From Tetradesmus obliquus (lineage: Eukaryota; Chlorophyta; Chlorophyceae; Sphaeropleales; Scenedesmaceae), in contig CP126205.1 of NCBI GenBank assembly GCA_030272155.1, positions 1,848,501 to 1,912,500 of the forward strand: DNA of 64,000 bases, read 5' to 3'. Numbering within the stretch: position 1 is the stretch's first letter; every line of letters begins with the position of its first letter. The notes below the pieces were generated by a model. The model searched no databases and had not been told where the DNA came from. It saw only the letters and a list, made by a program, of their open reading frames with translations. The translations under genes and the position numbers were made by a program. Positions 1 to 64,000 of the stretch are shown piece after piece.

Positions 1-404
1 AGGAGGCAGTGCGCAACGCTCAGCCCATGATACAGCAGCTGGCAGCAGCCGATGACAGCAGCAGCAGCAGCAGCAACGCCTGCAGTGCATCAGGCAGCAG
101 CGACAGCAGCAGCAGCAGCAGCTGTACAGCTGGCAATGCTGCGTCAACATCATCTTTCAGATCTACGCAGACCGAGGTTCCGGTGCTGCTGTCTGGAGCT
201 GGCCACGATGCCATGGCCATTGCAGATATCACAAAGATCGGCATGGTGTTTGTGAGGTGTGCGGGCGGTGTGAGCCACAACCCAGCAGAGTATGTGGACC
301 CCAGGGATGTTGCTGCTGCCACAGCTGCGTTTGCCACCTTTATGGAGATGGATGTGCTTGATTGGGAGCAGCACAGTGATGACAGTTTTGAGCCGGTTTC
401 ATAA
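1..404 (+). CDS. M20-family amidohydrolase, C-terminal part (allantoate or ureidoglycolate amidohydrolase-like)
   Basis: The 3' end of a gene entering from the left edge; the frame is open from base 3 and stops at 402-404. After a low-complexity Ser/Ala insert (about bases 50-165) the protein reads VPVLLSGAGHDAMAIADITK, then GMVFVRCAGGVSHNPAEYVD. In the M20 hydantoinase/carbamoylase group the SGAGHDAM segment and the C.GG.SH.P.E segment carry late metal/substrate-site residues, shared by allantoate amidohydrolase, ureidoglycolate amidohydrolase and beta-ureidopropionase-like enzymes. These release ammonia from ureides or N-carbamoyl compounds. The substrate cannot be told from this fragment. 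The Ser-rich insert is unusual for the family and comes from an AGC/CAG tract. Family call is firm, substrate open. Confidence 0.75.
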   Translation, partial: EAVRNAQPMIQQLAAADDSSSSSSNACSASGSSDSSSSSSCTAGNAASTSSFRSTQTEVPVLLSGAGHDAMAIADITKIGMVFVRCAGGVSHNPAEYVDPRDVAAATAAFATFMEMDVLDWEQHSDDSFEPVS

Positions 405-529
405 CAATAATGTGTGACACAGGCTGCGTTTAGGTGTACTACAGTCAGGTGATCTAGCGGGGTTGGCAATACCGGCTGTTGCAGGGCGGCCGCCGCATGC
501 CAGGTGTGAGTGCTGAGTTAGCAGGGCAG

Positions 530-567
<38 letters not shown>

Positions 568-1448
568 TACTAGCAGCCTAGTAGGCGCTGGCATGCACCA
601 TGGCATACAATTGCACACGCATGTTTGCAGTCACTGAAAGATGGCACCTGCCACTGGATGCATGGCTGGCACAGAGCGTGCTGTTGCTCTGCGGTGGCGG
701 CTGGTGTCAGGCAGCCGTCGTGAGCACTGCACATCAACCAGCAGCAAGGGGCTTACCAGGCTGTTGGTGTTTGTTGGTTGAATTTTGATCCGCAAGAGGT
801 TTCATGACAGTTAGGTTTGATCAAAGCCAGCCTGTGATTTGTGCATGCCCTGTGTGCTGCATCTCCTGCATACAGCAAGCGGCGGCATTTGTGGCACAAA
901 GGGTGACAGGTGGGTACAAGGTGAAAGGTTCATAAGGCACACTGTGTGGCACTGTGCGTGCATGCAACATGCGTCACGTCAATCCAAGTTGGATTTGCTT
1001 GCACTGCAGCTCGCACCTTTCGCAGTTGCATGTCATATGGTAACCAGCAATGCATCCGAGCTCCTGCAAGTGCGGTGTGGGCGGGTTGCAGAGTGGCCTG
1101 AGGTAATGCTCCCTGACCAATGTACATATCAAGTTGCTACGCTACAACACAGGCGGCCTGCTCGTGTTGACCGCAGCTCTGCTTGCTTATATACAGCGCC
1201 AAACCATCACTGACCGGGTGTACGGGATATTAAGCAGCCCTTCTCTTGATGCATGCTGGTTGCTTGGCTGGGAGCTGCAATGACAGAGTGCCTTAAACCA
1301 GTCACCCCCCAGAACCCCCATTGACTGCTGACTGTTCTGCATGTGCATGTGCACTTGGCTGAGGCAGCAGTCCCACCCAGCCACTTTTAGCGCCTGAAAA
1401 CTCTTGCATAGATCATCCACTTACGCTTGCTGAACACACCTGCCTTGA
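405..1448. other. Intergenic: 3' flank of the amidohydrolase gene and 5' flank of the BZW gene
   Basis: No coding exon recognised. It holds a CTG tract (about 532-562) and otherwise unique sequence. Short ORFs here have no family resemblance. The promoter and 5' UTR of the BZW gene must lie in the right part, but no core element is identifiable by eye. Confidence 0.5.
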
Positions 1449-4400
1449 ATGTCCACCAAAGAAGAGCGACCCACACTTGCGGGCGTCAATGTGAAAACAA
1501 GAAAGAGGAACATTGTCGTCCCTGCTGATCCAGGATCCTTCGCTACAGCCATCGTTCAGATCTTCCAGGTGCCACAAGCAGTAGCAGCAGCAGTCTCGGT
1601 TCAACTGCAGCATGCCGGTCATGAAGCAGCCGTTGCAGCTGCCAGCGCTTCCCCTACGTATTCTACCATATGTTGTGAAATCCATAGACATGATCAGACA
1701 TAGGCGGGGCCGCTGAGCGTGCGTCTGCGTTCCCTTTTGGCTGCAGGACGCGGCCGATGGAGTGTCAGTAGAGAAGGACCTCGAGGCAGGCGTCAAGGTG
1801 CTAGACAGCGCGGAGCTTGACTTCAGCCGCTATGCAGACACGCTGTTTGAGGTGCTGTTCGCGGGAGGGCGCCTCTCCACGGGCGGCAACCTGGCAGACG
1901 ACCAGAAGGAGAAGCTAGCATTCAACGTGAGCTGCTACAGCAGCAGGCTACTGCACAAACAGGTAGATATAATCAATCCTCAGTCGCTGACGCTGTTTGT
2001 GTGTCTGTTGTGTGCAGGTGCTGGCCTCAGATGCCACGCCAGAGGCGCTGCTGCCTTACATCAAGGTCTTCCAGTCGCTGATCAGGTGTGCAGCAGTGTG
2101 CAAAGAGTGCAGCTGAGGCACCAAACAGCAGCTGCAGTGAAAGCCAAACGCCTGCTGATTGGTGGCTGCTGGGTGTACAGCAAACGGCCAGCTATATCTA
2201 GAGCAGTACAGCTGTACAGTACCAGCCGCGGCAGCAGCAGCAGCAGCAGCAGCAAGAGGCGCAGTAGCGGCAAGGCCTGGTGCTTTGCTCACGTCGCCCT
2301 AGGGCCATTGCAATGGTGCAGTGGTGCTGCTGCTTGTGCTCATAGGCAGCAGCTGCGGGCAGTGTGGCGAGTCTGGTGTAGCAGCCCATTGGCTGTGGCA
2401 GTGCAGCGATTGCCTCGGCCAGCGAAAGGGGTGTGTTGATGTTGCTCCTTACCCTTTTACAGCCAACACAGCTACACAAGGCACCCACAAGCAGCTGCAT
2501 TATTTACATCAGACTGTCTAGAGTTGCCTGTTCGTACGCTTCCTGCAAGGCGGCACCACACGCACATACACACCCATGCACTGCACCTGCTGCAGCGAAC
2601 GATCAGCTCGCAAGAAAAGTCAACTGCTTTCCCGCAAGCATCACACAGCGCTCCTCAGCCTTCTCACTGGTTCACTTCTCTCACCTCCTGGGTAAGAAGA
2701 GTGAACCAGTGAGAAGGCTGAGGAGCGCTGTGTGATGCTTGCAGGAAGCAGATGACGTTTCTTGTAAGCCGATTGTTCGCTGCAGCAGGCGCAGTGCATG
2801 GGTGTGTATTTGTGTGTGGCCCTTATCAAACAACTTCTCAAACCCGTTGTGTCTGCAGGCGCCGCCCCTTCCTGGTTAAGGGCCTGCAGGCCCGAAGCAG
2901 CTGTTCACGAGCACGCCGTCAATCTTTTCACTGCCATTCACACCGTAAAGTTGTAACTTCCCGCAGGCGCTGCCCTTTCCTGGTGAAGGGCCTGGAGGCC
3001 CCAAGCAGCTGCTCACAAGTATGCCAACTGCAAGCCATCACGCTTCTTGCTGCCATTCACACCGTGAACTTGTAACTTCCCGCAGGCGCCGCCCCTTCCT
3101 GGTGAAGGGCCTGGAGGCCACGCTGAACAAGTTCATCCTCAGCCTGGAGTTCTACGATGAGGCGGGCCGCAAGAAGATCGCCACAGGTGTGTAGTGTTAT
3201 TTGCAGAACTGCATGTAATGGGGGTTCCTGTCTTTCCTCAAGGCCGCAACGGAAGCTGGGGGTTGGAGCTTCTGCATGGTTGGAAGTGTGAGGGTGATGA
3301 TTTTCTTTTGTTGGCGCCCGCGGGATTCATGTTGCAAAAATGTAGGTAGGGACCACAGCGCTTTGTACCAGCCGGCGTCTGCTATCAAACCCTGCTTAGT
3401 CACCTTCACCTCTGATTTCCTTGCTGATGTTGCTGTCGGCTCTTGCATGCATGGAGCCACTGCTATGGCCTTCAGCTACAAGCTGGGCTACCTGCCTGCC
3501 TGCCTGAGGTCATGCCGTTGCTGCTGCTGATGGTTGGTCCTGTGCTGTTTGTTGTGCCTGTTGTGTTACTTTATACCTGCAGCCACTGCCATGGCCTTCA
3601 GCTACAAGCTGGGCTGCCTGCCGGAGAACGTGCTGCAGACGCTGCTGAATGACAGGCTGGTGGCCAAGGGCAGCGTGATGGGCTTCGTGACCACCTTCTT
3701 CCAGGTGCGTGCAGGTTTGTTTCGTTTCACATTGCAGCAGCAGTACAGTCTGTGCAGCAGCGCGACGGGCTTTGTGACCGCTTTCTTTGGGTGAGGTGTG
3801 GGTTCAGGGATGTGTTGTTCAGGCTTTGTGACAGCAGCAGCAAGGCCAGCAGCATCATGGGCTTCGTGACCACCTTCTTCCAGGTGGTTCTGCAATCTGC
3901 GTGATCGATTGACAGCAGCTGTGCAGCAGCAGCAGCTGGTTTTGCAGGAACGAGCCAGGACGTGTGCATCTGGCCAATCTCAGCAGTTGACGAGACGCAG
4001 ACGTCCTGGCTCGTTCCTGCAGTGTGTGCACCTGAGGTTGAACTTTTTCTGTCATGTAACAGGTGTTCGTGCAAAGTCCCTGGACGACCTAGTGGGCCTG
4101 CTGACCAAGGCTCGCGTATCTGCAGCCAGCTGTCTGTTGCTGACCTACGGATTGAATTCTGTGACTCTCCTGTTATGTAACAGGTGTTCCTGCAGATCCT
4201 GCAGAAGGAGAACCTGGACGACCTGGTGGGCCTGCTGACCTCGGCACATGTATCTACAGCCCAGCTGTCTATTGCTTGACTCACTGGTTTGACATGCTGT
4301 TATTCTTTTGTCATGTAACAGGTGTTCCTGCAGAAGGAGAACCTGGACGACCTGGTGGGCCTGCTGACTAAGGCGCGCGTGGTCATCCTGCTGCCGCAAG

Positions 4401-6095
4401 TTGCTGACTTTTTGAACGCTGTTACTTTTATGTCATTTTTTTGTTATGTAACAGGTGTTCCTGCAGAAGGAGAACCTGGACGACCTGGTGGGCCTGCTGA
4501 CCAAGGCGCGCGTGGTCAACCGGCTGCTGGACTTCATGCCCCCCAGCAAGCGCACCCTGGAGGACTTCAACACGCACTTCAAGTAAGCAGAAGGCTGATT
4601 AACTAGTGTTTGTGTTGCTTTTTGATAGGTTGACAGTTGCGAGTGTGCTGACTTCATGCCGCCCAACAAGCGCACCCTGGAGGGCTTCAACGCGCACTTC
4701 AAGTGAGCAGAAGGTTGCTGTTTTCTGACTGTGTACTCGACTATGTTCTGACACTGTGTTTTGATCATGCAAGTTCAACCCCTTGTCATTTGCGTTTACT
4801 GCAAGCTGGCCAGCAAGCGCACCCTGGAGGACTTCAACGAGCACTTCAAGTAAGATTAAGGAACAACACAGCTGCTGTCAGTTGTTGGGCAATAGCACAA
4901 GCAGGTCTGTCTCGGCACCTTCATTTCAGGCTGTTTTAGCCTGGGGAACTTGCAGCTCCAGCGCGTTAGCCGCAACGCTGTCGGGTTGGCGCTGCTGGTG
5001 GAGTGGAACATTAATGTTACTGCCATTGTCGCTGCTGTGCTGACACATTCGCTGCTTGTGTATGTGCTGCAGCGAGGCTGGGCTGGGCCCGCTGGTGGAG
5101 TGGAACACGCGGCACGCAATCTACATTTAAATGGCTGGGATTCTGTTTATAACCTATCTGCTGCCCTGCTGTGTTCTCTTTTGCAGCGAGGCTGGCCTGG
5201 GCCCGCTGGTGGAGTGGAACACGCGGCGTGAGATTGACACCAAGGTGGCCGAGCTGCAGGAGGGGCTGGAGAAGATGATGAGCGCAGACCCGCCCCATAG
5301 CTCTGCTGACATCATCAACTTTGTCAAGAGCCGCAAGGCTGAGCAGGTGCGGCAGATCAGGCGCATGACATTGTGCTGTGTCTTCGGTGTGTTTCCCGGT
5401 GTCTTCTGGTGTGTTTCTTATAATATAAACCCAGAGGTTTTGTGTTGTTGTGAAGGGGCATCTGGGGTGGCCGAGCTGCAGGAGGGGCTGGAGAAGATGA
5501 TGAGCGCAGACCCGCCACACAGCTCAGCTGACATCATCAGCTTTGTGAAGAGCCGCAAGGCCGAGCAGGTGCGGCTAGTTGTCTGTACCAGCATTGGCTC
5601 CGTGTTCTCCTGTTGTGGTGGTGTTTCAAATGGGTGCGTGTGCTGAGGTTTGGCGGGGTGGCAGCCGGTGGGTTGGCAGCCGGCGGTGTGGTGCTGTGCA
5701 TGAGTGTGGTGTGTGAGATGTGCACCCATTTTTTCCGAAGTGTTGGCTCCGACACACCCTCGTGCATCACCTCTTCTGAGAAACACAGGCAGCAGCAGCA
5801 GCAGTAGCAGCTCTTATGCGCAGCGTCTGCACCTGCGGAGGCGCCCCATGCCCCGCAAGTAGATCTTCACACCTGCGCCACAGCAGACCCAAGCCGCCCG
5901 CTAACTTAGCTGCCCCGCAATGCGTCAGTTGCTGGGGAGTTATACTCGGGCGGCACAGCTGAACCTATGCTGCTGCACACTGCTGATGGACGACTTTGCT
6001 GTGACGGCAGCAGCAGCAGCAGAAGGCGTCTGCACGGCAGTAGGTGCCAGCATGCTGCTCAGCAGCCGCACCATGCCCGCGCCCGGCAGCTTTTG

Positions 6096-6128
<33 letters not shown>

Positions 6129-6513
6129 ACACTTTTTTCCAGCAAGAGGTGAATTCAGAGGAGGGAGCCACTCCCAACCCACCTTCAGTGATTCTTAACC
6201 AGTGAGTGCAAACCCTGCAGCCCCTGCGGCAATTGAAAATGGATGTTGTTGCTGACACATATTTTCCTCTGCCGCTGCTTCCCTACTGCTTGCTTACTGC
6301 AGGGCCTGCCTGATGCGGACGTGGTGCGCGTGCTGTGGGTGTGCGTGATGCGCAGCTTTCTGACACGTGCTGCTGCTGCTGCTGCTGCTTTTGTTTCAAC
6401 CTTGCAGGGCCTGCCTGACGCGGACGTGGTGCGCGTGCTGTGGGTGTGCGTGATGCGCAGCGTGGCGCTGACCGGCAAGAACCAGGCGCAGATCCTACTT
6501 ATCAACCACATCC

Positions 6514-6550
<37 letters not shown>

Positions 6551-8479
6551 ACTGCCTTCACCGCAGGCTGTGCCGCATGTTGACATGGTGTGCGTGATGC
6601 GCAGCATGCTAGCACAACCTGACGTTGGTTGCTGCTCCTGCTGCTGCTGCTGCTGCTGCCTTTGTTTCAACCCTGCAGGGCCTGCCTGATGCGGACGTGG
6701 TGCGCGTGCTGTGGGTGTGCGTGATGCGCAGCGTGGCGCTCACGGGCAAGAACCAGGCGCAGATCCTGCAGACCATCGTGGCCAAGGTGAAGGCGCACCA
6801 CAAGCTGCTGGGCACGTTTGTGACCAACGCCAAGCTGGAGCTGACGCTGCTGGTCACACTGCAGGTGCGTGGCTGCATGACAGCTGTGTTGTAACGTCTG
6901 GTTGTTGTTTTGCCTGGTGTTGATGTATGTGGGCTGTTGTATTGGTAATTGTTTGATGTGTCGTGAGGGGTGTGTGCCAGCAGCAGGCGCAAATCCTGCA
7001 GACATCTGTGGCTTAAGGTTTGTCCAAGGTCGTGGCCTAGGTGAAGGCGCACCACAAGCTGCTGGGGACCTTTGTGACCAACGCGAAGCTGGAGCTGACG
7101 CTGCTGGTCACGCTGCAGGTGCGGTATCACATGTTTTGTTTCTTTCTTCTTCTTTCTTTCTTTGTGAGTTGTTTCGGCATTCAGCTGCCGGTCCTGCTCA
7201 CAACAGTCCCGTACATGACCTGGCAGGGTATTCAACGTGGCAGCTTCCAGCACTTTTTTCGACACTTGCAGCTGACACCTGCGAGAGCTCCACCGTGCCG
7301 TGCCTGCTACCCGCGTGTTGCCAGTAACTGATTTCGAGCTGATGCGCTTTGCTGCTGCCAGGTGCTACAAGGATAACCGGCTGCTGTGCAAATTTTACAT
7401 AATCAGCAATGCTCATAACTGCTGCTGGTGCTGCTGCTGCTGCTGCTGCTGCTGTTCTTGTAGGTGCTGTGCTACAAGGACAAATGGCTGCTGAAGCTGC
7501 TCAGCCACTGCTGGCAGCCACCCAACCACTGTCCGCCAGACAATTTGCTGACTCTCATTTCACCTTGCTTCACTGATGCGCAGGTGCTGTGCTACGCTGA
7601 AGCTGTTCAGCCACTGCTGGTAGCTGCTCACCCACAATTCACCAAACAACGCGCTGACACAACTGCTTGTGCCTGACTGTTGTGCAGGTGCTGTGCTACG
7701 AGGACAACCGACTGCTGAAGCTGTTCAGCAACTCTGTCAATCATTCCCTGTCCACAAAACAATGTGCTGACTCAGATCTCCCTGGCTTATATCTCCTTGC
7801 TTCACTGATGTGCACGTGCTGTGCTACGAGGACAACCGGCTGCTGAAGCTGTTCAGCGACATCATGAAGCTGCTCACTCACTGTCCATCAGATAGGGAGA
7901 CAACGTGCTGATCCAAACTGCCTTTCCTTGCCCTGTCTGCAGGTGCTGTGCTACGAGGACAACCGGCTGCTGAAGCTGTTCAGCGACATCGTGAAGCTGC
8001 TGTACAACGGCGACCTGGTGGGCGAGGACACCATCCAGCACTGGCACAAGAAGGGCTCCCACCCCAAGGGCCGCAACGTGTTCCTCAAGGTAAACAGATA
8101 CTTCTGTCTCATAGGCGTAGAACATGCCTGGAGGATGTGTGAGTTTTGGTTTCGCACAGTGTGACCTGCTGCCCGGGCAGCGTCATTAGAGTAGTTTTCT
8201 ATATCAGTACATCGCATCCCCTGTGCATGACCAGTGTACTTCGGTATCCTGGCTTTGTCTAGAATTCGTCATTTTACATCGCATCCCCTGTGTAATTGCA
8301 CTTGTGCACATATGTGCCCTGTTCTTTACATGTAGCATTTGTCGCATGTGTGGAGGTCCAAGCTGACTTCTTTGGCGCTGTTCTTGCTGCTGCTGCTGCT
8401 GCTGCTGCTGCAGGACATGGAGCCCTTCATCAAGTGGCTGGAGGAGGCAGAGGAGGAGGACGATGAGGAGGACGAGTGA
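1449..8479 (+). CDS. BZW: eIF5-mimic protein / BZW family (W2 domain), 10 exons, 425 aa
   Basis: Exons 1449-1568, 1747-1926, 2018-2085, 3086-3186, 3583-3704, 4455-4582, 5187-5346, 6679-6864, 7943-8089, 8414-8479; phases agree at every junction (1,278 nt including stop; animal BZW1 is about 419 aa). The N-terminus has the family signature [14 protein letters not shown] (residues 7-20), then [17 protein letters not shown] and GNLADD (exon 2). A helical MIF4G-like repeat region follows. The C-terminal W2 domain includes [13 protein letters not shown] and ends in the aromatic/acidic box [14 protein letters not shown] with an Asp/Glu tail. BZW/5MP proteins are cytosolic; they bind eIF2 and eIF3, compete with eIF5 and tighten start-codon choice. 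The start is the only Met ahead of the conserved N-terminus. Every intron from the third on carries copies of neighbouring exon edges, described separately. Confidence 0.93.
2553..2820. repeat. Long inverted repeat inside BZW intron 3
   Basis: Left arm about 2553-2675, right arm 2701-2820, 25-base spacer. The inner 42 bases of each arm (2634-2675 and 2701-2742) are perfectly complementary; the outer ~80 bases are diverged but still alignable (for example cacccatgcactg against cagtgcatgggtg). In pre-mRNA this would form a ~120-bp hairpin. It could be a small-RNA precursor, a MITE remnant or an inverted duplication. Confidence 0.85.
2859..3121 (+). repeat. Three tandem copies of the BZW exon 4 acceptor edge
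   Basis: Copies start at 2859, 2967 and 3086 (intact). Each has a cag acceptor followed by bases encoding R-P/C-F-LVKGL. The second and third units share upstream intron sequence too (attcacaccgt..gttgtaacttcccgcag), offset 119 bp. Only the last continues into the full exon and a donor. Confidence 0.88.
3453..3890 (+). repeat. Copies of both edges of BZW exon 5
   Basis: An acceptor-edge copy (about 3453-3500, encoding [14 protein letters not shown]) precedes the intact exon at 3583-3704. Two donor-edge copies follow (about 3767-3794 and 3848-3884, encoding GFVTTFFQ or close to it). Neither copy set has both splice sites. Confidence 0.85.
3943..4021. repeat. Perfect 21-bp inverted repeat (hairpin) in BZW intron 5
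   Basis: Bases 3943-3963 and 4001-4021 are exact reverse complements (inner motif gaacgagccaggacgt), separated by a 37-base loop. The arm length equals a Dicer product, but there is no further support for a small RNA. Confidence 0.8.
4062..4852 (+). repeat. Copies of both edges of BZW exon 6
   Basis: Acceptor-edge copies start near 4062, 4185 and 4321 before the intact exon at 4455. Each follows tatgtaacag or catgtaacag and encodes variants of [19 protein letters not shown]. Donor-edge copies at about 4650-4704 and 4812-4854 encode [11 protein letters not shown] followed by a GTGAGC or GTAAGA donor. The first acceptor copy contains an in-frame TAG. Confidence 0.88.
4980..5568 (+). repeat. 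Copies of both edges of BZW exon 7
   Basis: Acceptor-side fragments lie at about 4985-5010 and 5078-5117 (ctgcag then the [13 protein letters not shown] region). After the intact exon at 5187-5346, a 108-base donor-side copy at 5461-5568 encodes [20 protein letters not shown] and on to KAEQ, with the donor GTGCGG kept. That copy lacks an acceptor. Confidence 0.87.
6097..6124. repeat. AATC tetranucleotide microsatellite
   Basis: Seven perfect AATC units in BZW intron 7. The rest of 5569-6300 shows no exon; it holds CAG tracts and unique sequence. Confidence 0.95.
6302..7120 (+). repeat. Copies of both edges of BZW exon 8
   Basis: Acceptor-edge copies begin at 6302 and 6407 before the intact exon at 6679-6864. 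Each is ctgcag or cttgcag followed by [19 protein letters not shown] weak fragment lies near 6588-6606. A donor-edge copy at about 7042-7118 encodes [20 protein letters not shown] with donor GTGCGG. (CTG)n runs precede the acceptors. Confidence 0.88.
7361..7990 (+). repeat. Six copies of the BZW exon 9 acceptor edge
   Basis: Copies begin near 7361, 7465, 7584, 7689, 7817 and 7943 (intact). The segment encodes [14 protein letters not shown], mostly with a cag or tag before it; the fifth has cac instead, so its acceptor is lost. Only the sixth continues to a donor (8090). Spacing is 104-128 bp. Confidence 0.9.
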
Positions 8480-8582
8480 GCAGCAGCAGCGCAGTGGGTG
8501 GAGGCAGCAGCAGCAGCAGCAGTGGCTGGAGGCAGCAGCAGCAGCAGGTGCCGAATGCGGCAGCAGCTGCAGTTGGAGACAG

Positions 8583-8711
8583 AGGTGGAGGACAATGAGG
8601 AGGACGAGTGAGCAGCAACAGTGGCTGGAGGCAGCAGCAGCAGCAGCAGTCACCATTGGCAGCAGAGGCAGCAGCTGCTGCTGCAGGAGGACGACGAGGA
8701 GGACGAGTGAG
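8583..8711 (+). repeat. Two extra copies of the BZW acidic tail and stop codon
   Basis: Asp/Glu-rich tails ending GAGGACGAGTGA occur at 8471-8479 (used), 8602-8611 and 8701-8710. The third is directly preceded by a CTG-rich tract and a cag acceptor at 8684-8686, so 8687-8710 could serve as an alternative last exon in phase 0. Confidence 0.85.
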
Positions 8712-8814
8712 CAGCAGCAGCAGCAGGTGCCAACAGCAGCAGCAGCAGCAGCTGTTTTGAGCTGAGCTGCAGCATTGCAGTAGCTGTTGCCAGCTGAGTG
8801 ACGGTATGGCAGTA

Positions 8815-8846
<32 letters not shown>

Positions 8847-10863
8847 GAGCTGAGCTGCAGCTGGGTGGCAGCAGTAGCTGCTGTGGGCTTCGCCAGAGCA
8901 GCAGCAAATGGGTAGTCAGGAGTGTGGGACCTTTAGCGAGGTGCATGGTACTGTTCTGCGGCAGTGACGCAAGCAATGTGCTGTGCAGTGTGCTGTGCAG
9001 TGCTGTGCAGTGTGCCGTGCAAGCAGTGTGCTGTGGGTGTGCTGTGCAAGCAGTGTGCTGTGCAGCACGTAATGGCTGCTGCTGGTGTGGAAGGATCGCA
9101 GTGGGTTGCTGCTGCAACAAGGTGGCGTGCAGCAGCATAGCAGCAGCAGGGGTTGGTCTGTGCATTGCAAAGGGGCAGCAGTGCACTGCTGTGTGCACTG
9201 CTGTGTGGTTGAAGCTCCCAAGGCTTTGGCACAGCTGATAGCACTTGAGGTTTAGTTCGGACGGGGTGGCAGGGTTTGGGGCTTAAGCATATGGCAGTAT
9301 GGGCACGGCCTGAGTGCGGGAGGCAGCGCTGTGTAAAGATGGACAGTCTAACATTAAACAGCATATCTGCGCACCTTGAAGCAGTGCTGGTCCAGGAGAC
9401 CCCGTGCCCAAGGTCCCCAAGCGCTCCTAGTGGGCTGTGTCTTTGCTGCTGATAAGGCAAGGCAGAGCCCAAGGTGTCTTACGCCTCGTGATGTGCATTC
9501 TCAATTGCGTGTCACAAGTCGGGGCAGTGTTGTGGCTGTGGTTTTTGAACAAGATTTTGTCGTTCTGGCGTGCTCGTTACAATGGTATTTTCACCAGGTG
9601 ACCGTGCCGATGCAGGCTTGAGGTCAACCTGCTAAATTGGCAGCGGCGCATGGCTTGCATCAAAAGGCAATGCTCAGCAAACCTGGACACCCTGGACACC
9701 AGCAAATTGTTGCATGCGGCTGTTGCAGAATGTATTGTCTTCCCTGCAAATCTTTATACACCTGTGTTCTTGCAGGTGAACGGTTGTGCATTTACCATGC
9801 CTAAAACTGTCATATGACACCCTGCGCGCTGACCGGGCTCTCTGTGCTACAGCCGGGCTGGCGCCTGAAAACTGAAGCCTTCAAGGCTTGAGGGGCCCCT
9901 TCTAGATCTAGATATGTGAGTGAGCAATATGTTGCAATCAGATTTTGCAAGAAGTAGTTCCTGCAATTCCTTATACAGGCTTGTTTGGGCGTTCTGGAAA
10001 CTTGGCTGGGCGTGACAAAGCCAGCAGTCAGAGTTGAGATCAGGGCGAGATGAGGTGCGGACAGTACGGTCTTTTCAAAGCCATGGATACGTTCGCGGCT
10101 TAATAAATCAATTACCTGCAGTTGAACTACATTTCGTAGCTTGATAAATGTGTGCTGTCATAATTTCCAAGCTCTGGGATGCCTTCACCGGAGATGACCC
10201 GGGGTATTTGGGGTACGATGACGTTGAAAGACAACTCGCTCTTTGTTTGGGGTTGAATGTAGCTCGGATTGTGTCACAGCAACTCGTGCCGGTCGTCAGG
10301 ACTGATAGGCCAGGCAATGTCATTTACATTAGCCAACTGCCAGTGTTTTGACACCTGCCCAAGTCAGGTAGCAGTCACTGCATACTCGATATAGTCAAGA
10401 ACACTGAGTTGTAATCTAGAGTAAACGTTGAGACTCCTACCTGTTGAAGGACGAAGGTTGAAGGCGCTGCTGCCACTGGAGGTCTGCTAGCGCATGTACC
10501 TGACAGGAAGTCAACAGAAGGAAGGCTACCGACAATATTAACAGTATTCAGCATTCTGTAGCGTCGCCGGAGGTATGTGATTAGAAGACGCCGTGCGTCT
10601 GGATCTTCTGCAGCAGCAGGCCGCCTGCGCTCAAGCTCGTTTGCGCACATGAAATCGCAGTGATGCCATCAACGATAAATCGGTACTATTTATTATCTGA
10701 GGCTAGCATCGTCGCATGGGTCATGATGACGCGAGTAATCAGAGATGAGCTGGAGCTCCTCGATTTGCCTGCCACCGTGCCATGTGTGATGCAGCCAGCG
10801 GCTATCCGGCGCCACAAATATATTGCTGACATCATAAAAAAACATTTGACGGTATTAATGCAG
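8712..10863. other. Intergenic after BZW, with CTG and TGTGCTGTGCAG repeats
   Basis: No gene recognised. CTG tracts lie near 8816-8846 and a degenerate TGTGCTGTGCAG minisatellite at about 8976-9065. From about 9240 the sequence is largely free of CAG repeats. Two ORFs in the right part (10148-10351 and 10660-10887, plus strand) look non-repetitive, but I could not match them to a family or link them with splice sites. Confidence 0.5.
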
Positions 10864-11730
10864 GAAAGGCCACATCGTCACCCTTAACCCCAACGCCAAG
10901 CCACGCAGCAGCATGATGCCCGGGCCCAGCAGCAGCAGCTTGCAGGACAATCGCAGCAACAGCAGCAATGACGCAGCTCCACATCTAGCTGCAGTCTCAC
11001 TGCAGCAGCGCAGCAGGTGGCTGCAGCAGCTGCTGCAGCTGCGGGCCCTGCGCAGGGCTCACAGGGCTGCAGTTGCAATGCCTCAGGCTGTGACAGGCAA
11101 GCAGCATGCGGTTTGCGGGCCGCAGCCACCGCACAAACAGGTGAGTACACACATATGTGATCCGAGCATGGAGGCTGAGCTGCTGCGGCAGCAGCTGCAC
11201 TGCCGCACCTTTCAGTGCAGTTGTGTGCATGCCTGCTAGTGTGTCAATGGTAAAACAGCAGGGGCCGCTGCACGACTGAGTGTGTGTGATTTGAGCATCG
11301 GCGCTGAGCTGCACGCAGCTAGGCAGCAGCAGTAATGCACACCAGGACCCACATGTAACTTCCTCGCTTTTAACTGCGCACCAGACATGCCACCAAACAA
11401 TAAAAATTATTATTCATAACAGACGCAGCAGCAGACAGGTTGCCCAAGCTGAGCATGCCTTGCTTGCCTCATTGCTGCTGTTGCAGGAGGTGCTGCTCAC
11501 CCGTGAAATTGCTGCAATTCGAGTGCTGATGCGTGTTGGGGAGGTTGCTCTTGACATAGCAGCCTCGCAGCTTGGTTCAGGAGAAAATGATACCCTGGCC
11601 AACAGTGCGCTAGCAGCTGCAGAGGCGGCAGTGGCAGCAGTGAAAGCCAGGGTTGCAGCTGCTGCAGCAGCCTCTGAACAGCAGCAACTGCTGCTGCAGA
11701 TGAGCAACCAGCAACCACAGCAGGGCCAGC

Positions 11731-11767
<37 letters not shown>

Positions 11768-11831
11768 AGAGCAGGAGTTGGATGATACATGCAGCAGCAG
11801 CGCCAGCATTTGTAGTCCTGGCGGTTGCTGA
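10864..11831 (+). CDS. Unknown protein, two candidate exons, 5' end not found
   Basis: Candidate exon 10864-11140 starts after aatgcag and reads KGHIVTLNPNAKPRSSMMPG, then Ser/Gln-rich sequence ending GPQPPHKQ before the donor GTGAGT. It joins in phase 0 to 11488-11831, after the acceptor ctgttgcag. That exon reads EVLLTREIAAIRVLMRVGEV and is followed by an Ala/Gln-rich helical stretch and the stop (to 11831). Good splice sites and a consistent phase support coding; low-complexity composition weakens it. No family recognised. Upstream exons may lie in 10148-10860. Confidence 0.35.
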
Positions 11832-13020
11832 GGAATCGCAGCAGCAGCAGCAGCAGTAGCAGAAGTCAACAGAGCATGGCACTTGCAGCTCGAAGCCTGG
11901 TTGCTGTCATCTGGCTGAGTATTTGATTGAGTGCACAGAGTGCAAGGTACACACATGAGCTTTGCCTGGACTACTGCTGTGGCGTTTGGCATAGGCAGGA
12001 ATAGTACTGTAGCCATAGGTATGAGCAGATGAAGTTGCGTCAACCGTATACCAGTCTTGTGTATCGGCAACACCAGTTGGCTGTTGACAGTTGAGACTGT
12101 GGGGGGGGGGGAGGTGCATGATGGCGCGCCGTGGCCTGACGTCACCACGTGAAGCCTGCTCACCAATGCTGTCCTGTGCTGCCCATAACACATGCACGAG
12201 AGGCATGGTGAATCAGCACAAGTGGTGCAGCACTGCGGGGAGGGTGCTGGATGCATAGGTTTCACGGTGCAAGAGCACTAGGGACGGGTGAAATCACGCT
12301 CATACGTTGCGCGGCATGCACTTCTTGCTGCGCATTGTCCAGTGTTTGGTCTGTTTGGGGGATTGCCTCGCCGCGATATGACAGCTAAGCGGCTTCTGCT
12401 AGCAATCTGTCTCAGTGGCGGTTGGCACCAGTGTGATGTTATGCACAGCAATGATATTCTTATATATCTTATATATCCGGCTACCTTGCCTGCATAGCCA
12501 GTGCAGACATGCGCAGTATGCCAGGGTGCACTGCATACCATGCAGCAAGCAATAACTTGCAGTACAGTGCATGTGTACCGATGTTCAGGACACTGCAGTT
12601 CATGTGACGAGCTTTCAGGGCTCCTACTGCTGCTGGTGGATATGGATTGTGTTGGTTTTGCCTGCTTGCGGATTGAGCCGTGAAGCTGAGATCTATTCCT
12701 CTCAGGTTGCAGATGCGTGTTGCATTTGTGGATAGTTGCCGCAACAAAAGGCTTTGTGGGTAGTTGGTGCCGGCAGAGAGCTGTTTCCACAGCAGCTGCT
12801 GTGCATGTTTGGCAGTCTTGCACAGCGCATTGACATTGTGCTGTGATTGGGAGCAGACTCCTGCTGCTGTGGGACAGCAATGGATACAGCAGTATCCGCC
12901 TCTGCAGATCTGTTGCCTGCGTTGCCCATGCATGATGTGTTGCGCCCTTGCACGCGTGCATTACGACGCATCCGTATGGCTCGTGATGTTGTCCAGAGTC
13001 AAGTGTTCTTGGATGATTGA

Positions 13021-13882
13021 ATGAATGAGCTGCGCGTGGTGTGTTCACACTTTACACTCGCGTAAGATACGGAAGGGGACGTATGTGGCAAAGAGGATAC
13101 CCCATGCGCCTCCACGCCTCCTACCAGTGTTCTTGGATTCCACTGCAAATGGCATGCCTTGTCAGGCAAAAGCACGCCAGATGTTTGCTGGTGTGTAGCG
13201 GCACTGCTGCCTATTATCTGTGCTTTCAAACAGAGGCTATCCTGAGGCTCTAAAACCATGCCCTAGGTGTGTGCCTCATGTTGCATTGTGTTATTGCAGT
13301 GTGTACTACCTGCAATTCTTGACAGCGACGCCTGGAAAGGCAAGCGTCTCTCTGTACTGCCGTTACCTATGGCTGCTTTAGGCATGCTGCTGTCAGTGGT
13401 GCTGCCTGGTTTGTGCTGGTCCGTGCTGTTGATTGAATGTCCCTCACATGTATGGCAGCTGCCACTTGAGGGCAAGCCAGTGTGCAGTGTTGGCATGACT
13501 GATATAAATGTCAGTCTACTGGATGACTTGCAAAAGTGTGAAGGAATGTATCTCGTATGACGCTGATGTTTTTGGTCTTGGGAAACCTGCTGCTTGCAAT
13601 GTCCATGCATTCTCTTTAAGGGCGTTGCAATCGACTTGAGATGTGGCCCTGGTACACCCTGCTGATATGAAGTGCACACCTTGATGAGAGTGCCATAACA
13701 CACTGGCATTGCAGACTTGCTTGCAGCATGACAGTTGCTACGTAGTATACTGTCCATGATTGTATTCTGCTGGCCTCATTGTGTCAGCCTGACCAGTAAT
13801 TGCACCTTAATCTATGAATGAGCTACGCGTGGTGTGTTTGCACTTAACACTGGCGTAAGTTAAGGAAGGGGACGTGTGTGGC
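13021..13882. repeat. Pair of ~68-bp direct repeats about 795 bp apart
   Basis: Copies at about 13021-13090 and 13815-13882 share gaatgagct.cgcgtggtgt and ggaaggggacgt.tgtggc. The spacing could suggest remnants of a short element, but no terminal motif, target-site duplication or coding content was seen. Confidence 0.7.
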
Positions 13883-14054
13883 GATGTAATATACACTCCA
13901 CTTACAGAGGAAGCGTGGACCCCAGTCAGGAGAGGCGGCGAGCGGCCGACATGCGGCTACAGTCCATGCAGTGCAATGCGTTTGGGTTCACACTTGTCCA
14001 TGTTCTACTTGCACTGCTGCCTGGGGTGCTGAAGATAATTTGCTTGTTAACACA

Positions 14055-14190
14055 CAATGCATGCAGTCAGGTGACAACTAGCTGACCCATGTCAGTACCA
14101 CCGTGGTGCGGAGTTGCTTGTTTACGCACAATGCATGCAGTCAGGTGACAACTAGCTAACCAATGTCAGTACCACCGTGGTGCGGCATTT
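14055..14190. repeat. 74-bp tandem duplication
   Basis: The segment starting caatgcatgcagtcaggtga at 14055 recurs at 14129, including the gtcagtaccaccgtggtgcg part. The copies differ at a few positions. Confidence 0.9.
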
Positions 14191-15718
14191 GCAGCTGCAA
14201 TAACAGACGCAGCTGCTTTGGTCTGGTAGGTGTATGAAACAATGTGTAGGTTTTGTACTTGAGGACAGTGATACAGCCTGCCAGTGCTGTTGATACTGCA
14301 GTCCCAAACCTGCAATGCACGTACACGTAGTTGTGTGCATGCAGCTGCTGTAGCTGCAGCTGCAACTGGGGTGTGATGTTGTTTGAATGCACCAGCATGC
14401 TGCTGGAGCAGCCGTTGCCTGATGCTTTGGCAGCAGCAGCATTGATCGCTGAAGAGCTCTGCATGCCCCAGCTGCATTGCTGCTCATGCAAAGCGAAACA
14501 GCACTGAAGTGCTGTCACCGTGTGTTTGCGTGCTGACCTGCCAGCAGGAAGCGCTTCCACACAGATTGAATCTAACAAAATCCTTTTGCACTGCTGATTA
14601 GGCATCATGTGGTAATTGGCATACGACCACCATATGGTGGATGCATCAGATTTTGCCTTCCAATCACACACACATGTGTGGCGCGCACCGAGCGAGGCAC
14701 AGCAGCAACACCACACACAAACTGCTGGTGAATACTGGCTTTGTCAAATGCTGCGGCAGCCTGCCTTACCTGCTGACAGCTAGAATGTGGTCAGCACCAG
14801 CAGCAGAAGCAGAAGCAGCAGGAGCAGCAGGAGCAAAGCTGCACAATTGCTGCGTGCAATGACCACATTCCTTGCCTCACACAGCCTGTGCTGCAGTGCT
14901 GCACCGCTGCTGTCAGCTGAGCTGCACACGCTGCTGCTGTCACCATGTTCGTGTCTGTTACACATGGGGACCAGGCAATTCCAACCTCTTGAACTGGCGT
15001 ATCATACCAGCCGGGTAGGGTTTCAAGTCCAACTCCGTCCCCCACCACCATCACGACGGAACAGCAAGTCTGCAGCCTCGCCAACCCAGATCAGCTGTAC
15101 AGCCGCTGTACATGGCATGTGCGATGCAAGCTGTGGCATTAGTACCCACCAAAAGAGGCTGTGCCATGCTGATCTGTGCTGCGTGCACGGTTCCCACCAC
15201 ATCCACAACAGTAGTACTGTGCCGCCTGGAGGTGCTTGGTCCTTTTCAGCAAAAAAGGCACCATGAACCACCTTTTGGGTTATTATCACAGCCCATCCTG
15301 ATAAGATCACTGCACGTGAACACCTGATATTATAGGATTACTGCGCACCACCAAGAGAAGATGCCGAACACACATGCGCCAGGCGTGTCAGCAGGCAGTA
15401 GCACACAAACTGACAAAACCTGACGCCAAATTAGACGTGAACAGCTGCCAGGATCCTCCTGCATGCTGCACAGCAGTGCTTGCTGAGCACACTGCTAGGT
15501 AGAGCAGCTCCCTCAGCAAACACTGCTGCCTAACGAATAACATGCACTGCCACCCTTGTTTAGATGACGCATCAGGCAGCTAATGCTCAACTTGCGTCCC
15601 CTTGAGCACCTCGCCTACTTCTTCTTTCAGTCATGGATCACTATAAAGTACGTACACCCTATATGCTGCAGCTATGGTCACTAGAGAGTACGTAGGTCCC
15701 ACATGCTGCAGCTATGAT

Positions 15719-15783
15719 CAGCGGCGGCGGCCAAACCAGCCGCCCAGGGCTGCCTGGCTGTGGATGGGGAACACGAGGTTATC
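15719..15783 (-). repeat. Copy of the terminal exon of the secreted-protein gene
   Basis: The minus strand reads DNLVFPI..QAALGGWFGRRR and a stop, duplicating the C-terminus that ends at 15974. It lies about 250 bp downstream of the used stop and has no clear acceptor. Confidence 0.85.
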
Positions 15784-15973
15784 CCTTGCCCTCACCATGC
15801 ACCATGCAGCTGCAGCCTGCTGTGGCATTTCAAGCAGTGCTGTAAAGCACCCCTGCCAGCTGTGAACCCAGCTGCGTCATGCAGTACTACCACAACGAGC
15901 TGCCAAAACGGACGGACATCACAGCACCAACATTTGTGGCCTAAAAGGGCCGCTGACAGCGCTTTCAAAGAGC

Positions 15974-16094
15974 TCAGCGGCGGCGACCAAACCAGCCGCC
16001 CAGGGCTGCCTGGTTGCGGATGGGGAACACGAGGTTGTCCTCACTGCCACCCCCCTCGCCCTCCTCAACCTCCCTAGGCGTGGCGGTGGTGCCT

Positions 16095-16165
<71 letters not shown>

Positions 16166-17568
16166 GCTGGTGTCAGCAAAGTCAAGGCAGCGGAGGAAGG
16201 TTGTCCTCGCTTGCAGCCACAGTCGTTTTACTCCATCACTCGGTGGTATTGTTGCCCGCAATAGCAGCGTTGATTGACGGCGGTCAAAAATAAAGAGCTG
16301 CGGAAACCAAAATCACATCTTTGGCTGCCTCGTCGTCACAGCGCCTTGTCAACCCCTACTAACCTGACAGGCAGCTGCCGACGTGGCTCCAGAGTCGAAA
16401 ATAAAACCATCAAATCTTGGCTGCCGTTGAGACCTGAACCATCGACCTGGCAGGCAGCTGCCGGCATGACCCAGAGTCAAAACGACACCATCAAACCTCA
16501 GCTGGCGTTGAGACCGGAACCGCTGTCCTGGCAGGCAGCTGCCAAAAGTATCTCCTGTGTCGAAGCCGGTGCTTTCAGTGCTGACAACAGTCAACAGAGC
16601 AGTATCAGGAGCACACCGGTTTATCACACGAGCAGCCACCCAAAACCCCAAAACCTCGGCTGCGGCAAAGCCCTAAAAGAAACCTGGTTGCCAACAACTG
16701 ACCTGGCAGGTAGCTGCCAAAAGTAGCTCCAGTATCAAAGCCGGTGCTGACAGTGTCGACCACGGTCAAAGGAGTAGTAGCAGCTTGCGAGATCTGGGTA
16801 CTGTCAGTGAAAATATTCACGTTGGTCTGGTCGTTGGCGAGGCCTCCGTAGAAAGGGTTGACCACATACGCCCGGTTGTTGGCGTCCGCATAGGTGCTGC
16901 GAGCGCCCCACTGGCCGTTCCTGGTGTTTGCGTTGGTGTTGAGCGTGGTCTGTTGGCAGGGAACGCGGCACAGACCACAGCAAGCAGCAGCAGGATGTAA
17001 GCAGACAAGATGGAGTTCAGAATGTTTTTTTGACTTCGCGGCAGGTCGCACATCAAGCGGCAGCAAGATGTTACATGGTTGAGTTGGTATGCAAAGATCA
17101 ACTGCGGCCGCCCCACTGGCCGTCCCCTCATCGTGCGCGCCATCGCTGCTGCTGCTGCTGCTGCTGCTGTTCCTGCTGCTGCTGCTGTTGCTCACCGTGC
17201 CAGAGTAAGACAGCCCAGTCACCACGTTGTTGGTGTCTGTGGTCCATATCTTGTTGGTCGTGCTATGGCAACAAAAAAACTGCACAACGGCTGCTGCTGC
17301 TGCTGCTCACTGTGCCAGAGTTGAACAGCACAGTCACCACGTAACTGTTGGTGTCTGTGGTCCAGATCTTGTCATAATTGTACTATAGTGACAAAACAAT
17401 GCACAAGGCTGCTGCTACTGCTGCTGCTGCTCACCGTGCCAGAGTAGGACAGCCCAGTCAGCACGTTGTTGGTGTCTGTGGTCCAGATCTTGTCATAATC
17501 GTATGCCAGGCCGTACTGGTCGGCAAAGGGCGTGAATGTGACCTGGGGTGCCGGCGGCGCAGTGAACT

Positions 17569-17604
<36 letters not shown>

Positions 17605-20120
17605 GAAGCAGCAGCAGCAGCACAACGTGGGCGTCAAAGGTTCTTATCTTGTCATAATTATATGCCAGGCCGTATGCATCGGCAAAGGTCTCAAAGGTAA
17701 CCGAATGCGGCGGCAGCGCGGTGGATTGCAGCATCAGCATCAGCAGCAGCAGCGGCGGCGGCGGCGGCAACGGCGGCGGCAAAGAGCGCGGCAGCACAAA
17801 GACAGGGCACATGTGTTGCGTTAAGCAAGCTGTTGAATAGGCTGGCACTGCTGCCTTTGAAAATCGCATGTGTGGCGCCAAGCAAATTGGCGGGCCACCA
17901 CTGAGCGGACATAAGTGTCCTGCGGACCACTGAGCGGACATAAGTGTCCTGCTAAGGCCGGACAAGCTGCACAGCAGCTTTCCTACGGTGTAGGTCTGTC
18001 TTCACATAAGCAGCGCCACACTTTTCATGTCTGTGGTAGCTGCCTCAGCTGTAGCGCATTACAGCTAAATCTTCTCCATACTATGCAGCAGCTGCTGGGA
18101 TGAGGATGCACGGCCGCAATTCAACTCCCGCTACTGCCGCCACAGCGCTGTGATGTGTGCCACAAGCACAATCATTGAAGCACGCAGGCAGCTGCTATGC
18201 TGTCACAGCACAGCAGCCCTTTGCCCCAGACTGCCTGCCATGCCACCCCAAACATATCACCTAACAATTTAGTTGTACTGGTAATCCTCAGACTGCATGA
18301 CCCGCTGCCGGCAGGTTCTTCCTGACCTTGTTAGATGTCCATATGGCATGCTGCCAAAACCCTGGACCCTGCGCTCCAAGCGCCTACATCCTGTATGCTT
18401 AACCCGCACCCTGCACAACACGCTGCCATCAGGTGTCTTCCTAAGCATTGCATATGTCCTGCATGGTGCGATGCCAAACACCCTCAACCCAACCTATATG
18501 TCACCAATCACTTGATGCCTGAACCCTTGAATGCCTAAACCCTTACCCTGCAAACCACGCTGCCATCAGGTCTCTTCATGAGCATGGCAGATGTCCTGCA
18601 CTGCCACTCTGCGCAGCCCTGCATGTTGCCGCCAGCTGTCAGCTCAGTGCAGTTCCTCTGCAGCAGCACACAGCAAAAACAAACCACTTGTTATGCTCTG
18701 TAACATGTATGTTAGCTGTTGTAGGCACTCCGCACAGCCCTGCATGTTGCCGCCGCCATGTTCCTCTGCAGCAGCACACATAAAATACACAGCAGCATCG
18801 ATTGCCATACTGAATGTGTAGGTTGGAAGCGTGGGCGATGCAAGCAGCCCTGCATGTTGCCGCCGGACATGAATGCAGTGCAGTTCCTCTGCAGCAGCAC
18901 ACAGCATCAAAACAACCAATTGTTATGCATTTCAATCCGTATGTTTGCTTTTGTAGGCACTCTGCGCAGCCCTGCATGTTGTTGTCAGCTGTCAGCTCCG
19001 TGCAGTTCCTCTGCAGCAGCATGAGACAAAAGGCAGCTTTTAGGCATGTTTAAGCTAACATATACATTGTATCAAGAGCAATCACAGCACAGCCCTGCAT
19101 GCTTCACCAGCGCAGCGCAGTTCCTCTACAGCAGCTCGCAACAAGAAACAACAGGAGTTGTGTGAACTCAAAGCATGTATCTGGTGTTGCTGGCATGCTG
19201 CACAGCCCTGCATGTTGCCTCCAGCAGTCAGTGCAGTGCAGTTCCTCTGCAGCAGCATCGATAGGCATATTGAGTTTGAAGGTTTGGAAGTGTGGGCGGT
19301 GGAAGCAGCCCTGCATGCTGCCACAGCATGCTGCTGACAGCGCAATGCACTTCTCCTAAGAGAAAAAAGCCACATGCAGCTGTCAGACATACTGACATAA
19401 CGCATGCCTGACAATGCAAGCCGCCAGCGCTGCGCAGTTGCTCTGCGGAATCAGAAACTGCAGTGTATTGGTGGCTGTTGTTGACGAATGCTCAGCACTG
19501 CGGGTGATATTTGCAGTGGTATGATCAACAGCAGCACTATGCAGGCTGGCATAGTATGACAGCAGCATGTTGATCCCTGGTTCAAATATCTTGTCAGAGG
19601 TTGCAGGGGATGCTCTGCTAAGCAGTGCTGAACAGCATCTGCTGGGCAGACACCTGCTAGGCTGACTGCTGCATACATCTTTTCAGCCCAACTCAGCTCT
19701 CAGATGCTCTGCAATGGCCTCTTGACACTTCAGCTGTCATGCATTTTCATGCTGCAGCTGCCTCTGCTTATGTTCTGCAAGTCAGGCCAGCATTAACAGC
19801 CAAACAGCAGCTAAATAAAAGTTAAAATAAACAAATAACAGCAGCCAGCTCACACTGATTGTGGAAGGCTGCATCAGCTTGCGCCTCTGGCTGTCCTGCT
19901 TACGGCTGATCCTCAGCAGCTGCTTCTGCACTGCCAGGGCACGATCCAGGTCACCAGCTGCTGCTGCTGCCTCAAGCTGAGAGAACAGCTGCTCCTGCGC
20001 AGTAGTAAGTCCATCGCCCTTGCTGCTGGCTGCTGCTGCTGCTGGCTTGTCTGCTGCAGCGAGGCACACTAGGGCTGTGCAGCACAGCACAGCCACACAA
20101 GCGGCCGCTGAAAGACGCAT
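15974..20120 (-). CDS. Unknown secreted or lumenal protein, four candidate exons, ~254 aa
   Basis: Exons in transcript order: 20120-19854, 17566-17435, 16949-16703, 16092-15974; phases 0, 0, 1 agree and total 765 nt with stop. Exon 1 starts MRLSAAACVAVLCCTALVC, a typical signal peptide, then a Gln/Ala-rich helix ending KLMQPSTIS. The later exons encode FADQYGLAYDYDKIWTTDTN, STYADANNRAYVVNPFYGG and DNLVFPIRNQAALGGWFGRR before the stop. I recognise no family. The last three exons are well supported by donors (GTGAGC, GTCAGT) and frame. The link to exon 1 across 2.3 kb, with the repeat array at 18590-19450 in between, is inferred; unread exons in that array are possible. Confidence 0.55.
16096..16161. 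repeat. (CAG)22 tract
   Basis: Twenty-two perfect CAG units; on the minus (gene) strand this is a CTG run that ends exactly at the acceptor of the last exon of the secreted-protein gene (16092). Confidence 0.97.
16355..16600 (-). repeat. Donor-edge copies of exon 3 of the secreted-protein gene
   Basis: Three diverged copies of the exon end (FDTGATFGSYLPG region) lie at about 16360-16400, 16425-16475 and 16510-16570, downstream of the intact donor at 16702. Each shows the CTGCC.GG core. Confidence 0.8.
17187..17760 (-). repeat. Copies of both edges of exon 2 of the secreted-protein gene
   Basis: Donor-edge copies at about 17196-17262 and 17315-17380 repeat IWTTDTNNVVTGLSYSGT and the GTGAGC or GTGAG donor. 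An acceptor-side copy at about 17640-17740 encodes VTFETFADAYGLAYNYDKI. The 17196-17262 copy has ccatag before it but is 67 nt long, so its inclusion would shift the frame. Confidence 0.85.
18590..19450 (-). repeat. Array of about eight diverged units in the first intron of the secreted-protein gene
   Basis: Units near 18600, 18735, 18850, 18965, 19090, 19205, 19300 and 19415 share cagccctgcatgttgccgcc followed by cagttcctctgcagcagc (plus strand). On the minus strand each reads as a CTG-type tract, cag, then an open segment RNCTELTAGGNMQGC. That looks like an exon acceptor edge, but I found no intact parent exon. Spacing is about 95-135 bp. Confidence 0.85.
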
Positions 20121-21330
20121 CGCGAGCTGCTGTTCTCAAACAACCGTCTGGTGAAGCGCAAACGCTCGAGGCCAGCACCGTTCGGGTTGTTTTGCTGCGG
20201 AAAGTGACAGGCCAGGACGTTTGGCGCGTAATCTGTACTTAGCAGCCCACGCACATCCGAACGCAACAAACAGCGTAGCGAAGGGTGGCATGAGACTGCA
20301 GCAAAGGTTGGAACCTTGGCTGGCGTACCATGATGGGCAGCAAAGGCAGTCGGGAGTGATGTCGGCCTGTCCAAGGGAGGCCTGTCGCGGACAAGGACTT
20401 GGAGAGCAAGCCACTGACGTACAAAATAGAAAATCAAAGCATTGCTGGTGTTATTTGTGTTTCAATTTACGATTTCTAGTGGCAGCAGCTTGCTTGGTGT
20501 TACAAGGTTGATTGAGGTGCGCCTCATGCCTGACGCAGCCATTTCGCCAGTATAATAGCAAATTTGTAAGATAAAATTGGGGTTTCGTATGTTGTTAGGC
20601 GGTTCGCCAGCACTCACACGCACCTGAGGGGGCACTTGGTCATCATTGCGAGTATGACTTGGTGCGGTGACAGCAGTACAAATATATGTGGTCTTGTACT
20701 TCTACTTTACAGACGCTATGCTCAGCAACTCGCAGATAAATGCTGACATCCAAGTTTGTACCAGCATCAGCAGCCAGCAGCATAAACCGGCACTTTGCAC
20801 ACCCGTGCCCTGTCTAGACAGATCTGTCTCCAAGAAAATAGACAGCCGCCGCATGGCGCTACAACAGTTCAGGAAAAATAAGTGGCTGCTGCCTCGTACA
20901 CGAGTAGCAGCGTCAAACGATATCAAACGATATCAAGTCGTCCTGGTCTCTGTATAACCAGAGACAGTGCTCTCACATTGTGCTTCGCCAACACAACAAC
21001 CTGCGCTGCATGTGCATGTGGAACAGCTAGAAGAGAACGGATGCCTGCTGCAGCAGCTGCCAACCTGCAGCCTCGCTGCAGCTCAAAACAACAACAGCAA
21101 CACAAAGCAACACACAACAATGCCAGGCGTGGCCATGCCACAAGGCTGCTCAAGATGATCTGGCGGGCACCAACTTGAATTCAAATTAAGTTCAAATGCA
21201 ACACACCAAGGTGGCGCTGCTGTGGCGCTGCCGCTTGGCCAGTTAAAAACAGCAAGCACCATGGTTTATTCCATTCCCTTCTGTCCACCTCGCGACAGCT
21301 ACCACTACTGTCGCTGTACCCTGCTACTTC
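20121..21330. other. Intergenic between the secreted-protein gene start and the PMI 3' end
   Basis: Holds the promoter of the minus-strand gene starting at 20120 and the 3' flank of PMI. No exon seen. AT-richer than its surroundings around 20440-20720. Confidence 0.5.
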
Positions 21331-21790
21331 AGTCTGTTTCCATTGCAGCCTGACCAGCATCACCACCTCCAGCAGCAGCAGCAGCACCCGCCTCCTGCAC
21401 ATTCACAGGACAGGCTGCTGCCCGCCGCACCCACCATCACTGCTGCCACAACCTGCTCAACCATACTTCAATCTGTTTCCATTGCGGCCTGTCCATCACC
21501 AACACCACCAGCAGCAGCAGCAGCAGCAGCACCAGCCTCCTGCACGTTGACAGCGCAGCTGCTGCCAGCCACGCCCGCCATTGCTGCTGCCGCAACCTGC
21601 TCAGCAACACATCAATCTGTCGCCATTGCAGCCTGGTCGGCATCACCAGCAGCAGCAGCCGCTTCATGCACATTGACAGTGCAGTTGCTGCCAGCCGCGC
21701 CCGCCATCACTGCTGCCGCAACCTGCTCAGCCAAACCCTCAGTACAACTCAAGTACAAAACAAACACAATGCAACATACTCGGGACTGAA
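21331..21790 (-). repeat. Three extra copies of the PMI C-terminal end with stop codon
   Basis: The end of PMI (CAA/CTGCAATGGAAACAGA then TGA at 21877) recurs, diverged, near 21332, 21472 and 21614. Each follows an Ala-rich, CTG-rich segment. Spacing is about 140 bp between these copies. Confidence 0.8.
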
Positions 21791-21876
21791 GCCTGCCTCA
21801 GGCACAAGCCCAGCGAGCTGCTAACCCACTCATGAGGGGGATAATACATCTGACCAGTCTGTCATTCGTTGTTCCT

Positions 21877-22415
21877 TCAATCTGTTTCCATTGCAGCCTG
21901 ACCAGCATCACCTCCAGCAGCAGCAGCCTCCTGCACATTTACAGCGCAGCTGCTGCCAGCCGCCCCCGCCATCACCGCTGCCGCAACCTGCTCAGCCGCT
22001 GTAAAACCTACCCCAGGCTCTAAACCGCTGCCTGATCCCTGAACCACGCCACCGCTGCCAGCTCCTGTCTTCCCTGCAGCATCACCAACCTCAATACCAC
22101 CACCAGCAGCAGTATTAGCCCCAGATCCTGCTGCTGCTGCTGCTGCTGGTGCTGCTGCTGCAGTGCTGCTGCTGCTGAACAGCCGACTGTTGGCTGTTGT
22201 AATCCAGGCATTAAGCGCTGCTGTGCTGCTGCTGCCAGAAAAGCTGAGGGAAGTGCCTGCAGGGATGAAGAGTGCAGTGCCTGCAGAGGAGCAGCAGCAG
22301 TGACAGCAGCAGCAGCAGCAGCAGCAGCAGCGCAGCAATGTGAGGCGTGTGAGTTGCTGCTGCCAGTGAAGCTTAGAGACGTGCCGGCAGGGATGAACAG
22401 TGCAGTGCCTGCAAT

Positions 22416-22462
<47 letters not shown>

Positions 22463-25400
22463 GTGGGGCGTGTGTGCTGCTGCTGCCAGTGAAGCTGACG
22501 GACTCTCTGGAAGTACCTGCAAGGTTGAGCAGCGCAGTGCCTGCAGCAGCACCAGCAGCAACAACAGTTGAACGTCTGTGTGCTGCATTGACATTGAAGC
22601 TGATACGCGTGCCTGCAAGGATGATACAATGCATCTGGGTAATCCATTGCAGTTCTAGAATGGACAAACGGTTGCAATCCCACATCATGTTTTGAACCAC
22701 ACCTGGGTGCAGCTCTGCTTTGATAACAGTAGCTTCATCTATCACCACGCCTGCATTCATGCATGAGCTGAAGCTTCCACGCCTGAACCTTTCTGTAAAG
22801 TACCTCTCAAAGCACCTCTCAATCAAATCAAACACACACGAGCATATCAAGCCCACTTGGGTGCAGCTCTGCCTCATCAGCCGCCGTTCAAGAAGCAGTT
22901 GACGAGACAGAGCTGCACCCAGGTGAGCTCACCAGCCTTGACGCATGTCTTGTCACTCCAACCTGAACCTCACCAGCCTTGACGCATGTCTTGTCACTCC
23001 AACCTGAACCTCACCAGCCTTGACGCATGTCTTGTCACTCCAACCTGAACCTTCGAAGAGCCCTGAATCACGTGTACTATCAGTAAGCTCACCTGGGTGC
23101 AGCTCTGCCTCATCAACCGCCGCTTCATCCATCACCACTCCTGCCTTCACGCTGACATGACCGTTGCCGCCTGTCACTAGCAGCAGACCAGGTCCAGGGT
23201 CCATCACCTGCAGCAGCAACAGCAGCAGGAGCAACAGCAACAGCAGCAGCGGCAGCAGCAGCAGCAATTGTTGGAGAGCAGTACACAGCGCCGCACATCA
23301 CCAGCAGCAGCCCAGGCCCTGGGTCCATCACCTGCAGCAGCAGCAGCAGCAGCAGCGGCAGCGGCAGCAGCAGCAGCAGTAGTAGTTGTTTGAGAACAGT
23401 ACACAGCGCCACACATCACCAGCAGCAGCCCAGGCCCGGGGTTTATCACCTGCAGCAGGATGTTGGAAATCAAACACAGCAGCAGCAGCAGCAGCAGCAG
23501 CAGGTACAAAGGTGAGATAACATACATTACCGGCACAGCAGCAGCCCAGGCTTGCAACCAATCACCTGCGGTTGCAGCAGCAGCAGTGATGGTAGAAGCA
23601 GTAGGGCAGCAGCAGCAGCAGTAGCCAATGGCAGCAAACAACCCCTAGCTCCAGCCAACACAGCAGCAGGCCCGCAGCACCGCCCTGTTCCCGCAATTGA
23701 AAACCGCATGCTTTCCCACCACAAAATGCAGCAGCTAAACTCTCGTGCGTTTTGAAGTGTGTGCTGCTGCTAGAGCCAAGGGCCAAAGAACCTGTGGCGC
23801 AAGTAGCACTACATACCTCAGAACCACATGAGCCAGTCGATCAGCCGAAACCAGATTTAGAGGGTGGTCACTTCAACGCAACATGGCTTAGCAGCTGATC
23901 ACATGTAGTTTGACAGCTTCATTGTGTGTATTCAAAGTATGAGCTGCTGGTGTGAAGTGCGTGGAATCAACAACCAAGCTCTTCAACCAGCAGCGCAAAC
24001 CTAAAATTCACAGCCACCAAAGCCCAGCATATTCGAACCAAAAACCTATAATTGACAGCCAGTCCAACAGCCAGTCAACAGGCCAGTCAAGCTATGAGCA
24101 GGGATGCAGGCATAATCTCAAAACCACATGCATTGTACATGCCATATGCATCATGTTGGCAGCTTCATGTACCATTGGGTAGTAAGAGTTGTGCTGCTGG
24201 CTGAAGAGCATTGTTGTGCACGATGTGCTTCACCCAGCAGCACAAACCTCAAGAGCACAGCCAGTCGAATAGCCGGTCTTACTTCTAGTCGATATTCAGA
24301 TGTATCTTTCAATCATACTGCATCAAAATGTTGCGCTGCTGGCTGAAGAAGACAACTGTTCACGATGCCTTCATCAAACAGCACAAACCATAAAACACCA
24401 GCCGTCCAGTTTGTGCTGTTTTATGGTTTGTGCTGTTTGATGAAGACGACTGTTCACGTTGACTTCTTCAAACAACACAAACCATAAAACAGCACACCAT
24501 AAATCACAGCCGTCCACATCCCACCGCCTCCAACCATGTCAATGCCCTTCTGCCCAACATCTGCGGTGTGACATGCCTTAGAACCCCTCGGCCCCTAACC
24601 CCGGCCTGGGCCCCTAACCCCGGCCTCGGCCCTTAACCCCGGTGCCTCGAGCTCAAACTTTGCGGGACTTGAAGGCAGTCATTTTTTGAATGATTCCCTC
24701 CACCCCCAGCCCCAGTTACTATAGCTGCAGGCCTTCAGCACCAATTACTTTTATGGACATTGCAACCACTAGCTTACTCCATGTTTGTGAAGTGTGTGCT
24801 ACTGGATAGTGGCCATCATCACTGAATGCGGCACCAGGCTCCCGTGCCCAACATCAAACACATGCAGTGTGTGCAACCCAGTCATATAAAGCTGGTCAAA
24901 CCTTCGAGTCTCCAATGGCTAGCACATCGTAGCATCACGCCTGCAGCTGTAGGTTGCAGCCGCATACGAGGGTGGTACTGGACTGCGGCTGCAACCTACC
25001 GCAGCAGCATTGGTTTGCACCTTCGAAATTTGACAATACTTCTCTGCAGATTGGTGATGTGCAGAAGTTGTGCGCAGAGGCACCGACTGCATTGGTTGAA
25101 GTGTGTGCTGCTGGTTAGAGCGAGAGCTGAGAAGCCCCGCGCTCTACCCAGCAACACAGCCATCAACAAAACCAGAGCCAATGAAACAGCTGTTCGAACC
25201 AGCTAGTCAATCTGCTAAACAGACGAATTGCAAAAAACTGGATGAAAACAGCAACTTACGTACTCACCATGTCAATAGCCTTCTGCCCAGCCTCGCGTGC
25301 ATTTGCTTTGACGAGAGCAGCAGCTCAATGTTTGTGCTGCTGGCTGCAGGCGAGGGCTGATCGTGCTGCACCACCAGCGAGCAACACACATCTCAACAGT

Positions 25401-26324
25401 ATGCAAGCAAGCCTAGTACTTGTTCAAACGAGTGAGTCCATTTGCCGGTCAAACAGCGAGACGACCAACAGAAGAGTGAGATATGCAGTCACCCCAACTC
25501 ACCATGTCAATGGCCTTTTGCCCAGCCTGTGCGCAGATGTGCCACGCCTGGAACTCCTCCACTCCCAGCCCCGGCTGATACAGCAGCAGGCCCTCCGCAC
25601 CACCAGACGGCAGCGCAGCACCAGGGGCAATAGGCAGCACAGCAGGTGGGGGGCCCTCCCAAAGCGCTCCCTCACTGCCTGCAATGCCTGCGTCACCAGG
25701 GCCTGCTGCTGCTGCTGCTGCTGCGGTGTCTTGTGCAGATGCTGGGGCTTCTGAAGGTGTTGCGGCAGGTGCTGCAATGTTGTCGCTTATGAGGGCAGTA
25801 GGGGATGAGGAAGCGAGGCCTATGAAAATAATACATTAACAAGCAGCAGCAGTTTGCAGGTATCAGTGAGGTATACACCGAGACCGCCATGATGTGTAGG
25901 TCGGTTGCGTGACAGCCATGTCTGCTGCAGTCAACACCGGCTTACCTACAGTGACGCTGTCCACCAAGGCCACAAGTCAATGCCCATCTGCTGACACAGG
26001 CTGCCAGTTCAAAGCACCATTGCTGTGTGCTGCTGTCAAACCAGTCTACTAACAAGCGGTGACAGTGTGCACCAGGGCTGCCTACTTGTGGGGTTGCCAG
26101 TCAAAATCTAGAACAGATCTGCTGTGTTCTTGGGGCAACATCTGTGCACACATTGTGCACTGTTGCAAATGCCACACCTGCAGTAACGATGTCCACCAGT
26201 GCCTGTCTGTCAGTGGGGTCTCCAGTGAGGCCTCCCTTGATGGTGTTGTTGCTGGCGGCCTGCACCTCCAGCACATCACCTGGCAGCAGCAGCAGTAGCA
26301 GCAGCAGCAGCAACAGCAGTAGCA

Positions 26325-26359
<35 letters not shown>

Positions 26360-29300
26360 GGCGGCAGCAGTGTCAGCTGTACTTGTGCTGGCAGCCTACA
26401 TCATCAGCAAGACTCTGCTTCATTGTGCACATGTGAAGCAGTGCTCATGTGGAGGTGGCATGGCATAACATGCCGAGTCTGCAATGTTGTGCCATCACAT
26501 GCAGGAGATCAGCGGGTGTTGGAATCATGAGTTTCCCAAGTCCGCTGATGTCCCACATGCGATGCCAAACACCTGGATTGACCTGTTGCGTGTGTACAAG
26601 CACACATATGCATACGTTAGTCGACTGTTAACAGCGAAGCTTCAACAACATGCTTATGCTTTCTGTGACTGCCCGTCCCGCCCGGCAAAATGTGAAGGAC
26701 TGACACCCACACATTCTGAACAAAAGCAGCATGAACAAACAAGCTTTGACAACATGTGGTACGCAAGCTATCTGGCAGCGCAATCACACTGCTCAGCTGG
26801 TGGAGGATATGCAGATGGGGCAAACAAAACAACATTGCCACGATTGCTTGCTTATAGACAAAAGACCTCATAAATTGACCTCTGTGGTGCCGAGTGTCCA
26901 GTCTTGTGCCATCGCATGCAGAAAGATTAGCGGGTGTTGGAAAAATGTCTTTCCCAAGTCCGCTGATGTCCCACATGCAATGCCAGACACCTGGATTGAC
27001 CTGTTGCGTGTGTACGAACACACATATGCATACAATGATTAACTGTTGACAGCGAAGCTTCAACAGCATGCTAATGCTTTCCATGACTGCCAGTCCTGCC
27101 CGGCAATTTGTGGAGGGCCGACACCCACACATTCTGAACGAAAAAAGCATGAACAAAACAGCTTTGACAACATAAGGTATGCAAGCAATCTGGCAGCGCA
27201 GGCACACCGCCCAGCTGGTGGAGGATATGCAGCTGGGGCATGCAAAACCACATTGAAACGATTGCTAGCTTAAAGTAGTATTGGTAAAAAGATTGGTACC
27301 ATCGCATGCGGATTTGCTCTATAGAGATCTGCCTGACGATAAGCAAGCCTTGTTGCTTTGACACCAGGGTGCAAGTTGCTGAGAAAAACCGTTGCGGAGC
27401 AGCCACAAGCTGTGCAGGCAACACCAATAGCCTAGCTACTGTGCAGCATGCTGCTGCTCGGCATGCCCTGGATCCTTCAGAAAATTCCGAGCACACCAAG
27501 CAGCAGCAGCTTGTGCAGGCAGCATTAAATCTGCTGAAAAGCCTATTTCAGCGTGCCTTGATGTGGCTCGGCATGTGCAATTCTGGCAATGCATTATAAG
27601 CGGAGTAGGGGGGGACCCAGGTGCTGTACACAAAGTCTTCGCGCCAAAAAAGCAGCTCAGCACAGTTGTTGCAATGCAAGCCATGTGTCTTACAACTGCG
27701 CAGCATGCTGGTGCTGGGCATTCCCTGACTCTTCTGGAATCAGAGCTGCACTCAGCAGCGGCACGCTGTGCAGGCAGCCTAAACTTGGTACGCCAAATTC
27801 TGCAGTGCAATGATGTGTTGTCTTGTTGTCCGACATGGTTGAGTCCACCAGCAAGTGTGCTTCTAGCTATGTGCTTTTAGCTATGCAGTGCTAGTGCACT
27901 AGTGTGTTACGCGGGTGTCAATACAAAGCATCCAAAACATCCGATGGCAACACATCTGAGCACCACATAGCACACTGCCCAGCACGCTGTTGCTGGGTTG
28001 GCTGAACTCTTACAGCCCAGGCAGATCCAGCATCAGCAAGCTGTGTAGGTGGCTTCAGCACGGCCAAATTCGTCAATTCTACACTGCATTGGATGTGGTT
28101 TGGCATGTGTACATCCGGCTATGTGTTGCTAGTGGACTACCAACTGTGCAATCATCAACTCCCAGCACTCATATCAGGCGTAAATTGCAGCACATCTGAG
28201 CACCAAGGGCGTACTGCACAGCCAAGCAGCTGCTGAGTGCGCTCTGGTTTGCTATCCAACCACGACAACACTCAGCAGCAGCAAGCTGAGCAGGCAACAG
28301 CAGCACAGCGAAAACCGGTCCTTCTAGCGCGCATTGCCAGTGAACTTTTGCGACATGCAGGGCTTCACTAACTAGTGTTCAAAGAAAATATGGCGCAGCA
28401 CCTTACAGCATCATGCCGCCACTGCGCAGCAACCTGCCGCTGGGTGGGCTAACACGTTGTTGTCAGAAGCTCCTCCAGCAGCAGCAAGTGCCCAAGCATC
28501 CAACAAACCAGCAACACAGCGACACAGCACATGCATGCACCATGTAGTGTACTGTACAGTGTGCTGCTGCTGGGCGCGACCTGATGATAGAACATCTACA
28601 CTATTGCCCCCAGCAGCTGCACACTGTGCAGACAACTGCCAACACAGCGCAGGTTGACCTTGTAGTGCTCTAATGTGTCCCGGCATGTGGGCTTCTATCT
28701 GAGCATTGCTGGTGGACTACTGTGTGGCATGCAGGTGTGGTACACCAATCATTGGTTGAGGAAGCGTGTAAAGTAACGTAATATATTGCAGCAATAAGCT
28801 TCACAGTGATTATAAGCGCCATACTGTACAGCATGCTGCTGCTGCGTGAGCCCCATGCGCATTCTGCGGAATAGTCACCGCGCATCAGCAGCAAGCTGGG
28901 CAGGCGGCGCTACACTGCATTTTTCACAATGATGAATCACGCACAGCAAGGGACAGGCAGCCACACTCTAGCGCCAACAGAAGGGCTAATGAAAACAAAA
29001 TGTAGATTGGGCGGCACAGGAGTGCAGAAACAAGCGACTAGCATTCCACACAGCCATCCCCACCACGCAGCACACTGAGCACTGCGCAGCATGCTGCTGC
29101 TGGGTATGCTCTGGCTTCGTCAAATCCACGAGGACCCACGCAGCAGGAGCAAGCCATGCAGGCAGTACTAACGAGACAACAGTGGTTTGCAGAGTACCGC
29201 CATATGGCTCATGATCAACGTGTGTTCTTCTGACCATGCCTTGCTGGTGGACTGATGTCCTTTGCTGGTATTGTACGCCGAGCACTTATTTTCTGAGAAC

Positions 29301-32300
29301 ACTGACACTACACAGCAACAACTGCGAGCGGTGATGCAGCTTGACACTGTACAGCATGCTGCTGCTAGGTGCCGCCTCACTCTTTGAGAAGCACGGCAGC
29401 CCCGGCAGCTGCAAGCTGTGCAGCTTAACACAGTGTCAAGTCAACCATGGTTTAAAAAATTTACTGCCTGTTTCGCGGCACGCATAAGTAGGGCTGTGAA
29501 CGCAGCATCATGTTTGCTCCTATATGTGCATCCTAGTTTACTAGTGCATCATGCAGGCATTGCCCTTGCAGTGCTTATCAAACCAACTGCACAATGATTT
29601 GTGCACCACGCAGCGTACTGTGGAGCGTGCTGCTGCTGGGCCGGGCATGAGTTCATGACGATTTCATCCCCAATCCAGCAGCAACACACTGCACGGACAA
29701 CGTCAACACAGCCAACATCGGTCCCACGGTGCCCTGATGTGTCTTAGCATGCGTGCCTTTAGCTGAGCATTGCTGGTGGACCTGTGTGTTGTGCAGAAAG
29801 TGTACGCCAGGCATCTAGAAGCTAAACAAAACAGCACCCTTGCAAGCCATGTGGTGCACTGCCCAGCAAGCTGCTGCTGGCTGCACACCCTCGCCCTGCA
29901 AGGACGGAGCGACGCCAGCAGCGGCAAGCTGTGCAGGCGGCACCAAGGTTTTAGCCACTGTGCAGCACGCTGCTGCTGCTTGTGTCTTGACCCTTGCGAG
30001 AGTAGACCATGCCAGCAGTGCCAAGCTGTGCTGGCAACATCAGCATCAACCTGAGCATGGGAAAGAAGAAGTTCTCAGAGTGCTCAATGCGCGACAGCCT
30101 GTATACCTCTAGCTCCTGCATTGCTAGTGGATTGGTGTGCTGTGTTGCTATCAGCAGGTCAAGCAGACAAAGAACAAGCTGAGCAGCGCAATCCAGCACC
30201 ACTCGGCGTACTGCACAGCATGCTGCTGCTGGGGTGGCTCTCTCCCCGAGGAAGAGCAGGAGCACCCTAGCAGCGGGCAGTTGTGCAGGAAGCCTCAACA
30301 TAGCAGCAGCCAATTCCAGATGTGTTGATGTGTCTCGGCCTGTCTGCTGCTAGCTCTGCATTGTTAGCGGACTGGTATGCTGAGCAAATATCGTACATCA
30401 AGCAAACAAACAACGAGCAACGCAGCCCATCTGAGCAGCATGCGGCGTACTGCACAGCATGCTGCTGCTGGTAGAGTCCTCACCCTGTGGGAATCAAAAG
30501 CACCCCAGCAGCGGCAAGCTGTGCAGGCAGCCTCAACATAGCAGCAGCCGCTTCCAGACTTAGTTGGTGTGTCTCAACATGTTTGTTGCTCACTCTGCAA
30601 TGCTAGCGGACCGGCGTGTTGAGTATACACCACCACTCTAACAACGGGCGACGCAGTGCATCCAAGTAGCATACGGCGTATCGCGCAGCATGCTGCTGCT
30701 GGAGTGGCCTTGACCCTGTGGAAATCAAAAGCACCCCAGCAGCGGCAAGCTGTGCAGGCAGCATCAACACCATCAGCCTCAGCAAGGAAATAAGCAGTTC
30801 CCAGAGTGCCTTGCTGCGAGTCGCACTTTGAAAAGTTGAATCCCAGCTCTGCATTGCCGGTGGACTGATGTGCTATGCATGTATAACTGTGTTGTAAGTC
30901 AAAGCAATGTAAAACAAAGAGCTCGTGGTGTACTGCACAGCATGCTGCTGCTGGGCTGGCTCTCAGATTTTGCGGGTCTGAATCCTCCCCCAGCAGCGGC
31001 AAGCTGTGCAGTCAGCATCAACTCGGCAAACACTGGTTGCAGAGTGCCTTAGCTCAGCATGTGTGCTTCTAGAATTGCATTGCCGGTGGACTACAGTGTA
31101 ATGAGGTTATTTGTCAACAACTCACACTTTGATCTTCTAGGATCACCACAGCCACACACCAACACCTACGAGCGGTGCTGCAGATGTGTACTGCGCAACA
31201 TGCCGCTTTTGGGGGCGGCGTTGCCCCTCGACACGCACGGCAGCCCGATCAGCAGCAAGCTGTGCAGCTAGGTGCGGCACTAAACAATCATGGCAAGCAG
31301 CGCAATCAATCGAGCAAATGCTTCTCAACATGTGTAGTCCCAGCTGCAGTTTGCCATGGAACTAGTATCTGATGCAGGCGTGGCACGTTAAGCACACACA
31401 TGTCAGTACCACCACACAGCTGAGCGGACGTACTGCGCAGCATGCTGCTGCTGGTTTTGGCTGCGACGTTGAAAGCATTCCTGCCAAAGTCCAGCAGAAG
31501 CAACCTGTGCAGGCAGCATCAATGTGGATCCGACACCAATCCTAAACCCTAAAAATCCTGCTACCTAACGACTGCGCAGCATGCTGCTGCTGCTGGATGC
31601 ACCCCCACGCTGTGGGCTTCAGCGGGCAGGGCGGCCCAAGCAGCTGAAAGCTGTGACCGTTGAAATTTAATGTTGGCGCAACATACAGCATACTAGCCCA
31701 CCAGGATGCACAGTTGGGAGCATGCATGCATGGGGTCGCCGGCGGCGCTTCTATAGAATCAGCAACACATAACATGCGTGCACCACGGAGAGGAAGTTGC
31801 AGCATGCTGCTGCCGGGCGCAATTTGAATCCGTCCGTAGATAAAGGCCGCCCCACCAGCCGCAAGCTGCGACAGTGTCAACACAGCGCAAGTCCATCCAC
31901 AGTGCTTTGATGTGTCCCAGCATGTGTGCCTTTAGCTGAGCTGGTGGACCGGCGTTTTGTGCAGAAAATGTACGCAAAGCATGTTGAAGCCAATCAGCAC
32001 AGCACACTTGCAAGCCACGTAGTGCACTGCGCAGCATGCTGCCGCTGGCAGCACCCTCGCCCTGCAAGGACGGAGCGACGCCAGCAGCGGCAAGCTGTGC
32101 AGGCAGCACCGTGGTTGTAGCCACTGTGCAGCACGCTGCTGCTGGCTGTGCCCTTGCTCTGTTGAGATCAAGAGCACTACCAGCAGCGGCAAGCTGTGCA
32201 GGCATCATCAACATGGCACATCGAGAGCCACAGGCATACCTACCTAAGCAACAAGGCAAAAATCCAGTGGGCATGTGTGCTAATCGGAAACGCGTATGAG

Positions 32301-34727
32301 CCAAGCTGGCTGGATGTAAGCGCTTCGTGGGTTGGATAGTTTATGGTTTTAGACGGTTTGAGAGCACAGTCATTAGGCTGTGGACAAGACCACGTGCGCT
32401 GCCACATGGCTGTTCAGGGTCGAGAAGGGACTCAGCACAGCATCCCCAGGCCCCCAGCACCACCTCTCAGTGGCAGCAGCAGCAGTAGCGCTGCCACACA
32501 ACCAAGGATATACAGAACAAAAACAACGTTGAAGCAGAAGAACCGCCCCCGTAGCAGCCGAAGCAGCAGCGAGTGAAACCGTGCGCACGACTTGACAACA
32601 CAAGTACAAACACTAACAGCACTACTCTCACCCACTCACCGCTGATGTATGCGTGTGGGCAGCCGGAGGGGATCAGCACAGCATCTCCAGGCCCCAGCAC
32701 CACTTCTTCTAGCAGCAGCAGCGCCAGCACTCCTGTGGCCTCACCCGGCCATGCAGCAGCAGCAGCCTGCGGCATGAACAGCAATGTAAAGCATGAGGAG
32801 GGAACACAATGGTGTGGTCAAGCGTCGACATGGCAGCAGTGCCCACACCAGGCTAGGCAGCAGCAACAGCCTGCAGCCAGAATATCGGTCGCGTTGGTGA
32901 GTTGAAGCGGTTGCACCACTCATACGTTGCACGGTGCTATTGTTGAAACAGGCTGCTCAGCAGTGCCTGCTCTGAGAGAGGCCAACATCCAATGTATGAC
33001 AGAATTTGCTTACCTTGATCATGGCATCGCGTGCAGCCAGGCCACCAGGCTCCGACACAACGCCCATCGCCAGAGTGAGGTCGCTGCTGTGGAAGTGGGG
33101 CGGCTCAGGGCCAGCAAGGGCTTGTGCCTCAGCAATTGTTGCTTTGCTAGAAGTGCCTGTTGTGGGGACCTTCACACCTGGCTGACTTGGGCCTGCATAA
33201 CAAGCAGCAGTGAAGCAACAGTTTTGGGTTTAGGGCTTGTGCAGGTGTGGCGACTCAGGGCCAGCCAGTGCTTGTGCCTCTGCAATGGTGGCCTTGCTAG
33301 ATGTGCCTGTGGATGGCACCTTGACATTCGGCTGCTGGCTGGGACCTGCGGAAAAAGAAGCAGAGGTACAGTGAAGCAATTTGAAGTTAAGGTTTCTGTC
33401 TTGTGAAGTGGGGCGGCTCGGGGCCAGCCAGGGCTTGTGCTTCAGCGGTGGTTGCCTTGCTGGAGGTACCGGTCGTGGGGACTTTCACACCTGGTTGGCT
33501 GCTGGGGCCTGCAGGGGCAGCGGTACAGCAAAGCCAACTGGGGTTTAGTATATCGTCTTGTGAAGTGGGGCGGCTCAGGGCCCGCCAGGACCTGTGCCTC
33601 TGCAATTGTTGCTTTGCTGGAGGTGCCGGTTGTGGGGACTTTCAGGCCTGCCTGGCTGGGGCCTGCAGGGGGCAGCGGCACAGCAAAGCAATTCATGATT
33701 GAGGGTTTGAGGTTAAGCAGGTGTGGCGGCTCAGAGCCTGCTAGGGCTTGTGCCTCAGCGATTGTGGCCTTGCTGGAAGTGCCTGTGGTCGGCACCTTCA
33801 CATTCGGCTGCTGGCTGGATCTGCAAAGGAAGATGCAGAGGTGCAGCGAAGCAATTTGGGTTGAAGGTTTTGGCTTGCGTGTAGGCGGGGCCAGCCAGGG
33901 CTTGCGCCTCAGTGATGGTGGCCTTGCTGGAGGTGCCTGCTGTGGGGGCCTTCACACCTGGCTGACTTGGTCCTGCAAAACAAGCAGCAGCACAGCAACA
34001 GTTTTGGGTCTTGGGTTTAGGGCTTGTGCAGGTGTGGCGGCTCAAGGTCAGCCAGTGCTTGTGCCTCAGCGATGGTTGCCTTGCTGGACGTGCCTGTGGT
34101 TGGCACCTTGACACCTGGCTGGCTTGGGCCAGCACATAATCGGCAGCAGAGGTACAGATCCACTTTGGGAGTATTTTAGGTTTTGTGCGTGTGCCTCAGC
34201 AATGGTTGCTTTGCTGGAGGTGCCAGCAGTGGGGACCTTCAGGCCTGGCCGCTGGCTGGGGCCTGCAAAAGACGCAGCGGAGGTACAGGGAAGCATTTTT
34301 GGGTTTGTGGTTTGTGAGAAGGTGTTGGAGGGTCATGTTTTAGTGCACACCTCGCTTGACGGCACCTCTACAACAAGGCATGGCAGTATCACACGGGAGA
34401 GAGGACAGCAAAATGGAATGGCAGCTACTGGCATCAGATCTCTCAAGTACCTGGTGGGAGGCGTGCTGCAATAGGTGCTTTGCTGACAGCAGCTAGTGCA
34501 TGACCACTTGCTGTTCAGCAAGCATCTCAAGCGGCACTCCTGATGCGAAAAAATCCAGGAAAATCCAAGAAAATCCAACCCTTGCATGCAGCAAAATATC
34601 CAAGTTGCTCAGCAGCACAACACAAACGCACGCTCACAGATGTACAAGCATTGTTTTCAAACAACTCAACTCTTTGTACCTCCCTATCATCATCACCCCC
34701 TGCTAGCTGCTGCCGCATCCCGCCTTC

Positions 34728-34802
<75 letters not shown>

Positions 34803-37111
34803 CACTGTGTACCAGCCAGCAGCAGCACAGCACCGCTGCCGTGCTGCTGCGCCTGCAGCCGCTTCAGCACCTCCTGCAGCGCCTGGGCAGCCAGGCCAAC
34901 ACCACCACAACGAAATAAAATACCCAGAACACACTGTAGGGTTTGCGTAACACACTGTAGGGTGTGTATAACACACTGTAGGGAAGTTCCCAAATTGATG
35001 CAAAGTTGCTACTCACCGGCTCCGGCATCACCTCCCACCGAGCTGCTGCCCCCTCCAGCCTCCACAGCAGCAGCAGCATTCTGCGTACCAGCCGGAAGCA
35101 GCGCAGCACCAGACCCCTGCTGCTGCTCCTGCAGCCTCTTCAGCACCTCCTGCAGTGTTCGAGAGGCCAGGTCTGGCGGTGTGTGCAGCAGCAGCTGCTG
35201 CCACATGGCAGCAAGCGCCTGCATGGTGACAAGCAGTGCAGCAGATGGGGGTTGTGTACGAGTAACACAGTGTCTCGCCCACTGTTCTGGGTGATGTGGG
35301 GCGTGAGGCCAGGTCTGACGGCGTGTGCAGCAGCAGCTGTTGCCACATGGCTGCCAGGGCCTGCATATTATTACAAAGAAGAAACATAAATTTGGGGACC
35401 GCCGGTGAATGCACTTTGCAGTGTTTGAGAGGCCAGGTCTGGCGGTGTGTGTAGCAGCAGCTGCTGCCACATGGCAGCAAGGGCCTGCAAGATGTCACAC
35501 AGAAGAAGCAGACAGCTGTTGATTGACTGCATGTGCCCCTTGCAAAGTCTGAGAGGCCAGGTCTGTCGGAGTGTGCAGCAGCAGCTGCTGCCACATGGCA
35601 GCTAGGGCTTGCATGGTGGCAAGCAGTGCAGCAGATGGGTGATGGGTACTTGTAACGGCATCTGTTGGCCGCTGTTCTGGATGGTGTCAAGTGTGCAGCA
35701 GTAGATGCTGCCATATAGCATACAGGGCCTGCAAATGCAGCAGCACAAAAAACTCCATCGTGTCATGCATGCTGTGAACATGAGCCATGCATTGACAGAT
35801 GTGTAAGCGAAGTCAGGCGTGCAGCAGCAGCTGCTGCCACATGGCAGCTAGGGCCTGCACGGAGAAAAGCAGTGCAGCAAATGGGAGATGAGTGCTTGCA
35901 AGGCAGTGACAACTGTTTTGGGTGGTGTGGGATGTGCAGCCAGGTCTGGTGGCGTGAGCAGCAGCAGCAGCTGCCACATAGCTAAGATGGTGCAAGGACC
36001 CTAAGATGGTGCCAGGGCCACATGTAACTATCCTCTCTCTCATAGCTGCTAGGGCCGACCGCTGCATAATGCATCTTGCATACTATGGCACGGCACGCAT
36101 GAGCTGCGTGTGGTTTTTTTTTTCATCTTTATCTTCATGTTACTGTGTGGTTTTTTGTGTGTGGTGTGTGCTTACAGAAGAGCCCTGCCAAGCGGCTGGA
36201 TTAGACGCAAGTAATCACCACACAAAACCCGCGCAGGTCCAGTCCCTCTTTTGGGTAGGAACATTATGGCACAGGAAATACATTTCGCACCGTTTGATGC
36301 CAGTGCTGGCAGACATCAATGCGTCTGGGTGGCGCAGTCCCTACTAGCATGCATGCACAGCGCCTGGCCCCCGCAGCTGGGTAGTACAAAAACGTCAGCA
36401 CCACCCAACACAAGTGTTGTTCAACTCCAAACACAGTTTTTGATTGAGTATGTATTTCAAAGCATCAACTGTGTGAACTTGCTAATGCATGATGCACGCC
36501 CACCTGCTGCCGTGCCTGTGCGTTGCTTGGCCCTGCAGCCAGGTAAGCTTGCACGTTCGGAGTCACCCAGCACCCCACAAGTACGCCGCACCAAAAACAA
36601 AGCACTGCTGAAGCAGCCACGTATAGCAATATCAGGAGCCAGTAACGCAGGCGCCTCCCCACCTGCTGCCGCACGCTTGGCCTGCAGCCTGGTATGCTTG
36701 CACCTTGGAGTCACCCAGCATCCCACGAGTACGCCGCAAAACAAAAGACAATGCGTTGCTCATTAATCACAAAACACAGCAGTGTGAGGAACCAGTAATG
36801 CAGGCAAACTCACCTGCTGCCGAGCATGCGTGTTGCCTGGCCCCGCAGCCAGGTTAGCCTGCACATTGGAGTCACCCAGCTCCCTGCAAGTACGCCTCAA
36901 CAAAAAGAAAGCACTGCTGAAGCAGCCACATAATATAGCAGTATCAGGAGCCGATACTGCAGGCTCCTCCGCACCTGCTGCCGTGCGTGTGCGTCGCCTG
37001 GGCCTGCGGCCAAGTAGGCTTGCACGTTAGAGTCACCCAGCACAGCAGCCAGCTGCGGCATTCTGCCCAGCAGCTGCGACATCTTGTCAAAGGCGAGGAA
37101 GCCTGCAAAAT

Positions 37112-37162
<51 letters not shown>

Positions 37163-40100
37163 GTATGGGTGGCTGTCAGTTGCGGCATGAGGCGCAGCAG
37201 CTGAGACATCTTGTCAAATGCAAGGTAGCCTGCAACATAAAAGCAGCAGCAGCAGCAGCAGCAGCAGCAACGTGTGAATGGCTGCTAGCTGTGGCATGCA
37301 CCCCAGCAGCTGAGGCATCTTGTCAAATGCGAGGAAGCCTGCAAACAGCAGCAGCAGAAGCAGCAGCAGCGGGTGGGTTGCTGGCAGCTGCTGCATGCGC
37401 ACCAACAGCTGCAACATTCCATCGAGTGCAAGGGAGCCTGAGGAAGCAGCAGCAGCCACAACAACAGCAGCAGCAGCAGCAGCTGCCACAGTAACAGCAG
37501 CAGCAGCAGCAGCAGCAGCATAGTGTGTCAGGTGCAAGCCAGATGCGGCAGCCAGCACAGCAGCTGTGACTCATGTCAACAGCAAAAGAGCTTGAGAAAA
37601 AGTTGGCAGAAGCAATGGGATATCATGTCTGCGGCTGTGTCATGTAGGTGTGACGTGTGACTGACACACAGCCGTAGCCACCACGTTACCCAAATCCACA
37701 CTGGGTTGCTTGCTCATCTGAAAAGCGACACCACCACGCGTGCCAGACGGCGCATTTCAGCTGAGCAAACAGCACAGCGTGCATTTGTCATACAACGTGC
37801 TTGGGCAGCATATGCTTGACAGGCATGTCATCGTCATGCAATCAAAATATTCAGCCAGAGCGACAACGCCATCTCTCACATGCTTGTGGGGCTCCATTTG
37901 CGCATGCAGTTCTGTACGCCGCCCAGGGCTTGCACCCAAGCAAACTAATGACAAAAGGTGTTGCTGTGTTGGCAGTGCCGCCGTGCTTGGTGCAGGCTTA
38001 TGAGCCAGGTCCAGCAATCAAGCACAACAGCATTGGAAACACAAAACAGAGGGCTCAACACACCAAGCACCAGCCGCCGACACAAACAGGCATGCTTCTG
38101 TTATCAAAACTCCAGCCAGGCATACAACACCAACAGCACTACCACAACACCCCCCTGCTGTCCACCCTGGCCATGTTGCAGCCAGAGCCTGCATCCACGT
38201 TCAAGTCACTTGTTAGTAACATGTTAGTAACATCACCTGCAGAGCAAGCAGCACTGCTGGCCTGCAGTACCAATTGCTTGCAAACCTGCTGATGCGTCTG
38301 CTGATGAGACCATGAGTGTCTAAATTCGTTCTTGTACGAACAGTCAGGCTGGCAAGCCTGGCGGCGGACGCACCGACTCCTGAGGACCACGGTGAATACG
38401 TGGCTGCGCATTCTAAGCACATCTGGGCTGGGTGACAAAAATACAGCGAAGAGTTGAATGCTGCACACCGCTTCTGGAGCGCATGAGCTTCCCGTCAAGC
38501 TCACCTGCAAAGCCTGAAAAGGAGTTGAGGGCCACCACCATTTCCGGCTTGTGAGCTTCGTCAGGGTAGGTCTGCGGCAGCGGCAGCAGCAGCAGCAGTA
38601 GCAGCAGCAGCAGCAGATGCGGCAGCAGTGACAATGGCCACATGTGCTTTGCCGAGCACCAGTGTGGTTGGTGCGGAGGGGCAACGCGATTACACAATTG
38701 CTGCGGGAATACAGCTTGTAGTAACCTCCTGCAGGTAAGTGCTACAAGAGTGAGCTCTAGTACCTCTTGCCCAGTTCTGCTGCTGCAATAGTAAAGTGGG
38801 ACTCACGGGCTACTGCACAGCCCAGAGAGCAGTGTCTCATCGAGCAGCAGTAGACCACCAGTGCCACACTACCAAAGGGCCGCCACAATGATTTTCAAAG
38901 CACAATCATGGTAATTGAAACTGTGCTGTGCTAACATCGACAACAGTTGAGCATCAGTGCGGTAGAGCATCCTGTGAGACTGGTGGCAGGCGCTTCCCAT
39001 AAGTATGTGACGCGCTCCGCAACAAGCCGCACACAACAGTCTTGCACACGCTGTACTGCAGACCCCAGAAAGGAATGAAAACCAACGCGTCGTAGGAAAC
39101 CACCAGGATCACATTGCCAATGCGCCACTACTCCGCATTACACAATAAACATTGCCGAATTGATAAACCGTGCTGTGCAAATGATTTACAACGGTGCTGC
39201 AGCAGCGTGGGAGTGCGAGATTATCCTGTGACACTGGTAGCAGATGCTCCCCTTGCAGACAGAGGAACATCTGGCACCGGCCTCACAAAACAGTCTTGCA
39301 CGCGCTGTTTCAACTGACAGCAGCCTGCCTAGGCAGCCAACAGCAGCATCTGCATATTGGCTGGTGTACTCAATTAAACAGCAGTAAAGCAGCCAATCAA
39401 CTACAAACATCATCCGGCAGTGCATGGATATTCTGTGGCGCTGGTGGCTGATCTTCCCTTGGGCAAAAGGAATTAGACCCCAGCGGCACAAAACAGTCGT
39501 GCACTTGCTCTGCCGTTGGAGGGTGTGGAGCCCAGGGGTGCCGGCGCGGCCCCTGGCCACACACACCCTCTTTGCCTTAACTTACCCAGGAGCTGCAGAG
39601 CTGCCTGGGTAGTCACTCACTCACTCACTTGCTGTGCTGTGCTGAGCATACCCTGCTTAGGCCTCACTGGATGCAGCAAGTGCATGCAGCGCTGGTGCAG
39701 TCCAACCAGGTCAATATGTAACATGTGTGTCATTTGATCTAGCTGCATACTGCTTGACTGGTGGCAATCGTGCGTCACTGCTGCTTCTGCTGGTGTGCAC
39801 GGCTGGCTCAGTCAAACAAGCCTACACTGCAGCTGAAGCACCATGATAATGTGCTTCAGCTACTGGACAATGTCCACGCCAAGGTGGCTAAGGCCATGTA
39901 GCTCTAGCACGCCAACATAAAAACATGGCAACATGGCAACCACTGACACCTATGCGTGTACCGTGGATATCAGTACAGGGTGTAGCCTATGGTGCAAGCG
40001 TGCCGCAGATCAGGGCAACACCCGCAGCGCAGGGCATTGGCTTGCTTCACATCTTTGGTCCTGCTTACACACAACAAGGACCTGAAGCACGCCCACCCCA

Positions 40101-43100
40101 GGAACCAAGCAGGACACCAAGGGCCACACTTGCAAACGCGGTACCTGCAGTATCTGCAGTACTTGTGTCCAGCACCATGCGCAAGAAGCCGCACCTGCCT
40201 TCACCAGCAAGGACAGCATCCAAGCCAAGGCTGTATGTGAATGCCAGACACTGCAGTTGTACAACAACTGTATACATCATATTCCTCAGCAATACCCCTG
40301 GGATCGGCGTGGTTGAACTCTTTGACGTCGTGTTCAGCGACAGACACACAGCTCAACCACACCCACCCCAGGAGCAAAACTGGACACCAAGAGCCGCACT
40401 TGCATTAGCAGCAACACTAGCCCCCAACAGCAATGGCTACACCTGACGTTCCTTATTGCACTTCATCAGGTACAGCAATGCGCCACTAAGCTGTGCCTCA
40501 TCCGAAACCCCATGCTGGCGTGCTAAGCCTTCTGGGGTGTGGGCATGACGCACCACGGATACGTACCACACCAACACAGGGTTTGTTCAGCACCCACCCA
40601 CATACAGAAACTTGTTGCTAGTACGGCCCAACAACCCCCAAGCCCACATGCATACTACTACCAAAGGAAAACAATGGCAACTCTGCACAACATGGTACCT
40701 TTGTGCAAGGCGGTGCGTACACAGCAACCATGCGCAACATCGCTACAAATTCAGCAGCTTGCGCCACTCTCGAAGCACAACATTGTCAACAGCAGTGGCT
40801 ACTGCAGCAGTGAGGAAGTACGGCTGGCCTACTGCAGTCTTCAACGTGTGGGCAGCAGTAGGCCAGCGATGCCACATCGCTGAACAGGCGACTACTTGAA
40901 GGCCAACCCTACCGTACATGTTGTGCTTCCAAATTGCGCACAGCTAAACTTCATACAAATGCGACAGTGCAAAAACATGTGGGCTGGAACCACATGTTGA
41001 CGTGCTGCAAGCTGCTGCAGGATGTAGACACCAAGCAGGAGTCGGCATCATGCTGCAGGAGCTGCTTCACCCCAACATGGCATTGATGATAACCAATGAT
41101 GACCAATGATAATGGACCACACACAAACAAAGGATCCCGAGTTGCTGCTGCTGCTGTTGCTGCTGCCGCTACTGCTGCAGATGCCTGGCAGAGTGAACTC
41201 AGCGTAGTACAAACTGTCAAGCCTACATCGCAGCTGCAACCTCATGTTGGTGTGCTGCAAGCTCCTGGAGGGTGTGGACACTGAAGGCTACACACTGCAG
41301 GAGCCGTAGCATGCCAACATGGCAATCTCCGACACCTACGCGCATGTCCTTGGTTTCAAAAGGCCACGCTTTTCAACTTGCAAGTGGCACAGCTAGTTTG
41401 CTGAAAACTATGATTGGTGCTGCGCTAAGTTGAGGATAATTATGATCAGTGCTGCAACACTAATGGATACAACACTGCAGCAGCAGTGTGGCAGAGCATC
41501 CTGTGGCACTGGTAGCAGGCACTTCCTCCAAAAGAGGGGGGTCTGTCACCAGCGACACAGTACAGCCTTGCACACGCCGTCCAACTTGCAAGTTGCACCA
41601 AACCGTTGAAATGGTGACATCAATGATACGTGCGGCGCTAATGGCTACAACACTGTAGCAGCAGTGTGGCAGAACACCCTGTGACAATGGTGGCATGTGC
41701 TTCACTGACCAGGGAATGATACGTGCGGCGCTAATGGCTACAACACTGTAGCAGCAGTGTGGCAGAACACCCTGTGACAATGGTGGCATGTGCTTCACTG
41801 ACCAGGGAATGATACGTGCGGCGCTAATGGCTACAACACTGTAGCAGCAGTGTGGCAGAACACCCTGTGACAATGGTGGCATGTGCTTCACTGACCAGGG
41901 AATGATACGTGCGGCGCTAATGGCTACAACACTGTAGCAGCAGTGTGGCAGAACACCCTGTGACAATGGTGGCATGTGCTTCACTGACCAGGGAATGATA
42001 CGTGCGGCGCTAATGGCTACAACACTGTAGCAGCAGTGTGGCAGAACACCCTGTGACAATGGTGGCATGTGCTTCACTGACCAGGGAAACACTAACCACC
42101 AGCCGCACGTGACAACTTGCACACGCTATTCAACTGACAGCAGCCTTCCCAGGCAGCCAGCAGCAGCACCTGCATTGGGGTTTAGGTTTAGGGCTAAACC
42201 CTAAACCCTAACCCCTGCATGATGATTGGTGTACCTGACACAGCCCGCTTGAAAACGTCAAGTCAACCTTGATAAGCTGCTGCAGGAATGCGCTGCAAGG
42301 CTAGTTCATGTAAGAGATCGCCCCATGACTTCAACCTGAAGTATATCAAACATGTTTTCCAGAAAAGCAGCAGCATCGTGTCAAGGCCTCACCTTGGCGT
42401 CTTTCTGGTGCAGCTTTTTGGCGGTGCTGGTAGTGGAGTGTGACTGCCCGCAAACAACCCACGAACCTGCAACATAACAAACGCAGCTGCAAGGTTGCTT
42501 TGCCTACCTTGGGGTCCTTCTGGTGCAGCTTTTTGGCGGTGCCGGTGGTGGGGTGGGCCTGCAGCGGCAGCGCCTTGTCGATGGACAGCACCTGCAGCAG
42601 ACCAGGCAGCAGCAGCAGCAGCAGCAGCAGCTGAATGATACTGCTGCTGCATCACCAACAACAACAGCTGCTGCACCATTTACATTACATGACATGACCT
42701 TACATGAATGTTTGAGGGGGATAGCAACCCATGACAAAACGCAAACAAAACAGCAACAAAGCAATGCTTATGCTGTGCCATGCAGTTTTAGGGGTATAGC
42801 TGCATGTGTTACACCATGCTGCACCTGCCAGAGGGGCAATTGAGCGCAAAACTTGCCGTTTCACTCGCACTCGCAACGATCAGCAGCCGGCCCTGGCCCT
42901 GCTACTGCTACTGCTGTGCATGTAATAGTTTTCCGTAATTGCTGCAGGTTTTGAAACGAAGGCAAACGCAAGACTATGAGTAATTGGCCCCACCTTATCT
43001 GTAAAAACAGCAGCAGGTCATAGCATGCGCATCGTGCTTAGGGTTTTGGTACCAACATACGAGTATAAAACAACTGGAACCACAATGTCACGTTCCCTTC

Positions 43101-43404
43101 CTTTAATGGACTGCTGTACTGCCCAACTGCATCAGGAAAGGCAGCCACCCTGACCGTATTGCTGCTGCCAGTTGCTGCTGCAGCAATGCAACGCGCGCTG
43201 AAGCCCACAGGATTCAAATAGGCACCATGCAGGCCTGACACCCACCTTCATATGCAAAGGCAACGGCTCGTGGCCCTGCTGCTGCTGCTGCTCTTGATGG
43301 AAATGCAATACATTGCTCAACAGCACTGCGCACAAAATGCTTACAGCATGACGATAAAAACAGCCCCACCTTCATCAGGAAAGGTAGTAGCCCCTGGCCT
43401 TGGC

Positions 43405-43436
<32 letters not shown>

Positions 43437-46157
43437 ACCAGCCTGGTGCACTGAGTGCAACATCTGCCGCACAGACAACAAACACACCAACGGCAAATCA
43501 TGAAAAAATGCAGTACATCGCAGCAACAGCGAAGCACAGAAACAACCACAGCACCTACCTTCATGTGGAAAGGTACAGGCCCCTGGCCCTGCTGCTGCTG
43601 CTGCTGCCGGCTGGCCAGCTCAGCGCACTGGGAATTATGCTGTAAGACAGCAATCAACTCCAGCACCACACTACAATAGCAGAAACCATAACACTTACCT
43701 TCATCAGGAAAGGCAGTGGGCCCTGGCCCTGCTGCTGCTGCCAGCTGGCCAGCTTAGCGCCCAACGCCTCAGGGTGGCCCCCCAGCCACTCGCCTAGGCC
43801 TGCACCAGCTTGGCCCGACTTGGCAAGAACAGAGGCAGCGCCACTTGGGTGGGTGCCAACCCTGCAGGCAGGTCAGCAGTGAACACAGCAGCTGCAGGTT
43901 GGCGTGTGTTTGAGCGTGCATTACGCATCAGAGAGGGTGTCCACCTTGTACACACGTAGCAGAAAGGTCGGCAGCAGCAGCAGCAGCAGCAGCAGCAGAT
44001 TCTGAGTGTGGTTTAGAACCAGGGCCTCAGTGTGGTTGCCCAGCCACTGGCCAAGGCTGAGCCCTGACTTGCCCGATTTGGCCATAAAAATAATATATTA
44101 ATAGAAATAATAGACTAAAAAATAGTGGCAGCTCCACTGGGGTGGCTGCCAACCCTACAGGCATTAAGATGTAGCGGACAAGGTAGCGGCAGCGGCTGAT
44201 TGTTCATGTATGTGATATCAGCCTAGCCACTAGGGCCTTGGGGTGGAATCCGGGTCACTCGCCAAGGCTTGCCCAAGCATGGCACGACTTGCCATGCATT
44301 GTGGACAAGGTAGCAGCAGCGGTTGATTGTTCATGTGATATCAGCCCAGCTTTAGGGTGGAATCCCTGTCACTCGCCAAGGCTTGCCCCAGCATGGCCAG
44401 ACTTGGCATTCAATATGGGGGCAGCTCCGCTTGGGTTGGTGCCGATGCTGAAGATCGTCACAAAACTCCAAGCGGAGCCGCGTCCATTTTGAAGATGGCA
44501 TACAACATGCTTATGTACTAGTGCAGAAACCTCGTGGAACTGATGCCACTTTGTTGAAGGCAGCACACGCCGCAATGCTGGCAGACAGCAGCTTCTTCAA
44601 TTCCTGCGCTTTTTACCTGCTACAGTTGTGCGAAAAATCACAAGCAGCACAAGCCGCAAAAGCAGCTGTTTAACCTACAACTGCTCTGCACAGCACGGAC
44701 ATAAAGACGCCAGCGAGAGCAGCAACGCTGCACAAGCAGCAAATGCGCAACTCGCAAGCAACCCCTCCCACCCACCACAGCTCTGCACAGGAGGTAAAAA
44801 AACGCTTGCAGAGCAGCAAGGACATACTGCATACACACAGCGCACAAGCAGCGACAAAGCAGCACCCAGGCACATTCTCGTGTACATTGCTGCATTGACG
44901 GTGGCAGTTATTGCAGCCATGTACACCAAAATGTCCCTCGGTTTATTCCTGAGCTGCGCATACCCGCATACCGCGGCAGAACCCTAGTGACGCCGACACC
45001 AAGTCACACGCAAGCCGCCATTCACACATGCACACCCCCACCACTCCTTGCGGGCCTCAAACCTTCCAGCCACTAACTGGCGCCTACCCCACACTGCCTC
45101 TACTGTCACAGAGCTTTGCAATTTGGAAGTTGCACACTGGTGACCTTCCCACAAGCAACCCCTCCTACTTACCATAGCTCTGCACAGCACGTCAACTTCG
45201 GCAGAGCAGAGCAAAAGCGCACACACAGCGCACAAGCAGCGCAGCAGCAGCGCGCAAGCAACCCTCTTTACCCACCACAGCTCTGCAAAGCTGGTGTCGC
45301 TGCTGCCAATCCTTGCCCCTTTCCAACCAGCACAGCTGTGCCCATCCCTCAAGTCCCAGTAGCAAGCAGCAAGCATGGCACCCACAACACGCGGACTTAC
45401 AGATTCACAACCGCGATAACACCACACACCCCGACTGTAACAGCACACGAGCAGCACAGGCAGCACAGTCCATCGGGCACAGCTGTGCAAAGCAAACACA
45501 CAGCAGCAGCAACAGCACGAGCTGCACTTTTCACTCACCACAGCTCTGCGAAGCGCGTGTCGCTGCTGCCGGTCTTGGCTGCTGCGGCCTCCACACCATT
45601 GGCACGGGCCAGCGACAGCACCTGCACTGCAGCAACATGCATGTAATTGTGACCATGCAGCCCTCTCGATCCTGAGACAGAGCAGCATTGAATGTAGCAG
45701 ATCATGTTGCAACAAGCCAGCATTGTTAGGTGTGAACGTACATGGTGCACAGTGAACTATTGCTAAGCGTGGCAGCGGCTGCAACCCCAGCACAAGCGCA
45801 GCAGCAAATATCATCTACATTGCCCCATCTCGCCAAGCAGCACACGCTGTGCAGCTTAACTAGGTGCGCTGGTTTTCTGTCACCCTGAGCATATACGGAC
45901 GAGGAGGGCAGCAACCCAGGGCACCTAGCATGCCGACTCATCAACCACCAGAACTGCCGTACTGCGGCAGATTGCTGCAGATCTGTGCTAGCAGCTTCAC
46001 TGCAAAGGGCAGCTGGCAACCTGCACCAATTCTGCAATTTTGCAAGCGGATTAAATGTGTCCGGCCCTTGTCTTTTGTGCAGCTCACGCACCTTGCTGTC
46101 AAGTGAAGCCGGCACTCCCCAGTCATAGCTCTGAGTGGCGCAGAGCAGCGGCAGCAT
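21877..46157 (-). CDS. PMI: Type I mannose-6-phosphate isomerase, 13 exons, 678 aa
   Basis: Exons in transcript order: 46157-46092, 45621-45539, 43861-43699, 42591-42508, 38571-38505, 37102-36975, 35218-35017, 33192-33014, 32766-32640, 26279-26178, 25819-25503, 23207-23093, 22280-21877; all phases agree (2,037 nt). The enzyme interconverts mannose 6-phosphate and fructose 6-phosphate, feeding GDP-mannose for glycans and ascorbate. Seen in order: CATQSYDWG (residues 6-14), FAELWVGTHPSGA, VLSIDKALPLQAHP (105-118), HKPE (139-142), GPGDAVLIPSGCPHAYISGD, GTALFIPAGTSLSF. The zinc ligands known from fungal PMI (Gln, His, Glu, His) are present as Q115, H117, E142, H362. The usual RAGLTPK motif is replaced by KGGLTGD at 381-387. 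Ala/Ser-rich insertions make it longer than the usual ~430 aa. The start is the first Met after an in-frame TGA. Introns are very large and repeat-filled. Confidence 0.93.
22290..22640 (-). repeat. Three acceptor-edge copies of PMI exon 13
   Basis: Upstream of the intact exon at 22280, copies near 22415-22370, 22545-22480 and 22640-22590 repeat the GTALFIPAGTSLSFTGSS region on the minus strand after CTG-rich tracts. A (CAG)15 run sits at 22417-22461. Confidence 0.85.
22695..23060. repeat. Donor-edge copies of PMI exon 12, one inverted, plus a 41-bp triplet
   Basis: Minus-strand copies of the exon 12 end (VVIDEA..AELHPG) lie at about 22700-22765 and 22855-22885. The same junction appears in the opposite orientation at about 22903-22930 (agagctgcacccaggtgagc), making an inverted pair around 22857-22925. 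From 22931 a 41-bp unit (accagccttgacgcatgtct..) occurs three times. Confidence 0.85.
23290..23580 (-). repeat. Acceptor-edge copies of PMI exon 12
   Basis: Upstream of exon 12 (start 23207), copies near 23335-23285, 23455-23405 and 23575-23540 encode V(M/I)DPGPGLLLV-like or shorter versions after ctgctgctgcag. The first two also share the following CGCTGTGTACTG stretch. Confidence 0.85.
24369..24445. repeat. Perfect 28-bp inverted repeat
   Basis: Bases 24369-24396 and 24418-24445 are exact reverse complements (core aaacagcacaaaccataaaa), with a 21-base loop. A third, direct, partial copy is at about 24463-24495. It lies in PMI intron 11. Confidence 0.9.
24530..25330 (-). repeat. Donor-edge copies of PMI exon 11
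   Basis: The exon 11 end (AGQKAIDM then GTGAGT at 25502) recurs at about 25262-25310 as AREAGQKAIDM with GTGAGT, and at about 24530-24565 as VGQKGIDM with GTTGGA. A trace of the YQPGLG-coding part is near 24700. Confidence 0.85.
24588..24650 (-). repeat. G-run cluster, three ~19-bp units
   Basis: Plus strand shows three units of cccctaaccccggcct or close. On the minus strand, the sense strand of PMI, this gives six or more runs of three to four G within 60 bases. That is compatible with a G-quadruplex in intron 11 RNA. Confidence 0.75.
25940..25985 (-). repeat. Donor-edge copy of PMI exon 10
   Basis: Minus strand reads ALVDSVTVG with donor GTAAGC, matching ALVDIVTAG and donor GTGTGG of the intact exon ending at 26178. 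The copy's donor looks stronger than the used one. Confidence 0.75.
26500..27273. repeat. 418-bp tandem duplication in PMI intron 9
   Basis: The segment from about 26500 (atcagcgggtgttgg) to about 26870 recurs at a constant 418-bp offset up to about 27270. Anchors: 26573/26991 (ctggattgacctgttgcg) and 26711/27129. Copies differ at scattered bases. Confidence 0.9.
27380..32220. repeat. About 20 tandem copies of a ~250-bp repeat in PMI intron 9
   Basis: Recurring landmarks are gcagcatgctgctgctgg followed 50-70 bp later by cagcagcggcaagctgtgcaggcagc. The second landmark is seen near 27405, 27508, 27765, 28040, 28280, 28610, 28890, 29145, 29410, 29680, 29925, 30020, 30280, 30515, 30745, 31000, 31255, 31500, 31860, 32090 and 32195. 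Minus-strand translations look alike (LPAQLAAAG...) but have no consistent donor. I treat it as intronic satellite-like DNA. Confidence 0.85.
32420..32480 (-). repeat. Diverged copy from PMI exon 9
   Basis: Minus strand contains GGTGCTGGGGGCCTGGGGAT, matching the exon 9 segment for VLGPGDAVL, with CTG-rich sequence before it. The copy lies downstream of the intact donor at 32639 and breaks the frame. Confidence 0.8.
33240..34270 (-). repeat. Seven extra acceptor-edge copies of PMI exon 8
   Basis: The intact exon starts at 33192. Copies upstream begin near 33348, 33508, 33663, 33824, 33976, 34126 and 34263. Most start after a cag acceptor with GPSQ.GVKVPTTGTSSKATI or a close variant, and most run to ALAGPEPPHF or a fragment of it. 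None continues into the SSDLTLAMGVVSEPGG part or has a donor. Spacing is about 140-160 bp. Confidence 0.9.
34729..34900 (-). repeat. Donor-side copy of PMI exon 7 with (CAG)24
   Basis: Minus strand 34895-34805 reads LQEVLKRLQAQQHGSGAVLL and onward, like exon 7. The following Ala-coding part has expanded into 24 perfect CAG units (plus strand, 34729-34800). Confidence 0.88.
34940..34985. repeat. Short tandem repeat acacactgtagggt
   Basis: Three units of (a/t)aacacactgtaggg(t/a) at about 34927-34984 lie directly before the exon 7 donor side on the plus strand. Confidence 0.8.
35325..35990 (-). repeat. Six extra acceptor-edge copies of PMI exon 7
   Basis: Intact exon start is 35218. Upstream copies encoding ALAAMWQQLLLHTP.DLA or shorter forms start near 35361, 35486, 35611, 35731, 35857 and 35980. 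Each sits next to a gcag or similar acceptor. Spacing is 120-145 bp. Confidence 0.88.
36490..36900 (-). repeat. Three donor-edge copies of PMI exon 6
   Basis: The exon 6 end (LGDSNVQAYLAAGPGDAHAR, donor at 36974) recurs at about 36895-36815, 36720-36655 and 36570-36495 with substitutions. Each is followed by CAGGTG-like sequence. Confidence 0.85.
37110..37560 (-). repeat. Three or four acceptor-edge copies of PMI exon 6
   Basis: Upstream of the intact start at 37102, minus-strand copies near 37230, 37342 and 37441 read GYLAFDKMSQLL, GFLAFDKMPQLL and GSLALDGMLQLL. All follow a CTG-rich tract and cag. CAG runs on the plus strand separate them. Confidence 0.87.
38940..41560. repeat. Diverged relatives of the 93-bp repeat and other duplications in PMI intron 4
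   Basis: Segments at about 38945-39000, 39195-39250, 39420-39465 and 41467-41525 resemble the 93-bp unit (core gtggcagagcatcctgtg.cactggtagcag). Other internal pairs are 40085-40145 with 40355-40410 and 40975-41030 with 41225-41282. No exon seen in this 3.9-kb intron. Confidence 0.7.
41621..42085. repeat. 93-bp tandem repeat, five units
   Basis: Units begin at about 41621, then 41714, 41807, 41900 and 41993; the last four start gaatgatacgtgcggcgcta. The units look identical by eye. As 93 is divisible by 3, the minus strand stays open through all copies (31-residue period). Position inside PMI intron 4 and lack of other support argue against a gene. Confidence 0.95.
42177..42215. repeat. Head-to-head interstitial telomeric block
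   Basis: Reads ggggtttaggtttaggg followed at once by ctaaaccctaaaccctaacc. These are TTTAGGG-type repeats meeting C-rich CCCTAAA-type repeats, a near-palindrome of 39 bases. Confidence 0.9.
42389..42440 (-). repeat. Donor-edge copy of PMI exon 4
   Basis: Minus strand reads TAKKLHQKDAK then GTGAGG, matching TAKKLHQKDPK and GTAGGC of exon 4 (donor at 42507). Confidence 0.85.
43235..43620 (-). repeat. Three donor-edge copies of PMI exon 3
   Basis: The exon 3 end (QQQQGQGPLPFLMK, donor at 43698) recurs at about 43612-43560 (PVPFHMK), 43425-43368 (LLPFLMK) and 43282-43238 (PLPLHMK), each followed by GTAGGT, GTGGGG or GTGGGT. Confidence 0.88.
44000..44460 (-). repeat. Acceptor-side copies of PMI exon 3
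   Basis: Upstream of the intact start at 43861, minus-strand copies of VGTHPSGA occur at about 44156-44125 (VGSHPSGA) and 44447-44420 (IGTNPSGA). Copies of the AKSGQAG..GEWLG part occur at about 44090-44035, 44300-44240 and 44405-44345. Confidence 0.82.
44675..45305 (-). repeat. Four donor-edge copies of PMI exon 2
   Basis: The exon 2 end (SSDTRFAELW, donor at 45538) recurs at about 45305-45272 (GSSDTSFAELW), 45200-45165, 44795-44768 and 44697-44672. Each copy keeps a CAGAGCT or CAGAGCA-like core followed by GTGG or GTTG. Confidence 0.82.
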
Positions 46158-48030
46158 GGCTGCTCACGACTGCTGCTGCTGCTGCTGCTGCTGCTGAGGG
46201 GGCTGTGCTGTACAGGACCACAGTTGCAAAGCACAGCAGCAGGATCGCCTGGAATGCCTGATGCTGTTGTAGACGGGCGTGCCCAGCAGTCGAGTAGGGT
46301 CGGTAGTCAGGGTACCTTGTTGCTCTGTGTGTTCTACAGAAGGCCTGTACGCAGCAGGAATGTGTGCATCAGCAGAGATCAGTGCGGCACAGATCTGGAC
46401 AACAGAATGTTTGCAGCGCTGTGCATTGCGGCTGTATCAACAGTTGCGTTGCTGTGTTAGCGCCTTTAAGCTTATACTGTTTACATTAGCGTCTGTTGCA
46501 AAGCGCCATGCTGGTTGAGAAGGAGGTAGGCAGAAGCAGCAGATCACTCTTCAACAGCAGCACCAGCAGCAACAGCGACACCATTCAAAGCCACGCACAC
46601 GTGCATCATTCCAGGGAGTGAAATCCAAAGGTTAAAACGGCCACAGCGAAAATTACCTTGTGAAGCGGCCTTGTTGCAGAGCAGAATATGCGGGCAGTGT
46701 GCGACGCAGCAGCAGGAGCAAGCTGATCGGTCTGAGCTTTACGAACCAGATCGTGTTGCTGCTGAACTGACGATCGCATCGAATGCAGGGCAGGTGCGAC
46801 ATGCTGAAGCAGCATGTGTAATCCTTGGAACCAGTCTTAACATAACACCTGTTGACCTGGCACGGGTGATTTGAATGCTCATTTGGCGCCTTTTCCTCGA
46901 TCTGCAGCTGGAATCATGTTGAAACATAGCTTTTCTGGCCCAAAGTGATGTCAGCTCCGAAACACCACGACTGCTCACTGCCAGCACACCCATCTGCCAG
47001 TGGCTTAGCTGTTTGTTGTGCATTAAAAACACATGCCCGCATCCTGTATGTGCACCTGTTGTGTGATTGAGCAGTTTTTCACATAATTAGCAAGACAAGT
47101 GCAATAGTTACTCCTGCAGAACACCATGTGTGCTGTGCCAAACCCCAGTCATTGGCGGCCAGGTTGCTGTTTACAACCATCCTTGACAGTCACAGCCGAC
47201 TGTGTTGCAGGCAATACTACCTAAGACATAAAACCAGGGTGGACATGTTACATGTATGCATGCCATGTTCTGATGGTGCCTAAACCTTCTATGTGATCAC
47301 CCGGTGACAGAGGGCCTTCGTCCTGGACAGGAACGTGCCACAGTGTCCTTCTGCACCAGCAGTTTCAGTTGTTGCCATGCACAGGCTGCAATGAAGTGCG
47401 TGATGCCAGGCTTGCTGCATGGCTGCTGCCATTCATGTTGGATACCAGCACCCGCTGCTTACTCAGCAGTTGCTGCACAGCAGTTATCAGACACCAGCAT
47501 GCCTGCACAGTACCACTTCAACATTCCTTTGCTGTGTTAGGCTTGAGGTGCATGACTGACATGCAGGACCATTCCTACAGCAATATGCCTGAACAGCACC
47601 AAAAAAATCCCAAATATGCACGCAGCTGTGACCCGTGCACTTTCCTGCAAGTGCCCCTCATCTGCCCTCATTTGCAGGACCACCAGAATGCTACAAGGTT
47701 TCTTCCCCAGACATACTTCGCTGCCGATTGTGATTGGGTTCCCACTCCCTCACAAGGTAGAAAGGGAATATGCCAGGCCGCAAATGCTGCTTGTCGCAGT
47801 AGCTGCAGGCAAGCTGCATGGGCTCAATGATGATGAGGCGTCATGATCAGCAGATGCACAACAATCAATGGCCCTGAAAAAGCAGAGTTGTTAGCAGCCA
47901 TGCCATTTTAGCGCGCTGCGTCATGACTCACAGGAAGACGAGCAAAACATGTGTTGGCAAAAACAGAGAAATGCAAAGCTGCAGGCGCTAGACAGCTGTC
48001 AAACACACAGTCAAACACGAGTCAAACACA
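46158..48030. other. Intergenic upstream of PMI; no gene recognised
   Basis: Contains a short CTG tract just upstream of the PMI start (about 46168-46196), so the PMI promoter and 5' UTR must be here. Mostly unique sequence. ORFs such as 46671-46874 and 47616-47846 (plus) match no family I know and lack convincing splice sites. Confidence 0.5.
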
Positions 48031-48034
48031 AAAG

Positions 48035-48190
48035 CTGAGTCATCAGCAGTAGTAGACCACACCACCACCCCAGGTCATCTCGGCAGCGCCTAACACTCAG
48101 GCATCTGCATGCCATCAAAAAGTGAAATGTTATACTCAGCAGCCGTAGTTGACCACACCATCCGTCAGGTCGACCTTGCGACAAAGGCAG
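48035..48190 (-). repeat. Two copies of the C-terminal end of the 48 kb secreted-protein gene
   Basis: The used end reads VDLVDGVVNYGC and stop (48264-48262). Minus-strand copies at about 48177-48135 (VDLTDGVVNYGC, stop) and 48080-48040 (DLGGGVVYYC-like) lie downstream, about 120 bp apart. Confidence 0.9.
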
Positions 48191-48261
48191 CAAAAGCATC
48201 AACAGCTGCAGGCATCATGTGCCACCAAAGACATTGAGGGTCAAAGTCAAAGTCAACACCC

Positions 48262-49467
48262 TTAGCAGCCGTAGTTGACCACACCATCCACCAGGTCAAC
48301 CTCAGCCAGCGGCCTGCAGCTGGGACCCAGCGCTGCAGCAGCACTTGAACCCTTTTCAAACACCGCACCCAGATGCCTGTCTGCCAGCAGGCTCCTCCTG
48401 CGGTCCTTGCCGCTGCTGCCTGTGCCCTTGTTACGGTCTGCTGCTGCTTCGGGTGTCTGTTCGTAGGCAGGGCCGGCCTCCTGCTCGAAAGCAGAACCAC
48501 GGATGATGGGGAAGCCACACACCAAGCCCTCACAGCAGGATGTGCTGCACATGCACATGCTGTACTTTGCGGTGCACTGGTTGGATAGTAGGCCGCCCGA
48601 GAAGAGGGACTTCAGCTGTGCGTCCTGTACAGTAGCTGTTTCGCCATCAGGCTGGTCTGCTGCTGCGGTGGTGGTGGTGGTGTAGCCGTTGTTGGGGTAG
48701 GTTATGCTGGCCTGTGTGTTGCTGTCGTCTGTTGCTGAGTTGAGAGTGAAGACGCAGGCAGAGGCAACAGGCCAAGCAGTTGTGAGGGCGGCAGTGAAGC
48801 ATGGTTCAGGGGCAGAGCTGGTTGACTGCTGCTGCTGAGTCATGCCGAAGTAGCAGCATGGTGTGGTTTCTCTTGCAGGAGAGGGACCACTCTCTTGCGA
48901 GAAATCACAGGTTGCATATATGTACAACCCTGATCTGTGGGAAGACAACACAAAGGGGCCGCTACAATGCTGTGCAAGGGCTGCAGACACCATCCAAGGT
49001 ATCAGCCCCAGCTGCTGCTGCTGCTGCATGTCCAGCGGACTTGCTTGCAGGAACGGACACGGTCGCTGCTGAAGCTGTTCTATGTTATTCAAAGGATGAT
49101 ATAGAAGGTAATCAGGCTGGCAAGTGACAGCGAAAGTGCTGCAGCTTGAGGATTGAGCTTGCAGGAACCCACCCGGGAAGCACTGGCAGGAGCACTTGCC
49201 ACACTCATACTTCGTGCCTTTCATGCCATGGGGGCATGGGTAGCGCATGCAGGGATCATTGCCACACTTGACACGAGGCAGGTTGTTTGGGCATGTCGTG
49301 TTCTGCGAAACTGGAGAACTAGCTGTTCCCGCCTCCTGCTGCTGCAGGCTACGGTGCTGCTGCAGGCCAAACCCGGTCAGGCCTGACCTCGCCGCATGCA
49401 GACTAGTGATGGATGATAGACAAACAAGCAATAAAATCGCACGCATAAGCGCTGTCTGAGAAGGCAT
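48262..49467 (-). CDS. Intronless secreted Cys-rich protein, 401 aa, family unknown
   Basis: One uninterrupted frame. The N-terminus (Met, MRAILLLVCLSSITSLHA) is a clear signal peptide with likely cleavage near residue 25. A compact Cys cluster follows (CPNNLPRVKCGNDPCMRYPC then CGKCSCQC, about residues 59-95). Further Cys pairs are spread over the mature chain, including CMCSTSCCEGLVCG, and the last residue is Cys. Thr/Ala- and Gln-rich linkers come from trinucleotide runs. No membrane segment after the signal peptide and no retention signal are seen, so export to the wall or medium, or a vacuolar fate, is inferred. I recognise no catalytic motif. A second Met at residue 8 is an alternative start. 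It is one of two intronless genes here. Confidence 0.8.
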   Translation of the reverse strand: MPSQTALMRAILLLVCLSSITSLHAARSGLTGFGLQQHRSLQQQEAGTASSPVSQNTTCPNNLPRVKCGNDPCMRYPCPHGMKGTKYECGKCSCQCFPGGFLQAQSSSCSTFAVTCQPDYLLYHPLNNIEQLQQRPCPFLQASPLDMQQQQQLGLIPWMVSAALAQHCSGPFVLSSHRSGLYIYATCDFSQESGPSPARETTPCCYFGMTQQQQSTSSAPEPCFTAALTTAWPVASACVFTLNSATDDSNTQASITYPNNGYTTTTTAAADQPDGETATVQDAQLKSLFSGGLLSNQCTAKYSMCMCSTSCCEGLVCGFPIIRGSAFEQEAGPAYEQTPEAAADRNKGTGSSGKDRRRSLLADRHLGAVFEKGSSAAAALGPSCRPLAEVDLVDGVVNYGC

Positions 49468-50579
49468 GGTCGAGGACTGCGAGTTCGAAGTGTGTTTTGC
49501 AAACAGCTCGCAATCGGCGCTTCTGGTTGTATGGCAGCAACGTGAAGAAGAGTTTAAACGTGAGTGAATTATTTTCTCGACCAGGTTGACTGGTGCTTTT
49601 ATACCAGCCGTGTTGGGATGGCTTGCTGTCCAGGGTTTCAGGGTCTGACAGTTGATTCAAATTGAGCTCTACGTCAACCATTCACCGCGGGAGACCGACT
49701 GGGCCTGGCCCCACGGATTTCTACCTTATCCTCTTTGATAAGGCTGGTAGCACAACAACGTGAACATCACAACCCTGTGTAGAAGCTCCCTTGCAGTGGC
49801 CCTGTCTAAAAGTAGCGCTGTCATGTGCACAAGCAGCATGCTATGCCTCGAGTGCGTTGTTGACGTTGTTGATTTTACAGTTTGGACAAGCATTCAGCAA
49901 GCAAGCTCCCAACTGCAGTTCATAACATACTGCTGCACAGTTGTAAGGCAACAACCAGCATGCTGTGCGCCACAAATGCGGCAGTGCTTTGCAGCGCAGC
50001 TGCAGCAGTGGCACATACTGCTGTGCACACCAGCGTCGCTGCTGGCATGCTTCATACCAACACCTGCATGTAGACAGTTGTTTGTGTGCAGGCTGCCAGT
50101 ACGCAAGCTGCAGCCAGGCAAGGTATGCAGGGCACAGCTGATGTCTACACTGCACCTTACATCAGGACGGCAGCGCTCCTTCCAGGACGATTTATGCAGG
50201 CAGCCTGCTGCACAGCTGACACCAGTTTCTCACACCAACCAAACTTATGGTGATGCCAGCTGTATATTCCAGTGGCCACACAGCACTGGAACCTTGATGT
50301 GTGTGCGCAGGTTCGCAACTGTTACTGTTGCTGTCACTGCTGCTTCTCCCTGCTGCTCCAACCCACACCCTTGCTGTGTGTCATACACACTGCACCTAAT
50401 ATGCAGCATTGCATACTCAAAATGATAGAACCTGTGGAGCTGCTGTTTAGTAAATCAGCTGATTCCTCATCTCTGCAACATGCTGCTGCTGTTGTTCCAA
50501 GTATCTATACCGTATGAATTGTTGCGCTGCCATGAGAAACAGCACTGGCCACCCATGTGTGTGTGCAGGTACACACATA
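49468..50579. other. Intergenic, 5' flank of the 48 kb gene
   Basis: The first few hundred bases must hold the minus-strand promoter of the gene starting at 49467. No exon or clear core element seen. The plus-strand ORF 49760-50425 lacks family resemblance and splice context. Confidence 0.5.
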
Positions 50580-51440
50580 ACTGGCTCCTGCAAGATACAG
50601 CATCACAGAATGAGCCAGCAAATCTCGCAAGCTGCAGCACCATGGTGTGATTCGAGCACTTCCTGCAAGCACTTCCTGCGAGCTGCAGCGTGCACACTGG
50701 CTCCTGCAAGCTGCGTCACCCCAGTATATGCAAAGCAAACACGGCAAGCTGCACTGCCACAGTATGATTCAAGCAAATCCTGCAAGCTGCAGCACCACAA
50801 TGTGCACAAAGCAAATTCTGCAAGCTGCAGCACCACAGTATGTGTCACGCACACGCTGCAAGCTGCAGCATGCACACTGGCTCCTGCAAGCTGCGCACCC
50901 CAGTATGTGCGAAGCAAACACTGCAGGCTGTAGTGCCACAGTATGAGCCAAGCAAATCCTGCAAACTGCAGCACCACAGTGTGCAGAAAGCATATCTACA
51001 AGCTGCAGCACCACAGTATATGTCAAGCACATGCTGCGAGCTGCAGCAGCATGCTGGCTCCTGCAAGCTGCGGCATCACAGCAGACACCACAAGCTGCAG
51101 CGTCACAGTATGAGCCAACCGAATCTTGCACGCTCCAGCACCACAGTGTGCACCAAGCGAATCCTGCAAGCTGCGGTGCCTCAGTATGAGCCAAGCACCC
51201 ACTGCAAGCTGCAGCATGCACACTGGCTGCTGCAAGCTGTTGCATCACAGTATCAGCCCAGTCATCATTGCCAGTTGCTGCACCGTATGAGCCAAGCAAA
51301 CCCTGCAAGCTGCAGCAACACATTATGAGCCAAGCAGACGCTGCAAGCTGCAGCATTGCAGTATGAGCCAGGCACTCGCCGCAAGCTGCAGCACGCACAC
51401 TGGCTCCTGCAAGCTGCAGCTTTGCAAAATGACCCACGTT
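50580..51440. repeat. Degenerate ~40-bp minisatellite (gcaagctgcagcaccacagtatg..)
   Basis: More than 20 copies of a unit close to tcctgcaagctgcagcaccacagtatgagccaagcaaa, with a variant carrying gcacactggctcctgcaagc. Spacing is irregular, around 40-45 bp. The long ORFs on both strands here are translations of the repeat. Palindromic cores (ctgcag, agct) are frequent. Confidence 0.88.
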
Positions 51441-51728
51441 GGTGCTGCACACACTGAATAGGTATGCTTGTCAACACGCTTGTCAACACACAATTACCCT
51501 AAGACAAGTTCTCTTGTTCTCTTCCACAGCATGGCCATGCAGCAATTGACTGGGCGCTCAACATCTTCAACACCGTATGAAGATGCTGCTGCTGCTGCTG
51601 CTGCTGCCGCTGCTGCTGCACATGCTGGCCTCCTCACGCCCGGACACCCAAGGCACACCGTGTTTACTCTGCTGTTGTTTTCCCTGCTGCTGCAACTTAG
51701 CAGCAGCATGCAGCTGCGCATGTGCCGC

Positions 51729-51729
<1 letters not shown>

Positions 51730-51795
<66 letters not shown>
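51730..51795. repeat. (CTG)22 tract
   Basis: Twenty-two perfect CTG units downstream of the minus-strand 122-aa gene. Shorter CTG runs flank it at about 51583-51620. The remaining sequence between 51450 and 51971 shows no exon. Confidence 0.97.
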
Positions 51796-51797
<2 letters not shown>

Positions 51798-51971
51798 GCT
51801 CCTGGCAGCACAGCATGCTGCGCTGCCGAGCCCAAGCGCTCCTGCCCTTTCCTCATTCATTTTGTTTTCAGCAGCTCTTCACGCACCCACCGCAATGCTG
51901 GTGTCACTGGGAAAGCAAGCTGCCAGTGTCACCAGCAGGTGTCACCCGCCCCAGCCCCTGCGTGCTCCGCT

Positions 51972-52340
51972 CTAACCGTAGCGGAACAGCAGCAGCGACA
52001 GCACCAGCAGGCCACCGGAGCCCCCTGCCAGTCCTGCAAACATTGTATGCTTCTTTGTGCGCTTCTGGTAGCAGTCGACGTAGGTCATGTCCTTTAAGCA
52101 CTGCTCCTGGTCGAGCAGCTTCTCGCCGTTGCCCAGAATCCTGTATGGATTGGCACATGGGCAATTCGTCCTGCTGTTTTGAGTTGTTACTGCCATGATG
52201 GAGAAAGCGACCACGCCCACGAGGCCTGCCACCACCAGGAACACCAGGAACTTGCTGTTGCGCTTCGGCCTGTCTGGATTCTTGCTAAGTTTGTTAACAT
52301 TGCCCCAGAATCCCTCCTCCTCATCGTGGTGAGCGGTCAT
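51972..52340 (-). CDS. Small two-TM protein with Cys-containing loop, 122 aa
   Basis: Single-exon frame starting MTAHHDEEEGFWGNVNKLSK. A charged N-terminal tail is followed by TM1 at about residues 30-51 (FLVFLVVAGLVGVVAFSIMA). A loop of about 45 residues carries four Cys (60, 62, 81, 90), suggesting two disulfides in a lumenal or extracellular space. TM2 is at about 99-119, and the chain ends FRYG. Both termini would then face the cytosol. No family recognised. The composition is low in homopolymers, unlike most ORFs here, and favours a real gene. It is divergent from the SBNO gene. Confidence 0.8.
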   Translation of the reverse strand: MTAHHDEEEGFWGNVNKLSKNPDRPKRNSKFLVFLVVAGLVGVVAFSIMAVTTQNSRTNCPCANPYRILGNGEKLLDQEQCLKDMTYVDCYQKRTKKHTMFAGLAGGSGGLLVLSLLLFRYG

Positions 52341-52617
52341 GGTTGCGGCAGTGGGGTGTGTGGCGAGTGCGGTGTGCTGGCTTGTAAGGTGAAGGAAGCG
52401 TATGTGATTCGAATGCTGTTGTAATCAAAGACACTTAAACATTTGATGCGCAGTATGGCCATGCTGATACCCGCAGTGGCAGGTATGCCAACGACTAGGC
52501 TTTCGAAGCGCCAAAACCAGAGCGAAGGCCCAAAGGCAACTGCAAATCGGTTACATAACGGTGAATTGAAACCAATCAATCAGCTGTAGTGAATGCTACT
52601 AAGCGCGCTGCAGGCAG
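52341..52617. promoter_or_regulatory. Candidate divergent promoter region
   Basis: This 277-bp stretch separates the start of the minus-strand 122-aa gene from a possible first exon of the SBNO gene. It contains no repeat tract. No TATA box or other element is identifiable; the assignment rests only on gene orientation. Confidence 0.35.
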
Positions 52618-54548
52618 ATGAGCATGGCCGGTACCGGTGTGCAGCAGGTGAGCCATGTCAGTGCAGCCCCGGCCAGAAGGCGCGGTAAGCGTTGTGCTGC
52701 ACAACTTGTGCAGCAAACAGTGTCGAGGCAGCTGTGGCAGACGTGTTGCCTTCTACAACTCCACAGTTCGTCTGCATCTTATGTATTTTTCAAGCATGCT
52801 CAGCACGCTGGTGACACGAGCAGACCAGCCAGGCAGGACACATGCACTGCGCAATTCGCAAGGCATGACAACCAACTCGATGGGGATGATGATGGTTTGG
52901 TTTTGCTAGCTTGACAACTGCTGAGGGTTCCTAGCTCGTTGTCGGCCATTGTAAAATGCAGTGGCACGCGCAGCGGCATGCGGGCCATGCCCCCCGGGGG
53001 GCCACCACTGTTACTGACACTGAGTATTTGCACCCTGTGCATAGCCAAAAGCTCTTTGTAAGAACCGATGCTTTCAATGACATCTGCGCACCAGTGGCAA
53101 CCAAACTGACTTCTGGTCGCAGCCAACTCCCACCTGCAACTTCCTGCTGCTGGCTCAGACTGAGCCGCTCAGTGGGACCAAACCCTACACCACAAACCTG
53201 CTGTTGAAGCGACATATCATCAAGCTCACTGGAGTTCAACATGCTAAAGTGTTTGTTTTTTGAAAGGATTGCTTCGAAGCAACAGCGCATAAACCGCCTT
53301 GCTGTATAAGCACGAACAGGCCATTTTGCTGTTGACACTCCAACTCTGCATCAAGCCAGAGGGTGGCACAAGTATTACGATCCACCTGAATTTCAAAAAT
53401 GTCGATTTTGTGATGAGTACAACAGGCCTGTCTGCAGCAGCTGATCATGGCGCTTGCTGCACCGGTCGAGGAGGACTTCGGCTCAGACGAGCAGATATCA
53501 AAGCAAGTGTTTCAGACGTATGAGTGCAAAAGCATTGGCAAGGGCAAACCCCATGCAGGCGACATCGCGGAGCCTTCTTCACTCAGGTGCTTGAGCAGCA
53601 GCAGCAGTACAGCAGGCTTGCATGGGCCCTGCATCTGTGCATGGCGTTTCCAGTCTACGTTTGTAACAATGGTATAACAGCATGTCTGCAATCAAGACTG
53701 CAAGCTCTGGCACACCCCATGGTGAAGCCAAGTGCTTGTGGTATTATGCCCAGCAGTGACAATGCTGTGCATGCTATGCTGCTGGTAGCCCCACCTGCGT
53801 GCCGGTTTAACCACCAGATGGGCTTTTACGTTATATGGAGTCTATGTGTCCATGCTTGCTCGTCTGCCATCCTCTGCAGTATTGCTGAACCGCCCAGCTT
53901 TCGTTCAACTGCTGCAACCATTCGCCAACCATTCACTCTGCTTCACTGCACCACCTGCCACTCCTGCAAACTCTCCTGCGAACGTTCCTGCAAACATTCC
54001 TGCAAACTTCTTCCTGCAGCGCGATCCCGCTGCCTCCCTCAGACTATCCCCTGTGGGATTCCCTGCCGCCAGAGGTGGTTGAGCAGGGCAAGCTGAGCCA
54101 GCTGCAGCTGGAGGGCGTGCTGTACGCCTGTAGCCGCCACCAGCAGATACTGCCCAGCGGCCAGCGGGCAGGCTTCTTCATTGGTGCGTGATTGTGGTGG
54201 CTTGGAGGGTGTACCAGCAGCAGCAGCAGCAGCAGCTTCCCTGGAGCTCTGCATGCATCAGCACACGTGCAGCAGGGCGGGAGTACTGGCAGCAGGATGC
54301 AGGATGATGGTTGCAGCAGTGCACAAGCCAGGCATGCGATGCTTTCCGTTGGCTGGTGCAGTGCAAACACGCGCAGCATGATGAACTGTGCCTGTCCTGC
54401 TGCGCTGCAGGTGATGGTGCTGGTGTGGGCAAGGGGCGTCAGATAGCAGGCGTCATCTTAGACAACTACATCAGGGGCAGGAGGTGTGCACAGGAGCGCT
54501 GGATGGGGTAGCAGCAGCTGTGCCAGCAGCATAGTGCTGTTGTTTTTC

Positions 54549-54593
<45 letters not shown>

Positions 54594-56221
54594 CTCGCAG
54601 GCGTAGCGCTGAAGCTGCTGGCCTGCAGACGCATCTGCTGCAGCAGCTTCCCGCGCATTAGATGTCAAGTGCCCTATCATTACCAGCCACCAGCTTATGG
54701 CCTTGTTCGAATGTATGCAATAGTACATCTATTTTTCAAACTGCACTGCAGGCGCCACTTGTGGCTGTCAACAAGCACTGACCTGCATGTGGATGCGGGG
54801 AGGGACTTGAGGGACCTTGGGGCACACATCCCGCTCATCAACGGCTGCGCGGGCCTGGACAGGGGCACGCGGGCCCTGGGGCTAGCGAAAGACCTGCAGG
54901 AAGGCGTGCTGTTCCTGTGAGTGTCGTGTATAGGGGTGTTGAAAATCTGTTTAAACAATGTAGCCTCTGTGATTTGCGTAGTCTGCTCAGGGCTGGACAG
55001 GGGCACACGGGCCCTGTGGCTTGCAAAAGACCTGCAGGAGGGAGTGCTGTTCCTGTGAGTGTTTGTTGCGTCACTGCTATGGTATTGCACACGCCTGCAG
55101 GCTGTGCCGGGCTGGACAGGGGCACACGCGCCCTTGGGCTGGCATATTGTTTGCGGGAGGGCGTGCTGTTCCTGTGAGTGCCATGCAACAACTGCAGAAC
55201 CTTGCACAAATGCATGCCTGCAAGCAGCTGTTGGTAGCTCAGCAGCGGGGGCCGTGGGTTACAGGCGCGCTGCAGCATGACCTGGCACTGCTTTCTGCAT
55301 CCTCAAGTGATGGTCCTGTCGTTTTGCTGCGTATATTGACTTGCCGCTGCTGCTGCTGTGCTGCTGCTGCTGCTGCTGCTGCTGCCTTTGTGCTGCAGCA
55401 CCTACTCCACACTCATTTCAGCAGGCAAGGGAGGCAGGAGCCGCATGGAGCAGGTGGGAAGGCTTGAAAGGGTTCTGATGGAAGAGTTGACAACGCGAGG
55501 CAGCCACGCATCTTTCATGTTGCGCAGCGCGATTGCAGCACATGTAATGGAACACGGGGCGTTCTGTACGTTCTGTGTCAGGCGTCAACGCTGGCCTGAG
55601 CTGCTGCCTTATTTTGTGTGCTGTCTGTCACAGGTGGTGGAGTGGCTGGTGGGAGGCACCAACAGCTCCGTGCAACTTGTTGTGTGGCCCAGTCAGACGT
55701 ATTGTGAATCATAACATCTCAACAACCTCAAACGTGCTGGCCCTATCATATGTGCTGTGCCACAGGAGGTGGAGTGGCTGGTAGGCGGCACCAACAGCTC
55801 TCCGCTAGTTGTGGGTCTGATGTTTATCTGACAACATGCCAAACTGCAACATGCTGGCTGCATCATGTGTGCTGTCTGTGCCACAGGTGGTGGAGTGGCT
55901 GGTGGGAGGCACCAACAGCTCCCCGCAGCCGCAGGCCGGCAGCAGCAAAGCCGGCGACACTGCTGCTGCTGCTGCCGCCGCTGGCGCTCAGGCCTGGGAT
56001 GGGCTGATCGTGCTGGACGAGTGCCACAAGGCAAAGAACTTCACACCTGGAAAAGAAGCGCAGAGCACCAAGGTGAGCTGAGTGTGCGTCACTGACATTG
56101 AATGGTACTTGTCACCGTAAGCAGTAGCCTGTTGGCAACAGCACCCCAGGCATCTTTGGCGGACAAACACAGCCACGTTTTTTGCAACCGCATCCACTCA
56201 CGCAGTCTATAGCTTACATGC

Positions 56222-56260
<39 letters not shown>

Positions 56261-59200
56261 TGCCGCCAGGTGGCCTCTGCTGTCATTGACCTGCAGGCCA
56301 TGCTTCCAAACGCGCGCGTGCTGTACTGCAGTGCCACGGGCGTGAGTGAGGTGAGGCAGAAGAGCATGTTTCGACTTGTTTTACCAGACCGCTGTCGCCA
56401 GTTGCTGTGGGTTTCTGCAGAAGAGAGCCAATCCACAGCTGTGTGAGGTCATGTTAAGACAGTTGCAAAACAGATAGAGTCTTGATCAGCAGCAGCTGCA
56501 AGCTTGAGCACATGCACAGCTAGTTTCTTTGCATCATGCCATACTTTGGTCCCTACGTGCTACCCACCGTAATTTATGCTTCCGATGCGATTGTACTGGG
56601 CTGATGCTGCTGCTAGGTGCTTAGCCTGATTTGTGAAGTGACAATGAGGGCATGCTTTGGCGTGCTTGTAGGTGGCCAACATGGCCTATATGGAGCCATG
56701 GGCCTGTGGGGACCTGCCAGCCCCTTCCCAGACTTGTTATGCATCAAACACATGTGTCCATACGCTGTTTGTGACAATCCCAGGTGGCCAACATGGCCTA
56801 CATGGAGCGCATGAGCCTATGGGGACCTGCCAGCCTCTTCGCAGACTTGTTATTCATCAAACACCTGTGTCATATGCCGTTGATGATAACTGCAGGTGGC
56901 CAACACCTCCTATATGGAGCGCATGGGCCTGTGGGGACCTGCCAGCCCCTTCTTGGACTTGTCACTCATTAAACACCTGTGTTATATGCTGTTTGTGACA
57001 ACCGCAGGTCGCCAACATGGCGTACATGGAGCGCATGGGGCTTTGGGGACCTGCCAGCCCCTTCCCTGACTTCGCTGCTTTCTTGGAGAGCATGCGCAAG
57101 CGGGGTGTGAGCTTCATGGAGCTGCTTGCAATGGAGATGAAGGCGGCTGGACGCTATGTGGCTCGCGGGCTGAGCTTCAGGTGCTTTGGTTGAATGTTTG
57201 ACCAGGTTGACCTAATGTCTGACTGATTGTTGATGTTTGTCCGTTGACGGTGAGCTCAGCTGCTGGCGATGGAGGTGAAGGCGCCTGGGCGCTATGTGGC
57301 GCGCGGGCTGAGCTTCAGGTGCTTCGACAAATTGTTTGACCAGGTTTGATTGGAGTTCTGCACAGCAAACGTGGCGCAGCACGATGAACAGTCGCCCTGT
57401 AGGATGCTCACAACTTTGACATTGGCGTGCCTTCATGCTGCTCTGCAGGCAGGCACTTGCAAGTAGAAGCGCCCCTCAGCCCAGCCAAAGTGGCACAATA
57501 CGACGCAGCAGTTGCTCATAATGTTTGTTTGCTGCCTGCCGCCATGCTGTCCTGCAGGCAGGCGGAGTTCCTGCAAGTAGAAGCGCCCCTCATCCCAGAG
57601 AAAGTGGCCCAGTATGATGCAGCAGTCGCGCTGTGGCAGAGCCTGCGCAGCAAGCTGGAGATGGCTCTGCAGCTGGCAGGCATAGACAAGCGGGACGTGT
57701 GGAAGACGTACTGGGCGGCGCAGCAGCGCTTCTTCAAGCTGCTATGTGTGGGGCTGAAGCTGGACACAGTGATTGCAGAGGTACGCTGGAGGACAGAGTT
57801 GGGCTGTAGGTGTCAAATGTTAGGATTGGGGCAGTGCAGCAGCGCTAGTTCAAGCTGCTGTGTGTGGGGCTGAAGCTGGACACGGTCATCGCAGAGGTGC
57901 GCGCTGTCGGGCCGGGTTTAGTTGTTAGGTGTGGGGTGTGGGTGGCGCAGCTGTGGTTCTATAAACTGCTGTGTGTGGGGCTGAAGCTGGACACGGTCAT
58001 CGCAGAGGTGCGCGCTGTCGGGCCGGGTTTAGTTGTTAAGTGTGGGGTGTGGGTGGCGCAGCTGTGGTTCTATAAACTGCTGTGTGTGGGGCTGAAGCTG
58101 GACACGGTCATTGCAGAGGTGCGCTGGAGGGCAGAGTTGGGCTGTAGGCTTCAGATGTTTGGGATTGGACTGCGGTGGCGCAGCAGCGCTTCTTCAAGCT
58201 GCTGTGTGTGGGGCTGAAGCTGGACACAGTCATTGCAGAGGTAAGCGTTTGCGTTTGGAGACCAAGTCGTTGAAGTGCTTGCATTGAGCTGCTTTCGTGC
58301 AGCAAGCAGGTTGACAGCAACCCATGTGGCGTTCCGCCGTGCTGTTTTGTGTTGCCATGCCTATACAGCGGTCGTCTCTTTCCAAGAGCAGCACTAGCTG
58401 TCATGCACATAATAGTCTTTGTGGGCACAGCCATGAACTTTTGGCCTAATCATCACACCTCACATGCGTGACTCTTCCTTTGCAACTTCTTCTGCTCAAT
58501 CATCCTCTGTTGCTTTGTCATGCTGCTGCCCGCAAACAGGCCAAGGCAGCGCTGGCGTCCGGCATGTGCGTGGTCATTGGGCTGCAACAAACACATACCT
58601 GTCCTCCTGTGTCTTGCTAAATGTTGCGTTCTGCAATCACCTGTTGTCATGCAGGCCAAGGCAGCGCTAGCGTCAGGCATGTGCGTTGTCATAGGCCTGC
58701 AGAGCACCGGCGAGGCAGCAGCAGATGCAATGGGGCTGGAGCCAGGCCCCTTGCCTGGCTTTGTGAGCCCCTGCAAGGAGATGCTGCTGCGCTTCATACA
58801 GCTCAACTTCCCAGAGCATGCGGCGCAGTCGCCTGAAGGTGGGCGTTGAGGCTGTTGCTTGTGTCTGCTGACTCAGTGAACGGGGCGCAGCCGGATATGC
58901 CTGCATGCTTGTTGTTTTGCTGTTGCTTTGTGTGGCATTGCAAGGAGATGCTGTTGAGGTGGATTCAGCTGAATGTCCCAGAGCATGCCGCTCAGTCGCC
59001 TGAAGGTGGGCAGTGTGGATGGCTACTAGCTGAACTTCCTGCAGCAGCCTGCACGTGTCCCGCCTGCTAGGACACTGTGACAACGCACGCGTCCTGTGCA
59101 TTCCCATATGCTGGTTATGTCCTGCATAATCATGTTCCCGTCTGTCTGCAGCTGCAGCGATGGGCCTGCAGCCTGAGGCCATCCCCGCCTGCCGTGCCAT

Positions 59201-62200
59201 GAAGCAGCAGCTGCTGGCGCAGCTTGCCCAGCTCGACCTGCCGCCCAACTTCCTGGACCAGTTGATCGATGAGCTGGGAGGGCCAAGCACCGTTGCAGAG
59301 ATGACTGGGCGCAAGGGCCGCGTGGTGCGCGAGCAGCGCAAAGGTCCAGCAGCAGCAGCAGCAGCAGGGCTGAGTCAGCGCGTGGTGTATGAGCTGCGGG
59401 CTAAGCCGGACAGCAGCGAGATGGACTCACTCAACGGTGAGGCTGTTTGGTTGCCTCAGTGCTGATGGCTCGAAGTGCAGCATGTGTTGAGGTTGATAGT
59501 GTGCGTGTGCTGGTGGCCGCCTTCGTTTTACCGCATTCAATTCTCCTGCGAGCTCCACAAGTCAAATGCATGCACCTACCTGCCTGCAAGGGGCTGCCAG
59601 TGTCCCTATTGCACTATGCAGCCACATAGGGCTACTTGTGCGTGTTTGCTGTCACCTATTCTTTTGCACCCAGGACGCAACCCAGCAGCATACACCCGTT
59701 CATGAATCTGCCTCCACCACCCAACCACCTGCTTCTGTGTGTGCGCGTTGCTCTCTCCCAAATTGCACTTCTCCCCTCATCGATGTATGCTTGGCCTCCA
59801 CCAACCATGCATATTTGCCTTCATTGTTGCCGCTGCTAGTTACGGAGAGGGAGGCTTTCCTGTCAGGCAAGAAGCGTGTGGCGCTCATCAGCGATGCAGC
59901 AAGCACCGGCATCTCGCTGCACGCAGCAGCAACAGCAGCCAACCGCAGCCAGCGGCGGCTGCACCTCACCATAGAGCTGCCTTGGAGTGCTGACAAGGCC
60001 ATTCAGCAGCTTGGCCGCAGCCACAGAACAAACCAGGTGCGACAATGCTGCTTTTTTGCGCTCTCATGAATTTTGCCTGATTTGCACACATCTTCATGCA
60101 CCTGCACCGCACAAATGAGCTGCCCTTATAGCAACCGGGGCGCAGTCACAACCAACCAGTGCAGGTTTTGTTGCAACTTCCCGCACAAGCCAGTCATGCC
60201 TGCTCTCCAAGGGTGAGGCGGTCATTTCAATGCTGCTGGCTGTGGTGCACCACACCACACTCACGCCAATGTGGCTGCATCACGTGCTTGCTCAACTGCA
60301 GGTGTCAGCACCGCTCTACAAGCTGGTGGTGTCTGCTGCTGGCGGCGAGCGGCGCTTTGCTGCAGCAGTGGCAAGGCGGCTGCAAAGCTTGGGGGCCCTG
60401 ACGCGCGGCGACAGGCGCGCAGCAGCGGGTGGGTGGTCGCTGCTACACATGCTGAACACTCCAGCTCTGCTGCTTGACTCCTTTGTACTTGCCAGGCATG
60501 TATGCCGCATCTGGGTGAATGGTTGGTGGGATGTATGAAGTCAGTGCCGCTGCAAACATTGGTGTTGCTGCTGCTGTCTTTGTGATGTGCAGGCGTTGAC
60601 CTTTCAGACTCGAACTTTGACACCCCGTGGGGCCGCAAGAGCCTGCGCAAGATGTATGATGCCATAGTCACAGAGTCCCCTCAGCTGCCCAGCGGAGTGA
60701 CAGTCTCTGCCCTGCTAAAGGACCTCCTGGTGTTTACTGCAAGCGGTGCCGCTCGAACAGCAGCAGCAGCCGCCACAGATCAAGCTGCAGCTGCTGCGGA
60801 TGTCAATGCGACGCTGCAACAAGAGGAGACAGCACGGCTGCTGCAGCAGCAGCTGCCGGCGCTGTCAGCCCTGCAACGCCTCGCAGCAGCAGAGGCCACG
60901 GCAGCAGCGAAAGCTGCAGCAGCTGCCGCTGCAAAGGCTGCTGCTGGCCAGTCACCTGCCAAGTCAGCAGCAGCAGCACCTGCAGCAGCTGCTGCAGCAG
61001 AGGAGGCGATGCTGGTGGCTGCTTTGACTGGCAAGGCGCCGCCGCCTGCAGCTGCAGCAGCGTTCATGACGCCTGCTCAAGTTGGGGCTGCAATTGCGGA
61101 GCTTCACAGGGAGCTGCGGGGCTGCTGTGACATGATGGGCATTGGGCTCAGCGGTCGCAGTAACGACAGCGTGGTTGAGGTGAGTGCACTTGATGTGCTA
61201 CGTCTCAAGTCACGCGTCACAGGTGGCTCAAGTTGGGGCTGCAGTAGCAGAGCTGCACAGGGAGCTGCGGGGCTGCTGTGACATGATGGGCATAGGGCTA
61301 AGTGGGCGCAGTAACGGTAGCGTGGTTGAGGTGAGCACGTGCGTTTTGTGTCCTGGACTGCACTGAGTAAACATGCCATGGGCTTTTGGCTCAACCTTGC
61401 AGCAACGGCAGCTCAGTTGAGGTGAATGTGTGTGTGTTATGTGTCCTAAGCTGTATTGAACAGACATGCCATGTTGCCCGCTTGAGCCGCTTGAGTTGGG
61501 GATGCGATTGCGGAGCTTCACAGGGAGCTGCGCGGCTGCTGCAACATGATGGGCATTGGGCTCAGCGGTCGCAGCAATGACAGCGTGGTTGCAGTGAGAA
61601 TGTGACACATGCTGGGCCAAAAGGGACCGTCTTTGCGACAGTTGGTGTGCATACACGTTCGATAGACTCACACTTTGCATGTTGCACAGACATCAGCGGG
61701 TGGCACGGCCTGCGTACAGCACCCCTCGCTTTTAGGGTTTTACGCAGTGACTCATCTCAGCTGTTGGCGCCAAGCACTGCACATCTGATCAAGCCGCTCA
61801 CTCCCCTCGCAGAGTAGTGTCAGCAGCTAAGGATGCAACCACAGCAGCATCATGTTTCTGTGCGCTGCCAAGCTTCATGACCAACTCATTACTCAAACGT
61901 GCTGCTGCTTGCAGGACCGCATCAAGGACACCGTGTCAGCAGCAGCCAAGGACGCCAATGCAGCAGCAGCGCCGGGCGCCAAGGACCTGGGCGATGTGCG
62001 CCGCTTCCTCAACAGGCTGCTGGGGCTGCCGCTGGGCCGCCAGAACCTGCTCTTCAACTACTTTGCGGCAACACTGGCGGCTGAGATCGCTGCTGCACGC
62101 GCTGAGGGCAGGTGTGCTTGCTCGGCAGTTATCTGGAGATCCCGGCCACTGTGATCAGCTTGTTCATCGGTTGAAGACACATGCGTTCAACCCTGAACTT

Positions 62201-64000
62201 CACTTGGCGCTGCTGCCGCCCGCACACACATGTGTCCAACCCTGAACTTCACTTGGTGCTGCTGCCGCTGCTGCTGCTGTTTCGGTTGCGCAGGTACACC
62301 GAGGGCGTGAGTGATATCCAAGGCAGCAGCATCAGCCTGGCAAGGCCCCCGCAGCTGCTGCGGCCGACCCTAATCCTTAGCTACTGCTGCTGCTGCTGCC
62401 GCTGCCGCACACTGTGCAGGTACACTGAGGGCGTGAGTGACATCCAAGGCAGCAGCATCAGCTTGGCGCGGCCCCCGCAACTGCTGTGGGGCGCCGCCAG
62501 CGGCGGCAGCGAGGCTGGCGCGGCGGCGCAGACATGGGTCAACACGCTGCAGGTGGATCGGGGCATGACCTTTGAGGTGAGCGGCAACAACACATCTGGG
62601 CATTGTGATGTGATTCCGCATATTGTCATTCAGACTGTTGCATCAGCATACCTGGTTTGGCTGCACTACAGTGGAGCAATCTTGTTGGATGTTTAGTGTA
62701 ATAGGTGGTAGCGGCAGCGAGGCGGGCGTGGCGGCGCAGACGTGGGTGAACACACTGCAGGTAGACCGGGGCATGACCTTTGAGGTGAGCGGCAACAACA
62801 CATCTGGGCATTGTGATGTGATTCCGCATATTGCCATTCTGACTGTTGCTCCAGCACACATGGTCGGCTACGCTGAAGTGGAGCATTGTGTGCAGCTGTA
62901 AACTTGGCGATTATATGTGGTAGCGGCAGCGAGGCGGGCGCAGCGGCGCAGACTTGGGTCAACACGCTGCAGGTAGATCGGGGCATTACCTTTGAGGTGA
63001 GCGGCGGCGGCGGCTAGTCCTTGACCGCAGCAACATTGATGTTGAATGCTGATACGGTGCGCTTTGCTGCCCAAGTCTCCTTCTGCCACTGCTGCTTTAG
63101 ATATATCCAGCCTAGTCTGTGGCGCATTGCAGAGCACGGCACTTTGACTGTTCATGTTGTGCCATTTCTTACTGCAGCATGCTGCTGCGCCGCCACCATC
63201 CTGCCCCGGCTGCCTGAGCGGCTTCACTTCTGTGCAACTCCTTGGCAAGCAGACCTCTATCAACTGTCTGTGCTGCATTGCTTTGTTCTTGCAGGATGCT
63301 GCGCGCCGCCTGGCGCACGAGTCATTCCCTGGCTGCCTGAGTGGGTTCCGTCGTAGCAGGCGGCCCATGTTTGGGTCTCACCTGGTGCTGCTGGCGCTGC
63401 AGAAGCCTGGCCAGAAGCACTTGTTCAGCCTTGTGAGACCAAACACAGGTAGGCGGGGCTGACGGTTGTGGAGGGTGATAGGTTGTCAAACAGTGATAAT
63501 GGCAGTACTTTTGTTGGCTGTGTTTTGTGTTTTAAGCTGTTGGTATTTGGCCCATATTCGCTTACCCTTCGGACGTGTGGTAAAAGTGTAAAAAGTCGGC
63601 TAAAAGTGCCAGCGGTGCAGGCTTAAAAGCCTTGGGTCGCAGGCTCGACCCCCGGCGCTTATTTGGCAGCAACTTGGTGCTGCTGGCGCTGCAAAAGCCA
63701 GGGCAGAAGCACCTCTTCAGCCTCGTGCGGCCAAACACAGGTGCGAGCGCCCAGGCTGTTGGCAGCACTTGAGTGTGATTGGATTGAGAGCAACAGCCTT
63801 GTTTTGTGTTATTGTGGGGTTCTGGTGCTGGTGTTTGGGTCCCTCTAGGTGCTGCTGGCGCTGCAGAAGCCTGGCCAGAAGCACCGCTTCAGCGTGGTGC
63901 GGCCCAACACAGGTGCGAGCGGCCAAGCTATTGGCAGTACTTGGGTGTGATTAGATTGAGAACAATAGCCTTGTTTTGTGGTATTGTGGGATTTTTGTGC
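52618..64000 (+). CDS. SBNO: Strawberry notch / FORGETTER1-type DExD/H-box protein, 3' end outside the window
   Basis: Mapped exons: 53447-53586, 54020-54183, 54411-54483, 54752-54916, 55399-55453, 55887-56072, 56270-56350, 57008-57180, 57558-57780, 58655-58838, 59152-59436, 59840-60036, 60302-60428, 60593-61179, 61915-62111, 62420-62576, 63295-63448; phases all agree (1,049 codons). A possible first exon is 52618-52647 ([10 protein letters not shown], donor GTGAGC). Motifs in order: [14 protein letters not shown] (Walker A), [10 protein letters not shown] (DECH), [75 protein letters not shown] (motif VI), [17 protein letters not shown]. Family members are nuclear chromatin-associated co-regulators (Notch and Wnt outputs in animals; heat-stress memory in plants). 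The short, Cys-poor linker between ..AAQSPE and [10 protein letters not shown] leaves no room for the PHD finger of land-plant FGT1. Confidence 0.92.
54550..54591. repeat. (CAG)14 tract in SBNO intron 3
   Basis: Fourteen perfect CAG units on the sense strand of the gene; most other intronic tracts of these genes read CTG in sense. Confidence 0.97.
54986..55173 (+). repeat. Two donor-edge copies of SBNO exon 4
   Basis: Copies ending at 55054 and 55173 repeat [20 protein letters not shown] with GTGAGT donors; the intact donor is at 54917. Acceptor-like cag sites precede both (54991 and 55101 starts), but lengths of 64 and 73 nt would shift the frame. Confidence 0.88.
55634..55805 (+). repeat. 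Two acceptor-edge copies of SBNO exon 6
   Basis: Copies of [12 protein letters not shown] begin at about 55634 (after tcacag) and 55766 (after ccacag) ahead of the intact start at 55887. The second has one base change that alters the first codon (GAG). Confidence 0.88.
56224..56256. repeat. (CTG)11 tract at the SBNO exon 7 acceptor
   Basis: Eleven CTG units immediately precede ttgctgccgccag and the exon at 56270; they occupy the polypyrimidine-tract position. Confidence 0.95.
56672..57320 (+). repeat. Copies of both edges of SBNO exon 8
   Basis: Acceptor-edge copies start at about 56673, 56784 and 56897, ahead of the intact exon at 57008. Each encodes [19 protein letters not shown] with small changes; the first lacks two bases. 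A donor-edge copy at about 57258-57320 repeats the [18 protein letters not shown] region and GTGCTT. Spacing is 111-113 bp. Confidence 0.9.
57449..58241 (+). repeat. Copies of both edges of SBNO exon 9, with micro-exon candidates
   Basis: One acceptor-edge copy (about 57449-57495) precedes the intact exon (57558-57780). Four donor-edge copies of [15 protein letters not shown] follow, ending at 57896, 58007, 58116 and 58240. Three have an AG acceptor, a GT donor and lengths of 48 (57849-57896), 57 (57951-58007) and 57 nt (58184-58240), all in phase 0. The third copy (58062-58116) lacks two bases. Copies two and three sit in a 111-bp tandem unit. Confidence 0.88.
58539..59007 (+). repeat. Copies of both edges of SBNO exon 10
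   Basis: An acceptor-edge copy at about 58541-58585 encodes [15 protein letters not shown] donor-edge copy at about 58941-59006 encodes [20 protein letters not shown] with donor GTGGGC. They flank the intact exon at 58655-58838. Confidence 0.88.
61223..61595 (+). repeat. Duplicated SBNO exon 14 end: one complete in-frame cassette and one decayed copy
   Basis: 61223-61330 has a cacag acceptor, 108 nt in phase 0 encoding [20 protein letters not shown] to SVVE, and a GTGAGC donor, so it could be spliced in without shifting the frame. A fragment lies near 61400-61422. A third copy, about 61497-61592, ends GTGGTTGCAGTGAG, so the exon-end codon is changed. Confidence 0.87.
61805..61852 (+). repeat. 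Acceptor-edge copy of SBNO exon 15
   Basis: Encodes [11 protein letters not shown] after ctcgcag, resembling [12 protein letters not shown] of the intact exon at 61915; an in-frame stop near its start makes it unusable. Confidence 0.75.
62295..63000 (+). repeat. Copies of both edges of SBNO exon 16
   Basis: An acceptor-edge copy at 62295-62362 encodes [20 protein letters not shown] and has no donor. After the intact exon (62420-62576), donor-edge copies ending at 62784 and 62997 encode [16 protein letters not shown] (the last reads GITFE) with GTGAGC donors. The acceptor-like atag at 62704 would give an 80-nt, frame-shifting exon. Confidence 0.88.
63665..63913 (+). repeat. Two donor-edge copies of SBNO exon 17
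   Basis: Copies encoding [20 protein letters not shown] and ...[10 protein letters not shown] end at about 63740 and 63912 with GTGCGA donors. The intact exon ends at 63448 (GTAGGC). The window ends in this intron, so the remaining exons lie to the right. Confidence 0.87.

Follow-up and report, generated by a model that had tools for sequence, protein, structure and literature searches.

Partial copies of exon edges in introns of the green alga Tetradesmus obliquus, probable relics of recurrent tandem duplications across exon-intron boundaries

The closest case known to the arrays described here is that of the potato RdRp gene, for which a tandem duplication across an intron-exon boundary, together with an 83-bp duplication within the intron, is described as leading to a new intron (PMC4974935). 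The genome considered here belongs to a species with long introns: for T. obliquus UTEX393 (108 Mb) the published account gives 7.8 introns per gene with a mean length of 462 bp, and for four other green algae mean intron lengths of 230-302 bp (PMC5966456). The assembly that we sampled comprises 104.66 Mb in 17 contigs, and the window, i.e. the whole stretch of 64,000 nucleotides that was analysed, corresponds to C15:1848501-1912500.

Self-alignment of the window revealed at least 156 pairs of same-strand repeats other than CAG that lie less than 3 kb apart, and when the window was divided into 8-kb tiles, the pairs within 1.2 kb were almost exclusively direct (158 direct vs. 1 inverted), with repeat coverage of the tiles ranging from 0.04 to 0.43. 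Runs of CAG/CTG triplets are numerous across the whole window and complicate repeat searches. For 401 nearest pairs from the window, 62 loci elsewhere in the genome and 3 random stretches, the distance between neighboring copies is most often 100-140 bp (123/401; the first-pass annotation of this DNA had put the spacing at about 90-160 bp), and the identity of the copies in the same pairs has a median of 85% (5-95% range: 71-98%).

The repeats are best resolved in a gene on the forward strand (1449..8479) that encodes a BZW/5MP protein, as judged from matches to the W2 domain. Its 10 exons (1449-1568, 1747-1926, 2018-2085, 3086-3186, 3583-3704, 4455-4582, 5187-5346, 6679-6864, 7943-8089 and 8414-8479) are separated by GT-AG introns and yield a spliced open frame of 425 aa. 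Copies occur at 6/9 acceptor and 4/9 donor edges, and exons 1-3 have none. The start of exon 4 has two copies (2859..3000, from 2859 and 2967, each 94% identical over 34 bp), the start of exon 5 has one (3457..3496, 95% over 40 bp) that has hardly any intron in common with the exon, the intron extension being inside the null range, and the end of exon 5 has two (3757..3883, 84% and 88%). Exon 6 is flanked by three copies of its start (4063..4381, 85-100%) and two of its end including the donor (4646..4849, 91% and 95%). Exon 7 is flanked by two copies of its start (4994..5113, 98-100%, one of just 17 bp) and a 103-bp copy of its end (5466..5575), in which the homology ends 7 bp into the intron; exon 8 by three copies of its start (6303..6608, the outermost 100% identical over 54 bp) and an 89-bp copy of its end (7030..7123), in which it ends 5 bp into the intron. 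Exon 9 has five copies of its start (7362..7874, 82-98%). The end of the last exon, with the stop codon, recurs twice in the 3' flank (8575-8611 and 8685-8710, 92% and 96%), with a third match at 8521-8548 (82% over 28 bp). Copying thus extends beyond splice sites: coding edges are involved as well, and a description in terms of splice sites alone is insufficient. The introns of this gene also contain inverted repeats (2556-2819 and 3943-4021; 41 bp at 93% and 21 bp at 100%), which could form hairpins and are perhaps MITE-like.

A second gene on the forward strand was identified as SBNO from matches to PF13872 and PF13871, with exons that are predictions, and copies were found at 2 of the 7 exons searched. 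The exon predicted at 57008-57180 has its start copied three times upstream and its end once downstream (56672..57318, 86-90%), while the exon at 57562-57780 has one edge copy upstream and four downstream (57458..58240, 83-97%). De novo exon chaining was useful for SBNO, never placed the first BZW exon correctly and performed poorly for PMI and for the region at 16-20 kb. The PMI gene, on the reverse strand, owes its identification to PF20511 at one exon, other than exon 33192-33014, and its array exons were delineated by eye. On this footing, exon 33192-33014 is preceded by seven upstream copies of its start with a spacing of 132-163 bp (33014..34262), a second array comprises an exon start at 35218 and five upstream copies (35018..35854), and exon 37102-36975 has three start copies upstream and three end copies downstream (36504..37437). 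In the last of these exons the start copies and the end copies meet near one exon position, so as to form a near-partition of the exon, and at 1507-1965 of the sampled locus L034 (a DEAD-box gene) the upstream copies likewise end, and the downstream copy begins, near the same exon position. The lengths of start and end copies sum to nearly the exon length in three cases (133 vs. 128, 178 vs. 186 and 127 vs. 128 bp) and fall short of it in other exons (75 vs. 122 and 126 vs. 173); a partition of exons at a single point was therefore rejected, as the sums fit some exons and fail in others.

To quantify the arrangement we used the 60 bases at either end of each of the 10 BZW and 7 SBNO exons as probes of the adjacent DNA, with thresholds taken from 100 dinucleotide shuffles. 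Exon-start probes gave 20 matches upstream and exon-end probes 14 downstream (including 3 from the last BZW exon). The wrong side is represented by 3 downstream matches of exon-start probes, and each of these comes from the last BZW exon, which at 66 bp is so short that its two probes overlap; no exon-end probe matched upstream, and the reverse strand gave a single match. These counts bear out the rule, proposed in the first-pass annotation, that acceptor-side copies lie upstream and donor-side copies downstream of the intact exon. That annotation had also put the number of copies at roughly 70, where our count reaches 52 (25 in BZW, 9 in SBNO and 18 at three PMI exons, the latter by eye), which leaves about 70 plausible for the whole window. 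It had further ascribed the pattern to four genes, and three of them, BZW, PMI and SBNO, do exhibit it, while the 16-20 kb region shows direct repeats in the self-alignment, its exons being putative only; a Pfam search of this region returned no match. Other repeats in the window include a perfect tandem array at 41622-42088 (a 93-bp unit repeated five times with 100% identity, indicative of very recent duplication), an array with diverged 38-bp units at 50586-51420 and, at 29000-32300, several diverged copies of a motif of about 100 bp, running from CTGCACAGCTTGCCGCTGCTGG to the near-inverted CCAGCAGCAGCATGCTGCGCAGT, which resembles a small element or a satellite.

Beyond the window, the genome was sampled by means of 64 coding segments with Pfam matches and their 1.5-kb flanks, 62 of which lie outside the window. 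Repeat pairs within 1.2 kb of each other were direct in 328 cases and inverted in 2, and repeat coverage was nearly the same in the coding matches (0.170) and in their flanks (0.158), a further sign that the process extends beyond splice sites. Copies of the coding match were found in the flanking DNA of 20/62 exons outside the window, 72 copies in total, and their orientation with respect to the exon is strict: with a tolerance of 10 bp, 22/23 copies located upstream start at the 5' end of the match and 46/49 copies located downstream stop at its 3' end, while no upstream copy stops at the 3' end and no downstream copy starts at the 5' end. Across 124 flanks, searches with the reverse complements of the coding matches gave no match. 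In a control with the flanks of other loci there were 21 matches in 744 comparisons with same-gene neighbors allowed, and 12 in 992 without them (11 among PF00270 loci and 1 among PF00227 loci); as these 12 are confined to pairs of PF00270 or of PF00227 loci, they were taken for related exons. In six random 10-kb stretches the direct pairs numbered 1, 6, 10, 0, 0 and 3, and inverted pairs were absent (a slightly different mask gave one inverted pair in this set, in L067). With repeat coverage of 0 to 0.13, these stretches are poorer in repeats than the window.

Expressed per gene, copies at a sampled exon were seen in 17 of 42 gene places, on 10 contigs, which is a lower bound for genes. The pattern is therefore widespread in the genome without being universal, and the window is rich in it. 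The exon-edge copies that the first-pass annotation reported are real, and the genome-level process it proposed, with enlarged introns and decoy splice sites, is supported by the sample on 10 contigs and by the D1-protease decoy described below; in our sample of the genome, copies are common beyond its four genes. Its assertions that every multi-exon gene is affected, and unrelated genes equally so, do not hold, given the 17/42 gene places (a lower bound per gene) and the comparison with random stretches.

Tandem arrays are a known weak spot of assembly, and 20 of the 401 nearest pairs are at least 98% identical, so that one may ask whether misassembly or sequencing errors have inflated the repeats. 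We consider this explanation hardly credible: the median identity of 85% argues against it, as the first-pass annotation had already reasoned from the divergence of the copies, and so do the strict direction (22/23 upstream and 46/49 downstream), the recurrence of the pattern on 10 contigs and the block shuffling of four 10-kb stretches, which left no direct pairs.

The next question concerns the way in which the copies change. Seven loci whose coding match is interrupted by stops (L019, L025, L029, L035, L043, L058 and L059) were left out of exon chaining and of the codon-position, intron-sharing and exon-identity analyses (the last being the kind applied to L034 below); L009 and L036, where matches fall inside the coding match itself, were also left out of the polarised-change, identity and intron-sharing analyses, L001 and L020 of the intron-sharing analysis (72 copies), and the in-window loci L003 and L004 of the codon-position, identity, flank-copy, gene-place and intron-sharing counts. 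In the exon-identity analysis, alignments in which a stretch had been paired with itself were discarded. In 79 copies from 55 loci searched, mismatches between copy and exon are distributed over the three codon positions as 121/84/294, and gaps are frame-shifting in 42 cases and not in 5. The raw excess at third positions had been considered as a sign of coding constraint in the copies, and this interpretation was dropped once the changes were polarised (65 anchors, 29 of them with copies, 103 copies): changes specific to a single copy are distributed as 55/48/70, which does not differ significantly from the expectation based on base mutability (p = 0.22), while changes on the exon side, where all copies agree against the exon, are distributed as 4/1/17, and mixed sites as 14/7/63. 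The polarised gaps are frame-shifting in 29 cases and not in 2. Hence the copies drift like non-coding DNA and behave as neutral relics, whereas the exons change mainly at third positions, and different copies keep different states of the exon, as is expected if the copies are of unequal age or derive from different alleles.

The neutral mode of change bears on the idea that the copies are functional decoys, kept for the tuning of splicing or as alternative exon ends. In BZW and SBNO the AG is retained in 15/16 of the acceptor-side copies inspected (of 20) and the GT in 10/10 of the donor-side copies inspected, and exonic parts are better conserved than spacers, both of which would fit such a role. 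However, by our estimate this retention is about what low divergence alone would give, the changes specific to single copies show no bias for codon position, indels are frame-shifting in nearly all cases (29 vs. 2), and the copies measured are partial and stop inside the exon. Together with the absence of a decoy from a solved protein structure, described below, this makes a functional role improbable in our opinion.

The solved structure is that of the D1 protease. A gene on contig C3 encodes stretches identical to 1fc6 and 1fc7 in the PDB over 61 and 48 residues, and in the alignment of its predicted protein to 1fc7 (residues 2-388) two single residues differ, apart from stretches of mispredicted exon. 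We take these structures to be from Scenedesmus (Tetradesmus) obliquus itself, which identifies the genome as that of T. obliquus or a near relative; plastocyanin sequences pointed no further than to green algae. The exon predictor accepted positions 3750-3840 of the sampled locus L071 as an exon of this gene, reading ANVVCMLVNRGDLVLTA, where the solved protease carries VNVARMLVDRGDLVLIA, encoded from position 3841 onward. The segment 3750-3840 is a copy of the exon start located 91 bp upstream, with 5/17 residues different, and it forms the only direct pair in its 6.5 kb. In this one gene, then, the residues of the decoy are missing from the solved protein. Gene finders are evidently misled by such edges, which should serve as a warning for automatic annotation.

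Considering all these features, we think it probable that short tandem duplications across exon-intron boundaries have occurred repeatedly and left the copies behind, with splicing concealing them and drift, perhaps also exchange with the exon, altering them afterwards. According to this scenario, tandem duplications, mostly of about 100-140 bp, would straddle the exon boundary; a duplication spanning the acceptor would leave the complete exon downstream, and one spanning the donor would leave it upstream. The surplus half-exon would fall in the intron and be spliced out, so that the mRNA would be unchanged and selection would leave the copy alone, while duplications within exons would be purged. 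Purging inside exons combined with the splicing out of edges would allow only edges to accumulate, each kind on one side, and survival alone could yield the observed direction. The exonic part would remain recognizable longest, because selection keeps the exon constant and drift acts on the copy alone, whereas both intron flanks drift. Next to the boundary, exonic 35-mers have a mean identity to the exon of 0.90 in 16 acceptor copies and 0.93 in 10 donor copies, and for the adjoining intronic 35-mers the mean identity is 0.705 and 0.66, respectively, vs. 0.605 and 0.593 for unrelated flanks.

Many outermost copies stop at the splice site, which simple duplication followed by drift does not predict. 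Splice boundaries for 72 copies were predicted as the best matches to a matrix derived from 9 BZW introns, and with these boundaries more than 12 bp of intron are common to copy and exon in 45/72 copies, and the remaining 27 share no more than that. Sharing of at most 14 bp of intron, a cut-off chosen after the data were seen, characterizes the outermost copy in 19/25 arrays and inner copies in 11/47 (p = 3e-5). Among the outermost copies in BZW and SBNO, in which the exonic match is 34 to 103 bp long, 6/7 on the acceptor side and 4/6 on the donor side have no intron homology above the 95% null, and 8/48 donor copies end at intron positions +5 to +7, where 1.5 are expected under a crude uniform null. 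The most extreme case is found in L034, where 135/135 bases are identical and the homology ends 6 bp into the intron. Since 135 untouched bases stand beside a lost flank, drift cannot be the cause; for such a copy we favor the explanation that the duplicate is old and that the exon has recently overwritten its exonic part, the alternative being a birth event that copied the edge alone. Simple duplication with drift as the full answer was accordingly rejected for part of the arrays. A search of the genome for the source of the L034 spacer, which skipped simple repeats, found only the spacer itself, and the possibility that spacers form a mobile family was likewise rejected: when 20 spacers and 13 outer flanks from BZW and SBNO were compared with the window and a set of the sampled loci, no spacer match outside its own gene was longer than 23 bp.

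The same observations, namely the scant intron of outermost copies (19/25 arrays by the post hoc cut-off, and 6/7 and 4/6 in BZW and SBNO), the excess of donor copies ending at +5 to +7 over the crude null and the abrupt end of the identity in L034, could be accommodated by a different birth event, in which only the edge and the footprint of the splice site (about 6 bp of donor intron, or the acceptor AG) are duplicated and set apart from the exon by a new spacer, for example by a step templated by RNA or cDNA, with ordinary tandem duplication multiplying the units later. Yet the inclusion of more than 12 bp of intron in 45/72 copies and the copying of the BZW stop-codon end argue against it, the splice positions were themselves predicted with the matrix from 9 BZW introns, and gene conversion acting on the exonic part of an old duplication would give the same picture; we thus judge it unlikely, if worth keeping in mind. 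Its farther-reaching form, in which edges are copied up to the splice-site footprint across the genome and the splicing machinery or RNA helps to make DNA duplications, appears to us a rather long shot. If it were true, introns would grow by accretion, with the conserved exon as a lasting template and the copies as holders of older synonymous states.

Within the preferred scenario of boundary-spanning tandem duplication, unequal exchange or gene conversion would in some arrays have renewed the exonic part from the exon, for which the support is mixed. When decoys are compared with each other, exonic parts are less diverged than spacers in 7/7 arrays; a difference of up to a factor of two is expected because the template exon is constrained, and this factor is exceeded in 4/7 (the acceptor and donor arrays of BZW exon 6, BZW9 and SBNO2), for which exchange or conversion is one explanation. 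Distances in the exonic part show no correlation, or an inverse one, with those in the spacer in the arrays PMI33, SBNO1 and SBNO2d, and a positive relation in L034, PMI35, PMI37, PMI37d, BZW6 and BZW9; none of 7 permutation tests found a significant correlation between them. In the acceptor copies of PMI37 the exonic parts are more diverged than the spacers, and one copy in L034 differs from the intact unit by 2% in the spacer and by 14% in the exonic part.

In summary, the arrays point to a way in which introns can become longer next to splice sites that are already present, with no need for a mobile element, and they occur in a species with long introns. They offer a natural test for splicing, as serial similar acceptors or donors are presented and one must win, and, by keeping older or other-allele synonymous states, the copies form a small record of the past of each gene. 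Among the entries listed by searches of the open-licence literature, a scope outside which most subscription papers fall, there was no report of genome-wide exon-edge arrays. Tandemly duplicated alternative exons are complete copies with both splice sites and under coding constraint, whereas the copies measured here are partial, with changes of their own that are neutral by codon position and with mostly frame-shifting indels. The green alga Haematococcus lacustris is similar in that short repeats occur in long tandem stretches, and the passages describing them do not mention copies of exon edges (PMC7617258). Introners, as described, share with the present arrays a genome-wide process that affects introns, but there one family occurs in many genes, while here each array is built of its own exon, with spacers that belong to no family (PMC9860276); the matches of BZW and SBNO spacers outside their own gene, at most 23 bp long, do not reveal the same family in many genes. 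Intron gain by tandem duplication of AGGT is similar in that splicing conceals a tandem duplication from the mRNA; according to its description a duplication within an exon makes an intron (PMC3443670), whereas here the duplications affect boundaries that were already there, and it is the introns that seem to become longer. Instead of introns made of duplicated exon from AGGT to AGGT, in BZW and SBNO we find exon-start copies upstream and exon-end copies downstream of their own exon, amid unrelated or spacer sequence. The likeness is greatest to the potato RdRp gene, as described, where the duplicated piece runs from an intron into the exon that follows it, and a formerly exonic piece turns intronic (PMC4974935): here, too, the repeats are direct (328 vs. 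2 inverted) and in 45/72 copies include exon together with more than 12 bp of adjoining intron. The potato case concerns one gene, one main event and a new intron, whereas in T. obliquus many genes are affected, the copies form serial arrays and both ends of exons are involved.
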